Source: Hyphomicrobium facile
Lineage (GTDB): Bacteria; Pseudomonadota; Alphaproteobacteria; Rhizobiales; Hyphomicrobiaceae
Direction: 5' to 3'
Assembly: GCF_900116175.1 (NCBI RefSeq)
Contig: NZ_FPCH01000002.1
Coordinates: forward strand, 1,178,001-1,242,000
Length of the DNA: 64,000 nt
Below the pieces are notes generated by a model, which did no database searches, was not told where the DNA came from, and saw only the letters and a program-made list of their open reading frames with translations. Shown here in pieces: positions 1 to 64,000 of this stretch. A program made the translations under genes and the position numbers. Each line of letters opens with the position of its first letter. The first letter of the stretch is position 1.

Positions 1-1
1 G

Positions 2-1267
2 CCGCAGCACTTCTTCAATCCAGATCCCATCCAAAGCAATCTGGCATTGACCCGCGTGTGGCCGGACGAGCAACGTTTCTTCTTCGATATCGTCATGGCG
101 TCGAAGGACGCCTGGGGCGGCGCATTCTGCTGCGGAACGTCATCGATCATCAGGTTCGACGCGCTGCAAAGCATCGGCGGTTTCCCGACCGATTCCGTAA
201 CCGAGGATTATCTCGTGTCGCTGCGCCTGCGCGAAAAAGGTTTCGGCACGGTCTATTTGAACGAGGTGCTTTCGCTCGGTCTCGCGCCAGAAGGGCTTGC
301 GGAGTACACCGGTCAGCGCGCACGCTGGTGCCTCGGCTTCGTGCAGATCTGCCGTGGCCCAAGCGGTCCTTTGAAAATCGGGAATGGGCTTCCTTTTGTC
401 GATCGCATCATGCTTTGCGAGACGTTCCTGCACTGGTCGGCAACCCATCTCTTTCGCGTGCTCGGCGTCATCGTACCGGCGCTTTACCTGCTGTTCGGAA
501 TCGAAGCGGTCCACGCCAACGTCATCGATGCGATCTGGTATCTCGCACCGTTTCTTGCTGCCCAAATCGGTATCTTCCTATGGCTGACCGACGGGCGCGT
601 GATTCCGCTGATGTCAGATCTCTATCAAATGCTGTGCTCGACCGAAGTCCTGAAGGGCGTCGTTTCCGGGCTTCTGAGACCGAAGGGTCAGAAGTTCAAA
701 GTGACAGCCAAGGGGGGCGATCGGAGCAAGCAATTCATTCAATGGCCGCTTCTTCGCATATTCGGTGTTTTGCTCGCCTTGACAGCGATCGGAATTGCCA
801 ACGCCTTTCTTATCGATCCAACTCGGCCGCTCGCTGAATCCAGCGCCATCGCGCTGTTCTGGAGCTGGTACAATATCATTGTCCTCACTTTGTGCTGCTA
901 CGTTTGCAGCGAGCAGCAGCAGCGACGCAAGGGCGAGCGGTTCGATGTTCGCGTGCCGGTGACGATAAGCGCCGGCGGGGCTTCGTACGAATTTTACGCT
1001 TCGGACGTTTCAGTCAGCGGCATCCATCTTCTCGGAGAACCGCCCTTACATATCGGAAGTCCGGTTCGCGCACGCTTCGCTGACGTTTCGATCGACGCCT
1101 ACATCCGACGGAAGACCGAGCATGGATTCGGTCTCGAGTTTGAGAATTCCGGACAGTCGAAAGCGCATCTGCTCAGGTTCATTTTTTCCGGCAGAACCTC
1201 CACGTCGGTCGGCAAGATCAAACCTCATCTCGTGGCGACAGCATTAGCCGCACGCATATTTCGATGA
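2..1267 (+). CDS. BcsA-like family 2 glycosyltransferase with C-terminal PilZ domain (5' end missing)
   Basis: The reading frame is open from base 2, so the N-terminal half, including the nucleotide-sugar DxD motifs, lies outside the window. The first visible residues (PQHFFNPDPIQSNL) match the acceptor region of cellulose-synthase-type enzymes. They are followed by a TED motif (SVTEDY), the QRARW motif that holds the glucan end, and several membrane segments. The last 110 or so residues form a PilZ domain, with the arginine motif RRKGERF and the DVSVSG turn that together bind cyclic di-GMP in the family. The protein is therefore probably an inner-membrane processive polysaccharide synthase activated by c-di-GMP. 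Whether the product is cellulose cannot be told from this fragment, because the partner genes lie to the left. Confidence 0.85.
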   Translation, partial: PQHFFNPDPIQSNLALTRVWPDEQRFFFDIVMASKDAWGGAFCCGTSSIIRFDALQSIGGFPTDSVTEDYLVSLRLREKGFGTVYLNEVLSLGLAPEGLAEYTGQRARWCLGFVQICRGPSGPLKIGNGLPFVDRIMLCETFLHWSATHLFRVLGVIVPALYLLFGIEAVHANVIDAIWYLAPFLAAQIGIFLWLTDGRVIPLMSDLYQMLCSTEVLKGVVSGLLRPKGQKFKVTAKGGDRSKQFIQWPLLRIFGVLLALTAIGIANAFLIDPTRPLAESSAIALFWSWYNIIVLTLCCYVCSEQQQRRKGERFDVRVPVTISAGGASYEFYASDVSVSGIHLLGEPPLHIGSPVRARFADVSIDAYIRRKTEHGFGLEFENSGQSKAHLLRFIFSGRTSTSVGKIKPHLVATALAARIFR

Positions 1268-1627
1268 GTGTCTCCGGCCTCAGCGCTTTGAATTAAAAAG
1301 CTCAAATGCGAGGCATGCTGCCCGTCAATGAAAATCAAATTGCTTAAACTCTCACCGTGTGTTTGCGGTGCACGCTCGCTAAGTATCTGATTTTATTCAT
1401 ACAGCATACTGCTGTGCAGCACGTTTTTTCGCGCTGCATCATCGAATTCATGTTTCGTAGGACGAAAAAATGTTGACGGCGCGCCGCCTCCCTGCGTCAC
1501 TAAATGTCGCAGCACGTAACCCACTCTAAGGGGCGAGCGGACCTGGGGCCGATCTCAGCATTGATCGGATCAATGCTTCGATGCGGAAACTCGATCAACA
1601 AGAGCCCCAACTCTAAAAGGAGGGAAA
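1268..1627. other. 360-bp intergenic region
   Basis: No credible ORF was found. The stretch is more AT-rich than its surroundings and separates the glycosyltransferase from the permease operon, so it probably carries that operon's promoter. A TTGACG hexamer occurs near 1473, but no good -10 partner was found. A strong ribosome binding site (AAAGGAGGG) sits directly before the ATG at 1628. Confidence 0.4.
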
Positions 1628-1918
1628 ATGCAAAAGTTGAATACCGATCCTCGGATCGCTGGAAAATTTTCCGGTGATCGAACTTGGTCGCTGACTGCTG
1701 TCGCGACTCTCTGGCTTCTCTACGCGTTCGTCTTTTACGAGATCAAAAACTATCTCGGTTCAACGGAAGTATTCTGGGCTCTGGCTGTGGCCGGCGGCTT
1801 AGTTCTCTTGTTCAACACGGCCGCTATCTTCGCGATGGTCGCGCATCTCAGCGAAGAGCGCGAAGAGATCTACGGTCTCGATTTGCATTATCTCGATTTA
1901 TCCAAACGAAAATCCTGA
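1628..1918 (+). CDS. Small two-TM membrane protein, first gene of permease operon
   Basis: A 96-residue protein with a strong AAAGGAGGG ribosome binding site 5-6 bases before its ATG. A charged N-terminus is followed by two hydrophobic segments (about residues 22-40 and 48-72) and a charged C-terminal tail. I do not recognise the family. It is the first of four closely spaced genes (gaps of 16 and 9 bases, then a 4-base overlap) that end in an APC permease. Together with the next two genes it is probably an accessory subunit or assembly factor of that permease, but this rests on position only. Confidence 0.65.
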   Translation: MQKLNTDPRIAGKFSGDRTWSLTAVATLWLLYAFVFYEIKNYLGSTEVFWALAVAGGLVLLFNTAAIFAMVAHLSEEREEIYGLDLHYLDLSKRKS

Positions 1919-1934
1919 AACCAACGGTGGCATC

Positions 1935-2321
1935 GTGGACAAACCTCACTATGAACCCCCGAAGCAATCCGCATTCGGGCAACTATTCGACAGCCTATTC
2001 TTGCTGGTCCTCGTCTTTGCGGCGCTATTCACGCCGCTTTATCTGAAGCTCGCCGGTGGCGGCAAAACCGACCTCGCTCTTGCCGACACAAAGACTTGGG
2101 AAGGGCTCGGCCAAAATGCCGTGCAGCAGGCCCAATGGGTGAAATTGGGACTGACGCCCGAGACCGCGGCGCCAATGATCACTTCGCGTTTTGATTACAG
2201 CTTCAGCATGGTCGAACTCGTCATCACGGCGGTCGTCGTGATCGGCTATTTCGCGTTGCTGTTCGCGTTTTCGAAACGTGAGTATCGCGAAGTCCTCGAA
2301 GAACGCTTCGGCAGAAAGTGA
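1935..2321 (+). CDS. Two-TM membrane protein with periplasmic loop, second gene of permease operon
   Basis: A 128-residue protein with a GTG start at 1935, 16 bases after the previous stop. One membrane segment lies at about residues 18-38 and another at about 92-115. Between them is a soluble loop of about 50 residues (KTDLALADTKTWEGLGQNAV and onward) that would face the periplasm if the N-terminus is cytoplasmic. No family is recognised. Operon position suggests it works with the APC permease at 2513. Confidence 0.65.
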   Translation: MDKPHYEPPKQSAFGQLFDSLFLLVLVFAALFTPLYLKLAGGGKTDLALADTKTWEGLGQNAVQQAQWVKLGLTPETAAPMITSRFDYSFSMVELVITAVVVIGYFALLFAFSKREYREVLEERFGRK

Positions 2322-2330
2322 GATCCAGCA

Positions 2331-2516
2331 ATGAACAACTTTGAAATCATCGAATACGCAGCCTGGGCCCTGTCTGCCGCCCTCGGCCTGTGGATGCTCT
2401 TCGACATGATCAAAACCAACCTCGCATATAATGAGGACCTGCTGACGTCCTCAAAAGAAGGCGAAATCGACGACGCACTCGTCATCGACCCGACACATCA
2501 AGGGGGACACAGGTGA
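2331..2516 (+). CDS. Single-TM small protein coupled to APC permease
   Basis: A 61-residue protein with one N-terminal membrane span (about residues 8-28) and an acidic cytoplasmic tail. Its stop codon overlaps the GTG start of the permease (GTGA at 2513-2516), which implies translational coupling and roughly equal amounts of the two proteins. No family is recognised. A small one-span partner encoded directly before a transporter is common for regulatory or stabilising subunits, but the function here is inferred. Confidence 0.65.
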   Translation: MNNFEIIEYAAWALSAALGLWMLFDMIKTNLAYNEDLLTSSKEGEIDDALVIDPTHQGGHR

Positions 2517-3898
2517 GCCAAACTACAGTTGTTCATGGCGAGAAAATCTCGCTTCTTCGCGTGCTTGGTCCCGCGCATGTCTGGGCCCTCGGCGTCGGCA
2601 TCGTTCTCGTCGGCGAATACATGGGTTGGAACTTTGCCGTCGGCAAGGGCGGCGCCATCGCGGCGTTGATTGCATGCTGGGTGGCGGGCTTGCTCTACAC
2701 CTGCGTCGCAATGATCGACTCGGAGGTGACGTCGACGGTTGCGGCCGCCGGCGGTCAGTACGCACAGGCAAAGCACATCGTCGGACCGCTGATGGCGTTC
2801 AACGTCGGCCTCTACCTCGTGTTCGCGTACACGATGCTCGAAGCGGCGAATGCCATCACGCTCGGCTATCTCGTCCAAACGGTCGGCCAGATGGCAGGCT
2901 TTGCGGAGGCGCACGACAAGCCGTTCATCGTTTTGTCGATCATGTTCCTGGCATGGCTAAACTACCGCGGTGTCTACGCGACGCTTACGGTCAACCTCGT
3001 GCTTACAGCAACCGCATTCATCGCGGTCGTTGTTCTCTTCGCCTGCGTCAAGCCGTGGTCGAATGAACTTCTGAACCATCGGGAACTGCTCACCGGTCTG
3101 CCTTATGGGTGGCTCGGAGTCATTGCCTCGCTGCACTTCGGCCTTTGGTACTATCTCGGCATCGAGGGAACGTGCCAAGCGGCGGAAGAGGTGCGTTCGC
3201 CTGCCCGATCGCTGCCGCTCGGTACGATGACAGGCATCATCACGCTGCTAATCGCTGCGACGATGACTTGGTACCTCTGCACCGGCTTGATGCCGTGGGA
3301 ATACCTCGGCCAGGCAACCACGCCTCTGTTTGACGCCGCCCGTCTGACGGACTCGATGTCGCTGATGGTGCTGCTGTTCGTTGGAACGATGTTCTCGACG
3401 CTTGCTTCGGCAAACGGCTGCATCAACGACGCATCGCGGGCATGGTTCTCAATGGGTCGCGACCGGTACCTGCCAACGTGGTTCGGCGCCGTGCATCCCA
3501 AGAATAGAACACCCTTCCGGTCGATCGTGTTTCTTGTTCCCGTGGCACTCGTTTTTGCGTATTTCGCGCCACTCGATCAGGTGATCACGTTCTCGATCCT
3601 GTCGGGACTTCTTGGCTACACGTACATGTCGATCCAGGTGATCATGTTCCGGAAGAAGTGGCCGCTCGATACGATCAAACGCGGCTACATTCATCCCTTC
3701 CATCCGTTGCCTGCAATCGTTCTCTTGGCGATCTGCTCCACGACGTATTTTGCGGTGTTCCTTGGTTACGGCACGCAGCTCGTCGCGATGATGATCTTCT
3801 TCGTCGTCGCTTCGCTCTGGTTCCATTTCCATCGCTATAAATACGTGCGGCGCGGCGATCAGTTCACGATGCAGTGGCCGCGGCCGGTAGGCTATTAA
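2513..3898 (+). CDS. APC-superfamily permease, ethanolamine-permease-like
   Basis: A 461-residue integral membrane protein with about 12 hydrophobic segments, within the usual APC length. The N-terminal part (VLVGEYMGWNFAVGKGG) carries the helix-1 break typical of the superfamily and resembles the corresponding part of proton-coupled ethanolamine permeases. The later motif YYLGIEGTCQAAEEVRSPARS also matches that group. Likely cargo is a small amine, amino alcohol or amino acid. It is the last gene of a four-gene operon with three small membrane proteins and is followed by a strong terminator. The substrate is not proven. The amine-degradation island 40 kb away makes an amine reasonable. Confidence 0.8.
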   Translation: MSQTTVVHGEKISLLRVLGPAHVWALGVGIVLVGEYMGWNFAVGKGGAIAALIACWVAGLLYTCVAMIDSEVTSTVAAAGGQYAQAKHIVGPLMAFNVGLYLVFAYTMLEAANAITLGYLVQTVGQMAGFAEAHDKPFIVLSIMFLAWLNYRGVYATLTVNLVLTATAFIAVVVLFACVKPWSNELLNHRELLTGLPYGWLGVIASLHFGLWYYLGIEGTCQAAEEVRSPARSLPLGTMTGIITLLIAATMTWYLCTGLMPWEYLGQATTPLFDAARLTDSMSLMVLLFVGTMFSTLASANGCINDASRAWFSMGRDRYLPTWFGAVHPKNRTPFRSIVFLVPVALVFAYFAPLDQVITFSILSGLLGYTYMSIQVIMFRKKWPLDTIKRGYIHPFHPLPAIVLLAICSTTYFAVFLGYGTQLVAMMIFFVVASLWFHFHRYKYVRRGDQFTMQWPRPVGY

Positions 3899-3909
3899 AC
3901 CCCTGTGAA

Positions 3910-3947
3910 GAATGGCCGGCGATGCGTCGCTGGCCATTCTCTTTTCT
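3910..3947 (+). terminator. Rho-independent terminator of the permease operon
   Basis: Eight-base outer arms GAATGGCC and GGCCATTC enclose an inner stem GGCGA/TCGCT around a TGCG loop, followed by TCTTTTCT. It lies 11 bases after the permease stop codon. Confidence 0.85.
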
Positions 3948-3964
3948 CCTGCCGAAGGAAGACG

Positions 3965-4639
3965 ATGTACTTATCCTTGACATTTGCCGTCATCGGAGTG
4001 GTGACGATCGTGATAGTCGCAATGCGCGAACACGCGAAGGTCTTGGCTTCACGGCGGATATTGCTCGACCGTTGCACTGGCCTGCTTTCGGAAGCGGTCA
4101 TCAAGCACGGGGGCGATGGATTTCCGACCCTCGAAGGATATCACCGCGACTGCTTCGTCCGCGTCGAACTCCTTCCCGATACAATGACGATCCGCAGGCT
4201 TCCTCAGCTCTGGCTCAAGATGACGCGAATTGAAAATCGCCCGGGGCTGCCGGAATTCTCGATGCTCACCCGGCCGACCGGAAGCGAGTTCTATTCACTG
4301 ACGCACAATCACACGCGGGTTCTCGAACCACCTTCAGGGGTCCCGCAGGAAATCCTCGTAAAAGGCGGCGGTCCGGCATCGCAGCAACTGCTCAATAGCC
4401 TCGCGCCGGTTATGCGACGCATCTTTGCCGAGCCGCGCATGAAGGAAGTTGCCGTCACGGGCAAAGGCCTTCGCCTCATTTGGCAAGCCGGCGAAGGGGA
4501 CAGAGGTCAACATTTGATCTTGCGGCAATGCCGCTTCGACAATGCTGCCGTCAGCCCAGAGGCGCTCGCGGTGAGACTGAAGGATTTCGATGATTTGAGC
4601 ACTGCAATCGACAACACACGGAACGCCAGGGCAGCATGA
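3965..4639 (+). CDS. Membrane-anchored hypothetical protein
   Basis: The ATG at 3965 is chosen because GAAGGAAG lies just upstream; an in-frame start at 3905 would fall inside the terminator. This gives 224 residues. The protein starts with one membrane segment (about residues 2-20), followed by a soluble domain of about 200 residues with no motif I recognise. Its ATGA overlap with the next small membrane-protein gene implies a two-gene unit. Confidence 0.6.
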   Translation: MYLSLTFAVIGVVTIVIVAMREHAKVLASRRILLDRCTGLLSEAVIKHGGDGFPTLEGYHRDCFVRVELLPDTMTIRRLPQLWLKMTRIENRPGLPEFSMLTRPTGSEFYSLTHNHTRVLEPPSGVPQEILVKGGGPASQQLLNSLAPVMRRIFAEPRMKEVAVTGKGLRLIWQAGEGDRGQHLILRQCRFDNAAVSPEALAVRLKDFDDLSTAIDNTRNARAA

Positions 4640-4926
4640 GCACCATCGTCCAACGCCCGCCATTAAACCCTTATCTGGTTCTGGCCATCGCCGTGGCATT
4701 TCCGGGTGCCGGACACGTTGTGACCGGCTATCCGGAAAGAGGCTTAAGATTTGCTTTCTTTACGTTGCTGTTCGTTGTCTTCACTTGGCACTTCTCGACA
4801 CCTGAACAGTCGTTCGTCGGACGTTCCGCGGGCGGCCTATTCGTCTGGGCGCTTTCGATACCGGACGCCTACAAGCTCGCGCGTGTCCAATACGAACAGT
4901 GGAAATCGAAGAGGCTCCGGGGCTAA
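4636..4926 (+). CDS. Small membrane protein with PGAGH motif
   Basis: A 96-residue protein translationally coupled to the preceding gene (ATGA at 4636-4639). It has about three hydrophobic segments. An N-terminal motif, FPGAGHVVTGYPERGLRF, is typical of small TM2/DUF-type membrane proteins (PGxGHxxxGxxxRG), whose function is unknown. No better assignment is possible. Confidence 0.6.
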   Translation: MSTIVQRPPLNPYLVLAIAVAFPGAGHVVTGYPERGLRFAFFTLLFVVFTWHFSTPEQSFVGRSAGGLFVWALSIPDAYKLARVQYEQWKSKRLRG

Positions 4927-4955
4927 ATATCAGGCTCCGGCAAAGGAGCCTCCCC

Positions 4956-5885
4956 GTGCCCCATGGTCTTCGCACTTCGGCAACCACCGCCCTCGTCGCT
5001 GCTTCCTGCTGCATTGCCTCAACCAATGCTGTGCTCGCAAAAGTGCGCGTCTGTCAGGAACAAGAGCAACATTACGCTCAGACAAAGCAGGCAGCCGGGC
5101 CGCTGGAAATCAACGCAGCACTCGCCGCTGCGGCCGACAAAGGTTGTATCGATCTCGCTCGCAGACTGCTCGACGATGGCGCTTCACTCGCGTCGCGCGA
5201 TCGCTTTGGTGCGATGCCGCTCACGCACGCAGCCAGGACCGGACATACGGATATTGTCGAACTCTTCCTCGCACACGGCGCGGATGCCAACGCACGCGAC
5301 CTCGATGGAGGAACGGCACTCTTCGCGGCTTCCGAGCATGACAATCCTTCCGCCGTGCGGGCTCTCGTCGCGCATGGCGCGGACGTGAACATTCCGGGCC
5401 GGACTGGTTTGACGCCAATCGCAGCAGCATCGTTTGCGGGTAACGAGCGTGTCATCCGGCTGCTTCTCGACAAGGGCGCCGATCCCAAAAAAGCCGACGC
5501 GACCGGCAAGGCGCCAATTTGCTACGCTGTCGCCCGCGGCTTCCCTCCCGTCGTGAACTTGCTTCTTGATCACGCCGTCGACGTCAATGCCCGATACGGC
5601 AACGATTTGACCGCTCTCATGTGGGCGGCGGGGCATGAAGATGCGGCCGGCTCGAACGACGTGGCGGACGTGCTCACGCTTCTGATCGATCACGGCGCGC
5701 GCATCGACGAGAAGGACAATCGCGGGCGCACGGCGTTGATGATCGCGGCGTCGCTCGGACACGACAAGGCCGTCGACGTTCTGCTCGCTCGCGGCGCGGA
5801 CAAGACGTTGCGCGACTCCACCGGAAAGACTGCAGCTGACCTCGCCGCCAGCGACGCTCTGCGCAGGAAACTCGCGGTCAGCTAG
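4956..5885 (+). CDS. Exported ankyrin-repeat protein
   Basis: The best start is the GTG at 4956, 8 bases after AAAGGAG. It yields 309 residues beginning with a signal peptide (residues 1 to about 30, ending CIASTNAVLA), whereas the upstream ATG at 4899 would overlap the previous gene and bury the signal. The mature part consists of about seven ankyrin repeats of about 33 residues, with repeated phrases such as GATPL/GRTALMIAA and LLDxGAD. Ankyrin repeats mediate protein binding. In bacteria exported forms sometimes protect against oxidative stress, but no partner is evident here. It is convergent with the cytochrome gene. Confidence 0.8.
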   Translation: MPHGLRTSATTALVAASCCIASTNAVLAKVRVCQEQEQHYAQTKQAAGPLEINAALAAAADKGCIDLARRLLDDGASLASRDRFGAMPLTHAARTGHTDIVELFLAHGADANARDLDGGTALFAASEHDNPSAVRALVAHGADVNIPGRTGLTPIAAASFAGNERVIRLLLDKGADPKKADATGKAPICYAVARGFPPVVNLLLDHAVDVNARYGNDLTALMWAAGHEDAAGSNDVADVLTLLIDHGARIDEKDNRGRTALMIAASLGHDKAVDVLLARGADKTLRDSTGKTAADLAASDALRRKLAVS

Positions 5886-5897
5886 CGGTATCGCTCA

Positions 5898-6506
5898 CTA
5901 TTGCCCGCCGCCAACGACCTGAAGGCTCGCAAGATATTCAGCGATGGATTTGAGGTCGGCCGGCTGCACTGCCTTCATGAGATCCGACATGCCGGGATTA
6001 TTGGCGCGTGATCCGTCGCGAAATGCGGTCATGGTATCGAACAGATATTCAGGCTGCTGGCCCGCAAGCCGTGCCGTCGTGCCGTCACCTTGAAATTGAT
6101 CGAGATGGCATGAGGTGCAGCCAACCGAGCCGATGGCGGTCAGAGCCACCTTCGTCACATCCTTCGGCGGCGAAGGAAAGTTCATGCTAGGCCACTTCAG
6201 GCCAGCGAAGTGAGAGGCCAAAGCCTTGAAGTCTGCCTTCTCGAGCCCCGCGACGACTGAGGACATCTGCTCGTTTTTCCGCGCGCCGCTCTTATAGTCG
6301 CGCAGCTGAAGATAGAGGTAGCCCTCATTCTGTCCCCAGATGATCGGCGTGGTTTTCGCTTGTGGGACGCCGTTCTCGCCGTGGCAACCCGCGCAGATCT
6401 GAGCGTTTTCCTCAACGCTCGCGGCAGATACTGCCGTTGGCATAAGCGGGAATGCCGCAACGATGCCAGCAATCGCGATTTGGGCCGATCGCTTCGCACT
6501 CATCAT
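5898..6506 (-). CDS. Periplasmic diheme cytochrome c
   Basis: 202 residues from the ATG at 6506, which has GGAG 7 bases upstream. A signal peptide (about residues 1-28, ending AVSAA) is followed by two class I heme-binding motifs, CAGCH near residue 38 and CTSCH near residue 128, each in a cytochrome c4/c553-like half. It lies 90 bases downstream of the PQQ alcohol dehydrogenase on the same strand, so it is very likely the electron acceptor of that enzyme, passing electrons to the terminal oxidases. It is not the usual single-heme MxaG/XoxG type. Confidence 0.88.
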   Translation of the reverse strand: MMSAKRSAQIAIAGIVAAFPLMPTAVSAASVEENAQICAGCHGENGVPQAKTTPIIWGQNEGYLYLQLRDYKSGARKNEQMSSVVAGLEKADFKALASHFAGLKWPSMNFPSPPKDVTKVALTAIGSVGCTSCHLDQFQGDGTTARLAGQQPEYLFDTMTAFRDGSRANNPGMSDLMKAVQPADLKSIAEYLASLQVVGGGQ

Positions 6507-6596
6507 TTCTAATCTCCGGTTGACCGATCCGGTCATGCATTTGAACGGATGTTCGGCAAGGACCCTATGCGGTCCTTCCGAGCCATCCTCGTTCGA

Positions 6597-8318
6597 TCAG
6601 TCAAGCGTGAAGGCGATAATATTGTTGCCGCGCTTGAAATCGATCTGCGTGTTACCGCCGGCGCCAACGACGATGTATTCCTTGCCGTCGATCGCATAGG
6701 CCGACGGCGGAGCGTTGACGCCGGCACCTGCCTGGAACGACCACAGGATCTTGCCGCTGTCGGCGTTGTAGGCGCGGAACCAACCATCCGCCTCGCCTGT
6801 GAATACGAGGTCACCAGCAGTTGCGAGCACGCCTCCCATCATCGGCTGTGGAGTCGTCACCTTCCACTTGATCTTGCCGGTGTTGTAGTTCACCGCCGAG
6901 ACATTGCCGAATTGCTCTTCACCCGGGATCACTTTGAAGGCGCCGCCAAGCCAGAGCTTGCCGTCTGGATAAGGGCTCGACTGGACTTGATAGGTCATCG
7001 GCTGATGAAGGTTCACGGCGTAAGCAAGATTGAGCCTCTGATTGACCGCCATCGGGGACCATTCGACGCCGCCGTTTGCTCCCGGCAGCATCCGCGCGCC
7101 TTCCGGAGTCGGAAGCGTCCAGAAGTTTTCTTGAGCCACCATCGGTTCCGAGAAGCGGATCATGCTGCAATCGTCGCGCTTGTTGACGTAGACGTATCCC
7201 GTCTTTCCGGCGTGGACGACGCCCGGCACGGTCTTGCCATCCTTGTCTTTCACGTCGATCAGGATCGGCGGACTAACGGAATCGAGATCCCATACGTCGT
7301 GCGGAATGTACTGGAAGTGGCAAATGTAATTGCCGGTATTGAGGTCGAGCGCGACGAGCGAGTCCGTATAGAGATTGTCGCCAGGCCGCGGCGCGCCGTC
7401 GAGATCAGGTGATGGGTTGCCGACAACAAAGTAGATCCGGTTCAGCTTGAGATCGACAGCCGCGTTCTGCCAGACACCGCCTCCGAGCGTTTTGTATGGA
7501 TCGCCCGTCTTCGCGAGTTGCGCTTTTTCCGCTGCGATGTCGCGATGCATGTCATGGCCGGTCGCATCCTTTGTCTCCCAGACGCCAACCGAGTTCTCCG
7601 GGATCGTATCGAAATTCCAGACCAGTTTGCCGTTGTTGGCGTCATACGCGCGGAAAAAGCCGCGGATACCGTATTCACCGCCGTTCGTGCCGATCAGTAT
7701 CTTGCCGTTGACGGCCGTCGGCGCCATCGTTTCGCTGTAGCCCAATTCGGGATCCGCAATCTCCGTCTCCCAGACGAGGCTGCCCGTTTTCGCATCGAGG
7801 GCAACGAGCTTGGCGTCGAGCGTTGCGAAATAAACTTTGTCGCCTAGCACCGCGACGCCGCGATTGTTGGGGCCGCAGCAGTACGTCGTGATCGGACCCA
7901 TCTTGTGCTTGTAGTGCCAGTGTTCCTCGCCAGTCTTGGCGTTCAGCGCGTATACGTGATCGAACGACGTCGTGACGTACATGACATTGCCAACGATGAT
8001 CGGCGATGTCTCGAGCGACTCTCTCACGTCCATCTGGAAGATCCATGCCGGACGAAGCTTCGAGACGTTCGAGGCATTGATCTGTTTGCCCGGATAGAAG
8101 CGGGTCTGCTCGTAATTCAAGTTCGTATGCAGGAACTGTTTTGCGTCGCTTCCAGCATTCGTCAGCATTTCCTGAGTGACGGTTGGAGCGGGTGCTGGTG
8201 GTTTGACCTTCTCGTTCTTGTGGTGTTCGATTTCCTGGGCGGATGCAGGCAGCACAGAAAATGCAAGCAACGCCGTCAGTGCCGCCGCATATGCGTGGCT
8301 ACTTTTCATCCCGACCAT
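6597..8318 (-). CDS. PQQ-dependent alcohol dehydrogenase with lanthanide-type Asp-x-Asp signature
   Basis: 573 residues from the ATG at 8318 (GAGGA 7 bases upstream); a GTG at 8360 is in frame but lacks a binding site. A signal peptide (to about residue 28, ASAQ) and an eight-bladed propeller of W-motif repeats place it in the periplasm. It has the vicinal disulfide pair C147-C148 of the methanol/ethanol dehydrogenase family. Metal and catalytic positions are E215 (GGEYG), N301 (GNPSPD) and D344, and an additional D346 in WDLD. An Asp two residues after the catalytic Asp marks lanthanide-using enzymes (XoxF, ExaF, PedH); calcium enzymes usually have Ala or Ser/Thr. No XoxJ-like gene is adjacent, and the partner is a diheme cytochrome. 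Substrate unknown. Confidence 0.88.
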
Positions 8319-8596
8319 ATTGTCCTCGCTTAACTGGGGGCTCAGTTCGCGCGTCGACACCAGGCGCCAGGGGAGACGAGAACGGTGCCGGCCATTTTGA
8401 TCAGTTCACGCTCCGATTAGTGCACTTGCCATTTTTTCTCGGCAATCGGGCATGAAATTCTAGAGTATCAGGAATGTTATCGAGGACCACATTCCGGCAC
8501 ACATAGTGCCTACTGACTGTCCGTCAGGGGATATACCAAGGTTAAAATAGACGCCTGCATGCTTGCCGAGCGAGCAAGTCCCAAAGTCGCGAGACC

Positions 8597-9157
8597 TCAG
8601 TTTTTGATTGCTCTGACCGTCCAACGCAATCCGTTGGAACTCAGCTCCACGACGCTCAATGGCCCGATATCTATATGCCAAAACGACCGCGGCCCTGCCT
8701 TGATCGCTGCGAGGATTGCAGCTCGAATGACTGCCGGATGCGTAATTGCGATAACATTTTCCTGTCGCGGCAACACCTCGTTCAGCCAATTCGCAGAACG
8801 CGCGATGAGGCTGTCGACTGTTTCGCCGCCGTGTGGGGCAGATCCCGGCTCGGAGAGCCAGCTTTCGAGTGCCTCCGGCTCGGAGTCTGCAATACTCTTC
8901 AGCGTGCGACCGGCCCAGCGACCAAGATCCAGATCCCGCAGCCCTTTGTCGATCGCGGCATCGAATCCGAGCGCAGTTGCCGTTTCGATCGCGCGCGCGG
9001 CCGGGCTCGTCAGGACGATCCGCGAACGGGGCATCTCCTTCGCGAGCGCCGCGGCATCTCGCCTTCCGAATTCGTCAATGCCCTCATCAAGGGGAAAAGC
9101 GGCTGCCCTGACCGCCGGGGTCGAGGCGTTGGCGATGAATGTTAGGCGAGACTGCAT
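8597..9157 (-). CDS. Histidine-phosphatase-family protein with degenerate active site
   Basis: A 186-residue protein with the phosphoglycerate-mutase fold. It keeps the second arginine region (LTSPAARAIETATAL), the Glu of HGGETVDSL and the late His of VIAITHPAVIRAA. The N-terminal catalytic RHGxT motif, however, reads LTFIANAST, so the phospho-accepting His is Asn and the Arg is Ala. It is divergent from cbtB-cbtA with the riboswitch between them. Homologues often sit beside cobalt transporters, and alpha-ribazole phosphatases belong to this family. With the catalytic His lost, this copy may not be an active phosphatase. Confidence 0.75.
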   Translation of the reverse strand: MQSRLTFIANASTPAVRAAAFPLDEGIDEFGRRDAAALAKEMPRSRIVLTSPAARAIETATALGFDAAIDKGLRDLDLGRWAGRTLKSIADSEPEALESWLSEPGSAPHGGETVDSLIARSANWLNEVLPRQENVIAITHPAVIRAAILAAIKAGPRSFWHIDIGPLSVVELSSNGLRWTVRAIKN

Positions 9158-9186
9158 GCTGGCTGGGTGCTTACATTGACAAAATT

Positions 9187-9312
9187 GCGGCCGGGCTTAA
9201 TGTGACCGGCGCATCGTCATAGGCAGGAAGCTGGTGAGATTCCGGCACGGTCGCGCCACTGTAATTTGGGGACGCTCGTTGCGTCCATCGAAAGTCAGAC
9301 CCTCCTATGATT
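9187..9312 (+). promoter_or_regulatory. Cobalamin riboswitch upstream of cbtB-cbtA
   Basis: The conserved core is visible: GGAAGCTGGTGAGATTCCGG followed by CACGGTCGCGCCACTGTAA (about 9211-9263). The B12-box segment AAAGTCAGACCCTCC lies at about 9291-9305, and GGGCTTAATGTGACCGG precedes the core. CCTCCT at 9301-9306 can pair exactly with AGGAGG at 9346-9351, the ribosome binding site of cbtB. A small hairpin GGGA/TCCC (9330-9344) abuts that site, so control is probably at translation initiation. Boundaries are approximate. Confidence 0.92.
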
Positions 9313-9360
9313 ACCGCAGAGCTTGAAACGGGACGCGTAATCCCAAGGAGGCACTTTCTC

Positions 9361-9570
9361 ATGTCACAGTCTGCAGTCATTTCGGGCACCTCGGCAGCGC
9401 CCATTCCTCTCAAAGAAATTTTGCCCTGGGCCGTTTTCGCCGGGTTGCTGTTCATTCTCGCCATGTACTTCGTGGGAATCGAAGAAGGCGCCATGTCGAT
9501 CTTCAATAGCATGTATGTGCACGAGTTCGTGCACGACGGACGCCATCTGCTCGGCTTCCCCTGCCATTAA
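9361..9570 (+). CDS. cbtB: CbtB, cobalt transporter subunit
   Basis: A 69-residue protein starting at the ATG at 9361, 9 bases after AAGGAGG. It has one membrane segment (about residues 21-42) and the diagnostic histidine-rich tail HEFVHDGRHLLGFPCH that binds cobalt in the family. It is the first gene after the cobalamin riboswitch and lies 21 bases before cbtA. Expected to be shut off when cobalamin is plentiful. Confidence 0.93.
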   Translation: MSQSAVISGTSAAPIPLKEILPWAVFAGLLFILAMYFVGIEEGAMSIFNSMYVHEFVHDGRHLLGFPCH

Positions 9571-9591
9571 GATCGCCGGAGATTTGCAGCT

Positions 9592-10356
9592 ATGGGACAA
9601 TTGCTACTGCGCGGCATGCTGGCCGGGCTGATCGCCAGCCTATTGGCATTCGGGTTCGCCAAGATCATCGGAGAGCCGCAGGTCGAACGCGCCATCGCGC
9701 TCGAGGGACAAGCGCATTCTCACTCGCATACCGGGGCGGCGGAGACGCAGGCAGAGCACTCGCACGACGGGAACGCCGAGGCTGCCGATGAGCCCGAGCT
9801 CGTCAGCCGCGAGGTGCAGGCAGGCGCCGGACTTCTAACCGGCGTCGCCGTATACGGGACGGCGCTTGGCGGCCTTTTCGCCCTTGCTTACGCATTCATC
9901 AGCGGCCGTCTTCTTCATCTGCCGCCGCGTGGCACGGCGCTCGTGCTCGCAGCGATCGGGTTTCTGGTGCTGTACTTCGTGCCCTACCTCAAATACCCGG
10001 CGAACCCGCCTGCGGTTGGGCAAGGCGAGACGATCGGCTATCGCACGCAGCTTTATTTCGCGATGCTTGTCTTTTCGCTCATGGCGCTGGCGATTGCAGT
10101 GAGCTTCGGACGGCAGGCGTTCGAGAAGCTCGGCGGTTGGAATGCATCGATCCTCGGGGCTGGCGTTTATCTGGTGTTGGTTGCTGTTGCGGCCTACGCG
10201 TTGCCAGCGATCAACGAGGTACCTGAGAAGTATCCTGCAGATCTGCTTTGGAACTTCCGCATCGCTGCCTTGGGTACGCAGGCTATCCTCTGGGCTGCAA
10301 TAGGATTGCTGTTCGGCTGGCTCGTTGTCGGCAGCCGCGAAAGATTTGCGCGCTGA
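9592..10356 (+). CDS. cbtA: CbtA, cobalt transporter membrane subunit
   Basis: A 254-residue inner-membrane protein with about six hydrophobic segments. A His-rich loop after the first membrane span (QAHSHSHTG and EHSHDGN, about residues 39-60) is typical of CbtA and fits cobalt binding. It follows cbtB by 21 bases and ends before a terminator. With CbtB it imports cobalt for cobalamin, a cofactor that the diol-dehydratase-type enzyme at 45249 also needs. Confidence 0.92.
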   Translation: MGQLLLRGMLAGLIASLLAFGFAKIIGEPQVERAIALEGQAHSHSHTGAAETQAEHSHDGNAEAADEPELVSREVQAGAGLLTGVAVYGTALGGLFALAYAFISGRLLHLPPRGTALVLAAIGFLVLYFVPYLKYPANPPAVGQGETIGYRTQLYFAMLVFSLMALAIAVSFGRQAFEKLGGWNASILGAGVYLVLVAVAAYALPAINEVPEKYPADLLWNFRIAALGTQAILWAAIGLLFGWLVVGSRERFAR

Positions 10357-10377
10357 CTTTCGTGCCGATATTCAGAA

Positions 10378-10427
10378 CGCAAAGCGGAGGCGCGCAGAGT
10401 TTGCCGCCTCCGTTGCGATTTGATTTT
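10378..10427 (+). terminator. Terminator after cbtA
   Basis: The arms CGCAAAGCGGAGGCG and CGCCTCCGTTGCG pair with a small bulge over a 12-base loop. They are followed by ATTTGATTTT. Position is 22 bases after the cbtA stop codon. Confidence 0.75.
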
Positions 10428-10463
10428 CATCCCCCTCTTCCGATCGAAAGCCATTAATTCCTG

Positions 10464-11336
10464 ATGCGTCATTCGCCATGCATTGGCATCTGCAAGCTCG
10501 ACGATGCCTCGGGTCACTGTCTCGGATGCGGCCGCACCGCCACTGAGATCGGTAATTGGATCTCGATGAGCGAAGGCCAGCGGGATGCGGTTTGGTCGAC
10601 GCTGCCGAGCCGGCTTTCGGCTCTCTCCGTTCGCGTGCGCTTGCTGCCGTGGACGCGCGACGAACTCATCAATTGGGTGCGCGATACGATCGAGGCGCGG
10701 CGTGGGACCTGGTGTACCGGTGCGCCGGGTGCCGTCGCGGAATTTCCTTGCACGACGGAGCGCGCAATTCGCGTCGATCTCGAGCAAGATTCGCTCATCG
10801 CACGCGCGCCGGATGCTTCGTTCCGTCTGCGCGTCAGCGACAAAGTCAGAGCTTTCGCATTTTCGGAAGGCGGACCGATCGTTCTCGGTCTGCCCAAGGC
10901 GCGCGCCGCGATCCGCTCATCGTCGGTGCTTACGTCGCTTGGTTCCGACTCTGATGCGATCGATGCCGCGCACAAAACGGAGCAGCTTTTCGATTATGGC
11001 ATCGGCCGCAAGAACAGCCGGTTCTGCGTTCGCACGAGCGACGATGCTCTTCAGTCCGCACTGTCCGATAACGCCGGCCGCCATTGGGCGGACGTGATGA
11101 AAGCAATCGGCATGCAGGTTCTTTCCGCCAGTCCGACACGTGTCGTCGAGAGTGCGGCGGCGCGCATCGAAGTGTTCGCGAAAATTCCTTTGCCGGGCGA
11201 GCAATCTCCGCCCGGAGCACACACGCACTTCCTTCCCGATTTTCTCAAAGGCGGCGAAGAAATTGCCTCGAGCCTTGCGCCGCCCGACTACGCCGCGCCG
11301 GTCGCTGTATTTTATCCCGACGAAATGCGCCGTTAG
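10464..11336 (+). CDS. DUF1289 domain protein with long C-terminal extension
   Basis: 290 residues. The first 55 form a DUF1289 domain: SPCIGIC at residues 4-10 and CLGCGR at 19-24, with four cysteines that probably bind a metal, then the typical WxxMSEGQRDAVWSTLPSR. Most DUF1289 proteins end soon after this. Here about 220 further residues follow with no motif I recognise apart from HTHFLPDFL near the end. The extension has no signal peptide or membrane segment. Position after cbtA, despite the terminator, suggests a link with cobalt or cobalamin. Confidence 0.7.
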   Translation: MRHSPCIGICKLDDASGHCLGCGRTATEIGNWISMSEGQRDAVWSTLPSRLSALSVRVRLLPWTRDELINWVRDTIEARRGTWCTGAPGAVAEFPCTTERAIRVDLEQDSLIARAPDASFRLRVSDKVRAFAFSEGGPIVLGLPKARAAIRSSSVLTSLGSDSDAIDAAHKTEQLFDYGIGRKNSRFCVRTSDDALQSALSDNAGRHWADVMKAIGMQVLSASPTRVVESAAARIEVFAKIPLPGEQSPPGAHTHFLPDFLKGGEEIASSLAPPDYAAPVAVFYPDEMRR

Positions 11337-11477
11337 AACGAAGCGAAGCTGCTGCCCCGGCCATTCTTGTCCCCAAGTCTAAGGCCGCGCCGCGCGTTGT
11401 GTTATTGAGGGGGGTGCGGCGCCGTAGTAGTGACTTTTTTACGGACTACGGATGCCCCAAAGACCAGTGAGGATCTC

Positions 11478-11942
11478 ATGCGCAACATTGGCCCCGGACT
11501 CGCAATCGCCGCCATCACGTTTGCCGCCATTGGGGGATCGATTTCTACCCGGGCTTCGGCAGACGAGCGCATGCAGTCGTCGTTCACTGCGCTCCTCAGC
11601 GAAGGCTTCGAGGTGAAATCCGTTACACTCATACCTCTCGAAGTCGCCAAGCGGGTGACCGAAAAGGTCAAGACGGACAACGTGGTCGTCACACTCCAGA
11701 ACAAAGACGCGGTCGCCGTGTGCTACGTCGCATTTGCGAATTGGGCCTTCATGAACAAGGCCTCACTCGATTCGGCGACACTCTGTGAAGTCCGTTCGGC
11801 CGCGGTCGCGGAGAGTGCTGCTCCTCCGTCTGCCCCATCAGGCCCGTCATCGAGCTCGGAACCTCCGGCAACCCCACCGCCGGCCGCTGAGCCGCCGGCC
11901 GCAACGACGCCAAACGCGCCGCCGCCCGGAACTACGCCTTAA
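11478..11942 (+). CDS. Small exported protein with Pro-rich tail
   Basis: The ATG at 11478 is preferred to a start at 11430 because it has GAGG upstream and places a signal peptide (residues 1 to about 30, ending TRASADE) at the N-terminus. The 154-residue protein has a mature domain of about 75 residues with two cysteines and a low-complexity Pro/Ser/Ala tail (about residues 115-154) that may span the cell wall or be disordered. Family not recognised. Confidence 0.65.
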   Translation: MRNIGPGLAIAAITFAAIGGSISTRASADERMQSSFTALLSEGFEVKSVTLIPLEVAKRVTEKVKTDNVVVTLQNKDAVAVCYVAFANWAFMNKASLDSATLCEVRSAAVAESAAPPSAPSGPSSSSEPPATPPPAAEPPAATTPNAPPPGTTP

Positions 11943-12079
11943 GGCGTGGGTGGAAGCCCGCCAGCCGAAAAATGTTCCTCGTGCGACTTTTCCGGGTCGT
12001 TTATGGGCTTGTTTGCCTTAGTCCGACCACGCCCGATGGGCATATGCCGAAAGCACTTCCCTTTCATCAGTGAGAGATC

Positions 12080-12358
12080 ATGAGAAAAGCGAAGACTTCG
12101 GGATTGCTCAACGCATCGCTGGCTCTGGCGGGTGTCGCGCTGATATTCGCGGTTGCGAGCCAGGGCTTCGCCCACAGCGGCACGCAGGAGGAGCAGGATG
12201 CGTGCACGCCGGACGTGTTCCGCTTCTGCTCGGCGCAAATTCCCAACGAAGACCGTATCGTCGCGTGTTTGAACCGGCATCTTGCGAAGCTCAGCCCGGC
12301 CTGCCGCTCGGTAATGTCGGGAGAGCCGGCTTCGCGAAAATCGCGCGAGGCACGGTGA
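12080..12358 (+). CDS. Exported Cys-rich repeat protein, paralog 1
   Basis: 92 residues: a signal peptide (to about residue 31, SQGFAHS), then one repeat with the spacing C-x7-C-x12-C-x11-C (CTPDVFRFC, IVACLNR, LSPACR). This resembles the cysteine repeat of GLG1-like proteins seen in small exported proteins of Hyphomicrobiales. The next gene is a close tandem copy sharing AHSGT, EEQ, ACTPDV, EDRIVACLNR and KLSPACR. Function unknown; the cysteines probably form disulfides in the periplasm. Confidence 0.72.
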   Translation: MRKAKTSGLLNASLALAGVALIFAVASQGFAHSGTQEEQDACTPDVFRFCSAQIPNEDRIVACLNRHLAKLSPACRSVMSGEPASRKSREAR

Positions 12359-12401
12359 GCCCCGCTATTTGAAAAACGACAGTTCTTGCGAGGACGGAAC
12401 C

Positions 12402-12689
12402 GTGCGAAGCAAAATTCTAATTCCGAACTTGCTCGTCGTCTGCATTGCGGGAGCGCTGATCACATTCGCTCATACTCGCGCGGCCTTTGCTCACAGCGGA
12501 ACAGCCGAAGAGCAATCTGCCTGCACTCCTGACGTGCTCAGTCTTTGCTTCTGGGACATCCCGAGCGAAGACCGCATCGTCGCGTGCCTCAATCGCAACA
12601 TCAAGAAATTGAGCCCGGCTTGCCGCAAGGTCATCGACGGACCGCCGGACACCGCTGCTGACAAGAAAACCGATAAAACGAAGCGCTGA
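12402..12689 (+). CDS. Exported Cys-rich repeat protein, paralog 2
   Basis: Read from the GTG at 12402 (GAGGAC 7-8 bases upstream), 95 residues. A start at 12369 would add 11 polar residues before the signal peptide. A signal peptide ending AAFAHS is followed by the same C-x7-C-x12-C-x11-C repeat as in the preceding gene and a Lys/Asp-rich tail. It is a tandem duplicate, diverged mostly in the tail. Function unknown. Confidence 0.7.
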   Translation: MRSKILIPNLLVVCIAGALITFAHTRAAFAHSGTAEEQSACTPDVLSLCFWDIPSEDRIVACLNRNIKKLSPACRKVIDGPPDTAADKKTDKTKR

Positions 12690-12748
12690 GCCGTTCGGAC
12701 TGGCGCCGCTGCATTCCTTACAGCGATCGCCCGCCTGTTCCGACAGAC

Positions 12749-14683
12749 CTAGGCGCGGCCGCGGACGGCCTTCGCCTTGTTCATTTGGAGCGCGTCGCGG
12801 ACCGTCTCGACGATGCCCTGGGCCGAGAGCCCCGCACGCTGATACATGACCTCGGGCTTGTCTTGATCAACGAAGACATCCGGCATGACCTTCGAGCGCA
12901 CCTTGAGCCCGCGATCGAGCAGTCCGTTCTCCGCCAGATAATGCAGGACATGGCTACCGAAGCCACCGACCGAGCCCTCTTCGATCGTCACGAGGACATC
13001 GTGATTTTCGGCGAGTTGCCGGATGAGTTCGGTATCGAGCGGCTTCATGAAGCGCGCATCGGCAACGGTTGCGGAGAGGCCCAGCGCCGCCAGTTGATCG
13101 GCGGCCTTCAAGGTCTCTTGCAGGCGCGTGCCGAACGAGAGAAGCGCAATCGTCGTTCCCTCACGCAAAATGCGGCCCTTGCCGATTTCGAGCGGGATGC
13201 CGACTTCGGGCATGGCGACGCCGGTTCCCTCACCGCGCGGATAACGGAACGCGCTCGGGCGATCATCGATCGACGCGGCGGTGGCGACCATGTGTTTCAG
13301 CTCGGCCTCGTCAGCCGCCGCCATGATCACGAAATTCGGCAAGCAACCGAGGTAGGCCAGATCGAACGTTCCGGCGTGGGTCGCACCATCGGCGCCGACG
13401 AAGCCTGCGCGGTCGATTGCAAATCTCACGGGCAAGCTCTGAAGCGCGACGTCGTGGACGACCTGATCATAGCCACGCTGCAAAAACGTCGAGTAGATCG
13501 CGGCAAACGGCTTCATGCCTTCGGTGGCGAGCCCAGCTGCAAAAGTTACGGCATGCTGCTCGGCGATGCCGACGTCGAATGTCCGATCCGGAAACTCGCG
13601 GCCGAAGACGTCAAGACCCGTGCCATCGGGCATTGCCGCGGTGATGGCGACGATCTTCTCGTCTTTCTTGGCTTCGGCGATCAAGCTATCGGCAAAGACG
13701 CGCGTATAGGACGGCGCCGACGCTGCGGGCTTCGCCTGCACGCCGGTCACGACGTTGAATTTTGCGACGCCGTGATATTTGTCCGCCGATGCTTCGGCAG
13801 GCGCGTAGCCTTTGCCCTTCTGCGTCACGACGTGAACGAGGATCGGGCCCTCGCCGGCATCGCGAACGTTTTTCAAGACCGGCAATAGCTGGTTCAGATC
13901 GTGGCCATCAATGGGCCCGACGTAATGGAGTCCAAGCTCCTCGAACCACGCGCCACCCTGCCAGAGACTACGCGTATATTCCTCGACGCGTGCGGCGCGA
14001 CGTTCCCAGCTTTTGGGCAGTCTCTTCGCCAGCTGCTTGGCGATATCGCGAACGTAAAAGTACGAGTCGCTCGAGGTAATCCGGGCAAGATATGACGACA
14101 GCGCACCCGTCGGCGGGGCGATCGACATATCGTTGTCGTTCAGGATGACGATGAGCCGTTCGTTGCGGGCCCCCGCGTTGTTCATCGCTTCGTAGGCCAT
14201 GCCGGCGCTCATGGCGCCGTCGCCTATCACGCAGACGACGTTGTTCGTTCCGCCCGACAATTCGCGCGCCACAGCCATGCCGAGGCCGGCGGAAATCGAT
14301 GTCGACGAGTGAGCTGCGCCGAAAGGATCGTAATCGCTCTCGGTGCGCTTCGTGAATCCGGAAAGGCCGCCGGGCTGACGCAACGTCCTTATCCGGCTGC
14401 GACGGCCGGTCAGGATCTTATGCGGATACGATTGGTGGCTGACGTCCCAGATCAGGCGATCGTTCGGCGTATCGAAAAGATAGTGCAACGCGACCGTCAG
14501 CTCGACGACGCCCAATCCCGCGCCGAGGTGGCCGCCCGTTTGCGATACGGCATCAATGAGTTCCGCGCGGAGTTCCGCGGCGAGCTGCGGAAGTTCCTGT
14601 TCGGACAGTTGCCGAAGATCGGCAGGCGTATCCACCTGGTCCAAAAGCGGTGTTTTGGATACCCGAGGCACTGCTGCATCCAT
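12749..14683 (-). CDS. dxs: 1-deoxy-D-xylulose-5-phosphate synthase
   Basis: 644 residues from the ATG at 14683, which has GGGGGAG upstream; a longer frame to 14806 is not needed. This cytoplasmic thiamine-diphosphate enzyme condenses pyruvate and glyceraldehyde 3-phosphate, the first step of the MEP isoprenoid pathway. Visible motifs are the thiamine diphosphate site [22 protein letters not shown] in the central part, and [15 protein letters not shown] in the pyrimidine-binding domain. The length matches the family. It lies beside hpnM at the left border of the hopanoid locus, so it probably raises isoprenoid supply for hopanoids. It is divergent from hpnM. Confidence 0.96.
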
Positions 14684-14936
14684 AGACCGAACTCCCCCAA
14701 ACCGTCTCACCGAGTCCACAACCATTCTAAATATGAACCCATGACACGGCGCAAAAAATGGAACATGCGAAACGGATCGGACTCTGCGGGGAAGTGTTGC
14801 AGCCAAGCCTCACAAATGGCAAACACCTGCGAGTGTAACGGCTAAATGCCGCCACCGTGTCAACCTAGGGAGATTTTCCCGTCGCGGGAGACTCGCCGAT
14901 GGCGAACTGTATTTGAAATCAATCAGGGGAGGGGCA

Positions 14937-15572
14937 ATGGTCCCGGCCAGAAAATTACGTGTTTTGGGGGCGTCGATCGCCGCTTTGATGACGGCGCTTC
15001 TCGCCACACCTCAGTTTGCACACGCGCAAGCGGCCGACGCGCCGGAGAAGACGATCAACGGACTGAACGCCAAGCTTCTCGATACGATGAAGCAGGCGCA
15101 GGCCCTTGGCGTGCAGGGGCGCTATGATGCGCTCGCGCCGGTTCTGGCCGCAACATACGACATCGGATCGATGTCCCGCGTGGCCGTCGGGCGAAGCTGG
15201 GAGACGTTTCGACCCGAGCAACAGGCTGCCGTTACCGAAGCATTCGCGCGCATGATGATCGCGACTTACGCGAAGCGGTTTGACGGTTTTTCGGGCGAAA
15301 CGTTCGAGATCGCCGAGATCACCGACCGGCCGCCGACCGACAAAATGGTGAAAACCCGGATCGTGCAGAGCAATGGCAAGCCTGTCGCGATCAATTACTT
15401 GATGCGCAAGACCGGGCCGCAATGGAAGATCGTCGACGTCTATCTCGACGGCACGATCAGCGAGCTCGCAAGCCGCCGCGCGGAGTTCACGTCGATACTG
15501 AATGCGGGCGGACCCGATGCCCTCATCGCCTCGCTCAAGAAGCAAGGCGACAAGCTGTTATCCGGAAGCTGA
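14937..15572 (+). CDS. hpnM: HpnM, MlaC/Ttg2D-like periplasmic lipid-binding protein
   Basis: 211 residues from the ATG at 14937, with GGGGAGGGG upstream. A signal peptide ends near residue 31 (QFAHAQA). The rest matches the MlaC/toluene-tolerance fold, with phrases such as ARMMIATYAKRFDGFSGETF and the late motif GPQWKIVDVYLDGTI. Hopanoid-locus members of this family are named HpnM and are thought to carry lipids across the periplasm. Neighbours dxs, mlaA, hpnI and hpnN support that assignment. A hairpin terminator follows. Confidence 0.88.
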   Translation: MVPARKLRVLGASIAALMTALLATPQFAHAQAADAPEKTINGLNAKLLDTMKQAQALGVQGRYDALAPVLAATYDIGSMSRVAVGRSWETFRPEQQAAVTEAFARMMIATYAKRFDGFSGETFEIAEITDRPPTDKMVKTRIVQSNGKPVAINYLMRKTGPQWKIVDVYLDGTISELASRRAEFTSILNAGGPDALIASLKKQGDKLLSGS

Positions 15573-15588
15573 TTTCGCGAATTCGTGG

Positions 15589-15612
15589 CCGGCCCGATTG
15601 CGATCGGGCCGG
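15589..15612 (+). terminator. Hairpin after hpnM
   Basis: A perfect 10-base stem CCGGCCCGAT / ATCGGGCCGG closes on a TGCG loop, 16 bases after the hpnM stop codon. No clear T-run follows, so termination may need Rho. The symmetry could also serve the convergent mlaA transcript. Confidence 0.65.
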
Positions 15613-15798
15613 TCGCACAACATGCTCTCGTTTGCTGCCTGTCTTCGTGCGCAGGCTTTCTCGTCCGCCGCCCTACCCAAAGCTTCGACGGTTCGGCGAG
15701 TGGACTCTCCGAAACGGATCAGGCCCTCTTCACGTTATGAAAGCTGCGGACCGAATCCTCCGCGCGGCAAACCTTAAGAGGTAAAGCCCTTGGTCGAC

Positions 15799-16767
15799 TT
15801 AGTGCGCCTCGATTGGCGTCGGCGGGCCAACGACAACGATCGAACCGCCATGCTCGGAAGCACTCGACAACTTCGGTACGTCGGTCATCCGTCTCTTTTC
15901 AAGCATCGTCGGCGAGGAGACGATCGTCATAACCGGCTCGATCGCGTTGGGATCGGGCGGCTTGGGCGTGCCCGTTAACGCACTCGTTTCCAGCGCTTCC
16001 TGCAGCTCAGCCTGACGCTTCTGATCCGTTACACTGCGCAGCATCGAATAGAAGTCGATCGAGCTATCCTCGAGCGTCTGCATATCTTCGACTTTGCTCA
16101 GGTTCGAGAGCGGACTGGTCACGCTTCCCGCGAGATTCACGCGGCTGGCAAGCGTTGCGGCCTTTGTCGGAATCAAAGCGGCGGCCGGTATTTGCGCGGC
16201 AAATTCAACGCCGGTGCCGATTGCGTCTCTGACGTTTGTCGGGCCAATGATCGGCAGCACCAGATAGGCGCTATCCCTGTAGCCCCAGACATACATCGTT
16301 TGTCCGAAGTCACCGGACTGGTGAGTCATGCCTTGGGTTACCGCAACGTCGAACAGGCCGCCGAGGCCCACCGTCGAATTGAGGGCGAAACGGCCAAATG
16401 TCGTTGCGGCAGCCTCGAGCCGGAGCTGCAAGATGTTATTCGCAAACACCATCGGCTCGGAGAGGTTCGTCGTGAACGCGTCGATACGATCGCGGACGGG
16501 CTCAGGCACGTTCTCGTTATAGGACTTCGCGGCGGGATACAGGACGTCGTGATTGAAATCCTGGTTGGCCTCGAACACCGAGCGATTGAACTTCTCGTTG
16601 GGGTCGGCAATGGCTTTCGGCTCAGAGTCGTATTCGGCCGATGCCAGATGTTGCGCGGAAATTGAAGGCGTAGAGGTGCTCGCGCAGGCCGACAGGCCCA
16701 CACCGACTAAAATACAGCCGACCCAGTTGAGGATGGCAGTGACTTTCAATTCCCGATATTCCCCCAT
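15799..16767 (-). CDS. mlaA: MlaA/VacJ-family lipoprotein
   Basis: 322 residues from the ATG at 16767; a GTG at 16779 is an alternative. The N-terminus has a lipobox LSAC, so Cys is the lipidated residue. The family motifs follow: DPNEKFNRSVFEAN, the region PVRDRIDAFTTNLSEP, and NSTVGLGGLFDVA. MlaA is an outer-membrane lipoprotein that extracts phospholipid from the outer leaflet and hands it to MlaC-type proteins. Its place between hpnM (MlaC-like) and hpnI suggests a hopanoid-associated lipid transport role. The C-terminal 60 or so residues are longer than in E. coli MlaA and Pro/Ser-rich. Confidence 0.88.
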   Translation of the reverse strand: MGEYRELKVTAILNWVGCILVGVGLSACASTSTPSISAQHLASAEYDSEPKAIADPNEKFNRSVFEANQDFNHDVLYPAAKSYNENVPEPVRDRIDAFTTNLSEPMVFANNILQLRLEAAATTFGRFALNSTVGLGGLFDVAVTQGMTHQSGDFGQTMYVWGYRDSAYLVLPIIGPTNVRDAIGTGVEFAAQIPAAALIPTKAATLASRVNLAGSVTSPLSNLSKVEDMQTLEDSSIDFYSMLRSVTDQKRQAELQEALETSALTGTPKPPDPNAIEPVMTIVSSPTMLEKRRMTDVPKLSSASEHGGSIVVVGPPTPIEAH

Positions 16768-16881
16768 GCTTGGCCCCACAGCCGAGCAACCTCAGATCTA
16801 TCGCAGCCGCATGCAAAACGCTAGCTTACCAACTGATGCCAGTCGGCTTTCCCCCAGGTCAAACCAGAAAGTAACGTCAGA

Positions 16882-18015
16882 ATGACGTCCTGTCTGTGGC
16901 TTGTATGCACCCTCGTTGCCATTATCGGCAGCGTGTACGCCCTATTGGCTGCTTTCTTGGTGGCACGATTTGCTCATCGGCCCAAGTCGATTTTAGAACG
17001 ACCGGAAAATGTCGCGCTGATCAAGCCGCTTTACGGCGCTGAACCAGGCCTGCACGCCAATCTCGGGTCGTTCCTCCAGCAGAACTACCCGGGCGAAGTT
17101 AAAATACTATTCGGCGTTCAGAATGCCGCCGACCCGGCGATAGCCGTCGTGCGCAACCTTGAAGAGCAGTTTCCTGCCGCGGATATCGAACTCGTTGCAT
17201 CCTCCCGCAGCGCTGGCGGCAATCCGAAAATTTCTAACGTCCTCAACATTTTTCCGCGCGCGCCGCACGACGTTCTGATCCTCAGCGACAGCGATATGCG
17301 CGTCGACGATACCTACGTCCGGGATGTGGTCGCCACATTGCAGCAACCCGAAGTTGGGCTCGTCACCTGCCTCTATCGCGGATGCGCGATCGGAGGGTTC
17401 TGGTCGCGACTCGCCGCCGCAGCCGTCGATCAGCATTTTCTTCCGAGCGTGCTTGTCGGCATTCGGTTCGGCCTCGCGAAGCCATGCTTCGGATCGACGA
17501 TTGCGATGCGCCGGAGCACGCTCGCCGAGATCGGGGGATTCGAAGCCTTCGCCAACACGTTGGCCGACGACTACGCCATGGGCGACGCCGTCCGTCGAAC
17601 GGGCCAGAAAGTGGCGATAGCGCCCTTCACCGTCGGGCATACGTTTTCGGAAGACTCATTTGCTGCACTTCTCGCGCATGAGCTTCGATGGGCGCGGACG
17701 ATAAGACTCGTCGACCCAATTGGTTATGCCGGTTCCGTCATTACTCATCCGCTGCCATTTGCGCTGGCTGCGTTGCCTTTGAGTGGCTTCAACGTCATAG
17801 CGTGGATGATCGTTTTGGGGACGCTTGCGTGCCGCCTTTTGGTTCCGTTACAAGTTGAGCGACTGCCCGGCGGGGGAAAGAGTTCGATTTGGCTCACGCC
17901 TTTGCGCGACTTGTTGAGCTTTGCGGTGTTCGTCGCAAGCTACGTGCCGGGAGCTGTCAGTTGGAGGGGCCGCCGCTACAGCGTCGGCGCCGATGGGACT
18001 GTTAAGCCGATATGA
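16882..18015 (+). CDS. hpnI: HpnI, hopanoid glycosyltransferase
   Basis: 377 residues, a family 2 glycosyltransferase with membrane segments at both ends. Catalytic features are the DSDMRV metal-binding site, ADDYAMGDAV (the general base region) and LRWARTIR (the RW acceptor motif). HpnI adds an N-acetylglucosamine unit to bacteriohopanetetrol at the inner membrane. hpnJ begins 12 bases after its stop, so the two are co-transcribed. The deacetylase HpnK that normally acts on the HpnI product is not encoded between them. Confidence 0.93.
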   Translation: MTSCLWLVCTLVAIIGSVYALLAAFLVARFAHRPKSILERPENVALIKPLYGAEPGLHANLGSFLQQNYPGEVKILFGVQNAADPAIAVVRNLEEQFPAADIELVASSRSAGGNPKISNVLNIFPRAPHDVLILSDSDMRVDDTYVRDVVATLQQPEVGLVTCLYRGCAIGGFWSRLAAAAVDQHFLPSVLVGIRFGLAKPCFGSTIAMRRSTLAEIGGFEAFANTLADDYAMGDAVRRTGQKVAIAPFTVGHTFSEDSFAALLAHELRWARTIRLVDPIGYAGSVITHPLPFALAALPLSGFNVIAWMIVLGTLACRLLVPLQVERLPGGGKSSIWLTPLRDLLSFAVFVASYVPGAVSWRGRRYSVGADGTVKPI

Positions 18016-18027
18016 AAGGCGCCCACG

Positions 18028-19452
18028 ATGCGCACACTATTTTTGCAGGCTCCTTCATTCGACGGCTTCGACGGCGGAGCAGGATCTCGATATCAGGCGC
18101 GGCGCGAAATACAGTCGTTCTGGTACCCAACCTGGCTGGCGCAGCCCGCCGCGCTGGTCGAGAATTCCAAGCTCATCGACGCGCCGCCGCACCGTACCAG
18201 TCTCCAGGATGTTCTCGCCGAAGTGCGCGATTACGACCTCGCGGTGCTGCACACCTCGACGCCGTCGTTTGATTCGGACGTCAAAGTCATCGAGGCGATG
18301 AAGGCGACCAACCCGAACCTCAAGGTCGGACTGATCGGCGCCAAGGTCGCGGTGCAGTCCAACGAAAGCCTGGTGGACGCGCCGATTGTCGACTTCGTGG
18401 CCCGCAATGAGTTCGATTTCACGATCAAGGACGTCGCCGACGGCGTGCCGTGGAGTGACATCAAGGGTCTTTCCTACCGCAACGCGCAGGGCGTCATCGT
18501 GCACAACGAGGACCGCGCTGTGATGCATGACATGGACACGCTGCCCTTCGTTACGCCGGTCTACAAGCGCGACCTCGTGATGGAGAATTACTTCATCGGC
18601 TATCTGAAGCACCCGTACATCTCGTTCTACACGGGGCGCGGCTGCAAGAGCCGCTGCACGTTCTGCCTGTGGCCTCAGACTGTTGGCGGCCATCGCTATC
18701 GGACCCGCTCCGTCGGGCACGTCATCGAGGAGGTGCGATACATCCTCAAGGCGTTCCCGCAGATGAAAGAGCTGATGTTCGACGACGATACCTTCACCGA
18801 CGACCTGCCGCGCGCGGAAGCAATTGCCAAGGAGCTCGGCAAGCTCGGTGTCACGTGGTCGTGCAATGCCAAGGCGAACGTACCGCGCGAGACGCTGAAG
18901 GTGCTCAAGGACAACGGCCTGCGCCTGCTGCTCGTCGGCTACGAGAGCGGCAACCAGCAGATCCTGCATAACATCAAGAAGGGCATGCGGGTCGAGGTCG
19001 CGGAGAAGTTCACGAAGGACTGCCACGAACTTGGCATCAAGATCCACGGCACCTTCATCCTCGGCCTTCCGGGAGAATCGAAGGAGACGATCGAGGAGAC
19101 CATCAAGTTTGCGACGAGGATCAACCCGCACACGATCCAGGTCTCGCTCGCCGCGCCGTATCCGGGCACGTTCCTCTACAAGCAGGCTTCCGAGAACGGC
19201 TGGCTCGACGTCGATAATGCCGAGCTCATCAACGCTAACGGCATCCAGATCGCGCCGCTACACTATCCGGGTCTGTCGCACACCGAGATCTTCTCTTCGG
19301 TCGAGGACTTCTATCGCAAGTTCTACTTCCGGGTGCCGAAGATTGCTTCGATCGTCGGCGAGATGATAACGCAGCCCGACATGATGAAGCGCCGCCTCCG
19401 CGAGGGCGTCGAATTCTTCCAGTTCCTGCGTGAACGCCGCAACGCCGCGTAG
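18028..19452 (+). CDS. hpnJ: HpnJ, B12-binding-type radical SAM hopanoid enzyme
   Basis: 474 residues. The N-terminal 150 or so residues form a cobalamin-binding-like Rossmann domain. The radical SAM cluster motif is C206-x3-C210-x2-C213 (GRGCKSRCTFC). HpnJ contracts the glucosamine head group of bacteriohopanetetrol to the cyclitol ether in other bacteria. It lies 12 bases downstream of hpnI. Whether it has its usual substrate here is uncertain because hpnK is missing from the window. Confidence 0.94.
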   Translation: MRTLFLQAPSFDGFDGGAGSRYQARREIQSFWYPTWLAQPAALVENSKLIDAPPHRTSLQDVLAEVRDYDLAVLHTSTPSFDSDVKVIEAMKATNPNLKVGLIGAKVAVQSNESLVDAPIVDFVARNEFDFTIKDVADGVPWSDIKGLSYRNAQGVIVHNEDRAVMHDMDTLPFVTPVYKRDLVMENYFIGYLKHPYISFYTGRGCKSRCTFCLWPQTVGGHRYRTRSVGHVIEEVRYILKAFPQMKELMFDDDTFTDDLPRAEAIAKELGKLGVTWSCNAKANVPRETLKVLKDNGLRLLLVGYESGNQQILHNIKKGMRVEVAEKFTKDCHELGIKIHGTFILGLPGESKETIEETIKFATRINPHTIQVSLAAPYPGTFLYKQASENGWLDVDNAELINANGIQIAPLHYPGLSHTEIFSSVEDFYRKFYFRVPKIASIVGEMITQPDMMKRRLREGVEFFQFLRERRNAA

Positions 19453-19477
19453 TTTTTGGGCTGCCGCCGGCTTGTAT

Positions 19478-19555
19478 GGATCCCGGCCTTCGCCGGGATG
19501 ACGGGGTGTGGGTGACCTTCTTCCAATAACGTCATCCCCGCGCAGGCGGGGATCC
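19478..19555. repeat. Inverted pair of small palindromic repeats
   Basis: The left unit, GGATCCCGGCCTTCGCCGGGATGACG without its last six bases, spans 19478-19503. The right unit, CGTCATCCCCG...CGGGGATCC, spans 19530-19555. Each is a hairpin (CCCGGC/GCCGGG and CCCCGC/GCGGGG), and the two face each other, so the whole can also fold as one cruciform. Such GGATCCCCG...CGGGGATGACG units are common dispersed repeats in proteobacterial genomes. Here they lie between the convergent hpnJ and hpnN and may act as a bidirectional terminator. Confidence 0.8.
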
Positions 19556-19619
19556 GCCCAAGTAGATAGTTCATCGCAAAGTCTTGGCTTGGCTTGAATG
19601 ACTAGCTTGGGCGGGTCGG

Positions 19620-22241
19620 CTACGGCTCGGTTTGTAGTGCCTTTTCGTTTTCGTGCTTGGCCGCGTTCCGCGGCGGGCCCATCAGGATCGGCTGGAAGAG
19701 AACGGCGGCCGCAAGCGTCGTCACGAGCGAGAGCGCCAGCAGCTCACCCATGCTCGACGTTCCGGGATGGCTTGAGAAGAACAAGCTGCCGAACGCGACT
19801 GCCGTCGTCATGGCGCTGAACATGACAGCGCGCGTCAGCGGCGACGCCAGCAAGCTCGTTTCGCCTTCGCGCCAAGCGAGCACGTAATAGATCTTGAACG
19901 CGACGCCGACGCCCAGCAGCACGGGCAGCGCGATGATGTTCGCGAAATTCAACGGCAGCTTCAGCAGCACGCACAGTTCGAGCGTCACGACGCCGGCGAG
20001 CAATAGCGGCACGAGCGTCAGCAGCACGTCCGAGATGCGGCGCAGCGCAACGAACAGGATGATCGTTATCGAAACGAGTGCCAGCAAGCCCGCCTGGATG
20101 AACGAGCGCACAACCGTCTTCGCCGATTCCTGAATGAGGATCGGCACGCCGGTTGCTTCGGGAGCAACGGCGAGCACGGCGGACGCAAAGCGACGGAGGT
20201 TTGCGTTGTCGTTCCCGTCGCCCTTCGGCCCGATTTCGACCCGGGCGCGGCCATCGGCCGTTATCCAGTCGGCAATGATCTCTGGCGGCAGATTCTCAAG
20301 CGTTACCGGCTCAGCCTTGAGGGCTGAACGAATTTGCGCGAGGCGCAGTTTGAGGCCGTCGAGCAGCGCTTTTTCAACCTTTGCCCGCGCGTCAACCGGC
20401 GCCTCCGCGAGTTTGCGAAGCGTCGCCGCCATGTGGGTGGCGAGCGGCGGTGCGCCCGGCAATTTGCTTACGTCCTCAAACGCCTTGGCGGTATCTCGCA
20501 GTGTCGTCTGCGTTTCGGCGTCCGTCGGCGTTGCCGCAATTTCGTCGGGCTCGATGGTCGGGCCGAGCAGGTCCGCCGCGTCTCTTATGATGGCCAGCTT
20601 TTCGTCCTGATGGTCGGGCACGAAGCTCGCCAGCGTTACTGTGTGTCCGACTTCCGGCAGCTTATCGAGCTTTGCTGCCAGCGCCTTCGCGTCGGTGAGG
20701 TTCGGCGCCAGGATCTCGATCGTGTTCGGAGCGGTCAATGGATCGCGCATCAGATCGTTGAAGGTCGAGACCGATTCGACCTTGTCGCTGCGCAAGTTGA
20801 TCGGATTGAAATCGAACTCGAGCTTGGTGAGAAGCGGCAGACCGGCGACGACGCCAATCGCCGTCAGCGCAAGAATGCCGTGGCGGTGGCGCGCCATGAA
20901 GCGATCTACCGGCGCGAGAGACTGGTAGCCGACGTCGTGCGGCTCGCCCGGAGGATTAAGAACGGAAAGCATCGCCGGCAAGAAAGTGATGCTCGTCAGG
21001 AACGCGATAATCATGCCGCTGCCGGCAATGAGGCCAAGCTCGGATACACCGCGGTAATCGGTCGGCAGAAATGCATAGAAACCCGCTGTCGTCGCCGCAG
21101 CAGCGAGCGCCAGAGGTTTCCCGGCGTTCTTTCCGGCCGCGATCAACGCGTCGCGGAGACCATGTTTGTTGAAGCGCTCGTGGCGGTATCTGACCGAGAA
21201 CTGGATACCGAAATCGACGCCGATGCCGACGAACAGTACCGCGAACGCGACCGAGATAAGGTTGAGTGCGCCGACGAGGTAGAGCCCCAGCGCGCCTGTC
21301 ATCGCAAGTCCGGAGAAGAGGCTGACGAGAACGGCGAAGATAATGCGACCCGACCTCAGCGCCAGCCAAAGAATGAAAAGAACGGCTGCGATCGTGACGG
21401 CGGTATTGATGGCTGCGCCTTCGGCAACGGTCCCGAATTCCTCATCCGCCATCGGGACGGATCCCGTCAGCCGGACCCGCACGCCGTTCTCGGGTGTCAA
21501 TCCGAGCCGCTTTGCGGTTTCGCGGATCAACGCCGTTGCATCGGCGCCGGGTTGCAAATCTGAATAATCGAGAACGGGCTTCACCTCGAGGAAGCGGCGA
21601 AGCTCGGAGGGGTTCGGGCTTCCGCCCGTTAGCAGCTGACCCCAGGGAAACGCCGTTTCCCTTCCCGCCATGATGTCATCGATGGCAATGGCCAGCGCGC
21701 CCAGCGGCTTGTCGAAATCCGACCACTTGGCGCGATCGTCCTTCACACCCAGAGGGACGAATGAGAGCGCCTTCGCCAACCCGTTGAGCGTCGGATCGGC
21801 GGCGAGCGTCCCGAGCACGGGCTGCGCCTTAATCAGGCCCTCGGTTGTCTCCTTGAGTTCCGGCAGCGACAGATAAAGGAGGCCGTTCTTTTCGAAGAAG
21901 GGGCCGCCGTCACGCCGCCGGACGATCTGGAAAGGATCGGGTTTTGATTCGCTCAGGGCTGCCGCGAGACTGGCTGCTGCGGCTTCGGTCAGCTCCGGCG
22001 TTTTACCGTCAATGACTATATCTATGGTGTCGGTGTGCTGGGGAAACGCGGCGTCGAATTGGCGCTCGCGCTGGCGCCAATCGAGGTCCGAGGAGATCAG
22101 CTGACTTGTATCGGTCGTGATGGCGAAATTGTTGGCGACGTAGAAAATAGAGCCTGCCGTCAACGCCAGGCCCAGCAAAATGCTGGCCCAGCGCAGTCGC
22201 ACCGAGATGTCGACGATAAAGGAAACGACGCGCTCGATCAT
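19620..22241 (-). CDS. hpnN: HpnN, hopanoid RND-type transporter
   Basis: 873 residues of the MMPL/RND type: one N-terminal membrane span, a periplasmic domain, a block of five spans including GIGVDFGIQFSVRYRHE, a second periplasmic domain, and a second block of spans with LGVGVAFKIYYVLAWRE. HpnN moves hopanoids to the outer membrane in Rhodopseudomonas. It faces hpnJ and is divergent from ispH across 351 bases. Length is normal. Confidence 0.95.
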   Translation of the reverse strand: MIERVVSFIVDISVRLRWASILLGLALTAGSIFYVANNFAITTDTSQLISSDLDWRQRERQFDAAFPQHTDTIDIVIDGKTPELTEAAAASLAAALSESKPDPFQIVRRRDGGPFFEKNGLLYLSLPELKETTEGLIKAQPVLGTLAADPTLNGLAKALSFVPLGVKDDRAKWSDFDKPLGALAIAIDDIMAGRETAFPWGQLLTGGSPNPSELRRFLEVKPVLDYSDLQPGADATALIRETAKRLGLTPENGVRVRLTGSVPMADEEFGTVAEGAAINTAVTIAAVLFILWLALRSGRIIFAVLVSLFSGLAMTGALGLYLVGALNLISVAFAVLFVGIGVDFGIQFSVRYRHERFNKHGLRDALIAAGKNAGKPLALAAAATTAGFYAFLPTDYRGVSELGLIAGSGMIIAFLTSITFLPAMLSVLNPPGEPHDVGYQSLAPVDRFMARHRHGILALTAIGVVAGLPLLTKLEFDFNPINLRSDKVESVSTFNDLMRDPLTAPNTIEILAPNLTDAKALAAKLDKLPEVGHTVTLASFVPDHQDEKLAIIRDAADLLGPTIEPDEIAATPTDAETQTTLRDTAKAFEDVSKLPGAPPLATHMAATLRKLAEAPVDARAKVEKALLDGLKLRLAQIRSALKAEPVTLENLPPEIIADWITADGRARVEIGPKGDGNDNANLRRFASAVLAVAPEATGVPILIQESAKTVVRSFIQAGLLALVSITIILFVALRRISDVLLTLVPLLLAGVVTLELCVLLKLPLNFANIIALPVLLGVGVAFKIYYVLAWREGETSLLASPLTRAVMFSAMTTAVAFGSLFFSSHPGTSSMGELLALSLVTTLAAAVLFQPILMGPPRNAAKHENEKALQTEP

Positions 22242-22592
22242 GTGCGCGCCGCCGGTCGTGTTGGACGGCGTTGGATATTGAGATCGTAATTGGACATTCT
22301 AGAACGGACTCATGGTACCCCGGGGGAGGGATCGTTTTTCTCAACAGGCACCTACGATGTCGAACCTGTCGAGCACATGAACAGATGACATCTTTCAGTG
22401 TGTTGCTTTTGAGACACGACACTTCAACAGCATGTACGGCGCGACGTTGCCTCGGCTGCCTATCGATTGAACTAGCGCATAAAGTCGTGGACGACCATGA
22501 CCGATACGCCGAACGTCATTATCGGGAAGCGTTGATCCATTAGGTCTTTGACTGCGCGGGATATTGCGCGATCGCAGAACGGGGGTTTCTGC
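22242..22592. other. 351-bp divergent intergenic region, hpnN / ispH
   Basis: No ORF with family features was seen. It must hold promoters for hpnN (minus) and ispH (plus). The ispH start at 22593 has GGGGG 8-12 bases upstream. No RNA gene or repeat was recognised. Confidence 0.4.
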
Positions 22593-23522
22593 ATGAAAGT
22601 GATTTTGGCTCAGCCCCGGGGTTTTTGCGCAGGCGTGGTTCGAGCAATCGACATCGTCGAACGCTCGCTCGCCCAGCGTAGCGAACCTGTGTATGTGCGC
22701 CACGAAATCGTTCACAACCGTCATGTCGTCAACGATCTCAAGGCCAAGGGCGCCCGCTTCGTCGAAGATCTCGCCGAGGTGCCCAATGGCGCGCTCACGA
22801 TTTTCAGCGCTCACGGCGTGTCGCGCGCCGTCGAAGCCGACGCGCAAACGCGCCGCCTCACCGTCGTCGACGCGACGTGCCCTCTCGTGTCCAAGGTTCA
22901 CAAGCAAGGCCAGCGGTATTCGTCGCTCGGGCGGACCGTGATCCTGATCGGACATGCGGGCCACCCGGAGATCGAAGGGACGCTCGGGCGCATTTCCGGG
23001 CCTGTTTACCTTGTAGAAAATCGCGACGACGTGGCGAAACTCGATATTCCGGATGATACGCCCGTCGCCTACATCACCCAGACGACATTGAGTGTGGATG
23101 ACACCCGGGCAACCATCGAGGCAGTGAAAGAACGTTTCACTGACGTAATTGGGCCGGAAACACGCGACATCTGTTATGCGACGCAAAACCGGCAAACGGC
23201 CGTTCGCGACCTCTGCCGCTTCGTCGAGGTTCTTCTGGTCGTTGGCGCGAGCAATAGCTCGAACTCGAACAGACTACGTGAAATCGGCGCCGAATGCGGA
23301 ATACCAAGCTATCTCGTCGCAGACGGGAGCGAGGTCGATCCGGCATGGCTTGCCGGAGTGAACCTAGTTGGCGTAACAGCAGGTGCTTCGGCGCCTGATG
23401 TGCTTGTCGAAGACGTCATCGCCGCCATCGGAAGGGTCTCACCGATCGAGATCGAAATCCTCGATGGCGTCGAAGAGAAAATTACATTCCGCCTGCCGCC
23501 TGAATTGCTCGAGGCATCATGA
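22593..23522 (+). CDS. ispH: 4-hydroxy-3-methylbut-2-enyl diphosphate reductase
   Basis: 309 residues from the ATG at 22593. The three iron-sulfur cysteines are C12 ([12 protein letters not shown]), C96 ([11 protein letters not shown]) and C194 ([10 protein letters not shown]). The substrate-binding HEIVHN, SAHGVS and SSNSNRLRE motifs are all present. It makes IPP and DMAPP, the last step of the MEP pathway. It stands 46 bases upstream of hpnH on the same strand, so it supplies isoprenoid precursors within the hopanoid locus. Confidence 0.96.
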
Positions 23523-23568
23523 TCGGGAATAATGCTGGTTCGAGCGCCGCAAGAAGGAGCCCTGTCGG

Positions 23569-24717
23569 GTGGGAATTCCATTAAACCAAGCTTTGTCGGT
23601 AGGTGCCTACGTCATCGGACAGCACCTCAGGGGGCGCAAACGCTATCCGCTCGTGCTGATGCTCGAGCCGCTCTTCCGCTGCAACCTCGCCTGCGCGGGC
23701 TGCGGAAAGATCGACTATCCCGATAAGATCCTCAACCAGCGCATCTCGGTCGCTGACGCGCTGCATTCGATGGACGAATGCGGAGCGCCGGTCGTCGTGC
23801 TCGCAGGCGGCGAGCCGCTGCTCCACAAGGAGCTGCCGGAGATCGTCGAAGGCGCGCTCAAAAAGGGCAAGTTCGTCACCGTCTGCACGAACGCGCTGCT
23901 GCTCGAGAAGAAAATCCATCTCTACAAGCCGCACAAGAATTTCAACTGGTCGATCCATCTCGACGGCGACAAGGAGATGCACGACAGGTCGGTTTGCCAG
24001 AAGGGCGTGTACGATCGCGCGGTCGAGGCGATCAAGGTTGCGAAGGCGAAGGGCTTCCGCGTCAACATCAACACGACCTTGTTCAGCGACGCAAAGGCCG
24101 AGCAGGTTGCGAAGTTCCTCGATGAGATGAAGAAGCTCGACATCGGCGGCGTTACTATTTCGCCCGGCTACGCCTACGAGCGCGCACCCGATCAGCAGCA
24201 CTTCCTCAATCGCACAAAGACGAAGCAGCTCTTTCGCGATATCTTCAAGCTCGGAAAGGGCGGCCGCGCGTGGCCGTTCTTCCAGTCGGCGCTGTTCCTC
24301 GATTTCCTCGCGGGCAACCAGACCTACCAGTGCACGCCGTGGGGCAACCCGACGCGCACCGTGTTCGGCTGGCAGAAGCCCTGCTATCTGCTCGGCGAAG
24401 GTTATACGAAGACCTTCAAGGAGCTGATGGAAAGCACCGACTGGGACAAGTACGGCACCGGCAATTACGAGAAGTGCGCGGATTGCATGGTGCACTCGGG
24501 CTTCGAGGCCTCGGCCGTCATGGATGCGGTAAAGAAGCCTTGGAAGATCGCGGCCGTCGCGCTTAGAGGCGTGAAGACGGACGGTCCGATGGCGCCTGAA
24601 ATCCCGCTCGACAAGCAGCGTCCGGCCGAGTTCGTGTTCTCACGTCACGTCGAGAACAAGCTAGCGGAGATCAGCGAAGCCGAGGCCCGGGCCAAGAAGC
24701 CGGTAGCAGCGGAATAA
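23569..24717 (+). CDS. hpnH: HpnH, adenosylhopane synthase (radical SAM)
   Basis: 382 residues from the GTG at 23569, 9-10 bases after AAGAAGGAG. The radical SAM motif is C38-x3-C42-x2-C45 (FRCNLACAGC), followed by the GGEP motif (VLAGGEPLLH). HpnH adds the adenosyl radical to diploptene, the first step in extended hopanoid side chains. Its last 57 bases overlap the 3' end of the convergent hpnG, and both reading frames are intact. Confidence 0.96.
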   Translation: MGIPLNQALSVGAYVIGQHLRGRKRYPLVLMLEPLFRCNLACAGCGKIDYPDKILNQRISVADALHSMDECGAPVVVLAGGEPLLHKELPEIVEGALKKGKFVTVCTNALLLEKKIHLYKPHKNFNWSIHLDGDKEMHDRSVCQKGVYDRAVEAIKVAKAKGFRVNINTTLFSDAKAEQVAKFLDEMKKLDIGGVTISPGYAYERAPDQQHFLNRTKTKQLFRDIFKLGKGGRAWPFFQSALFLDFLAGNQTYQCTPWGNPTRTVFGWQKPCYLLGEGYTKTFKELMESTDWDKYGTGNYEKCADCMVHSGFEASAVMDAVKKPWKIAAVALRGVKTDGPMAPEIPLDKQRPAEFVFSRHVENKLAEISEAEARAKKPVAAE

Positions 24718-25341
24718 CCCGCGCATTGCCCGGCGCGTTGCGTTGGCGGTCAGCAGCAGGCTCGGAAGCTGGCCCGGACGAACCATCAATGACTTGAGGA
24801 CGGCGGCAATGTCCGGCGTCCCATCCGGCTTCAGGCCGTTGACGGCTGCCGGCGGAAGCCGCTGCTTCGATGTGTCGGCGATCACCCGGAGTACCGCGAA
24901 CGGCAATTGATGCTCGGCGGCGAGGCGCGCAACGATGTGGCTTTCCATATCGGCCGCGAAGGCGCCGGTCGCCATGTAGAGTTTCTGCTTGTCGCCCGGT
25001 TCGGAGATGACCGCTTTCGCTCCGACGATTGCTCCGGACTCGGCGTTCGGCACCGCTTCGAAGAGACGATCGCTCCAGCGTTCGTCCGCCATGTAGGGTG
25101 TCCCGCCGCTGACGACGGACGTGCCGACGACAATCGTTCCGGACGCCAGGCCCGGCCTCAGCCCGCCTGCGATCCCGAAGCTGATGAGACCGCGGATGCC
25201 GCCATTGGCGATGGACCGCTCTATCAGCGATGCGAGGCGCTGCTCATCGCCGCCACCGGCCAAAGCCTTCACGAACCCGGATCGTTGCGCGACCCGAGCT
25301 TCGGCCCTCAGCCCCGTTGCGGCGACTACGACCCCCCTCAT
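24661..25341 (-). CDS. hpnG: HpnG, hopanoid nucleoside phosphorylase
   Basis: 226 residues of the purine-nucleoside-phosphorylase fold. Conserved parts are GIAGGLRPGLASGTIVVG and the substrate loop AADMESHIVA. HpnG removes adenine from adenosylhopane to give ribosylhopane. It is the last gene of the minus-strand operon hpnA to hpnG, 48 bases after shc, and its end overlaps hpnH on the opposite strand. Confidence 0.93.
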   Translation of the reverse strand: MRGVVVAATGLRAEARVAQRSGFVKALAGGGDEQRLASLIERSIANGGIRGLISFGIAGGLRPGLASGTIVVGTSVVSGGTPYMADERWSDRLFEAVPNAESGAIVGAKAVISEPGDKQKLYMATGAFAADMESHIVARLAAEHQLPFAVLRVIADTSKQRLPPAAVNGLKPDGTPDIAAVLKSLMVRPGQLPSLLLTANATRRAMRGLFRCYRLLGPGLGFADLR

Positions 25342-25389
25342 CCCCTCACATCATCCCCCCGGATTGTCCCCTCAGCTTAGCTTATCTTC

Positions 25390-27390
25390 TCACATTCCGA
25401 CCATAACTGATCGGGTATTTGAGGCTTTTAGATTGCGGTAGCGCGCCAAAGCCCACATCGGGAAGAATTTCGGGTACCCGTGGTAGCGAAGATAGAAGAC
25501 GCGCGGAAAGCCGGTCGCCGTGAAGCGCTTCTCGGCCCAGAAGCCATCTGAGCCCTGCGTTGCGGCGAGGTAGGCGATGCCTTTCTGGACAGCGGGGTTG
25601 TCGACCTCACCGGCCGCCATCAGCGCCAAGAGCGCCCATGATGTTTGCGAGGCGGTGCTCGGTGCCGGGGTGTAACCCTTGTAATCGAGGCTATAGCTTT
25701 CGCCGTCCTCGCCCCAGCCGCCGTCGCTGTTCTGGATTGAAAGAAGCCAGGCGACGGCCTTGCGGACGACGCTCGATGCCGGGTCGACGCCCGCTGCGTT
25801 GAGAGCGCACAACACCGACCACGTGCCGTAGATGTAATTCATTCCCCAGCGGCCGTACCAGCTGCCGTCTTTCTCCTGCGTCCGTTCGAGATAGGCGACC
25901 GCGTTATCGAGAACGTAGCTCTGGCCGCGGCGTTCTCCGAGTTGTGCCAGCATTGAAACGCAACGCGCAGCGACGTCGGCGGTCGGCGGATCGAGCAACG
26001 CGCCATGATCGGAAAACGGTATCTGATTGAGGTATTCGTACGTGTTGTCGGCGTCGAAGGCGCCCCAGCCGCCGTTCTTGCTTTGCATGCCTTCGATCCA
26101 CTCGCGACCGCGCGCGATCGACTCGCGATAAGCTTCCCCGTTTGGTTCCACTCGACCTTGTGCGCGGTCCATCGCCATCACGACCACGGCCGTGTCGTCG
26201 GTATCGGGATAGTGGGGATTTGCGTACTGGAACGCCCAGCCGCCGGGACGAATGCCGGGACGGCTCGCCGCCCAATCGCCGACAGTGTCGAGCACCTGCA
26301 ACGGCTTCAGCCATTGGAGCGCGCGCGCGGCTGCTGCCTCGGCCTGCGGGTCACCGACTTCCATAAGTGCGTGAGACGAAAGCGCCGTGTCCCAGACAGG
26401 CGACAGGCACGGCTGACAGTACGCCTCGTCATCCTTGACCATCAGCAGCTTTTCGATCGAGCCGCGCGCGGTGACGTAATTGGGATGATCGTGGGAATAT
26501 CCCAGCGCATCATAGACCAGCAAGGAATTGACCATCGCCGGGAAGATCGCGCCCAAGCCATCTTCGCCGTTCAGCCGCTCGTCGACGAACGCCACAGCCT
26601 TGTCGATGGAGCGCTTGCGTAGCGACTTCGGGAAATACGGCTCGAAGAACCGCAGCACGCGATCTATTGCGCCGAATATTTCCGACCACGGCGATTTCTG
26701 ATGCGGGCCTTTCGGCCAGACTTTGACGTTCTCCGGCGGGATCGTGAACAGCTCGGGGATGCCGACGGCTTTCGGATTCCGCGCCCTCGGCTTCAAGGCG
26801 TTCAGCACCGTCAGCGGCACCACCACAGTGCGCGCCCAGTAGGAAATCTTATCGAGATGGAACGGAAACCATCGCGGCAGCACCATGATCTCGACGGGCA
26901 TCACGGGAACGCCGGTCCAAGGTATGGCGCCGAAAAGTGCCAGCAGGTTGCGCGTGAAAACGTTGGCGTGAGAGGCGCCACCCTGCGAGAGGATCCAACC
27001 TCGCGCCTTCTTCATGTAAGGCTCTTCGGTACCGACGCCGATCATCTTCAGCGCATAATACGCTTTCACGCTCGCGCTGATGTTCGAGGCGCCATCATGG
27101 AATAGTGGCCAGCCGCCATTCTCGGACTGGATGCGGCGGAGATAGTTGGCGATCTTGGCTTCGAGAGCGGCGTCCACCGGCTCGGCAAGATAGTGGCGCA
27201 TCAGAACGTATTCTGCGGGGATCGTCGCGTCCGCCTCGAGTTCGAAAACGAAATGACCGTCGTCCCGCTGCAGCGCCAGCAGGGCCTTTTTGGCGGCGGT
27301 GATCGCGTTTTCAATGTCGGGCGTCGCAATTTCGCGCATCGCGCTATCGGACGGCAGGCGAGCGGAATGCGTCGCAGAGTCGAAGTTCAT
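25390..27390 (-). CDS. shc: Squalene-hopene cyclase
   Basis: 666 residues, the usual length. The catalytic DxDD motif is D396-T-D-D399, and several QW repeats (for example QNSDGGWGEDGESY and QSKNGGWGAFDADNTY) stabilise the alpha/alpha barrel. It is a monotopic inner-membrane enzyme that cyclises squalene to hopene and hopanol. It is sixth in the hpn operon, 30 bases after hpnE. Confidence 0.97.
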   Translation of the reverse strand: MNFDSATHSARLPSDSAMREIATPDIENAITAAKKALLALQRDDGHFVFELEADATIPAEYVLMRHYLAEPVDAALEAKIANYLRRIQSENGGWPLFHDGASNISASVKAYYALKMIGVGTEEPYMKKARGWILSQGGASHANVFTRNLLALFGAIPWTGVPVMPVEIMVLPRWFPFHLDKISYWARTVVVPLTVLNALKPRARNPKAVGIPELFTIPPENVKVWPKGPHQKSPWSEIFGAIDRVLRFFEPYFPKSLRKRSIDKAVAFVDERLNGEDGLGAIFPAMVNSLLVYDALGYSHDHPNYVTARGSIEKLLMVKDDEAYCQPCLSPVWDTALSSHALMEVGDPQAEAAAARALQWLKPLQVLDTVGDWAASRPGIRPGGWAFQYANPHYPDTDDTAVVVMAMDRAQGRVEPNGEAYRESIARGREWIEGMQSKNGGWGAFDADNTYEYLNQIPFSDHGALLDPPTADVAARCVSMLAQLGERRGQSYVLDNAVAYLERTQEKDGSWYGRWGMNYIYGTWSVLCALNAAGVDPASSVVRKAVAWLLSIQNSDGGWGEDGESYSLDYKGYTPAPSTASQTSWALLALMAAGEVDNPAVQKGIAYLAATQGSDGFWAEKRFTATGFPRVFYLRYHGYPKFFPMWALARYRNLKASNTRSVMVGM

Positions 27391-27420
27391 AGAGGCTCTC
27401 CCAGAAGTTCGAGCGTCCTA

Positions 27421-28674
27421 TCAGAAGTGTGCTGACGCCGCCAGTTTCGCGGCCGCTTCCCCCGACCTTATCGCGCCTTCAATCGTGGCCGGAAGACCGG
27501 TGTCTGTCCAATCACCCGCCAGAAGCACGTTTTTCCAACGTGTTTGCGCTTTCGGCCGCAGGGCATTCTGTCCTGGAGTTGCGGCGAAAGTCGCACGCCG
27601 CTCCTTCACGATCTGCCAGCGCGGAAGTTCGACGTCGAGGCGCGCGATTTTCGCAACCTCAGTCCAAATCTGGCGTGCAAGAGGTTCTCTCTCGGCCTCA
27701 TTGTAACGATCGGCGGCGCTGACGGTGACGGACAGCCGGTTTTCAAATGCGAACAGCCATTCCGTCGTCGCGTTGACGACGCCGGTGATCTTCGGAAGTC
27801 CGGCCGGCGGCGCGACCGCAAAATGAGCGTTCAAGATCGAACGGTATTCGGTCGGCGCGACCAAATCCGGTATCAGGGTGCGCGCAACCCACCCAGGCAC
27901 GGCGAGGATGAGATCGTCGGTTCTGTTCAGTTCGACGGCGCCATCCGCGAATTGCAGCGTGCGTGCGCGCCCGTCGGAAAATTCAATCGCCCGTAGCGGA
28001 TGGTCGAACCGGACTTCGGCCCCGCGCTTGCCCAGAAACTGAAGGGCGGGATCGACCAGAGCCGGTCCCAGTCCGTTGGCTGCAAACAACGGGCGGCAGG
28101 CTTTGCCGCCACGCCCGAGCGTTTCGCGGATGATGGTGCCGGCGAGCTTTGCCGAGCCTTCGGACGCATCGCAGTTCAGAGCCGCGACCAACACCGGATT
28201 CATGAGGCGAGCGAAGACCAACGAACCGGTATCTACTCGCTGGGCGATCGTATCGCTGCTTTTTGCCTGGAGAAGACTTCCAAGGCGAACGTAGTCGAGG
28301 GCGTGCGTACCGGGTACACGACGGCCTTTCGAGAAAATCCACCACGGCAGCGGCCCGTCGTTCGGCCTCAGTGTCCAACGCTCGCCGGACGTGAAATCGC
28401 AAAATGCGAACTCGGCGTGCTGCGGATCATCGAGCAGATGCCTGCCACCGATCGTATTCAGATAGCCGAGCGCGCTCGCGTTGCCCGACAGGAGGAGATG
28501 GTTGCCATTGTCGATCGTCAGTCCGAGCGCGGTCTCGAAATACGAGCGGCAGCGTCCGCCGGCGTGGCGTGCAAGCTCGTGGACGACGACCTTGCGTCCC
28601 CGTCCGACAAGCGTGACCGCCGCCGAAAGACCGGCAAGGCCGGCCCCGACAATGTGAACAGTGCCGTCGCTCAT
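27421..28674 (-). CDS. hpnE: HpnE, hydroxysqualene-to-squalene FAD oxidoreductase
   Basis: 417 residues with the N-terminal FAD dinucleotide fold (VGAGLAGLSAAVTLVGRG) and the flavin motif near the C-terminus (LLAGDWTDTGLPATIEGAI). It reduces hydroxysqualene to squalene, completing the HpnCDE route. Its ATG is directly next to the hpnD stop codon, so translation is probably coupled. Confidence 0.95.
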   Translation of the reverse strand: MSDGTVHIVGAGLAGLSAAVTLVGRGRKVVVHELARHAGGRCRSYFETALGLTIDNGNHLLLSGNASALGYLNTIGGRHLLDDPQHAEFAFCDFTSGERWTLRPNDGPLPWWIFSKGRRVPGTHALDYVRLGSLLQAKSSDTIAQRVDTGSLVFARLMNPVLVAALNCDASEGSAKLAGTIIRETLGRGGKACRPLFAANGLGPALVDPALQFLGKRGAEVRFDHPLRAIEFSDGRARTLQFADGAVELNRTDDLILAVPGWVARTLIPDLVAPTEYRSILNAHFAVAPPAGLPKITGVVNATTEWLFAFENRLSVTVSAADRYNEAEREPLARQIWTEVAKIARLDVELPRWQIVKERRATFAATPGQNALRPKAQTRWKNVLLAGDWTDTGLPATIEGAIRSGEAAAKLAASAHF

Positions 28675-29517
28675 TTAAAAAATGCCGTCGCGCAGAACCG
28701 CCCAGAGGACTGTGCGCTTCGAACGGCGCACGTCGACGCGCGGCGCGTCCCATCCTCTTGCGATCAGCTTCTCGAGAATGCCCCGATAGACCGTTGCCAT
28801 CATGCGTGGCGATCTCACGGTGCGCCGCGATGCGCGCGCCATGATAGCTTCCGACCTGTCGTAGTATTTCCGCGCCTTCTCGGCGACGCCGCGGCACACG
28901 CGATCGAGGCGCGGATCGACGAGAATTTCGGCGATCGAAAGGTCTCCGAGCCCGCACTCACGCAAAGCTTCCTTGGGGAGATAGAGGCGGCCCATGCTCG
29001 CGTCTTCATCGATGTCGCGCAGGATGTTCGTCAGCTGGAGCGCGCGGCCAAGGTTGTGGGAAAGCTCGATACCCGGCGTTTCTTCCATGCCGAAAATCCG
29101 CACTGACAATCTGCCGACTGCGGAGGCGGCGCGGTCGCAATAGAGGTCGAGAACCTTCCATTCCGGGGCGCGCAGATCGCGGACGATATCCATCTCCATG
29201 CCGTCGATGACGGCAATGAAGTCTTCCTTCAGGAGCCCGTATTGCGCAATCGGGCCCGCGAGGTCGCGCGTGCGCGATGTCCGGTGACCCGATGCGTAGA
29301 GTTGTTCGATGTCGTCCCGATATTGCACGAGGTCGGCGAGGCGCACATCACTCGAGCCCCCGTTATCGGCGACGTCGTCGACGGCCCTGCAGAATGCATA
29401 GACGTGATACATCGCCTCGCGCTGCGGGCGCGGTAGAACGCGCATCGCTGCGTAAAACGAGCTGCTTGCCGCGGCCGGCGCTTCTTCTGCAATTAGGGTG
29501 TCGACTTCAGCGCTCAT
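28675..29517 (-). CDS. hpnD: HpnD, presqualene diphosphate synthase
   Basis: 280 residues of the trans-isoprenyl-diphosphate-synthase fold. Aspartate-rich motifs DDVAD (AFCRAVDDVADN) and DIDED (ILRDIDEDAS) bind the magnesium-diphosphates. It condenses two farnesyl diphosphates to presqualene diphosphate. Its start overlaps the hpnC stop region by 11 bases. Confidence 0.95.
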   Translation of the reverse strand: MSAEVDTLIAEEAPAAASSSFYAAMRVLPRPQREAMYHVYAFCRAVDDVADNGGSSDVRLADLVQYRDDIEQLYASGHRTSRTRDLAGPIAQYGLLKEDFIAVIDGMEMDIVRDLRAPEWKVLDLYCDRAASAVGRLSVRIFGMEETPGIELSHNLGRALQLTNILRDIDEDASMGRLYLPKEALRECGLGDLSIAEILVDPRLDRVCRGVAEKARKYYDRSEAIMARASRRTVRSPRMMATVYRGILEKLIARGWDAPRVDVRRSKRTVLWAVLRDGIF

Positions 29518-30397
29518 GCGGCATCATCCTTGACGACTTCGTAAACGCCGAGCGTGAAAAAGCGCGACCCGCAACAGTGGCGGCAGCCGTGCGTGCAGCA
29601 ATCACGGCGGCGTATGGCTTCGAAAGGTGGACGGACTCGGAGAGCGGATCGCGCGTTTTCAGCAGCCCTATCAGCTTGCGCGCGAGCGCGACGATCACCG
29701 ACGTTTCGACCGCAAGGCGCAAGTCCGTTACGCTCGACGGCAACAGCGCCGCTTCGGGAAGCATCGCCTCGGTCTTCGCGGCCAGCGACTGCAAGCAAGC
29801 CCGCAGCTCCGGAGACGCCTTGGGCTCGCCCAGACCGCGAACGCCGAGCCCGCGGGAAGAAAGATCGTCGAGCGGAATGTAGACCCGGTCGATCTTGCGA
29901 TAGTCCTTACCGCAATCCTGGAGATGATTGATTATCTGCAAGGCCGTGCACAATGCATCCGACTGCTGCCATGTGGACTTCGGTTCGCCGTGAACATCGA
30001 GGACGAACCGGCCGACCGGCATTGCCGAATAGCGGCAATAGTCGAGAAGCTCGTCCCACGTGCCGTACCGGTTCTTCGTGACATCCTGGCGAAAGGCTTT
30101 GAGAAGATCGAGAGCGTGTTGCGCGCTGAGATTTCTCAAGCGCAGCTGTTCGCGAAGCGCGAGCGCGTCTACTGCAGCGTCGGACCGGCCGAGCAGCGTC
30201 GCTTCCAGCGCATCGAGGATCGAAAGTTTCGATTGTGCATCGAGGGTCGGATGATCAGCAGCATCATCTGCCGCCCGGGCAAAACGATAGAACGCTAGGA
30301 TCGGCGCACGGTGACGCGAGGCAATGACGCGGGACGCGACAGGAAAGTTCTCGTCACGCTCAGACTTGCCGGATTTGTACTTTCCGTCGACCGTCAT
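29507..30397 (-). CDS. hpnC: HpnC, hydroxysqualene synthase
   Basis: 296 residues from the ATG at 30397, which has GGAAG upstream and overlaps the hpnB stop codon (ATGA). A longer frame to 30523 would run into hpnB. The motifs are DDAAD (FARAADDAADH) and the second region HLQDCGKDY; hydration of presqualene diphosphate to hydroxysqualene is the HpnC reaction. Confidence 0.94.
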   Translation of the reverse strand: MTVDGKYKSGKSERDENFPVASRVIASRHRAPILAFYRFARAADDAADHPTLDAQSKLSILDALEATLLGRSDAAVDALALREQLRLRNLSAQHALDLLKAFRQDVTKNRYGTWDELLDYCRYSAMPVGRFVLDVHGEPKSTWQQSDALCTALQIINHLQDCGKDYRKIDRVYIPLDDLSSRGLGVRGLGEPKASPELRACLQSLAAKTEAMLPEAALLPSSVTDLRLAVETSVIVALARKLIGLLKTRDPLSESVHLSKPYAAVIAARTAAATVAGRAFSRSAFTKSSRMMPHER

Positions 30398-31554
30398 TGT
30401 CTTCCTACTTCGGCCTGAACCCGGCCCTTCCAGAGACCTCCACGACCGCGCATATGCTGATACGCCGAATCTAGCGTGAAACCCACATAGGCTGTCGCGA
30501 TAACTGGTAGCGCAAGGCCCCAAAGTGGAGAACGGTTGTAAAAGCGCAACGTCGGTTGAAAGGCGATAACCATCAACGCGTATGTTGCGGCCGCGATCGC
30601 GTTCGCCGGATAGTTCGAAAACATGGCAAATGCGAGCGGCGCCAAGTAAATAAGCCCCATTCCGACGACAGTTCCGAGCAGTAGCGCGGGCGAATAGTAC
30701 AGTTGGGCATACGCCGACCGCGCAACCATTCGGCGAATATCATCAAACGCAGGATAAACGCGAAGACTGATCACGCCGTTTGAAAGCCCGAGCCAAATCG
30801 GGCCCTGCTTTTTCAACAGTTTTCCGAGAGCACAATCGTCGATGAGCGCGCCGCGGATGGCGGCGATCCCGCCAGCGCGTTCCAGCGCAGCTCGTTCGAC
30901 CAGCATGCAGCCGCCCGCAGCGGCCGCGGTCGCCGCTGTTTTGCTGTTCACCCAACGAAACGGATAGAGCATCTGAAAGAAGAAAATGAAGGCCGGGACA
31001 AGTGCTCGTTCGGCCCAGCTTTCGCATTTGAGCTTGGCCATCACCGATGTCATGGCGCGGCCGTTCGCGCGCGAACTCGTCACCAGCGACCTTAGCATTT
31101 CCGGCGCGTATCCGATGTCGGCGTCCGTCAGGAGAAGATAATCGGGCGCCTTCGATGACGTTGCCGCGGCTATCCCCTGATGCATGGCCCACACCTTGCC
31201 CGTCCACGCAGCAGGAAGCGGTGCGCCGTCGATGATGGTTACTTCTTTCGTCGAACTCGCGGCGATCTTTCGCGCAATTTCGGCAGTGCCGTCGGTGCTT
31301 TGATCATCGACAAGCACGATTGAGAATTCGCCGGGATAGTCCTGAGCGACGAGCGATGTGAGAGACAAGGGAAGCATGTCGGCTTCGTTGCGCGCGGGAA
31401 TAACGGCCGTCACGCGCGGCCAAGTGCCGGGGTCTGAGAATTTTCCGCGCTCGAACTCCTCGCGCTCGCTGGTGAGCCAAAACCCGCCGTTGAGCAGCAG
31501 CAGGTAAATCCACGCAACAAGGCCGATCGCGGCTATGAGATCGACCGCGGTCAC
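30394..31554 (-). CDS. hpnB: HpnB, hopanoid-locus glycosyltransferase
   Basis: 386 residues: an N-terminal membrane segment, a GT2 catalytic domain (ALIPARN-like VTAVIPARNEAD, VDDQSTDGT, DADIGY) and three C-terminal spans. HpnB sits in most hopanoid operons, and its exact acceptor is unknown. It overlaps both neighbours by 4 bases. Confidence 0.93.
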   Translation of the reverse strand: MTAVDLIAAIGLVAWIYLLLLNGGFWLTSEREEFERGKFSDPGTWPRVTAVIPARNEADMLPLSLTSLVAQDYPGEFSIVLVDDQSTDGTAEIARKIAASSTKEVTIIDGAPLPAAWTGKVWAMHQGIAAATSSKAPDYLLLTDADIGYAPEMLRSLVTSSRANGRAMTSVMAKLKCESWAERALVPAFIFFFQMLYPFRWVNSKTAATAAAAGGCMLVERAALERAGGIAAIRGALIDDCALGKLLKKQGPIWLGLSNGVISLRVYPAFDDIRRMVARSAYAQLYYSPALLLGTVVGMGLIYLAPLAFAMFSNYPANAIAAATYALMVIAFQPTLRFYNRSPLWGLALPVIATAYVGFTLDSAYQHMRGRGGLWKGRVQAEVGRQ

Positions 31555-32552
31555 TTCAGATACCCCGCGTCGCGAAACCAGCGATATGCTTCCGCCAGAG
31601 CGTCAGCGGCGGGACGCGCGCGGTAGCCAAGCTCGCGCTCGGCTTTGGCTGACGAAAAAAACATTTTGTATTTGGCCATGCGCAGGCCGTCGACTGTCGC
31701 GAAGGGCTCGCGTCCCGTGATGCGGGCCATGGCTTCCGCGCCATAGGCAATGGGGTAGATCAGCTGGCGCGGGAGTTTGACCGACGGCGGCCTTCGGCCT
31801 GCCAGACGCGCGATCTCGGCGAGCATTTCTCCGAGCGTCATGTCCTGTCCCCCCAGAATATAACGCTCACCAATTCGCCCGTGCTTCAAGGCAGCAACGT
31901 GGCCGTTCGCGACGTCGTCGACATGTACGAGATTTAGGCCCGTATCGACGTAGGCGGGCATTCGGCCCGACGCTGCCTCGACGACGATCCGTCCGGTCGG
32001 CGTCGGGCGGACGTCGCGCGGACCGATCGGTGTCGAAGGGTTAACGATGACGGCCGGCAACGCCTCTTCCGCGATCATCCGTTCGACCAGCCGCTCGGCA
32101 AGGACCTTGCTTTTCTTGTAGGCGCCGATCGCATGCGCTTCATCGAGCGGCATGGTCTCATCCGAAGGCGAGCCATCGCCGGTCAATCTCAGCGTCGCGA
32201 CGCTGGATGTGTAGACGACGCGTTCGGCGCCGGCCTTCAGCGCGGCCGCCATGACGGCACGCGTGCCGTTCGTATTGGTTGCGATGATCTCTTGCGGGTC
32301 CGGCGCCCAGAGGCGGTAGTCCGCCGCGACGTGAAAAACGTAACGCGCTCCGCTCACCGCTTTGTCCAGCAGGCCGGCGTCGCGAATGTCACCCTCAACG
32401 ATTTCGAGGTCGAGGCCTGAGAGGTTCGCGCGATTGCTGGTTCGGCGAACGAGCGCACGGACCGACAATCCTTCCTCGATGAGGCGACGCGCGACCGCGG
32501 TGCCTACGAAGCCCGAGGCGCCGGTTAGAAACGCGATGTCTTTTGCCGCCAA
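31551..32552 (-). CDS. hpnA: HpnA, NAD-dependent epimerase/dehydratase family
   Basis: 333 residues of the extended SDR type with the NAD motif TGASGFVGTAVARRL and the catalytic YKKSK. First gene of the minus-strand hpnA-hpnB-hpnC-hpnD-hpnE-shc-hpnG operon. Probably acts on a sugar or a hopanoid side-chain sugar; the family reaction is not established. Only 33 bases separate it from the sugar dehydrogenase upstream, so that gene could be part of the same transcript. Confidence 0.93.
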   Translation of the reverse strand: MAAKDIAFLTGASGFVGTAVARRLIEEGLSVRALVRRTSNRANLSGLDLEIVEGDIRDAGLLDKAVSGARYVFHVAADYRLWAPDPQEIIATNTNGTRAVMAAALKAGAERVVYTSSVATLRLTGDGSPSDETMPLDEAHAIGAYKKSKVLAERLVERMIAEEALPAVIVNPSTPIGPRDVRPTPTGRIVVEAASGRMPAYVDTGLNLVHVDDVANGHVAALKHGRIGERYILGGQDMTLGEMLAEIARLAGRRPPSVKLPRQLIYPIAYGAEAMARITGREPFATVDGLRMAKYKMFFSSAKAERELGYRARPAADALAEAYRWFRDAGYLK

Positions 32553-32585
32553 TGTTCTCGCGCCCCCGATGCGTCGAAAATATCG

Positions 32586-33911
32586 TCACCCGTTGTAAGC
32601 GATCCGCCAGATACGGCCAGCCGCGTCGTCGCTGACGTAAAGCGCGCCATCGGGTCCGACCGCAAGTCCCGTCGGACGATGCTCGACCCCTTTCGGGTCT
32701 CCGTCGCGAAATCCATCGGCAAAGATGCTGTAAGGGCCCGATGCTTTGCCGGCCTCAAGCGGTTGAAACACGACGTTGTAGCCTTGCTGGGGACCTGAGG
32801 AGCGATTCCAGGAACCGTGAAAGGCGATGAAAGCCCCACCGCGATAGGTTTCCGGAAACGCCTTCCCTTTGTAGATCGCGAGATCGTTCGGCGCCCAATG
32901 TCCGGGAAATGCAGCGACTGGCGGAAGCTTTTCGGCGCATCGGCCTACGGCCTTGCCACCGTCGCCGCCGTATTCGGGCGCGAGAACGTTTTTCTGCTGA
33001 ATGCCGTCGTAATAGCAGTAGGGCCAGCCGTAGTCGCCGCCCTCTTGAAGCGCGACGAGGACTTCAGCCGGCTGATCCGTACCTTGTTGCGAGGAATACA
33101 GCTTCGGCCAGTTCTCGTAGAGCTGATCGCGGCCGTGTTGGGTCGCGAAGACCCGGCCGGCATCGTCGAAGTCGATGCCTGCGGCGTTGCGGAGTCCGGT
33201 CGCGTACCGCTCGGCGGGTGAGAAGACCTGTCCCGTTTTGTTTGCGTCGAAGCGCCAGATTCCGGCGTGCGTCTTCAGTTCTTCGCAGGGATCGATGCCC
33301 GGCGATTCTTCCGCGCGATTGTCTTGCTGGCAGGAATTCGTTGCCGAGCCGAGATCGACGAAGAGGTTGCCTTTCGGATCGATCGAAAATGGCCGCGATT
33401 TATGATCTCCGTTGACCGGGATATCTGACACGACCGTTTCAGGTTTGCCCTTCGGTGCAATGTCGCCGGGCGTGAGATCGTAGCGAACGATTTTATCGCC
33501 CAGGTCTACGAAGAGGCCGTTTTTATAGATGGCGATGCCGGTTCCGCCGCCGTCCGCCGGTCCGAACCGTTCGATGATGTCGGCGTTGCCGTCGCCGTTG
33601 CTGTCTTTCAAGGCGAGTAGCGAGCCGCCCGGGGACGGTTTGCGGTTGCGATTGTTCACGTAGACGGTGCCGTCGGGCGCGACGGCCATGTGACGAGGAG
33701 CGCCGACGTGGTCCGCAAAGATCGTGGCGCAGAAGCCTTTCGGCAAAGTGAGGCCCGCATTGCCGTCACAGGACTTCGCATCGGCCGCGTGAGCGCGACT
33801 TTCGATCGGCAGATGCATGAGGGCGAAGAAAGCGAACGGGAGGACGAGAGCTCTTGCGATCAAGCCGCTGCCTAGTTTCCTGGCGATGCCAGCTCTTTGC
33901 AAGTAAGCCAT
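32586..33911 (-). CDS. PQQ-dependent sugar (glucose/sorbosone) dehydrogenase family
   Basis: 441 residues from the ATG at 33911; a longer frame to 34031 has no better start. A signal peptide (to about residue 41, SRAHAA) sends it to the periplasm. The chain is a six-bladed propeller of the GSDH family, with phrases HMAVAPDGTVYV, GLRNAAGIDF, GGDYGWPYCYYDG, HGSWNRSSGPQQGY and RPTGLAVGPDGALYVSDD. Such enzymes oxidise aldoses or sorbosone and pass electrons to the respiratory chain. Substrate not predictable. It could be read with hpnA. Confidence 0.85.
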   Translation of the reverse strand: MAYLQRAGIARKLGSGLIARALVLPFAFFALMHLPIESRAHAADAKSCDGNAGLTLPKGFCATIFADHVGAPRHMAVAPDGTVYVNNRNRKPSPGGSLLALKDSNGDGNADIIERFGPADGGGTGIAIYKNGLFVDLGDKIVRYDLTPGDIAPKGKPETVVSDIPVNGDHKSRPFSIDPKGNLFVDLGSATNSCQQDNRAEESPGIDPCEELKTHAGIWRFDANKTGQVFSPAERYATGLRNAAGIDFDDAGRVFATQHGRDQLYENWPKLYSSQQGTDQPAEVLVALQEGGDYGWPYCYYDGIQQKNVLAPEYGGDGGKAVGRCAEKLPPVAAFPGHWAPNDLAIYKGKAFPETYRGGAFIAFHGSWNRSSGPQQGYNVVFQPLEAGKASGPYSIFADGFRDGDPKGVEHRPTGLAVGPDGALYVSDDAAGRIWRIAYNG

Positions 33912-34045
33912 CGAAGAATTCCGCACAATGTAATCTCCACCAGATGTTCGCGAGACACGGGAACGACTTGAGCATGCTCGGGTGCCGAGCGTTCGCGGAC
34001 GCCAGCTACAGGACCGCACGCGTGTCGACAACCCCGTGCCGCGGA

Positions 34046-34702
34046 TTAGCTCTCCGCGGCCGCCAGACCTCTCAGCGCCATGTCGGCGACAGCGTGGAGA
34101 TCGGCGCGCGACGCTCCGCCGGCCGCTTGCACGGACATGCCCTGCATTACGGTCATCACGTAGCGCGCGAGACTCTCGGGGTCGGACTCTCGCCCCAGGT
34201 CACCTTCGGCCTTGGCGCGTTCGAAACGCAGGCGAAGCTCCTGTTCTACCCGCGCCCGGCGCTGGCAGAGTTCCTGCTTGATCGATTCCGCAGCGTCGCC
34301 ACACGACAGTGCGCCCTGCACAGCCAGGCAACCCGGCGGGTTGGCCGGGTCAGTCAAACAGTCTGCCGAGGATTTCAACAGGCGCTCGACCACGGCTTTC
34401 GCGGTCGGCTCGGCGAGCGCCTCGCGATAAACAGCGCCCGGACCCTTTTCGGCGTAGCGATCGAGGGCCTGACGAAAGAGCTCCTCTTTGTTCCCGAACG
34501 CCGCGTAAAGGCTCGGACGGTTAATGCCCATCGCCTCCGTCAAATCCGAGAGCGACGTTCCTTCGTAACCCCGTTCCCAAAAGACGTGGAGGGCCTTGTC
34601 CAGCACTTGCTCCTTGTCGAATTCCCGTGGGCGGCCTTTTTGCACCGCTTCTCTCCCAGTTTCTGCTTTTTCGGTTTTACACCTATACATTTTCATACTC
34701 AT
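34046..34702 (-). CDS. TetR-family repressor of the divergent RND pump
   Basis: 218 residues. The N-terminal HTH (about residues 30-70: VLDKALHVFWERGYEGTSLSDL and MGINRPSLYAAFGNKEELF) is typical TetR, with a C-terminal ligand domain. ATG codons at 34702, 34696 and 34690 are possible starts. It is divergent from the efflux operon and directly downstream of a 34-base palindrome covering a promoter, the usual arrangement for AcrR/NfxB-type local repressors. Stem CCGCGG/CCGCGG straddles its stop codon. Confidence 0.9.
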   Translation of the reverse strand: MSMKMYRCKTEKAETGREAVQKGRPREFDKEQVLDKALHVFWERGYEGTSLSDLTEAMGINRPSLYAAFGNKEELFRQALDRYAEKGPGAVYREALAEPTAKAVVERLLKSSADCLTDPANPPGCLAVQGALSCGDAAESIKQELCQRRARVEQELRLRFERAKAEGDLGRESDPESLARYVMTVMQGMSVQAAGGASRADLHAVADMALRGLAAAES

Positions 34703-34717
34703 CGATACAGATAGCAG

Positions 34718-34745
34718 TTGACAGCCCCGATCACCACCCTATATC
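34718..34745 (+). promoter_or_regulatory. Probable promoter of RND operon
   Basis: TTGACA at 34718-34723 is followed by 16 bases and TATATC at 34740-34745. The -10 box lies inside the palindrome at 34737-34770, so repressor binding would block it. Confidence 0.6.
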
Positions 34746-34770
34746 GGTACCAATCAGTACATATATAGGG
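34737..34770. promoter_or_regulatory. TetR operator palindrome
   Basis: The arms CCCTATATCGGTAC (34737-34750) and GTACATATATAGGG (34757-34770) match in 12 of 14 paired bases around a 6-base centre CAATCA. It lies 35 bases from the tetR start and overlaps the promoter above. Size and position fit a TetR-dimer operator. Confidence 0.8.
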
Positions 34771-35139
34771 AAACAGCGCATGATGAAAAGCTCCTTCAGT
34801 AGCGCGACCGCGGTCCTCAGGGGATTTGCGGGATGGGTTTCGAGCCGAACCTCCGACGATGTGGACGACGAGCGTCATGTTCCGTTTGTTGTATCTGCTT
34901 GTGGATACCAATCGCGGCGTGAAGGAGACACTGCGGAAAATCCCGGTCAGTTCGACACGTTGCGCGACCGATGGCCGCCAGGGCTCAGTCTCGACAACTT
35001 CTCCTAACGACAAGTAGCTCGGCCATTGCCGCGTAACGGCTCGCCGCTCTCTCACTTCCACGACACGCTTTACACGCCCCGCCGGCGACATCGCTGGCGA
35101 AACGACGCGCGTCAGGCGCGAACATCCGAGGGGTTGACC
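34771..35139. other. Long leader before RND operon
   Basis: This 369-base stretch lies between the operator and the ATG of the fusion-protein gene. A 75-codon ORF (34780-35007, starting MMKSSFSS) begins ten bases after the operator, but its composition does not look like a real protein and no family is recognised. It could be a leader peptide. No terminator or riboswitch core was seen. Confidence 0.35.
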
Positions 35140-36348
35140 ATGAGATTTCACGCACCATCCCAGTCTTCAAGAGGTTTGCTGGCTTCGGCAGCAATCGCGT
35201 CGCTTCTTATGACGGCGCACGCTGGCGCGGCCCTTGCCCAGGAACATGCGGGGGTCCCCGTCTCCGTCGCGACCGTCGAGGCGCATGAGGTCGATACCTG
35301 GGACGAGTTCTCCGGCCGGCTCGAAGCGATCGAGCGTGTCGACCTTCGTCCTCGTGTTGCGGGCCAGATCGTTGGCATTCATTTCCGCGAAGGCGCACTG
35401 GTGAAGGCGGGCGACTCGCTGGTGACGATCGATCCGGCACCCTACGCTGCAGAAGTCGAACGTTTGGAGGGCCTCGTCGGTGCTGCGCAGGCTCAGGTCG
35501 TATTCACGAAGGCGGACGTCGCTCGCGCGCGCCAGATCATCGGCAATGCGCTTTCAGAGCGAGAGCTCGATACCCGCGCAAACGCTTATGACGCGGCGGT
35601 CGCCAACCTGAAGAGTGCCCAGGCCGCACTTCAAACCGCCAAGCTCAATCTCGCGTGGACTGAAGTACGTGCGCCGGTATCGGGGCGCGTCGGCCGGCAC
35701 GAGATCACCGTCGGCAACCTAGTCGAAGGCGGCTCCAGCGCACCGGTGCTGACGACGATCGTATCGGTCAATCCCATTTACGCGAGCTTCAATGCGGACG
35801 AGAACGTCGTTTCCCGCGCATTGGCCACGCTTTCGCCTGAGGCGAACGCAACGGCTCGTATCGAGCAAATCCCCGTGTCGATGTCGACCGCGGCGAACGA
35901 GGGCCAGTGGCGGCGCGGCACGCTCCAGCTGATCGACAACAAGGTCGATGTGGCGAGCGGCACTGTGCGGCTTCGCGCGACCTTCGAAAACACCGACGGG
36001 CTTCTCATCGCCGGTCAATTCGTCCGCGTGCGGATGGCAAAGCCGCGTACGGCCCCGATCATTGCGATCTCCGAGCGCGCCATCGGGACCGATCAGGACA
36101 AAAAGTACGTGATCGTCGTCGGCAAGGACAACAAGTCCGCTTATCGCGAGGTCAAACTCGGCGGGATGGCCGATGATCTGCGCGTCGTCACGAGCGGGCT
36201 CGCGGCTGGCGACCGCATCATCGTCGCCGGCTTACAGCATGTGAGGCCGGGCGATGAAGTCACGCCGGAACCGGTCGCGATGAATGGGCGTCCGCTGCCG
36301 GAGGAACATGCCGCCGCCGACAAGCCGTCGCCCGCAACGCCGCAATAG
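35140..36348 (+). CDS. RND efflux periplasmic adaptor (MFP) subunit
   Basis: 402 residues from the ATG at 35140 (GAGGGG about 9 bases upstream), with a signal peptide ending near AALAQ. It has the usual order: barrel-sandwich hybrid (RVAGQIVGIHFREGALVKAGDSL and APVSGRVGRHEITVGNLVEGG), an alpha-hairpin, then beta-barrel and membrane-proximal domains. The lipobox is absent, so it is a soluble or Sec-anchored form. It is 36 bases upstream of the pump gene; no outer-membrane channel gene follows, so an outside TolC-like protein must serve. Confidence 0.93.
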   Translation: MRFHAPSQSSRGLLASAAIASLLMTAHAGAALAQEHAGVPVSVATVEAHEVDTWDEFSGRLEAIERVDLRPRVAGQIVGIHFREGALVKAGDSLVTIDPAPYAAEVERLEGLVGAAQAQVVFTKADVARARQIIGNALSERELDTRANAYDAAVANLKSAQAALQTAKLNLAWTEVRAPVSGRVGRHEITVGNLVEGGSSAPVLTTIVSVNPIYASFNADENVVSRALATLSPEANATARIEQIPVSMSTAANEGQWRRGTLQLIDNKVDVASGTVRLRATFENTDGLLIAGQFVRVRMAKPRTAPIIAISERAIGTDQDKKYVIVVGKDNKSAYREVKLGGMADDLRVVTSGLAAGDRIIVAGLQHVRPGDEVTPEPVAMNGRPLPEEHAAADKPSPATPQ

Positions 36349-36384
36349 ACTTTCACGCGAGAAGCCAACAGGGCGAGCCCGCAC

Positions 36385-39300
36385 ATGAACATCTCGAAAT
36401 TCTTCATCGATCGTCCGATTTTCGCGGGCGTGCTCTCCACCCTGATTTTCCTGGGCGGCCTGTTGGCGTTGCCTGCGATGCCGATTTCGGAATACCCGGA
36501 AGTGGTGCCGCCGCAGGTCGTCGTGCGGGCTAACTATCCGGGCGCCAACCCGAAAGTTATCGCCGAAACGGTTGCGACGCCGATCGAGGAGCAGATCAAC
36601 GGCGTCGAGGGCATGCTCTACATGAGCAGCCAGGCGACGACCGATGGTTTGATGACGCTCACCGTCACGTTCCGGCTCGGCACCGATCCCGACAAGGCCC
36701 AGCAGCTCGTTCAAAATCGCGTCTCTCAGGCCGAGCCGCGTTTGCCCGAAGACGTGCGCGCACTCGGCATCACGACAGTCAAAAGTTCGCCCGACCTGAC
36801 GATGGTCGTGCACTTGCTGTCGCCGAACGACCGCTATGACATGACGTATCTGCGCAATTACGCGGTGATCAACGTCAAGGACCGGCTTGCGCGCATCAAC
36901 GGCGTCGGCGACGTGCAGATCTTCGGATCAGGCGACTATTCGATGCGGGTCTGGGTCGATCCGGCGAAGGCGGCCGAACTCGGACTTTCGGCAAGCGATA
37001 TCGTCAACGCTGTTCGCGCTGAGAACGTGCAAGCCGCCGTCGGCGTCGTCGGGTCGTCTCCCTCGCTTCCGAATCTCGATTTCCAGCTTTCCGTCAACGC
37101 GCAGGGCCGCCTCGCGAGCGAAGAAGAATTCGGCGACATCGTCGTCAAGGCCGGCGCGAACAATCAGGTCACGCGTTTGCGCGATGTTGCGCGCATTGAA
37201 CTCGGCGCGGCCGACTATTCGCTGCGTTCGCTGCTCAACAACAAGCAGGCGGTCGCGATCCCGATCTTCCAGGCTCCCGGATCGAACGCAATTGAGATCT
37301 CCGACAACGTCCGCGCGACGATGGCAGAGCTCAAGCAGTACATGCCGGAAGGCGTCGATTACAGCATCGTCTACGATCCGACGCAGTTCGTCCGTGCTTC
37401 GATCGAGGCGGTCATTCACACGCTTCTCGAAGCCGTGGCGCTGGTCGTGCTCGTCGTCATCGTCTTCCTGCAGACGTGGCGCGCGTCGATCATTCCGCTG
37501 ATTGCGGTTCCCGTTTCGATCATCGGCACGTTCGCGGTGATGCATGTGTTCGGATTCTCGATCAACGCGCTGACGCTATTCGGTCTCGTGCTTGCGATCG
37601 GCATCGTGGTCGACGACGCGATCGTCGTCGTCGAAAACGTCGAGCGCAATATCGAGAACGGTTTGTCTCCGCGCGAGGCGACCATTCAGGCCATGCGCGA
37701 GGTTTCCGGCCCGATCATCGCCATCGCGCTCGTGCTGGTCGCGGTCTTCGTGCCACTCGCACTCATCACCGGCCTGACCGGCCAGTTCTACAAGCAGTTC
37801 GCGCTGACCATCGCGATTTCGACCGTGATATCGGCGATCAACTCGCTGACGCTATCGCCCGCGCTGGCCGCGGTACTCTTGAAAGGTCATGATGCGCCCA
37901 AGGATTGGCTGACGCGGGCAATGGACTTCGCCTTCGGCTGGTTCTTCCGCGGCTTCAACCGCGCGTTCACCAGGGGATCGAATGCCTACAGCGGCGGCGT
38001 CAAACGCATCCTATCGCACAAGGCAGCGGCGTTTCTCATTTATCTCGTCCTGATCGGAGCGGCCGGTGCGATGTTCAAGGCTGTTCCCGGCGGCTTCGTG
38101 CCGGGCCAAGACAAGCAATACCTCGTCGGTTTTGCGCAGCTTCCAGACGGCGCCACGCTCGACCGCACCGAAGAGGTCATTCGGCAAATGGGCGACATCA
38201 TGCTCAAGACGCCGGGCGTCAAGGATGCGGTGCAGTTTCCGGGCTTGTCGATCAACGGCTTCACCAACAGCTCCAATTCCGGAATCGTTTTCGCCGGCTT
38301 GAAGTCGTTCGAAGAGCGGCGCTCACCGGAACTCAGCGGTCCGGCGATCGCAATGAGCCTCAATCAACAATTCGCGGGCATCAAAGACGCATTCATCGTG
38401 ATGTTTCCGCCGCCGCCCGTTCAGGGTCTCGGCACGATCGGCGGCTTCAAATTGCAAGTCGAGGATCGGGCCGGCCTTGGCTACGACGCATTGAGCGATG
38501 CAATGAACGCTTTCACAGGCGCGCTCAGCAAGGCGCCGGAGCTAGCCGGTATTTTCACGTCATATCAGGTGAACGTGCCGCAGCTTTTTGCTGCGATCGA
38601 CCGGACGAAGGCGCGTCAGCTCGGCGTGGCGGTGACCGACGTTTTCGCGACGATGCAAATCTATCTCGGATCGCTCTACGTCAACGACTTCAATAAATTC
38701 GGCCGGACGTACTCAGTCCGCGTTCAAGCCGATGCCAAGTATCGTGCGCGTCCCGAGGACATCGGATTGTTGAAGGTTCGCTCCAACACCGGCGCCATGA
38801 TCCAGCTTTCGGCGCTGCTCAACGTGAAGCAGGTCTCGGGGCCCGAGCGCGCCATGCGCTACAACGGCTTCCTGACGGCCGACGTCAACGGCGGCGCAGC
38901 GCCCGGATACTCGTCAGGACAAGCGAAGGCGGCGGTTGAACGCATAGCTGCGCAAGTCTTGCCGAAGGGCATAGGCTTCGAGTGGACCGAGCTAACGTAC
39001 CAGGAGATCCTTGCGGGCAATTCCGGCGTTTGGGTGTTCCCGCTGTCGATCTTCCTCGTGTTCCTCGTGCTCGCAGCACAGTACGAAAGTCTCGTTCTGC
39101 CGCTCTCGATCATCATGATCGTGCCGATGGGTCTGCTTGCCGCCATTACGGGCGTTTATCTCTCGCATGGCGACAACAACGTCTTCACGCAGATCGGTTT
39201 GATCGTTCTCGTCGGGTTGTCGGCGAAGAATGCCATTCTGATCGTCGAGTTTGCGCGCGAGCTCGAACTCGCGGGCCGTAATCCGGTGCAGGCGGCAATC

Positions 39301-39600
39301 GAAGCGAGCCGCTTGCGTCTCCGGCCTATCCTGATGACGTCGATGGCGTTCATCATGGGCGTCGTTCCGCTCGTCACCTCGATCGGAGCCGGCGCCGAGA
39401 TGCGGCAAGCTATGGGCATCGCCGTGTTCTCGGGAATGATCGGTGTAACGATCTTCGGCATTTTCCTGACGCCGGTCTTCTACGTCATCTTGCGAAAACT
39501 CAGCGGCAACAAACCTCTCAAGCATACTGGCGAGGTCATCTCGCCAGTCGTCGCGGCGGCCGGATCACATGGCCGCTTGGCACCGACAGCCGCGGAATAA
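36385..39600 (+). CDS. RND multidrug efflux pump, HAE1 (AcrB-like)
   Basis: 1071 residues. Proton-relay residues D410 and D411 (VVDDAIVVVENVE) and K948 (LSAKNAILIVEF) are in the expected places. The N-terminal FFIDRPIF and the docking and porter domains are normal in length. The likely role is drug, solvent or bile-acid-type extrusion. It is controlled by the divergent TetR repressor. An SDR gene follows after 51 bases and might be co-transcribed. Confidence 0.95.
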   Translation: MNISKFFIDRPIFAGVLSTLIFLGGLLALPAMPISEYPEVVPPQVVVRANYPGANPKVIAETVATPIEEQINGVEGMLYMSSQATTDGLMTLTVTFRLGTDPDKAQQLVQNRVSQAEPRLPEDVRALGITTVKSSPDLTMVVHLLSPNDRYDMTYLRNYAVINVKDRLARINGVGDVQIFGSGDYSMRVWVDPAKAAELGLSASDIVNAVRAENVQAAVGVVGSSPSLPNLDFQLSVNAQGRLASEEEFGDIVVKAGANNQVTRLRDVARIELGAADYSLRSLLNNKQAVAIPIFQAPGSNAIEISDNVRATMAELKQYMPEGVDYSIVYDPTQFVRASIEAVIHTLLEAVALVVLVVIVFLQTWRASIIPLIAVPVSIIGTFAVMHVFGFSINALTLFGLVLAIGIVVDDAIVVVENVERNIENGLSPREATIQAMREVSGPIIAIALVLVAVFVPLALITGLTGQFYKQFALTIAISTVISAINSLTLSPALAAVLLKGHDAPKDWLTRAMDFAFGWFFRGFNRAFTRGSNAYSGGVKRILSHKAAAFLIYLVLIGAAGAMFKAVPGGFVPGQDKQYLVGFAQLPDGATLDRTEEVIRQMGDIMLKTPGVKDAVQFPGLSINGFTNSSNSGIVFAGLKSFEERRSPELSGPAIAMSLNQQFAGIKDAFIVMFPPPPVQGLGTIGGFKLQVEDRAGLGYDALSDAMNAFTGALSKAPELAGIFTSYQVNVPQLFAAIDRTKARQLGVAVTDVFATMQIYLGSLYVNDFNKFGRTYSVRVQADAKYRARPEDIGLLKVRSNTGAMIQLSALLNVKQVSGPERAMRYNGFLTADVNGGAAPGYSSGQAKAAVERIAAQVLPKGIGFEWTELTYQEILAGNSGVWVFPLSIFLVFLVLAAQYESLVLPLSIIMIVPMGLLAAITGVYLSHGDNNVFTQIGLIVLVGLSAKNAILIVEFARELELAGRNPVQAAIEASRLRLRPILMTSMAFIMGVVPLVTSIGAGAEMRQAMGIAVFSGMIGVTIFGIFLTPVFYVILRKLSGNKPLKHTGEVISPVVAAAGSHGRLAPTAAE

Positions 39601-39651
39601 CACGACTGAACTTGGCGCTTCCCCCCTGAAGTCCAAATATGGAGAGAAAGA

Positions 39652-40401
39652 ATGTCTGATCTCAAAGGTAAAGTCGCAATCGTAACGGGCGCCTCCAAAG
39701 GCATCGGTGCCGAAATCGCAAGAGCCCTCGCGGCAGCCGGCGCGGCCGTCGCCGTGAACTATGCCTCGAGCAAAGAAGGGGCTGAAAAGGTCGTCGCCGA
39801 TATCAAGAGCAACGGCGGCAAAGCGATTGCCGTCAAAGGCAGCGTCGCAAATGCTGACGATATCAAGAATATATTTGCAGAGACGAAGAAGGCTTTCGGC
39901 TCGCTCGACATCCTCGTCAACAATGCCGGCGTGTACGCGTTTCAGCCACTCGAAGGCGTGACCGACGGCGAGTTTCAACGGCAATTCAACACGAATGTTC
40001 TCGGCACGATCCTGGCGGCGCAGGAAGCCGCAAAGTATTTCGGTCCTGAAGGCGGCAGCATCATCAACGTCAGTTCGGTCGTCAGCCTAGCTGCGTTTCC
40101 CAACACCGTGGTCTACTCCGCGACCAAGGGCGCGGTCGATGCCGTAACGCGGGTGCTGGCTGCAGAGCTTGGGCCGAAGAAAATTCGCGTGAACACAATT
40201 GCTCCGGGTCTCGTCGAAACTGAAGGCGTTCACACGATGGGCGTTTTGGGAACTGATTTTGAAAAATCTGCAGTCGCGCAAACGCCGCTGGGACGTGTTG
40301 GCCAGCCGGACGACATCGCGAAGGTCGCCGTTTTTCTCGCGTCCGACGAGTCCGGCTGGATTACCGGCGATAGACTGACAGTTTCCGGCGGAGCCCGTTG
40401 A
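39652..40401 (+). CDS. Short-chain dehydrogenase/reductase
   Basis: 249 residues of the classical SDR type: NADP/NAD motif GASKGIGAEIA, NNAGV, catalytic Ser and Y-x3-K in VVYSATKGAV, and C-terminal SGGAR. Ribosome binding site GGAGAGAAAG. It resembles the 3-oxoacyl/glucose-type dehydrogenases, so the substrate is not predictable. Directly after the efflux pump, 63 bases before the ABC-2 genes. Confidence 0.88.
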   Translation: MSDLKGKVAIVTGASKGIGAEIARALAAAGAAVAVNYASSKEGAEKVVADIKSNGGKAIAVKGSVANADDIKNIFAETKKAFGSLDILVNNAGVYAFQPLEGVTDGEFQRQFNTNVLGTILAAQEAAKYFGPEGGSIINVSSVVSLAAFPNTVVYSATKGAVDAVTRVLAAELGPKKIRVNTIAPGLVETEGVHTMGVLGTDFEKSAVAQTPLGRVGQPDDIAKVAVFLASDESGWITGDRLTVSGGAR

Positions 40402-40464
40402 CAACGATAGCAGACGCTGCGATGCGTGCCGAATTGATGCCCGTCATCAGACAGAGTCTTATCG

Positions 40465-41391
40465 ATGCCAGCAGTTATTCGTGTCGAAGGTCTATCGAAA
40501 ACTTATGCCTCGGGATTTACGGCCCTCAAGGACATAAATCTCGAGATAAGTCAGGGCGAGATCTTCGCGCTGCTCGGCCCTAACGGGGCGGGCAAGACGA
40601 CGCTGATCGGCTGCATCTGCGGGATCGTCAATCCCACGGCAGGGAAAATCACCGTCGACGGGAAGGATATCGTCGCCGATTATCGCGCCGTGCGCGCGAT
40701 GATCGGCCTCGTGCCGCAGGAACTCGCGACGGACATGTTCGAGACGCCGTGGGCGACGGTCAACTTCAGCCGCGGGCTGTTCGGCAAACCGCAGAACCAC
40801 GCGTACGTCGAGAAGGTGCTGCGCGCGCTTACGCTTTGGGAAAAGAAAGACAGCCGGATCATGACGCTTTCGGGCGGCATGAAGCGCCGGCTGTTGATCG
40901 CGAAAGCTCTGGCGCACGAACCGCGCATTTTGTTTCTCGACGAGCCGACCGCGGGCGTCGATGTGGAGCTTCGGCGCGAGATGTGGGAGATCGTGCGGAA
41001 ACTTCGCGCAGAAGGCGTGACGATCATCCTGACGACGCATTACATCGAAGAAGCCGAGGAGATGGCAGACCGCGTCGGCGTCATCGCCAAGGGCGAGATC
41101 ATTCTCGTCGAAGAAAAGAATGAGCTGATGCGCAAGCTCGGCAAGAAGCAGCTCGTGCTCCAGTTGTCGGCCCCGCTGACGGAAATACCAGCAGGGCTCG
41201 GCGCCTACGATCTGCACCTCGGCGCCGACGGCAACGAACTGACCTACACCTACGACACGCGAGCCGAGCGGACGGGCATCACCGCGCTCCTGAACGACAT
41301 GCGAGCGGCAGGCGTAACATTCAAAGATCTCTCGACCATGCAAAGCTCGCTCGAAGACATTTTCGTCGATCTCGTGAGGGAAAAGCGATGA
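40465..41391 (+). CDS. ABC-2 exporter ATPase (YadG-like)
   Basis: 308 residues with Walker [10 protein letters not shown], the ABC signature LSGGMKRR, Walker [13 protein letters not shown], and the H-loop [11 protein letters not shown]. It drives a multidrug- or lipid-type ABC-2 exporter with the permease that overlaps its stop codon (ATGA at 41388-41391). Similar to YadG of E. coli. Substrate unknown. Confidence 0.9.
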
Positions 41392-42149
41392 ATATCGAAG
41401 CTGTCCGCGCAATATACGGTTTCGAGATGTCCCGCTGGGGGCGCACGCTGATGCAGAGCATCGTTTCGCCCGTGCTCTCGACGTGCCTCTATTTTATCGT
41501 CTTCGGCTCAGCGATCGGTTCGCGCATCTCGCAGGTCGATGGAATAGACTACGGAGCGTTCATCGTTCCCGGCCTCGTGATGATGCTGCTCTTGACGCAG
41601 AGCACTCTCAACGCCTCGTTCGGCATCTACTTCCCCCGCTTCACCGGGACCATATACGAGCATCTTTCCGCTCCGGTTTCCGCTTTCGAGATCGTTCTCG
41701 GATATGTCGGCGCTGCGGCGACGAAATCGGTCATCCTTGGGCTGCTCGTGTTGGTCACAGCAAGCCTCTTCGTGCCGCTTCGCATCGCGCATCCCTTCTG
41801 GATGATCGTATTCCTGCTGCTTACAGCGATAACCTTCAGCATGCTCGGTTTCATCATCGGGATCTGGGCCGACGGGTTCGAGAAGCTTCAGATCATCCCG
41901 CTTCTCGTCATCACGCCGCTGACGTTTCTCGGCGGCACCTTCTATTCGGTAAAGATGCTGCCGCCTTTTTGGCAAACCGTGACGCTCTTCAATCCCGTCG
42001 TCTATTTGATCAGCGGCTTTCGCTGGAGCTTCTTTGAGATCTCCGACGTCAATGTCGGCGTGAGCCTTCTGATGACCTCGTTGTTCCTTGCGGTCTGCAT
42101 GGCTGTCGCCTGGTGGATCTTCAGGACGGGATACCGTCTCAAAGCGTGA
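41388..42149 (+). CDS. ABC-2 exporter permease (YadH-like)
   Basis: 253 residues, six membrane segments, and the family phrase [23 protein letters not shown] before the last spans. It is translationally coupled to the ATPase. Ten bases separate its stop from the stop of the convergent aldehyde dehydrogenase. Confidence 0.9.
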
Positions 42150-42158
42150 CCTAGCGCG

Positions 42159-43640
42159 TCAGCCGCCGCCCTTCAGATACCAGCCCCACGGCTCACGGGT
42201 TGTGTAGGCGGTGATCTGCTTCGGCTCGAGGAAGTTGTTCAAGCCCCACGTTCCAAGCTCGCGACCGACACCGCTTTTTTTCACGCCGCCCCACGGTGGC
42301 TCGAGAAAATTCGGTTGCGAGCAATTGATCCAGACGACGCCTGCTTCGAAAGCGTCGGCGACGCGTTCCGCCCTCTTCAAGTCGCCCGACATGACGGCTG
42401 CGGCCAAGCCGAACTCGCTATCATTGGCCAAGGTCAGGGCTTCGTCTTCCGTATCGAAAGTCGTGACGGCGAGGACGGGGCCGAAAATCTCCTCGCGCCA
42501 AATTCGCGCGGTGGGCGCCACATCCGCGAAGATCGTCGGCTCCAGGAAGTAGCCTTCGTTGAGATGAGAAGGCCGGCCGCCGCCGGTTACGAGCGTTGCC
42601 TCCCTCTTTCCGTCATCGATATATCCTAGCACCTTGTCGTATTGGGTTTTGCTGACGAGCGGTCCCAGCAGTGTGCCCGGCGCCATGCCGTCGCCGATCG
42701 TGATCTTCTTGGCTTCCACTGAGAGCCGGTCGATGAGCTTCGGCGCGATGCGCTTCTCGACGATCATCCGCGATGTGGCGCTGCAGACTTGTCCCTGGTT
42801 CCAGAAGATTCCGAACATTACCCATTCGACGGCCTGCTCGATGTCGGCGTCGTCGAAGATGATGATCGGCGATTTGCCTCCAAGCTCAAGGCTGATGCTT
42901 TTGACGTCACGCGCCGCAGCGGAGGCGACCGCAATGCCCGTCGGGACGGAACCAGTGAAAGCGAGCTTGCGGACATCGGGATGCGACGCGAGGCGCGCGC
43001 CGGCGTCGGCTCCATATCCCGTGACGACGTTCAAGACGCCGTTCGGCAGGCCCGCTTCCGCTGCGATGCGCGCGAGTTCGAGCGCAGACAGCGGCGTATA
43101 CTCGGACGGCTTCAGCACGACCGCGCAACCTGCCGCGATTGCGGGCGCGACCTTCCAGGCTGCCATCAACAGGGGATAGTTCCACGGCACGATAAGACCG
43201 GCGACGCCTGCGGGCATGTATTTGACGCGCGACTGAAAACGCGCGTCGGGCACGCCGATGATCTCGCCTTGGCGCGCGTCCAGTTCCTCGGCGTATGTTG
43301 CGTAGAGATTGAAGCAATAGGCGGCGTCACCGATATCCCATAGGGCCTCGGGCAGCGGCTTGCCGTTGTCTCTCACCTCGATCTCGGCGAGCGTCTGCTT
43401 CTGCTCTTCGATCGCTGCGCCGATCGCGCGAAGGAAGGCGGCGCGATCACGGCCGGTCGTGCGCGACCATGGGCCGGCCATTGCGGCCTTCGCAGCTGCT
43501 ACCGCCGCGTCGATGTCGGCTGCTGATCCGGCAGCGCAGCGGTGGAAGGTTCGTTCGTTCGCGGGGTTGACGACGTCGAGCGTGCGAGCACCCAGCGCGT
43601 CACACCACTTTCCGTCGATGAAAAGTTTCGATTGCATCAT
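42159..43640 (-). CDS. Aminoaldehyde dehydrogenase (ALDH10/BADH-like)
   Basis: 493 residues from the ATG at 43640 (GGAAC upstream). The catalytic residues are the Cys in NQGQVCSATSR and the Glu in LELGGKSPI; the NAD-binding part contains PWNYPLLMAAWKVAPAIAAG. These segments and EWVMFGIFWNQGQ are closest to plant-type betaine/aminoaldehyde dehydrogenases (ALDH10), which oxidise 3-aminopropanal, 4-aminobutanal and betaine aldehyde. It follows the PLP enzyme gene on the same strand after 31 bases. It probably oxidises the aldehyde made by the dehydratase at 45249. Confidence 0.85.
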   Translation of the reverse strand: MMQSKLFIDGKWCDALGARTLDVVNPANERTFHRCAAGSAADIDAAVAAAKAAMAGPWSRTTGRDRAAFLRAIGAAIEEQKQTLAEIEVRDNGKPLPEALWDIGDAAYCFNLYATYAEELDARQGEIIGVPDARFQSRVKYMPAGVAGLIVPWNYPLLMAAWKVAPAIAAGCAVVLKPSEYTPLSALELARIAAEAGLPNGVLNVVTGYGADAGARLASHPDVRKLAFTGSVPTGIAVASAAARDVKSISLELGGKSPIIIFDDADIEQAVEWVMFGIFWNQGQVCSATSRMIVEKRIAPKLIDRLSVEAKKITIGDGMAPGTLLGPLVSKTQYDKVLGYIDDGKREATLVTGGGRPSHLNEGYFLEPTIFADVAPTARIWREEIFGPVLAVTTFDTEDEALTLANDSEFGLAAAVMSGDLKRAERVADAFEAGVVWINCSQPNFLEPPWGGVKKSGVGRELGTWGLNNFLEPKQITAYTTREPWGWYLKGGG

Positions 43641-43671
43641 AGTTCCAGAAAAACGATTGCTCGATCGGGCT

Positions 43672-45009
43672 TCAGATGACCTTCGCCAATGTGCTTCTGA
43701 AGCCATCGATGAAGATATCGGCATGCTCCCGAGTAAAGCAGAGCGGCGGACGGATCTTCAAGACGTTGCCGTGACCGCCTGCTATCCCGATAAGGATATT
43801 GCGCTCGCGCATGCCGTTGACGATTCTCTCGGCGAGGGCGCGATCGGGCTCGGCTGACGCCTTATCTTTCACGAGTTCGAGGCCGATGTAGAGGCCGGAG
43901 CCGCGCACGTCTCCGACGCGATCGCCGTTGCCGCCGGCAATGCGAAGCTCCGAGCGCAGATAGGCGCCGGTATCGAAGGCGTTTTCCTGCAGGCCTTCTT
44001 CGTTCAAGACATCCAAGACTGCCAATCCCGCGGCAGCCGCGACCGGATTGCCGCCGAATGTGTTGAAGTAGCCCGACTTCGATCCGAATGCCTCGAGCAT
44101 CTCGGGCTTGACCGCGACGCCTCCCATCGGGAAGCCGTTGCCCATTGGCTTCCCCATCACGACCATATCGGGCACCACACCGTGGCGGGCGAAACCCCAC
44201 ATTTTCTCGCCGGTGCGGCCGAAGCCCGGCTGCACCTCGTCGGCGATGTAGACGCCGCCCGCGTCGCGCACCGCCGAGACCGCTTCGGCCAGAAATCCCG
44301 GCTCGCCGGGGTAGACGCCGTCGCTCGAGAAGATGCTGTCGGCGATGAACCCGGCGAGTTGAATGCCGGCTGCCTTCATTCCCGCGATGGCTTTCCGAAT
44401 ATCCTCGGCGAATTTGGGTCCGATGGCTTCGCTACCGTGACGATACGTGTCCGGCGCGGGCACGAGGAACACGTACGGCGGCCGCGGCTCGGCGCTCGCG
44501 GACGATGGCGATATCTCCGTCACGGCCGTGGTGTTACCGTGATAGGCGTTCTCGGTCACGATGAAGCCCGTGCCGCCTGTCACCGCGCGGGCGATGCGCA
44601 GTGCGAGATCGCCGCTTTCGCTGCCTGTGCACGTGAACACGATATTCGAGACCGGCTCCGGCATCGTGGCCAGAAGGCGTTCGGCATACGTGTAGATGTT
44701 GTCGTAGAGGTAACGCGTGTGGGTGTTCAGCGTGCCGAGCTGCCGCGATATGGCCTCGACGACGCGGGGATGGCAGTGCCCGACGGACGGCACGTTGTTG
44801 TAAGCGTCGAGATAGCGCGTGCCATCGGCATCGTGGAGCCAGACGCCCTCGGCCCTGACGAGGTTCAACGGCCTTTCATAAAACAGCATCGAGGTCGGCC
44901 CGAATGTCTGCTTCCGGCGCTTGACGAGGCTCGTGACCGCGGGCGGCAGCTTGTCGGCTGCGTTCATGTCGAAGGCGTTGAGATCGAGAATTTTTCGCGT
45001 AGCTTCCAT
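43672..45009 (-). CDS. Class III PLP enzyme, AGXT2L-type ammonio-phospholyase-like
   Basis: 445 residues from the ATG at 45009 (AAGGGG upstream). Fold-type I PLP enzyme: D257 ([11 protein letters not shown]) and the PLP lysine K287 (VMGKPMGNG). Beyond the usual aminotransferase motifs, [27 protein letters not shown] and [18 protein letters not shown] recall human AGXT2L1/ETNPPL, the phosphoethanolamine phospho-lyase (comparison from memory), more than AGT2. Such lyases act on O-phosphorylated amino alcohols. A kinase of the matching type is at 55003. An ordinary omega-transaminase remains possible. Divergent from the dehydratase. Confidence 0.75.
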
Positions 45010-45248
45010 TGGGCCCCTTGGGCAAGCTCCCTGACAAATGCGCTGCGTCTCCGCATCGGTTTCGCTTAATATAGGGTACGCCGCCGGCAACAGCTTGACC
45101 CTTGAGAGCGGGGTCTGTTCAGTTTGACACGAGCCCCGGCCGGAGAACCCCGTCAACTTCGGGGCCGCTCTGGTCAAATCCCGTGGCGGCGCTCAGAGTA
45201 ACGTCAGTTCCGATTGCAATCGGGCACTCCATCGTCGAGAAAACAAGC

Positions 45249-47531
45249 ATGACCGATGAAACGCAGGCACGGCCAAATCGCTGGAAGCGATTTTCCGATT
45301 GGGACGAGCGCCCGCTCCGGCTCGACAAGTTCGCCGCCGAAGATGCCGCGAGCGGTTTTTCGGCGTTCAAAAGTCCTTTCGATCCCAAACCCGGACTGTC
45401 CCTCGGCGACGGCGTCGTCGAGTCCATGGACGGCATCGCCGTCCGCGACTTCGATATGATCGATGTGTTCATAGCCCGGTATCATCTCGATCCCGAAATT
45501 GCGCCGGAAGCGATGGCGATGCCATCTCTCGAAGTGGCGCGCATGCTCGTCGACATGAACGTGCCGCGAAAGACGCTGGTTCGGCTCGCGCACGGCATGA
45601 CGCCCGCCAAGCTCGCCGATGTCGTCAGTCATCTTTCATCGCTCGAGATCGCTTTCGCCTACAGCAAGATGCGGGCACGGCAGACGCCCGGCAATCAAGC
45701 GCACGTCACGAACGCGAAAGACGACCCGCTGCAGATGGCGGCCGATGCCGCAACGGCCGTGGCGTTCGGCTTCGACGAAATCGAGACGACGATGCGGGTT
45801 GCACGCAACTCCTGGTCGAACGCCGTTGCCTGCGCCGTCGGGGCTGCCGTCGGACGGTGGGGCGCGCTCTTTCAGTGCTCCAGCGAAGAAGCGGAAGAAC
45901 TCAAAATCGGCATGGCGGGCTTCACCTCCTACGCCGAGACCGTGTCGGTTTACGGCACCGAGAAGAGCTTCATCGACGGCGACGATACGCCCTGGTCGAA
46001 AGCATTTCTCGCGGCGGCCTATGCTTCGCGGGGCATCAAGATGCGGTGCACCTCAGGCGCAGGGTCCGAGTTGCTGATGGGCTTTCACGACCGCAAATCG
46101 CTGCTTTATCTCGAGGCGCGATGCCTTTGCCTGCAGCGCGCGATGGGCGTGCAAGGCACGCAGAACGGCGGCATCGACGGAGCCCCCGTCACGTGCACCG
46201 TTCCCGGCGGCATGCGCGAATTGATGGCCGAGAACCTGATCGCCGTCTGGCTCGATCTCGAATGCGCATCCGGCAACGACGCTCGCGCGACGGAATCGGA
46301 AATTCGCGTCGGCGCGAAGATCCTGCCGTATCTGATCGCAGGGTCCGATCTCATCTGTTCCGGCTTCGGCTCGATCCTCAAGTACGACAATTCGTTCAAC
46401 GCCTCGCTGCTCAACGGCGAGGAACTCGAGGATTATCTGGTTCTGCAGCGCGACTTCGAGGCCGACGGCGGGCTTACGCCGGTCGGCGAGACGCGCGTCA
46501 TGGAACTCAGGTCGCGGGCCGTCGATGCGATCAGCGCGGTGCTGGAAGAACTCGGGCTCGCGAAACCGACTGCCGACATGAAGCTCTCGGTCGTTGCCGC
46601 GTCCGGCTCGGATGAAACGCGGACGTTTTCGGGCCGCGACGTGGCGATGATCAGCGAAGCGATCTACGAGCGGTCGATCACGGTCATCGACGTCATCAAG
46701 GCGCTTGCTGCGCGGGGCTTCACCGAAGAAGCGGAAAACCTGCTGAAGCTCGTAAGGCTCCGCGTTTCCGGCGATTATCTGCAGACATCGGCTGTCGTTC
46801 GCGACGGGCGCATCGTCAGCGCAGTAAACAATCCCAACGATTATCAGGGTCCCGGCACCGGCTACCGTCTCACGGACGAACGCCGCGAGGAAATCGTCGC
46901 CATTCGCGATGTGCTGACGCGCCAAGAGGTGCTGAGGGTCGAGGCGGCCTTCAGGCCTGGGGAAGTCACGCGGGTCGCCTACCGGCCGACAGGTCCCGCC
47001 GCCGCCACGCATAATCCGAAGGAAGTCGTCATCGGCATCAGTCCGGCCTTCGGCTTGAAGCTCTTTCAAACCGTCGCCGGCCATCCTCTCTCCGCGATCT
47101 TGCGGGTGCTGATTGGCGGCATCACGGAAGGCGGCTGTACGGCCCGCGTCGTCCGGATGCGCCATACGGCAGATACCTCGTTCCTCGGGCTCAGCGCGGC
47201 GCGGCTCGCCGGCTCCGGCATCGGGATCGGCATTCAGGCAAAGGGCACCGCCGTCATTCATCAGAAAGACAGGCTGCCGCACAATAATCTCGAGCTCTTC
47301 TCGAACTCGCCGATTACCAAGATCGAGCATTACAAGCGGATGGGGCTCAACGCGGCCGCCTATGCGCTCGGCGAAATGCCCGAGCCCGTCATCGTGCCAA
47401 CACGTGGCGAGGCCATGGGCTCACGTTACCATGCCAGGGTTTCGCTCATCTACGCGATCGAGACGGAGATGACGTCCGAAGGCGCCGAACCAGAAGAGAT
47501 CGATGTGATGTTCCTCGGAGCTGCCGCATGA
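45249..47531 (+). CDS. Coenzyme-B12 diol-dehydratase-type enzyme, fused large and medium subunits
   Basis: 760 residues from the ATG at 45249. Residues 1 to about 570 match the large subunit of diol dehydratase (PduC), and about 585-760 match the medium subunit (PduD), including GSGIGIGIQAKGTAVIHQKD. Active-site residues of the Klebsiella enzyme map as Q141 to Q150, H143 to H152, E170 to E179, E221 to E230, Q296 to Q305 and D335 to D344, with Ser362 also kept. The side-chain pocket residues Ser301 and Gln336 correspond to Asp310 and Ala345. So the radical chemistry is probably intact but the substrate differs from glycerol and propanediol. A 4-base overlap couples it to the small subunit. No reactivase follows. 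Confidence 0.93.
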   Translation: MTDETQARPNRWKRFSDWDERPLRLDKFAAEDAASGFSAFKSPFDPKPGLSLGDGVVESMDGIAVRDFDMIDVFIARYHLDPEIAPEAMAMPSLEVARMLVDMNVPRKTLVRLAHGMTPAKLADVVSHLSSLEIAFAYSKMRARQTPGNQAHVTNAKDDPLQMAADAATAVAFGFDEIETTMRVARNSWSNAVACAVGAAVGRWGALFQCSSEEAEELKIGMAGFTSYAETVSVYGTEKSFIDGDDTPWSKAFLAAAYASRGIKMRCTSGAGSELLMGFHDRKSLLYLEARCLCLQRAMGVQGTQNGGIDGAPVTCTVPGGMRELMAENLIAVWLDLECASGNDARATESEIRVGAKILPYLIAGSDLICSGFGSILKYDNSFNASLLNGEELEDYLVLQRDFEADGGLTPVGETRVMELRSRAVDAISAVLEELGLAKPTADMKLSVVAASGSDETRTFSGRDVAMISEAIYERSITVIDVIKALAARGFTEEAENLLKLVRLRVSGDYLQTSAVVRDGRIVSAVNNPNDYQGPGTGYRLTDERREEIVAIRDVLTRQEVLRVEAAFRPGEVTRVAYRPTGPAAATHNPKEVVIGISPAFGLKLFQTVAGHPLSAILRVLIGGITEGGCTARVVRMRHTADTSFLGLSAARLAGSGIGIGIQAKGTAVIHQKDRLPHNNLELFSNSPITKIEHYKRMGLNAAAYALGEMPEPVIVPTRGEAMGSRYHARVSLIYAIETEMTSEGAEPEEIDVMFLGAAA

Positions 47532-47956
47532 CCGGGAAGCCTCTCACTGTCGCCGATTATCCGCTTGCCGAGAACCGGCCCGACGTGGTCGAGACGAAAG
47601 CCGGCAAGAAGCTCGATGACATCACGCTCGATGGCGTGCTGTCCGACCGCGTGTCGCTCGAAGATCTTCGCATCACGGACCGCGCGCTTCGCCAGCAGGC
47701 TGAAATCTCGACGGCGGCGGGGCGGCCGACGCTCGCTGCAAATTTCGAGCGCGGGGCCGAGCTGGTGGACGTTCCGCAAGACGTGATCATGCGGATCTAC
47801 GAGCTGCTGCGTCCGGGCCGGGCAGGCTCCAGGCAAGAACTGCTCGCGGCTGCGAGAGAACTCCGCGAAACCTACGGCGCCGAGGGCGTCGCGGCCTTTA
47901 TCGAGGAGGCGGCGGATGTCTATGAGCGCCGCTCTCTTTACAAAAAGCGTTTCTGA
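47528..47956 (+). CDS. Diol-dehydratase-type small subunit (PduE-like)
   Basis: 142 residues, coupled to the fused subunit by ATGA at 47528. Family phrases DYPLAENRPD, KKLDDITLDGVLS, LRQQAEISTAAGRPTLAANFERGAEL and DVPQDVIMRIYELLRP match the gamma subunit of diol/glycerol dehydratases. It helps hold the B12 cofactor-bound complex. The normal reactivase genes that follow such subunits in enterics and mycobacteria are replaced here by an isochorismatase-family gene. Confidence 0.92.
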   Translation: MTGKPLTVADYPLAENRPDVVETKAGKKLDDITLDGVLSDRVSLEDLRITDRALRQQAEISTAAGRPTLAANFERGAELVDVPQDVIMRIYELLRPGRAGSRQELLAAARELRETYGAEGVAAFIEEAADVYERRSLYKKRF

Positions 47957-47966
47957 AAGGACGGGC

Positions 47967-48662
47967 ATGAGCTGGAAGACGGGTTATCGATCCATCTATT
48001 ACGACGGCGCTCCGGAGCCAGACGACCCGGATCTCTCCAAGTCCCACACCGCCCTCCTCATCATCGACGTCCAGAACACCTACCTCTCCCGGCCGGATCG
48101 CGCGTCGCTGTCGCCGGAGGATCAACGGCGGTACGACGCTTGGACGCCCTTTCACAAGCGTATGCATGAAATCGTTCTGCCGAGAACGAAGGACCTTCTC
48201 GAGAGGTTTCGGCGGAACGGAATTGAATGCCTCTTCGCGCGCATCGCCTGCCATACCAAGGAGGGCCGGGACCGCTCGCTGTCGCAGAAGATGCCGGGCT
48301 GGAACAACCTTCTCTTGCCAAAAGACGAGTTGCCGTCCCAGATTGTCCCGGAGCTTCAGCCCATCGGGGATGAGATCGTCGTTACCAAGACGACAGACAG
48401 TGCACTGACGGGTACCAACCTGCGGCTGATCCTGACTAACCTCGGCATCAAAACCGTCGTCTGCTGCGGGATTTTCACGGACCAGTGCGTCTCGTCGACT
48501 GTCCGAAGCCTCGCCGACGAGAGCTTCGCCGTCGTCGTGGTCGAAGATTGCTGCGCAGCCGGGTCCGACGAGCTGCACCATAAGGAGCTCGAGATCATGA
48601 ACATGATCTATGGGCACGTCATGTCGAGCGCTGAACTCAACGCCCTGATGAAGCTGGCCTAA
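47967..48662 (+). CDS. Isochorismatase-family cysteine hydrolase
   Basis: 231 residues from the ATG at 47967 (GAAAGGA upstream), 10 bases after the small subunit. The catalytic triad is D34 (LLIIDVQN), K141 (VTKTTDSA) and C174 (FTDQCVSSTVR). The family hydrolyses amides, ureido and N-carbamoyl groups. Position in the operon suggests it acts on the same substrate or a product, for example an N-acyl or carbamoyl amine. The exact reaction is unknown. Confidence 0.88.
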   Translation: MSWKTGYRSIYYDGAPEPDDPDLSKSHTALLIIDVQNTYLSRPDRASLSPEDQRRYDAWTPFHKRMHEIVLPRTKDLLERFRRNGIECLFARIACHTKEGRDRSLSQKMPGWNNLLLPKDELPSQIVPELQPIGDEIVVTKTTDSALTGTNLRLILTNLGIKTVVCCGIFTDQCVSSTVRSLADESFAVVVVEDCCAAGSDELHHKELEIMNMIYGHVMSSAELNALMKLA

Positions 48663-48901
48663 ACCGCCTTGACGGCGTCCAGAAGGTCAAGTTTCCATAG
48701 AGGAGGGTCAAATCGACTTGGCCACCGCAGCATAGAGTGATGCCATCACAGAGGGGGGATCTTCCGTTACCGTGGACAACTGGCTGCATCGCTCTTCCTT
48801 ACTCGTCCTCCTTCCGTGGACGAGCCCCATCGATCGCTTCCGCTTCGCCCTGATGGTTTACGGGCAAAAACCTCATCATCCGCTCACCAGGAGTGACAGG
48901 C

Positions 48902-50056
48902 ATGTTCAATAGCAAATTCTCACGCCGCGACTTCTTGAAAACTTCGGCGTCCGCGGCGGCGACGCTGGCCGCCACCCAGATGGGCCCGTTCGCAGGCCCC
49001 GCCCGCGCGGCCCGTGACAAGGAACTGAATATCCTCTGTTGGGAAGGTTACAATTCGGCCCAGGTGCTCGACCCGTTCCGTTCGAGCAAGAGCGCGACGG
49101 TCAAGGCCGAAAGCCTGACCAACGATCCGACAATGATCAACCGTCTGCGCGCAGGCGAGATCAACGTTTGGGACCTGATCAACGTCAACAATCCTTGGGC
49201 ACGCAAAATCATGATGCCCGAGAAGCTGATCAAGCCGCTCGATCGTGCGAAGTTCGAGCCATACTTCGAGAAGATGATGCCGCAGTTCAAGCCGCCCTAC
49301 AAATGGGCGATGGACGACTCGGGCAAAGATCTGCTCGGCATGGCGCAGCGGTTCGGGCCCTACTCGTTCGTCGTCAACACCGACAAGATCAGCCGCAAAA
49401 CTGCAGAAGACCAGGGCTGGGATCTCTTCAACGATCCGAAGCTCGCCGGCCGCTTCGGCATTCTGGAGTCCGACGACTGGAACGTGTTCGGCGTCTGCTG
49501 CATCGCCGGCTTCGATCCGTATAAGGCGCACACCGCCGAAGAAGTCGCCAAGTTCGAGGAAACCGCAAAGCGCATTCTGAAGAACAAGAAGGTCGTGGGC
49601 GACATCGCCACCATGAACCAAGCCATGATTTCCGGCGAAATCGATTGCCATCTCACGGGCGGAACGTATTCGGCGTCTCCCGCGCGCGCAGACGGCCATT
49701 TGAATTTGCGTGGCATCACGCCAAACAAGGGACCTCTTGCCGGCGGCAAGGGCGGCATCGCCTGGATCGAAATCACCTCGGTCGTCAACAACCCGCAGGG
49801 CTCTCCGCTCGCCGAGCAGTTCCTGGAATACGTGCAGGCTCCAGAGGTCGCTCACACAGTGGCGTTCGCCGAAGGCACGTTCAATCCGGTCGCTCAGATG
49901 GGCAACCCCGAATGCTTCAAGCTCTTCAGCAAAGACCAGCTCGAAGCCATTCAGTGGGACAGCCTCGAAGAAGAGATGGCGCGTTCGGCCGAGTACGACA
50001 TCGTTCCCGACTACGACAAGCTGCTCGATATCTGGAACGCCGCGAAGAAATCCTGA
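48902..50056 (+). CDS. PotF/PotD-like substrate-binding protein with Tat signal
   Basis: 384 residues from the ATG at 48902 (CAGGAG upstream); a GTG at 48893 is less good. The signal has a twin-arginine motif (SRRDFLK), so the protein is exported folded. The mature part is a polyamine-type binding protein (LNILCWEGYN, VVNTDKI). It probably captures an amine for the PotGHI-like genes 120 bases downstream. A stem-loop separates it from the ATPase gene. Confidence 0.9.
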   Translation: MFNSKFSRRDFLKTSASAAATLAATQMGPFAGPARAARDKELNILCWEGYNSAQVLDPFRSSKSATVKAESLTNDPTMINRLRAGEINVWDLINVNNPWARKIMMPEKLIKPLDRAKFEPYFEKMMPQFKPPYKWAMDDSGKDLLGMAQRFGPYSFVVNTDKISRKTAEDQGWDLFNDPKLAGRFGILESDDWNVFGVCCIAGFDPYKAHTAEEVAKFEETAKRILKNKKVVGDIATMNQAMISGEIDCHLTGGTYSASPARADGHLNLRGITPNKGPLAGGKGGIAWIEITSVVNNPQGSPLAEQFLEYVQAPEVAHTVAFAEGTFNPVAQMGNPECFKLFSKDQLEAIQWDSLEEEMARSAEYDIVPDYDKLLDIWNAAKKS

Positions 50057-50105
50057 GCTGCATGACGTTTGCGTCGTGACCTCAGTAAACGGCATGTAAT
50101 GCTTC

Positions 50106-50135
50106 GGCCTTCCGCCGCTCGATAGGCGGAAGGCC
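50106..50135 (+). terminator. Stem-loop between binding protein and ABC ATPase genes
   Basis: A perfect 11-base stem GGCCTTCCGCC / GGCGGAAGGCC with an 8-base loop follows the binding-protein gene. No T-run. It probably protects the 3' end of the binding-protein mRNA and lowers downstream expression. Confidence 0.75.
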
Positions 50136-50177
50136 CGACGCGTTTCTCATTAGCTTCAAAGAAGTTGGAACTCCTAC

Positions 50178-51251
50178 GTGACCGGAACTTCCGAACCTAT
50201 CCTCAGATTGAAGAACGTTCGTAAGGCGTTCGGCAATCTAGCCGCCGTCGACGATATCAACCTTTCCATCGGCGAAGGCGAGTTCTTCACGATTGTCGGA
50301 CCTTCCGGTAGCGGTAAGACGACCTTGATCCGCATGCTCGCCGGAATGGAGCGGCCGACATCGGGCGACATTCTGCTGCGCGACAAGCGCATCAACGACA
50401 CTCCGGCCAACGAACGGCCGACATGCATGGTGTTTCAGTCGCTCGCACTCTTTCCGCATCGGACAGTCGGGCAGAACATCGAGTTCGCCCTCAAGATCCG
50501 AAACGTCGATCCGGCGACCCGCGAGAAGCGGGCACGCGAGCTGATGCAGCAATTGCATCTCCCCGCCGACTACTATTCGAAGAACGTCACGCTGTGTTCG
50601 GGCGGTGAGCGCCAGCGCGTTGCTCTTGCGCGCGCACTCGCATTCGATCCGCAGATCCTGTTTTTCGACGAACCGCTTTCGGCGATCGACTACAAGCTCC
50701 GCAAGACGCTCGAGAAAGAGCTGAAGGATATTCACCGGGAAACCGGCAAGACGTTCGTCTACATCACGCACAGCCTTGAAGAGGCAATGGTGATGAGCGA
50801 CCGGATCGGCGTCATGCGGCGTGGCAAGCTCATTCAGGTGGGCTCGCCCAACGAAATCTACTCGACGCCGCGCTCTCGCTTCGTCTCCGAGTTCATGGGC
50901 GACGTCAACGTGATACCGGTCGAGAGCAACGGCGCAGGTTCCGTGCGTTCGCAGTCCCTCGGCGCAAGCTTCAAGGTTCCGCCGGCCTCGATCGAAGGCA
51001 AAGCGCAGTGCCTCGTCGTCCGGCCGGAGTTCCTTCGCTTCCTCAGCTCTCCGAGCGACGCGCAGAACAGCCTCAAAGGCGTTCTCTATAACGAGTACGC
51101 ACTCGGGTCGCGCATCCAATATCAAGTCCGCGTCGGCGAAAAAGTGTTCCTCGTCGAAAAGCTGCGCCAGCAGCCCTTCAAGGGCTCGCTCGATGACGAA
51201 GTGCTCATTGGCTGGGACCCGGAAAATTCAATTCTGGTGGCCGACGAATGA
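50178..51251 (+). CDS. Polyamine-type ABC transporter ATPase (PotG-like)
   Basis: 357 residues, GTG start. Walker A GPSGSGKTT, signature CSGGERQRVA, Walker B ILFFDEPLSA, and a C-terminal TOBE/OB domain (about residues 245-357). ATPase of the transporter whose permeases follow. It couples to the next gene by ATGA at 51248. Confidence 0.92.
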   Translation: MTGTSEPILRLKNVRKAFGNLAAVDDINLSIGEGEFFTIVGPSGSGKTTLIRMLAGMERPTSGDILLRDKRINDTPANERPTCMVFQSLALFPHRTVGQNIEFALKIRNVDPATREKRARELMQQLHLPADYYSKNVTLCSGGERQRVALARALAFDPQILFFDEPLSAIDYKLRKTLEKELKDIHRETGKTFVYITHSLEEAMVMSDRIGVMRRGKLIQVGSPNEIYSTPRSRFVSEFMGDVNVIPVESNGAGSVRSQSLGASFKVPPASIEGKAQCLVVRPEFLRFLSSPSDAQNSLKGVLYNEYALGSRIQYQVRVGEKVFLVEKLRQQPFKGSLDDEVLIGWDPENSILVADE

Positions 51252-52108
51252 TCGAAAAGACCTCCTTCTTCGCTGAACCAGGAAGGCGTGCGGCGCTACC
51301 GATTTTGGTATTGCTGTCGCTCGGGTTCATTGCGCCTCTGCTCGCAGTCGTGGGCTTCAGCTTCATGCCGGCCCGAACCTTCGGGCTGTGGCACGAGCCC
51401 ACTCTCGAAAATTACGAAACGGTCTTCAGCGACAACACCTACATCTCGTTGTTTTGGTCGCTGGGGCTGGCGTCGGCCACCGTCGTACTTCTCGCACTCA
51501 TCTGCTATCCGGTCGCGTACGGTCTCGTTCGCGTCTTCGGCCGCTGGTCGACGGTTTTGACGCTGCTCTTCACGATCCCGCTGGTGGTTTCGGAGAACAT
51601 CCGCCTCTACGGCTGGGTGTTGTTCTTCATCAAGGGCGGCGTCCTCCCGGGGACCTTGAGAACGCTCTTTGGCGTGGAGATGGGGGATTTCCTCTTCACC
51701 CCTGCGGCTGTCTTGTTCGGCATGGTCTACGTCTATCTTCCGTTCATGCTGTTTCCGATGACGCTCGGAATCGCGATGGTTCCGAACCAGATGCGCGAAG
51801 CGGCAAGGGACCTGGGCGCTTCGCGCTGGCAGGTTTTCCGCGAAGTCGAACTGCCGCTATCGACGCCCGGTTTGATGATCGGTTCGCTGTTGACGTTCGT
51901 GCTCGCCATCGGCGCCATTGCCGAGGCCAAGGTTCTTGGCGGCCAGCGCATCATCCCCATCACTCACGATATCGAAATTGCCTTCACGTACGCGCAGAAC
52001 TGGCCTCTCGGGGCGGCTCTCGCGGTGCTGCTGATGCTGGTTGTCAGCGTGCTCGTTCTCATCGTGCTCAGGCGCTTCGATCTCGATCAAATACTTGGAA
52101 AGCGGTGA
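51248..52108 (+). CDS. Polyamine-type ABC transporter permease (PotH-like)
   Basis: 286 residues, six membrane segments and the EAA motif (REAARDLGASRWQVFREVELPLSTPG) that contacts the ATPase. The second permease follows 4 bases after its stop. Confidence 0.92.
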   Translation: MIEKTSFFAEPGRRAALPILVLLSLGFIAPLLAVVGFSFMPARTFGLWHEPTLENYETVFSDNTYISLFWSLGLASATVVLLALICYPVAYGLVRVFGRWSTVLTLLFTIPLVVSENIRLYGWVLFFIKGGVLPGTLRTLFGVEMGDFLFTPAAVLFGMVYVYLPFMLFPMTLGIAMVPNQMREAARDLGASRWQVFREVELPLSTPGLMIGSLLTFVLAIGAIAEAKVLGGQRIIPITHDIEIAFTYAQNWPLGAALAVLLMLVVSVLVLIVLRRFDLDQILGKR

Positions 52109-52112
52109 CGTA

Positions 52113-52922
52113 ATGTCTGAAAATAATGGCAGCATTCGCCACATCCTTATCGGCGTCTGGACAGCCGCGGTCTTGCTCTTCGTGTTCCTTCCGAGCGCGA
52201 CGATCTTCCTCGCGTCGATGACCTCCAGCCGCTACTTCACCTTCCCGATTTCGTCCTTCGGACTCGATTGGTGGTCCAAGATCTTGAACTCGCTCGAGGT
52301 CAGGTCGTTGGCCTACACCTCTCTGTCGATCGCGCTGTCGGTAACCATCATCGCAGTCGTGCTCGGCTTTTTCGGTGCGCTGGCCTTCGCCCGTTACGAT
52401 TGGAAGGGCCGTAAGCTCTACCAAAAGTTCATTCTGCTCCCGATCTTCTTTCCTCAGTCGGTTCTTGGTCTTGCCCTGCTGCTTTGGTTCAACGCCTTGG
52501 GCTTCACCCTATCCTGGAAGACGGCTGTCCTCGCGCATCTCGTCTGGATTGCTCCGGTCGTAACGCTGGTCATGGCCATTCAGGTCTATTCCTTCGATCC
52601 GTCTCTCGAGGAAGCGGCGACGGATCTCGGCGCGTCGCGATGGCAGACTTTCCGCGAGGTGACGCTGCCTGTCCTCATGCCGGGGATCTTTTCGGGAAGC
52701 CTGTTCGCCTTCCTGCTGTCGTGGGGCAACTTCCCGCTGTCGCTCTACACAACGGGCGCGGACAACACCTTGCCCAAGTATCTCTACGCAAAGATGGTCG
52801 CGGGCTACACACCGGGCGTGCCCGTGCTTGGCACTATTTCGACAGCGGCCGCCGCAGTCCTCCTCTTTGGCGGATACACCGCAATGCTCTTTCTCACCCG
52901 GAAGCGGAACGCGGCAGCCTAG
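52113..52922 (+). CDS. Polyamine-type ABC transporter permease (PotI-like)
   Basis: 269 residues from the ATG at 52113. Six membrane segments and the EAA motif (EEAATDLGASRWQTFREVTLP). Last gene of the ABC set. The SDR begins 57-63 bases later with a strong ribosome binding site, so it may share the transcript. Confidence 0.92.
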   Translation: MSENNGSIRHILIGVWTAAVLLFVFLPSATIFLASMTSSRYFTFPISSFGLDWWSKILNSLEVRSLAYTSLSIALSVTIIAVVLGFFGALAFARYDWKGRKLYQKFILLPIFFPQSVLGLALLLWFNALGFTLSWKTAVLAHLVWIAPVVTLVMAIQVYSFDPSLEEAATDLGASRWQTFREVTLPVLMPGIFSGSLFAFLLSWGNFPLSLYTTGADNTLPKYLYAKMVAGYTPGVPVLGTISTAAAAVLLFGGYTAMLFLTRKRNAAA

Positions 52923-52985
52923 AACAAACTCTCAACTCTCGATCTCAACAAGACCAACAACGCGGCCCCTAAGGAGGTTATGTCC

Positions 52986-53765
52986 ATGTTCACGTCTATC
53001 GCAGGCCGGTCCGTCATCGTCACCGGCGGAAGCAAGGGCATCGGCAAGGGTATTGCGCGCGTCTTTGCAAAGAGCGGCGCAAAGGTCGTCGTCGTCTCGC
53101 GGCATCTGAAAGAGGCGGAGTCAACCGCTGAAGAGTTGCGCCGGGACGGTGGCACCGCAATGGGTTTCGCCGCCGACGTCACGAGCATGGGCGACTTGCA
53201 GGTTCTCGCAGAAGCGACTGCCACGGCTTACGGCGGCATCGATATCCTGTGCGCCAACGCCGGCATTTTTCCTCAGACCAAGATCGAGGAACTGTCGCCG
53301 GAAGATTGGGACTTCGTTTCCGATACGAACCTCAAGGGAACGTTCCTGTCGGTCAAAGCCTGCCTGCCGTATCTGAAGAAATCGGATCAGGGGCGCATCG
53401 TCATCACCTCGTCGATTACAGGCCCGATCACGGCCTTCCCGGGCTGGTCGCACTACGGTGCGACGAAAGCAGGACAGCTCGGCTTCATGCGCACGGCCTG
53501 CATGGAGTTCGCGAAGTACGGCATTACGGTCAACGCGGTTCTGCCGGGCAATATCGCGACTGAGGGTCTTGCGGCTCTCGGACCGGAGTACGAGAAGTCC
53601 GCTGCGGCTTGCATCCCGCTTCAGAAGCTCGGCAAGGTCGAGGATATCGGTTACGCGGCGCTGTTTTTCGCGTCCAAGGAAGCCGCCTACGTTACCGGAC
53701 AGACGATCATCGTTGACGGCGGTCAGATCCTGCCCGAAAGCACCGATGCGCTGGCGCAGGCCTGA
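52986..53765 (+). CDS. SDR oxidoreductase of the amine island
   Basis: AAGGAGG at 52972-52978 lies 7 bases before the ATG at 52986 but only one base before the ATG at 52980, so the second start is preferred (259 residues). NAD(P) motif TGGSKGIGKGIA, catalytic Y-x3-K in SHYGATKAG, C-terminal DGGQI. The sequence is like FabG-type dehydrogenases. It may oxidise an alcohol of the imported substrate or reduce an aldehyde. It is convergent with the AraC regulator, 27 bases away. Confidence 0.87.
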   Translation: MFTSIAGRSVIVTGGSKGIGKGIARVFAKSGAKVVVVSRHLKEAESTAEELRRDGGTAMGFAADVTSMGDLQVLAEATATAYGGIDILCANAGIFPQTKIEELSPEDWDFVSDTNLKGTFLSVKACLPYLKKSDQGRIVITSSITGPITAFPGWSHYGATKAGQLGFMRTACMEFAKYGITVNAVLPGNIATEGLAALGPEYEKSAAACIPLQKLGKVEDIGYAALFFASKEAAYVTGQTIIVDGGQILPESTDALAQA

Positions 53766-53792
53766 CGCATCGCCAGGTGAGGCGAATTCTGA

Positions 53793-54896
53793 TCAGCTTT
53801 GCTTGTCCAGTACCTCCGCGCGCAGCGCGCGCGGAGAAAGGCCGGTCCATCGCCGGACAGCGCGGCTGAAAGCGGAGAGTTCGGAATAGCCGACGAGGAA
53901 GGCTATTTCAGAGAACGACAGCTGGCGCTGGCGCACATAGGACAGCGCCAAGTCGCGGCGCGTGCTTTCGACGAGGGTGCTGTAGCTCAGTCCGTCGTAA
54001 TGAAGCTCGCGCTGAATGGTGCTGAGCGGAAGCCGCAGCTCGGCGGCCACGCATTCGATTTGCGGAAAGCCTTCAGGCAGTCTCGCGCGCACGGCGCTGC
54101 GAACGCGATCGGTAATGCTGAAGCGCACATCGCTACGCTCGGAGAGCCTATCGAGGCAAAGTTTCATGGCGCACATGAGCCGCGGATCGGCAGCCGGCAT
54201 TACCTGCTTCAGGATTTGCGGCCGGAACACGATCGCATTGGTCGGCTGCGAGAAGAAGGCCGGTGCCGCGAATGCGCGCTCATGCTCGCGCCAACCTTCG
54301 GGCTTCGGATGCTCGAAATGAACTTCCTCCGGGGCCCAGCTCTGGCCCATCGCTTCGCGAATGAAATTGAGGAACATGCCGAGCGACAGTTCCGCGTCTT
54401 GCCGGCGTTCGACGATTTGCGGCGCGTCGATGCGATATTCGAGTCGGGCCAGGCCATCGGGCGTCGTCTTCAGCGCCATCGACGAAGACTGCTGGTGCAG
54501 CGGAAAGAGTTCCACGAGCGTTTCGAGAGCGACGCAGAGCGAGGGAGCGGAGAGCGAGGCATATCCCCAAAGACCGAGGTCTCGCGGATCGAACGCATTG
54601 CCGAACCACAAGCCGAAATTATCGTTTCGGGTTATTCGCGCGCTTTCCTCGAACAGGCGGCAGTATGAGCTGAGGCTCAACTGCAGAGTCGGAGAGCCGG
54701 CCATTTCAGGCGAGATACCGACGCTGCCGAAAATGCGATCGACGTCGCCGCGCTGGCGCTCGATGAATTTCACTATCCCGGTGGCGGCGGAGGCTAGAAC
54801 AGAAGGGTCGGTCCCTCGGCCCATAGAGGTACCAGCGCCGCTCGTTCCGAAGTCGCTAATGCCGAGTGCCATCGTTTCCTGGTGAGCAGATGCCAA
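53793..54896 (-). CDS. AraC-family regulator
   Basis: 367 residues (an ATG at 54872 is also possible). The last 100 residues hold the two HTH motifs (AAELRLPLSTIQRELHYDG and FSEIAFLVGYSELSAFSRAVRRW). The N-terminal 200 residues match the arabinose-binding-like domain of OruR/ArgR-type regulators. Its place among amine genes suggests it senses the substrate and activates the island. It is read away from the kinase gene on the same strand, 106 bases after it. Confidence 0.88.
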   Translation of the reverse strand: MASAHQETMALGISDFGTSGAGTSMGRGTDPSVLASAATGIVKFIERQRGDVDRIFGSVGISPEMAGSPTLQLSLSSYCRLFEESARITRNDNFGLWFGNAFDPRDLGLWGYASLSAPSLCVALETLVELFPLHQQSSSMALKTTPDGLARLEYRIDAPQIVERRQDAELSLGMFLNFIREAMGQSWAPEEVHFEHPKPEGWREHERAFAAPAFFSQPTNAIVFRPQILKQVMPAADPRLMCAMKLCLDRLSERSDVRFSITDRVRSAVRARLPEGFPQIECVAAELRLPLSTIQRELHYDGLSYSTLVESTRRDLALSYVRQRQLSFSEIAFLVGYSELSAFSRAVRRWTGLSPRALRAEVLDKQS

Positions 54897-55002
54897 TATT
54901 CCAGAGAAAAAAGGCTAGCAGAAGCGGCCCGCGGGTCAACCGTCATGCGCGGTGAAATATTCGGCACTCGTCAAAAACAACTGCACAATTGCGGTGCAGC
55001 AT

Positions 55003-56097
55003 TCAGCCCAAAAGTCGTTTCAGGAAACCTTTCTTCGGCGGTGCAGCAAGGTTCTTACCCGCGGCACTGCCGTACTGTGAGATGTACCGCTCGCAAAGCG
55101 CGATCGATCCTTGAGTGTATTCCACGCCCATCGATTTCGCGAGTTCGGTTTCCGAATGCGATCCGATCCACGCCACGAGGAGAAGCCTCCGCAGCATGAC
55201 GAACGTCGCGATCTCGCTTTCCTCTGCCTCGCTCAAATTGCCTATGCGGCGATAGCCGCGAACCCACGCATTGAGCAGATCCGGCACCTCCGGCATATGC
55301 TCGAAGAACGAGACCGTCGTCGCGCAATCGTAAAGGAGCCAGGAAAAGCCGCAGTCGTCGAAATCGATGACCTTCACGGTGCTGCCGTCCATCAGAAGAT
55401 TGGCGAGACGCATATCGCCGTGCACGAGATTGAAGCGATCGGGCGATTTGCCGAAGTTCTCGAGACGCCGTCCGATCAGCGCGACGGCTTCGGTGATGGC
55501 CGCCGTCGCCTCCGGCGTCATGCCCATTCCGTCCTTCCAGTAGCCCCAATGAGGACGACTGCCGAGGCTGGTATCGAAATCCCAGGTGAAGCGTTCGAAC
55601 CAGACCGGCCGCCGCCACTTGCGAACATGGGCGTGCATGCGGGCCGCCGTTTCGCCGAGCATCTCGAAGCCAGCGACGTCGGTGCTCGACGGCTCAGAGC
55701 CATTCTCCCATTGAAACAGCACGACGTTGCGCGGGTTTGGCAGCCCGTCAGCCGCAACCGTCTGGATATATTCGCCGTCGAGGCCCCTGAGCGCCGTCGG
55801 CGTGGCGACGCCGGCATTTTCGCGGAGAGCCGAAAGCCATGCGAGCTCGGAAGCTATCGCAGTGCGCGAATGATATTTTTCGCGATGGACACGCAGCGCC
55901 CACTTTTGCCCCGTGCTGCTATCGACGCGATACGTTGCATTCTCGGAGACGTTTATGAGCTTGATCGTGCAGTCGCCCGGAAGGCCGTAGCGCCTTACCG
56001 CGCGCTCGGCCAGGATCTGCAATCGCTGCAACAGCTCTTCGTGTGTCGCCTCATCAGTACCCGTCATGCCTACTGCCTTGACTCCCGTGCGCTTCAT
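55003..56097 (-). CDS. Aminoglycoside-phosphotransferase-fold small-molecule kinase
   Basis: 364 residues from the ATG at 56097; an ATG at 56067 would give 354. Kinase motifs: the catalytic loop HGD (226-228) with N233, and DFD (245-247) of the metal-binding motif VIDFDD. The fold is shared by choline, homoserine, 5-hydroxylysine and ethanolamine-type kinases. Because the PLP enzyme at 43672 looks like a lyase of O-phosphorylated amino alcohols, the pair could run kinase then phospho-lyase. It follows patD by 132 bases on the same strand. Confidence 0.85.
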   Translation of the reverse strand: MKRTGVKAVGMTGTDEATHEELLQRLQILAERAVRRYGLPGDCTIKLINVSENATYRVDSSTGQKWALRVHREKYHSRTAIASELAWLSALRENAGVATPTALRGLDGEYIQTVAADGLPNPRNVVLFQWENGSEPSSTDVAGFEMLGETAARMHAHVRKWRRPVWFERFTWDFDTSLGSRPHWGYWKDGMGMTPEATAAITEAVALIGRRLENFGKSPDRFNLVHGDMRLANLLMDGSTVKVIDFDDCGFSWLLYDCATTVSFFEHMPEVPDLLNAWVRGYRRIGNLSEAEESEIATFVMLRRLLLVAWIGSHSETELAKSMGVEYTQGSIALCERYISQYGSAAGKNLAAPPKKGFLKRLLG

Positions 56098-56229
56098 TGA
56101 GAGGCGGCCTTTCGACCGCTTCTCTTTTTTGCAAACACTACGGGGCGACGGGAAAGCGAACTTGACCTCGCCGCCGTGTCAGTTGACAGGGCGGGCCGCG
56201 TGCCTCGGTGGCGCTCTGCGCAACCGCGA

Positions 56230-57657
56230 CTAGAGCTTCACCATCACGTGACGCGGTACGGTGTAATCCTCGAGCGCATACATCGAGAGATCCTTGCCGT
56301 AGCCCGACATTTTCAGGCCGCCGTGCGGCATCTCGCTGACGAGCATGAAATGGGTGTTGACCCATGTGCAGCCGTATTGCAGCCGCGACGCCACCTTCAT
56401 GCCCTTGGCGATGTCCGACGTCCAAACCGAAGACGCGAGCCCATAATCGCTGTCGTTCGCCCAGGCGATCGCTTCGTCGGCATCGTCGAACGGCGTGATC
56501 GAGACGACGGGGCCGAACACTTCCTTGCGAACGATCTCATCGTTCTGCGTGGCGCCCGCGACGACCGTCGGTTCGAAGAAGAAGCCTTTTCCTGCTGCGG
56601 GCTTACCGCCGGTGGCCATAACGATATGGTTTTGCAGACTTGCCCGGTCGACGAACGACTTCACGCGTTCCTTGTGAGCCGACGAGATCAACGGCCCGAG
56701 GTCGTTCTCGTCGTCGTTGGGCTGGTTGTACTTGAGTTCCTTCACCGCGCTCGAAAGATCGGCGACGAGGTTGTCGTAGACTTTTTTCCCGGCATAGATG
56801 CGGCACGCCGCGGTGCAATCCTGGCCGGCGTTGTAGAAGCCGAAGATCTTCACGCCCTCAACGACGGATGCTATGTCGGCATCGTCGAAAACGATGACGG
56901 GCGCCTTGCCGCCCAATTCCAAATGCGTGCGCTTGATGTTCGTGGCTGCCGCCTGCAGCACCTTCTGGCCGGTGCCGATGCTGCCCGTGAGCGACACCAT
57001 CGCGACCTTCGGATGGTTGATCAGCGCGGAGCCTGTTGTCGAACCTTTGCCGACGACGATGTTCACCACGCCTTCGGGGAAAATATCGGCGATGATCTTG
57101 CCGAGCTTCAGAAGCGTCAGAGGCGTCTGCTCGGACGGCTTCAACACGATCGTGTTGCCGCCCGCGAGCGCCGGGGCAAGCTTCCACGCCGCCATCATCA
57201 GCGGATAGTTCCACGGTGCGATGGAGCCGACGACGCCGACCGGATCACGGCGGATCATGGACGTATGGCCGGCCATGTATTCGCCGGCGACGGGGCCGTG
57301 CATGTTGCGAACGGCGCCTGCGAAGAAGCGGAAGCAATCGACGATCGCCGGCATTTCATCCTGCAGAACGCGAATGCGGGGCTTGCCGGTATTCAAGGCC
57401 TCGAGCGTGGCGAAGCCTTCAGCGTCACGCTCGATGGCATCGGCGAGCTTCAAGAGCAACGTCGAGCGTTCGCCGACGGTCGTTTGCGACCAAGCTTTAA
57501 ACGCCTTGTCCGCAGCATTGACTGCCGCATCGACCTGGGCGGCAGACGCGTCCGGCAGATTGGTGATGATCTCTTCCGTCTTCGGATTGACAACGGGTTC
57601 CGGCGCGTCCGTACCGGCAACGAAGTCAGAGCCGATCAGCATGTTGGTGTCGAGCAT
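56230..57657 (-). CDS. patD: Gamma-aminobutyraldehyde dehydrogenase
   Basis: 475 residues from the ATG at 57657, where CTGGAGGAT precedes; the ATG at 57672 is upstream of that site and unlikely. It matches E. coli PatD (YdcW) throughout: [64 protein letters not shown] and the C-terminal [23 protein letters not shown]. The catalytic Cys is in GQDCTAAC. It oxidises 4-aminobutanal to GABA in putrescine breakdown. Follows ydcV by 24 bases. Confidence 0.93.
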
Positions 57658-57681
57658 CTTATCCTCCAGCATTTAAGTCCG

Positions 57682-58500
57682 TTACTTTGAAGAGCCGCCG
57701 GTGTGTTCGCCTTCTCGCGTCAGATAATAGGCTGCGAGGATCGGCAATAGCGTTACGATGAACACGAATACGGCGACGACGTTCGTCACCGGCCTTTGAC
57801 GTGGCCGGATAAGTTCGGAAAGCATCCAGATCGGCAGAGTCGTTTGCTGACCGGCGGTGAATGTGGTGACGATCACCTCATCGAATGAGAGCGCAAACGC
57901 GAGCATGCCGCCGGCGAGCAACGCCGTCCCGATTTGTGGAAGGATGATGTGGCGGAAGGTCTGGAACGAGTTGGCGCCAAGGTCCATCGAGGCCTCGACG
58001 AGATTTCCATTCAGCCTGCGAAATCGCGCGACCGCATTGTTGTAGACGACGACGATGCAGAACGTCGCGTGGCCGAGAATGATCGTCCAGACCGAGAACG
58101 GTATGCTCATGATGTCGAAGGCGGAGCGAAGCGCGATACCCGTGATGATGCCGGGCAGCGCTATCGGCAGCACGAAGAGAAGCGAGATCGTCTCGCGGCC
58201 GAAGAAGCGGGCCCGCGAGAGGGCGGCTGCGGCAAGCGTCCCGAAAATAAGGGCGAGCACCGTCGCGATCGCCGCGACCTGCAGCGATAAGTAGAGTGGC
58301 TGCCAGATATCCGGCCGCGATGACCAGGCGACCCCGAACCATTTGGTGGTGAGGCCGGGCGGCGGGAACTCGAAGCTCTTTTCCTCGGTCGTGAAGGCGT
58401 AGAGGAAGATCAACGCCAGCGGCAGATGGAGGAACAGCAGCCCCGCAATTGCCGAGATCCGCAAGCCGAGCGGCGTTGAGCGGTTGGCTTTAGAGGACAT
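57682..58500 (-). CDS. ydcV: YdcV-like polyamine ABC permease
   Basis: 272 residues, six membrane segments, with the EAA motif region [20 protein letters not shown]. It overlaps ydcU by 11 bases. In E. coli the order ydcS-T-U-V-W is the same, which supports the names. Confidence 0.9.
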
Positions 58501-59428
58501 TGAACGCCCCCATGCGTTTCGCCATCCAGAGATAGATGGCCATGATCAGCATCGGCACGACAGTGAAGGCCGCGGCGAGCGGGATGTTTCCGGCGGTTCC
58601 CTGAAGCGTGTAGACGGCCTGCCCGATCATCAGGCGCGAATTGCCGACGATCTGCGGGATGATGTAGTCGCCGAGCGTCAGGGAAAACGTGAAGATCGAT
58701 CCGGCGACGATGCCGGGAAGCGCCAACGGAAAGATCACTGTCCGGAAGGTCTGGCGGGGATCGGCTCCGAGGTCGGCGGACGCCTCGATGAAGTTCGCGG
58801 GAACGCGCTCGAGCGCTGCTTGCGTCGGCAGGATCATGTACGGCAGCCAGATATAGACGAAGACAAGAAACGTGCCGATATAGCTAAACGAAAGCGACGG
58901 GCCGCCCACTACGGGCAACGCGAGAATGCCGTCAAGCAGCCACCTGAGATGCAGTTCGTTCGCGAACCAGGTTATGATCCCTTCCTTGGCGAGGATCAGC
59001 TTCCAGGCATAGACCTTGACCAGATAGCTCGACCAGAGCGGCATCATGACCGCGAGATAGAAGAGAGCCTTCGTCCAGCCGCGCGCGTATCGCGCTGCAT
59101 AGTACGCAATCGGGAAAGCGATGATCGCGCTCGCGACCGTCACGAGGGCCGCCATGGTGACGGTGCGCAGAATGATCTGGGCGTTGGACGCTTCGAAAAG
59201 TTGTTCGTAGGTCGCGAGCGTGAACTCGTGAACGACGAGGCCCGAGAAATCGTCGAGCGAATAGAAGCTCTGGAGCAGAAGCGCGAACAGCGAGCCGATA
59301 TAGACGACGCCGATCCAGAGCAGCGGCGGCGTCAGCAACAGGAACGTAACGAGCTGCGGGCGCGCGAAGAACAGGTCCGAGATCGCGCCGCCGATCCCTC
59401 TCTGCCTTTCTGCTACGGCCGCGGTCAC
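58490..59428 (-). CDS. ydcU: YdcU-like polyamine ABC permease
   Basis: 312 residues from the GTG at 59428, which overlaps the ydcT stop codon (GTGA). Longer frames to 59674 would overlap ydcT. Six membrane segments, EAA motif [20 protein letters not shown]. Confidence 0.9.
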
Positions 59429-60444
59429 GCGCCCTCTCCCATCGCCACCATCGCGGACTTCGGCCAGATCAGAGAGACGCTGTCGCCTTTGCGCACATCC
59501 GTTCCTGCAGGCGTCGTCGCGATGAGCGCCAGTTTTTCCGTCGCGACCGTGATGCGCGTAACCGCACCTTGATAGCTGATTGCTGTGACTATTCCTTTGG
59601 CGTGCGCGCAGGCGGCGGGCACCAGGGCATTTTGAGGCGCGATCTGGATTTTTTCGGGCCTCAGGCTCGTCCACGCGGCGCGGCCGCCGTGTGTGGCTGC
59701 AAATTCAGGTGACAGCACGTTCGAAGAGCCGACGAAATCGGCGACGAAGCGCGAGGTCGGCCGTTCGTAGACGTCGGACGGCGTGCCGACCTGGACGATC
59801 TTGCCTTCGTTGAAGATTGCGACCCTGTTGGCCATCGACAGCGCCTCGCCCTGATCGTGCGTCACAAACACGAACGTTATGCCGAGGCTCGTCTGCAGCG
59901 ATTTCAATTCTTCCTGCATCTGCTCGCGGAGCTTCAGGTCGAGCGCGCCGAGCGGCTCGTCGAGCAGCAGCACTTTGGGTCCGTTGACCAGGGCCCGGGC
60001 GAGCGCAACGCGCTGGCGCTGACCGCCCGAAAGCTGCGCCGTGCGGCGGCTCTCGTAGCCCGCGAGCTTGACCATCGCGAGCGCGCTTTTTGCTTTCTCT
60101 TCTCGCTCGGCTTTGCCAACGCCCTTGATCATCAGACCGTAGGCGACGTTTTCGCCGACCGTCATGTGCGGGAACAGAGCGTAGTCCTGAAACACGGTGT
60201 TGACGTTGCGACGGTAGGGCGGCACGCCGTCGGCGGTCTCGCCGAATATTTCAATGTGGCCCTCGTCCGGCTGCTCGAAGCCGGCGATCAGGCGGAGGCA
60301 CGTCGTCTTTCCGGAGCCCGATGGACCGAGAAGGGCGAAGAATTCTCCCGGCTCAATGTCGAGAGACACGTTGTCGACGGCGCGCACTGAGCCGAAGCGA
60401 CGCGATACATTCTGAAAGCGAACTGCTGGAGACATGAAACTCAT
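59425..60444 (-). CDS. ydcT: YdcT-like polyamine ABC ATPase
   Basis: 339 residues from the ATG at 60444 (ATG at 60435 is equally possible). Walker A GPSGSGKTT, signature LSGGQRQRVALARAL, Walker B VLLLDEPLGALD, and a C-terminal TOBE domain ending TPAGTDVRKGDSVSLIW. Uptake of putrescine-like amines. Confidence 0.92.
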   Translation of the reverse strand: MSFMSPAVRFQNVSRRFGSVRAVDNVSLDIEPGEFFALLGPSGSGKTTCLRLIAGFEQPDEGHIEIFGETADGVPPYRRNVNTVFQDYALFPHMTVGENVAYGLMIKGVGKAEREEKAKSALAMVKLAGYESRRTAQLSGGQRQRVALARALVNGPKVLLLDEPLGALDLKLREQMQEELKSLQTSLGITFVFVTHDQGEALSMANRVAIFNEGKIVQVGTPSDVYERPTSRFVADFVGSSNVLSPEFAATHGGRAAWTSLRPEKIQIAPQNALVPAACAHAKGIVTAISYQGAVTRITVATEKLALIATTPAGTDVRKGDSVSLIWPKSAMVAMGEGA

Positions 60445-60450
60445 CGGATG

Positions 60451-60482
60451 CCTGCGGCCGGCCATGAGCGGCCGACCGCAGG
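60451..60482 (-). terminator. Stem-loop between ydcS and ydcT
   Basis: The arms CCTGCGG and CCGCAGG enclose the inner pair CGGCC/GGCCG around ATGAGC. Same position, after the binding-protein gene, as the stem-loop at 50106 in the other ABC operon. No T-run, so it is more likely an mRNA-stability or attenuation hairpin than a full terminator. Confidence 0.65.
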
Positions 60483-60491
60483 GAGTGTCGA

Positions 60492-61646
60492 TTACTTGCC
60501 GAGAATGGCGATGTAGTCTTTCGCCCATTGCGAATAGGGCACGCAAGAGCTTTCCTTCTCGCACTTTGCCGTCGGCGTGCGCCAGAACCAGATTTTGTCG
60601 AAGTTTCCGAAGCCGTTCGTCTCGCAGCCCGTATCCGTCAACAGTGCGTTGCCCTTGCAGGCGGACGGAACCGTCGGTACCGAACCAAACCACGAGGCTA
60701 GATCGCCCTGGAGCTTCGGGTTCAAGGAGTGCTCGAGCCACTTGTACGCGCAGTTCGGATGCTTGGCGTCGACGTGCATCATCGTCGTGTCGGCCCAACC
60801 GGTCGCACCCTCCTCAGGAATGGTCGAGGCGATGGGCTTTTTGTCAGCCTGCAGCAGGTTCACCTGATAGGGCCACGAAGACGATGCGACGACACCCTCG
60901 TTCTTGAAGTCATCGACCTGCACGGTCGCATCGTGCCAATAGCGGCCGATGAGCGCGCGTTGCGCCTGCAGCAAGGCGATGGCGGCGGCGTACTGTTCCT
61001 TATTCAGCTCGTAAGGATTCTTGATGCCGAGCTCCGGCTTCTTCTTGCTGAGGTAGAGCGCGGCGTCAGCGATGTAGATCGGGCCGTCATAAGCCTGCAC
61101 GCGGCCTTTGTTGCTCTTGCCGTCGGGAAGGTTCTGTTCCTCGAACACCACCGACCAACTCTTCGGGGCTTCCTTGAAGACGTTCGTATTATAGGCGAGC
61201 ACGTTCGGTCCCCACTGATAGGGAACGCCGTAGTGAACATCATCGACCGTATGCCACGGCGCAGTCTGCAGCCGGGGATCGATCTTCATCCAGCTCGGGA
61301 TCAGCTGAATGTTGATCGGCTGGACCTTCTTGCCGGCGACGAGTCGCAGCGATGCGTCGCCCGATGCGGTGACGAGGTCGAAGCCGCCCTGGTTCATCAG
61401 CGTGACCATCTCATCGGAGGTCGCTGCTGTCTTGACGTTGACCTTGCAGCCGGTTTCTTTTTCGAAATCCGTCACCCAGTCGTAATTCTTGTCGGACTCT
61501 CCCCGCTCGATGTAGCCGGGCCACGCTACGATATCGACCTGTCCTTCTCCTTCGCCTACGGATTTGAGCGGATCGCCCGAGACGGCGAAGCTGCCCATAA
61601 AAAGTAGCGCTCCGGCCGCAACAAGTGTCTTCCGACTGGGCATCAT
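60492..61646 (-). CDS. ydcS: YdcS-like polyamine-type binding protein
   Basis: 384 residues from the ATG at 61646, 9 bases after GGAGGAG. A Sec signal peptide (about residues 1-24) precedes the PotD/YdcS-like lobes (VDIVAWPGYIERGE, VPYQWGPNVLAYN, WLEHSLNP). It has several cysteines in the C-terminal lobe, probably disulfides. First gene of the ydcSTUV-patD operon and expected to bind a polyamine. Confidence 0.9.
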   Translation of the reverse strand: MMPSRKTLVAAGALLFMGSFAVSGDPLKSVGEGEGQVDIVAWPGYIERGESDKNYDWVTDFEKETGCKVNVKTAATSDEMVTLMNQGGFDLVTASGDASLRLVAGKKVQPINIQLIPSWMKIDPRLQTAPWHTVDDVHYGVPYQWGPNVLAYNTNVFKEAPKSWSVVFEEQNLPDGKSNKGRVQAYDGPIYIADAALYLSKKKPELGIKNPYELNKEQYAAAIALLQAQRALIGRYWHDATVQVDDFKNEGVVASSSWPYQVNLLQADKKPIASTIPEEGATGWADTTMMHVDAKHPNCAYKWLEHSLNPKLQGDLASWFGSVPTVPSACKGNALLTDTGCETNGFGNFDKIWFWRTPTAKCEKESSCVPYSQWAKDYIAILGK

Positions 61647-62021
61647 GTGTGCTTACTCCTCCGATTGCCACCCCACGGCGAAGGCTCGGAGATGCACCCC
61701 TCGCGCCCCGTCACGGATACCTTGTTGATGTTAGTTCAGGAATGGGCGACACGCTAGGGAAGCATGATCGGTTCGTCAAATGGCGCGGGAGCAAGCGGCG
61801 TGCCGGACCAGATGCACAGAGTTTGATCAGCACAGGGTCTAGGCGATTGCATTTCCGGTCGCAATTCGTAAAGGGGAACAGCAGATTGGTCACCGGTCGC
61901 GATTGGTTTGAACCGCAGGTTTTACCAATGCCGGCCGGCAGACAGGCGGAAACATCCCTGAAAGAGCACCCGGCGCAAGGGACCGCCAATACTGGTTTTT
62001 GAAAAAGCGGAGCGGGAACGA
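61647..62021. other. 375-bp divergent intergenic region, ydcS / ModE-like
   Basis: No ORF of real quality. It must contain the promoters of ydcSTUV-patD (minus) and the ModE-like gene (plus). I see no clear palindrome or riboswitch core. Confidence 0.35.
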
Positions 62022-62414
62022 ATGACGGCTATCAAGATCCGCATCGACTTTGAAGGCGAGCGCTACATCGGTCACGGACGCATTCAACTTCTCGAATTGA
62101 TCGGGGAGCATGGATCCATCGCTCAGGCCGCGAAGGCCATGGGCATGTCCTACAAGCGCGCCTGGTATTTGATGGACGAGTTCGGCGCGATGTTCGCCGA
62201 CCCGCTGATCGAACGCCAGCATGGCGGCCGTGGCGGCGGCGCCGCGAAGCTGACGCCGTTCGGCGCCGACCTCGTTCGACAGTATCGCCACATGGAGGCT
62301 CAGGCACTCAGCGTTTTCGCCAAGCCGCTGGCGTCGATCGAGAAGCATCTTGCGCGCCCCAGCAAGAGCGATCCCAAACCGGCTAAGAAACCGCCTCAAT
62401 CCGCACGCGCATGA
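62022..62414 (+). CDS. ModE-like N-terminal domain protein (stand-alone winged HTH)
   Basis: 130 residues. It matches the winged HTH of ModE (IQLLELIGEHGSIAQAAKAMGMSYKRAWYLMDE) with the wing LIERQHGGRGGGAAKLTPFGADL. ModE proteins of full length carry a C-terminal molybdate-binding pair of Mop domains; here only a short Lys/Pro-rich tail follows. So it may be a non-sensing DNA binder. It is convergent with modC, 18 bases away. Confidence 0.88.
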   Translation: MTAIKIRIDFEGERYIGHGRIQLLELIGEHGSIAQAAKAMGMSYKRAWYLMDEFGAMFADPLIERQHGGRGGGAAKLTPFGADLVRQYRHMEAQALSVFAKPLASIEKHLARPSKSDPKPAKKPPQSARA

Positions 62415-62432
62415 TCGCGCACCAATTCCGGA

Positions 62433-63119
62433 TTATGAGCCCAGCACCTCGGCGGCGGTTCCGGTGGAGACGACACGCCCGGCGTTGATCCGCACAACGC
62501 GCAATGCGAGGCGGCGCACTTCTTCGACATTGTGGGTGACGTAAACGATCGGCACTGCGAGCTCGTCACGGATCCGCTCTATCAGGCTCATGATCTCACT
62601 GCGGCGCGCATCGTCGAGTGCGGCCAGCGGTTCGTCCATCAGCAGGATGCGCGGCGAGGATAACAGGGCCCGCGCCAACGCAACGCGATGCCTTTCGCCG
62701 CCCGAGAGCGTCGCCGGGCGCCGCTTCATCAGTGATCCGATGCCGAGAACTTCGACGATCACTTCAAGCGGAAGGCCTTGATCGTGCGTGCGGGTGAACC
62801 ATTGTCCGAACTTGATGTTCTGCTGGACCGTCAAATGCGGAAAGAGTTGCGCGTCCTGAAAAACCACTCCGACGCGGCGCCGGTGCATCGGGATGAAGAT
62901 CCCGGCCTCAGTATCCGTCAACACGTTACCCGCAACGACGATACGCCCGCGAGCGGGGCGCTGGACGCCGGCAATCAAATTGAGAATGCTTGTCTTACCC
63001 GAGCCCGAGGGGCCGAACAGCGCGGTCAGCGCGCTGTTGCTTTCGAAGTCAACATCGAGGGTGAAATCCGGCCGCCTTTGCAAAGCCCGGACGCTGAGCA
63101 GTGATTGCTTTTCCTTCAT
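62433..63119 (-). CDS. modC: Molybdate ABC transporter ATPase (no TOBE domain)
   Basis: 228 residues from the ATG at 63119; it starts within the modB stop (ATGA). Walker A GPSGSGKTS, signature LSGGERHRVALARAL, Walker B ILLMDEPLAALD, H-loop VTHNVEEV. E. coli ModC has about 350 residues and a C-terminal Mop domain; this one ends after the ATPase domain (GTAAEVLGS). Confidence 0.9.
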   Translation of the reverse strand: MKEKQSLLSVRALQRRPDFTLDVDFESNSALTALFGPSGSGKTSILNLIAGVQRPARGRIVVAGNVLTDTEAGIFIPMHRRRVGVVFQDAQLFPHLTVQQNIKFGQWFTRTHDQGLPLEVIVEVLGIGSLMKRRPATLSGGERHRVALARALLSSPRILLMDEPLAALDDARRSEIMSLIERIRDELAVPIVYVTHNVEEVRRLALRVVRINAGRVVSTGTAAEVLGS

Positions 63120-63814
63120 TCGAATACGGCAATGCGCCTTTGAATGCGGCGGTTCAACACTTCCGACAGGATGAGCGCCACCATGGCGATGACGATCGAA
63201 ACGCACGATAGCCGAAGTGCTTCCGACTCGCCCCCTGGAACTTGCGTAAAGGTGTAGATCGCCGACGGGATCGTCTGCGTCTCGCCGGGGATGTTCGAGA
63301 CGAACGTGATCGTCGCGCCGAATTCGCCCAACGCCTTTGCAAAACACAGAATTGCGCCGACCAAAACGCCGGGAAGAGCCAGCGGCAACGTCACGAGAAG
63401 GAAGGTCCAGTATGGGTTGGCGCCGAGCGTACCGGCGGCCGTCTCGAGCCGCCGGTCAATCGCTTCGAATGAAAGCCGTATCGCTCGCAGCATCAAGGGG
63501 AAACCCATGACGCCGCAAGCGAGTGCTGCGCCTGTCCACCGAAACGAAAACGTGATGCCGAAGAGGTCGTAAATTCCCTTTCCGAGCACACCTTGCTTGC
63601 CGAATGCCAGCAACAAAAAGTATCCCGTTACGACGGGCGGCAAGACGAGTGGCAGGTGCAGAAAACCGTCAAGGATGATCTTGCCTGGAAAGCGCCAGCG
63701 CGCCAGCGCGTAGGCGGCGAGAAGCGCAACCGGAAGACCGACCAGCGTTCCGACGGTGGCGACGCGTAGACTGAGCTCGATCGCCATCCACGCATCGGGA
63801 GAAAATCCAAACAC
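63116..63814 (-). CDS. modB: Molybdate ABC transporter permease
   Basis: 232 residues, five or six membrane segments and the EAA-type motif ETAAGTLGANPYWTFLLVTLPLALPG. It overlaps modC by 4 bases and follows modA. Confidence 0.93.
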   Translation of the reverse strand: MFGFSPDAWMAIELSLRVATVGTLVGLPVALLAAYALARWRFPGKIILDGFLHLPLVLPPVVTGYFLLLAFGKQGVLGKGIYDLFGITFSFRWTGAALACGVMGFPLMLRAIRLSFEAIDRRLETAAGTLGANPYWTFLLVTLPLALPGVLVGAILCFAKALGEFGATITFVSNIPGETQTIPSAIYTFTQVPGGESEALRLSCVSIVIAMVALILSEVLNRRIQRRIAVFE

Positions 63815-63857
63815 TGACCCGCCTTTCGGTTTCTGCGCTTTCCGTGGTTCGACAGCG

Positions 63858-64000
63858 CTATTTGGCGATCGTGAACCCTTGCTTCGTGAAGAATGCCTGC
63901 GCTTCGGGAGACTTCAGATAGTCAATGAAAGCCTTGGCCGCATCGCCGTTCTTCGTCGCGCCGACAACGGCAACCGGATAGATGATCGGCGGGTGCGTGT
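63858..64000 (-). CDS. modA: Molybdate-binding protein, C-terminal part (cut by window edge)
   Basis: The frame is open to the window end; the TAG stop lies at 63858-63860. The visible C-terminus (THPPIIYPVAVVG, AKAFIDYLKSPEAQAFFTKQGF) is typical ModA, the periplasmic molybdate-binding protein. Only about 46 residues are in the window. It is 43 bases upstream of modB. Confidence 0.85.
   Translation of the reverse strand, partial: THPPIIYPVAVVGATKNGDAAKAFIDYLKSPEAQAFFTKQGFTIAK

Follow-up and report, generated by a model that had tools for sequence, protein, structure and literature searches.

A putative shell-less relative of RMM2 gene sets, with a B12-dependent diol dehydratase, in Hyphomicrobium facile

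By sequence comparison, positions 42159-56097 of the 64-kb stretch of Hyphomicrobium facile DNA analyzed here (the window) contain a module conserved across Alphaproteobacteria, composed of a fused B12 diol dehydratase, its small subunit, an isochorismatase-fold hydrolase, an importer, an SDR, an APH kinase and a class-III PLP enzyme. The module appears to be a shell-less relative of the RMM2 gene set, and probably a descendant of it. What the sequence gives is the gene families, their conserved association, a kinship with RMM loci and an altered C3 pocket in the dehydratase, with neither shell genes nor a DDR reactivase found. On balance we lean towards reading these genes, the dehydratase included, as an RMM2-related catabolic module for a small amino-alcohol.

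Conserved neighbourhood and its limits

The first-pass annotation had joined all genes between 42159 and 61646, the outer boundaries of the two terminal genes, into one possibly undescribed pathway for a hydroxylated amine. The genes it named are all present where it placed them, with family scores above cut-off or clear homology: the B12 dehydratase, two Aldedh proteins, the PLP enzyme, the APH kinase, the isochorismatase-fold hydrolase, the SDR, the AraC regulator and two importers, whose binding proteins are PotD-like and YdcS-like. We compared 80 relative loci, 57 of them with at least 17 kb of DNA (long loci). The small subunit is beside the dehydratase in all 57 long loci, an SDR (at least 50% identity) is found in 45, the isochorismatase-fold hydrolase in 40 and an APH-family kinase in 42, with none within the compared DNA of the other 15. 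The association of genes at 45249-56097 is far beyond chance, and with a conserved neighbourhood thus found in relatives the earlier claim is not refuted.

The amine-alcohol pathway with a B12 dehydratase is supported, but its extension over the whole 19 kb is not. The genes at 56230-61646 (- strand) encode an aminobutyraldehyde-type aldehyde dehydrogenase (ALDH2; Aldedh 543 bits; NF010000 793 bits, cut-off 615), two permeases, an ATPase and a YdcS-like solute-binding protein (SBP; NF041888 661 bits, below the cut-off of 725), a make-up that we take to be that of the E. coli ydcSTUV-patD operon. ALDH2 is beside the dehydratase in 6 of the 57 long loci, all very close relatives, and in 3 of the 19 loci with a shorter permease variant (L031 and L035 of these being incomplete), in which its place would fall within the compared DNA; where the importer is of the long ABC type, that place lies at or past the end of the compared DNA. 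We rejected a single 19-kb pathway for this ydcSTUV-patD-like part, which is found beside the dehydratase in close relatives only, with the limit that in long-importer loci the compared DNA stops near the place of the module; it is probably a neighbour outside the dehydratase pathway. No Rfam or tRNA features were found in the 64-kb window, and a promoter scan gave 2 promoter-like sites against 4.5 expected. The terminator scan gave 29 terminator-like sites against 18.6 expected (sd 4.7).

The dehydratase and its substrate pocket

The fused large and medium subunits are encoded at 45249..47531 (+ strand; PF02286 712 bits, PF02288 93 bits) as a protein of 760 aa, the sole PF02286 match in the genome. 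The small-subunit gene (47528..47956, +; PF02287 169 bits), an addition to the first-pass gene list, overlaps both neighbours. The enzyme shares domains, subunits and catalytic and metal-site residues with the PDU/glycerol diol dehydratases, but is 46-50% identical to them, has fused subunits and carries the changes Ser301 to Asp and Gln336 to Ala. Mesorhizobium loti and M. smegmatis are known to have such a fusion too (PMC7674605, in the part available to us).

Numbering by offset to 1dio and sequence alignment makes residues Q150, H152, E179, E230, Q305, D344 and S371, each conserved in 81/81 sequences, the equivalents of Q141, H143, E170, E221, Q296, D335 and S362, whereas Asp310, Ala345 and Arg346 replace Ser301, Gln336 and Thr337. 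The Ser301 position is Asp in all 88 subfamily members compared and Ser in all seven other dehydratases compared; at the Gln336 position the subfamily has Ala (79), Thr (7) or Cys (2), and the seven others have Gln (6) or Ala (1). According to the accessible part of PMC7674605, Ser301 points towards the C3 group of glycerol. We read the changes at the C3 site as pointing to an aminated diol as substrate; the altered pocket suggests an aminodiol, of which 3-amino-1,2-propanediol is a possible example. Nevertheless, the partner of Asp310 may be Arg346 and not an ammonium group, since Thr337 to Arg (85/88) and His340 to Glu (88/88) change together with Ser301 to Asp.

Profile searches gave no match to the DDR reactivase (PF08841) in the H. 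facile genome; among 56 genomes searched, one (G116, which carries a Ser301-type dehydratase) had a match above cut-off and another (G570) a single sub-threshold match. The genome also encodes CobO-family and PduO-family adenosyltransferases. No actinobacterial dehydratase was seen among the best 60 of 93 plasmid records matching the dehydratase, nor among the best 40 of 93 matching the kinase.

Amino-alcohol enzymes, importer and relation to RMM2 loci

The putative AGXT2L-type PLP phospho-lyase (43672..45009, -; class-III PLP enzyme 250 bits) has as its best solved structures 5g4i, a ‘phospholyase’ (386 bits), and 6tor, an ethanolamine-phosphate phospho-lyase (364 bits), the next scoring 178. 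For the putative APH-fold amino-alcohol kinase (55003..56097, -; PF01636 84 bits) the nearest solved structure is 6ef6 (E=2.5e-87; next 2e-12), which we take to be the M. smegmatis amino-2-propanol kinase. The SDR (52980..53765, +; SDR family 202 bits; NCBIfam name FabG) may resemble amino-2-propanol dehydrogenase, with best scores to 6ci8/6ci9 (298/297 bits), presumably the M. smegmatis RMM SDR, although 3rih (286) and 3pk0 (280) follow closely and the lead is only about 12 bits. A further phospho-lyase in the genome adjoins a choline/ethanolamine-kinase-like gene, so the genome may already have a route for plain ethanolamine.

ALDH1, an NAD(P)-type aldehyde dehydrogenase (42159..43640, -; PF00171 563 bits), lies on the same strand as the AGXT2L-type gene at a distance of 31 bases, and the two probably form one operon; ALDH1 is a candidate soluble aldehyde oxidizer. 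Close homologues (87-97%) occur in L030, L031, L032, L034 and L098 and more distant ones (35-46%) in L040, L045, L054, L087, L088, L090 and L093, but none within the compared DNA of the close relatives L033 and L063, nor of L035-L038. The isochorismatase-fold cysteine hydrolase (47916..48662, +; PF00857 124 bits) shares 41 bases with the small-subunit gene, its best solved relative being 6azo, a ‘putative amidase’ (63 bits). The importer comprises a PotD-like SBP with a TAT signal (48893..50056, +; PF13416, PF10518), a PotA-like ATPase (50178..51251, +; TIGR01187 299 bits, below the cut-off of 356), a PotB-like permease (51248..52108, +; NF007044 136 bits, below 348) and, by position, a second permease (52113..52922, +), whose homologue cluster is present in 40 of the 80 loci, with 35 members nearest to the gene of the window. 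The QhpR-like AraC-type regulator (53793..54896, -; NF049968 302 bits, cut-off 250) is 43.5% identical to an Acinetobacter AraC gene adjoining a kinase/phospho-lyase pair.

Similar gene rows exist elsewhere. The RMM1-type locus on R. jostii RHA1 pRHL2 (L138) encodes a kinase 37% and a class-III enzyme 47% identical to those of the window but, unlike it, has shell genes and no dehydratase in the 25 kb compared. A row on A. fabrum C58 pAt (L137) likewise differs in having no dehydratase in the 19 kb compared, and matches the window in kinase (42%), phospho-lyase (56%), SDR (59%), SBP (70%) and hydrolase (65%), so that the importer may take up something other than a diol; in an A. tumefaciens copy of the row the hydrolase gene is followed by a CbiZ-family gene. 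Agrobacterium and Shinella plasmids also have shell-less rows, in which genes for a dehydratase, an SDR, an APH-family kinase and a class-III PLP enzyme are lined up on the same strand. Their dehydratase belongs to the same subfamily (64% identical, Asp310 kept), but in Agrobacterium the SDR is only 29% identical and the kinase has no BLAST match at E 1e-6, making this a parallel rather than an orthologous set.

The RMM2 loci, as described in the accessible part of PMC4207490, combine a diol dehydratase, an SDR, an APH phosphotransferase and a class-III PLP enzyme, as does the window, so the term ‘undescribed’ holds only with qualification. Unlike RMM2, the window's genome has no PF00936 shell proteins and the locus no CoA-acylating ALDH, but it has an ABC importer and a hydrolase; the RMM amino acid permease has an APC counterpart in 19 of the 57 long loci, absent from the window. 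Locus comparison placed no Hyphomicrobium member in the CoA-acylating ALDH cluster of the RMM2 core type, which in the long loci occurs 15 times with BMC-T and once alone, BMC-T being found alone once. The module is taken as a shell-less form of the RMM2 set because 33 of the 48 other genomes in which this dehydratase occurs encode shell proteins (PF00936) and none of the 22 same-genus genomes does, 13 of which have the dehydratase; the profile matched neither the genome itself nor 21 further same-genus genomes. In six loci compared per protein, the shell proteins resemble those of the R. jostii RMM-type shell (BMC-H 81-85%, BMC-T 60-69% with one at 45%, BMC-P 47-51%). The tree, which moderately supports loss of the shell over its gain, needs six changes of shell label, five of them forced, and has the Hyphomicrobium clade next to shell-bearing L043 (SH-aLRT 90). 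A conserved protein of about 146 aa in shell-bearing loci (cluster 38) had no Pfam match. An R. jostii hypothetical protein weakly matches 5 of the 80 loci. Within the listings and main-text passages of the open-licence papers searched, neither a shell-less set nor an assay of this dehydratase is described; the shell-bearing alphaproteobacterial loci may already figure in the 2021 BMC catalogue (PMC8217296).

Candidate pathway and alternatives

In the pathway that we favour, the PotD-type importer (an APC permease in other strains) would take up the amine and the isochorismatase-fold enzyme might hydrolyze an amide precursor, the weakest step. The substrate of the AdoCbl diol dehydratase would be a vicinal diol bearing an amino group, in the simplest case 3-amino-1,2-propanediol, which would lose one hydroxyl; the SDR would convert the amino-ketone so formed to the amino-alcohol and back, the APH kinase would phosphorylate the amino-alcohol, and the AGXT2L-type enzyme would free ammonia and phosphate, leaving a short aldehyde for a soluble aldehyde dehydrogenase, here ALDH1. 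The order of steps, the substrate, the regiochemistry and the roles given to the hydrolase and ALDH1 are ones that we infer. For shell-bearing loci the phospho-lyase step is unsupported, since their class-III enzyme, where one was seen, is AT3b, 23-29% identical and nearer to transaminases; the related Aut/RMM pathway, as predicted in PMC6620236 (accessible part), uses a transaminase. A more specific version, rather doubtful as a whole, has a cationic-aminodiol AdoCbl dehydratase without DDR reactivase that would act on 3-amino-1,2-propanediol or a near homologue with reversed regiochemistry to give aminoacetone, a linear route through dehydratase, SDR, kinase and phospho-lyase to propanal, and a shell dropped by several alphaproteobacterial lineages. 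Against the proposed pathway stand the unusual regiochemistry of the aminoacetone branch, the absence of ALDH1 beside AGXT in L033 and L063, and the 15 of 57 long loci showing no kinase in the compared DNA.

Such loci, together with the kinase modules found without a dehydratase in the stretches compared, would suit two arms, an ordinary diol and 1-amino-2-propanol (via kinase and phospho-lyase), meeting at one aldehyde, or a dehydratase outside the amine pathway altogether. The views of Axen et al., who described the RMM2 gene set in 2014 and doubted the role of the dehydratase in it, tend the same way: the available part of their paper allows a ‘bifunctional’ RMM2 but prefers a dehydratase outside the amine pathway (PMC4207490). 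We nonetheless consider this unlikely, given that dehydratase, SDR, kinase and PLP enzyme are encoded in a single row in Agrobacterium and Shinella, and that the pocket differs from those of all seven propanediol/glycerol-type enzymes compared. The pocket also bears on a distinctly less probable route from serinol, in which kinase and phospho-lyase would turn 2-amino-1,3-propanediol into hydroxyacetone, the SDR would give 1,2-propanediol, the dehydratase propanal, and an ALDH would act last. This employs all conserved enzymes in a chemically ordinary order and finishes at an aldehyde as in RMM, and a related 1-amino-2-propanol dehydrogenase acts on an alpha-substituted acetone (PMC6620236, accessible part), but it would require a methyl group to fit a C3 site at which this subfamily always has Asp for Ser and mostly Ala for Gln. 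The first-pass route, from an aminodiol through 3-aminopropanal (dehydratase) to beta-alanine (aminoaldehyde dehydrogenase), with kinase and phospho-lyase serving another substrate, keeps the canonical regiochemistry and has an aminobutyraldehyde-type ALDH nearby, which L033 and L063, without ALDH1 beside AGXT, also have. That enzyme, however, belongs to the YdcS/PatD-type module, beside the dehydratase only in close relatives, and we think the route very improbable because it gives the conserved SDR, kinase and phospho-lyase nothing to do.

The RMM2 dehydratase has no agreed role in the literature examined, as far as its accessible parts go, and shell-less gene rows combined with a pocket substitution shared by all subfamily members compared offer a direct and cheap test of its function. 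Related lineages with and without the shell make it possible to test the function of the shell, and the absence of a DDR reactivase bears on how AdoCbl dehydratases escape suicide inactivation.

Gene content and conservation of the locus

The window is part of contig C4 in an assembly of 4.43 Mb (five contigs, 100% complete), and open reading frames and family scans bear out the genes named in the first-pass annotation. The fused gene for the large and medium subunits of the B12-dependent diol dehydratase (45249-47531), the sole match to the large-subunit family PF02286 in the genome, has the small-subunit gene (47528-47956) on its 3' side, and the latter shares a 41-base overlap with the gene of an isochorismatase-fold hydrolase (47916-48662). 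CobO- and PduO-family adenosyltransferases are encoded in the same genome.

Of the 150 relative genomes searched, own genome counted, 25 have the dehydratase; in a sample of 385 genomes from the class, 9 encode a PF02286 protein of whatever kind. Scanning the species genomes turned up 144 stretches that encode a relative, of which the best 80 were kept, a set biased toward close relatives; the nearest named one among them, a Hyphomicrobium MAG (L030), has a dehydratase 99% identical to that of the window, and the genus name used here rests on this match. Of the 80 loci, 57 have at least 17 kb of DNA each (long loci). All of these carry the small subunit, 45 the SDR (at least 50% identity) and 40 the hydrolase; an APH-family kinase is visible in 42 and not in the other 15. 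The importer is represented by a PotD-type substrate-binding protein (SBP) in 30 long loci and by an APC permease in 19, never by both, and by neither in 8. The class-III PLP enzyme is of the AGXT2L type only in 14 long loci, of AT3b, the distant type of shell-bearing loci, only in 25, of both types in one and of neither in 17, often because the examined stretch ends. At E ≤ 1e-60 AT3b was absent from all 22 same-genus genomes searched. No AGXT2L-type enzyme was found at E ≤ 1e-90 in 14 of 31 genome handles (at least one genome being counted under two handles), and 13 of these 14 are shell-bearing.

Four loci (L051, L052, L057 and L064) carry a class-I glutamine-amidotransferase-like protein 3' of the small subunit and lack the hydrolase, as if one cysteine amidohydrolase had been swapped for another; L036, L066 and L074 have both proteins.

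The first-pass annotation had read the region as a possible single 19-kb B12-dependent pathway for an amine-alcohol. The link between B12 and an amine-alcohol is retained here, but a single pathway of that length is probably not correct. The proteins of 56230-61646 score as an aminobutyraldehyde dehydrogenase (ALDH2, above cut-off) and as YdcS (661 bits against a cut-off of 725), and ALDH2 adjoins the dehydratase module in only 6 of the 57 long loci, every one a close relative, its place in the loci with the long ABC importer being at or past the end of the examined DNA. It is present in 3 of the 19 loci with the shorter permease (two of the 19 being incomplete stretches), and in other loci whose gene rows were laid out the kinase is followed by shell genes, AT3b or other genes. 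The 56230-61646 module, which resembles ydcSTUV-patD and directly adjoins the finding, is therefore set apart from it, on account of both its scores and how seldom ALDH2 adjoins. The aldehyde dehydrogenase at the other end (ALDH1, 42159-43640) is kept in L030, L031, L032, L034 and L098, but the locus stretches of two close relatives, L033 and L063, and those of L035-L038 did not yield it; given this patchiness, its role in the pathway is a guess.

Dehydratase pocket and candidate substrates

Residues equivalent to Q141, H143, E170, E221, Q296, D335 and S362 of known dehydratases are retained in 81 of 81 sequences. Four further positions were compared in 88 sequences, comprising the window, the 80 loci, two plasmid loci and five class-survey sequences that may duplicate some of the loci, and excluding the fragments L118 and L119. 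At the C3 site, Ser301 is replaced by Asp (Asp310 in window numbering) in all 88 and is Ser in all seven other dehydratases compared. Gln336 has become Ala (79), Thr (7) or Cys (2), against six Gln and one Ala in the other dehydratases; at Thr337 there are 85 Arg, two Lys and one Ala; and His340 is Glu in 88 of 88. In a review (PMC7674605), the C3 hydroxyl of glycerol points toward Ser301 in one of two bound conformations, the one linked to inactivation, S301A and Q336A variants are tabulated, redesign of such residues for longer diols is cited by title, and fused dehydratases from Mesorhizobium loti and M. smegmatis are put forward as candidates for converting glycerol. In the Mesorhizobium loci studied here, the pocket substitutions would make plain glycerol less likely as the natural substrate. 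It is tempting to read Asp310 as binding an ammonium group at substrate C3; alternatively, Asp310 could be neutralised by Arg346, a new residue next to it.

No diol dehydratase reactivase (DDR, PF08841) was found in the own genome. Among 56 genomes it scored above cut-off in one, G116, which has a Ser301-type enzyme, with a sub-threshold match in G570. Genome G296, with Ser at position 301, has no PF08841 match, and absence of the reactivase is therefore not peculiar to the Asp type. In each of five plasmid loci of ordinary dehydratases inspected, a reactivase gene adjoins. The alphaproteobacterial dehydratase of G296 (locus L112) combines Ser at 301 with Ala at 336 and has the top PF02286 score of the class survey, 878 bits.

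The gene set appears compatible with three orders of steps. An aminated diol is the favoured dehydratase substrate, at about an even chance. It might be dehydrated to 3-aminopropanal, which would leave half of the enzymes idle. Alternatively, serinol could be converted by way of hydroxyacetone and 1,2-propanediol to propanal, which would employ all enzymes in ordinary chemistry but fits poorly with Asp310. A conversion of the aminodiol through aminoacetone, 1-amino-2-propanol and its phosphate to propanal would likewise employ all enzymes, and the dehydratase would then have to take off a terminal hydroxyl.

A second AGXT2L gene, 50% identical to that of the window, lies elsewhere in the genome (L162, C5:1332000-1350000) together with a choline/ethanolamine-kinase-like gene, an FAD-oxidoreductase/GcvT fusion, a glycine-betaine-type SBP and a haem-containing dehydratase (PF13816). 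The L162 kinase bears only a remote likeness to that of the window. Since a phospho-lyase and a choline/ethanolamine-kinase-like gene are thus already paired in L162, the kinase and phospho-lyase of the window probably serve something other than ethanolamine.

The dehydratase and an amino-alcohol core

On plasmids of Agrobacterium cucumeris and Shinella, a dehydratase of the same subfamily (64% identical, with Asp310), an SDR, an APH-family kinase and a class-III PLP enzyme form one same-strand row, the Shinella kinase and PLP enzyme being assigned from annotation only. There are no shell genes within these stretches, and the importer there is a sugar-type ABC system. Identities were compared for the Agrobacterium row, in which the PLP enzyme is 54% and the SDR only 29% identical to those of the window, and the kinase has no BLAST match to the window kinase at E 1e-6. 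By these comparisons it is a parallel, non-orthologous set of the same enzyme kinds. In A. fabrum C58 and A. tumefaciens, the kinase, phospho-lyase, SDR and hydrolase are present as in the window, with an SBP in C58 70% identical to the window's, but no dehydratase occurs within the 17-19 kb examined. Such rows, and the long loci without a kinase, thus make the dehydratase an add-on to an amino-alcohol core, which it has perhaps joined more than once.

In the dehydratase-free row of A. tumefaciens pAt, the gene of the isochorismatase-fold hydrolase is followed by one of the CbiZ family (adenosylcobinamide amidohydrolase; L139:16179-16853); in A. fabrum C58 a gene without a Pfam match occupies the same place. 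CbiZ frees the aminopropanol part of cobinamide.

Kinship with RMM microcompartments and the history of the shell

The solved structure nearest to the kinase is 6ef6 (E 2.5e-87; next 2e-12), and the SDR is closest to 6ci8 and 6ci9, by only about 12 bits over 3rih; we take these three to be M. smegmatis RMM enzymes. The AGXT2L PLP enzyme scores best against solved structures of a phospho-lyase (386 bits) and an ethanolamine-phosphate phospho-lyase (364; next 178), and shares 47% identity with the class-III enzyme from the R. jostii pRHL2 locus, where shell genes are present. In tblastn searches of the 80 loci, the R. jostii shell proteins matched in 15 (BMC-H), 18 (each of two BMC-T) and 14 (BMC-P), with identities, taken from six loci for each protein, of 81-85%, 60-69% (one row 45%) and 47-51%, respectively. 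CoA-ALDH and BMC-T occur together in 15 long loci and each alone in one, and CoA-ALDH and the shell are therefore mostly paired. Genome-wide, the shell family PF00936 was found in 33 of 48 dehydratase genomes, which represent 50 of the 80 loci less two that were left out, and was absent from all 22 same-genus genomes, 13 of which have the dehydratase. Among the 150 relatives, a shell match occurs in 8 of 25 dehydratase genomes, including the Ser301-type G116 and the barely above-cut-off G048, versus 4 of the 125 others.

In Axen et al. (PMC4207490), the dehydratase is thought not to be used by RMM2, partly for its position on the opposite strand, and a bifunctional RMM2 compartment is left possible; for the Aut/RMM1 pathway, PMC6620236 predicts a transaminase making lactaldehyde. 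The first-pass annotation had called the pathway possibly undescribed, which holds in so far as the accessible text of the literature searched yielded neither a description of the shell-less set nor a test of this dehydratase; the kinship with RMM microcompartments counts against it.

The tree of the dehydratase has 87 rows, of which 56 carry a label. It was built by a quick method with SH-aLRT support only and has 18 open forks and several long branches, including two that are joined. On it, the shell label changes at least six times, five of these being forced by well-supported branches. On the early branch that includes Ancylobacter, Agrobacterium and Shinella, a gained and a lost shell fit equally well. 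The Hyphomicrobium clade is placed next to the shell-bearing L043 (support 90) inside a group of mixed state (82), and Mesorhizobium adjoins the shell-bearing L044 and L055 (93). In these two genera, loss of the shell appears likelier than gain, with moderate support, and the shell-less set would be a variant of the already described RMM gene set.
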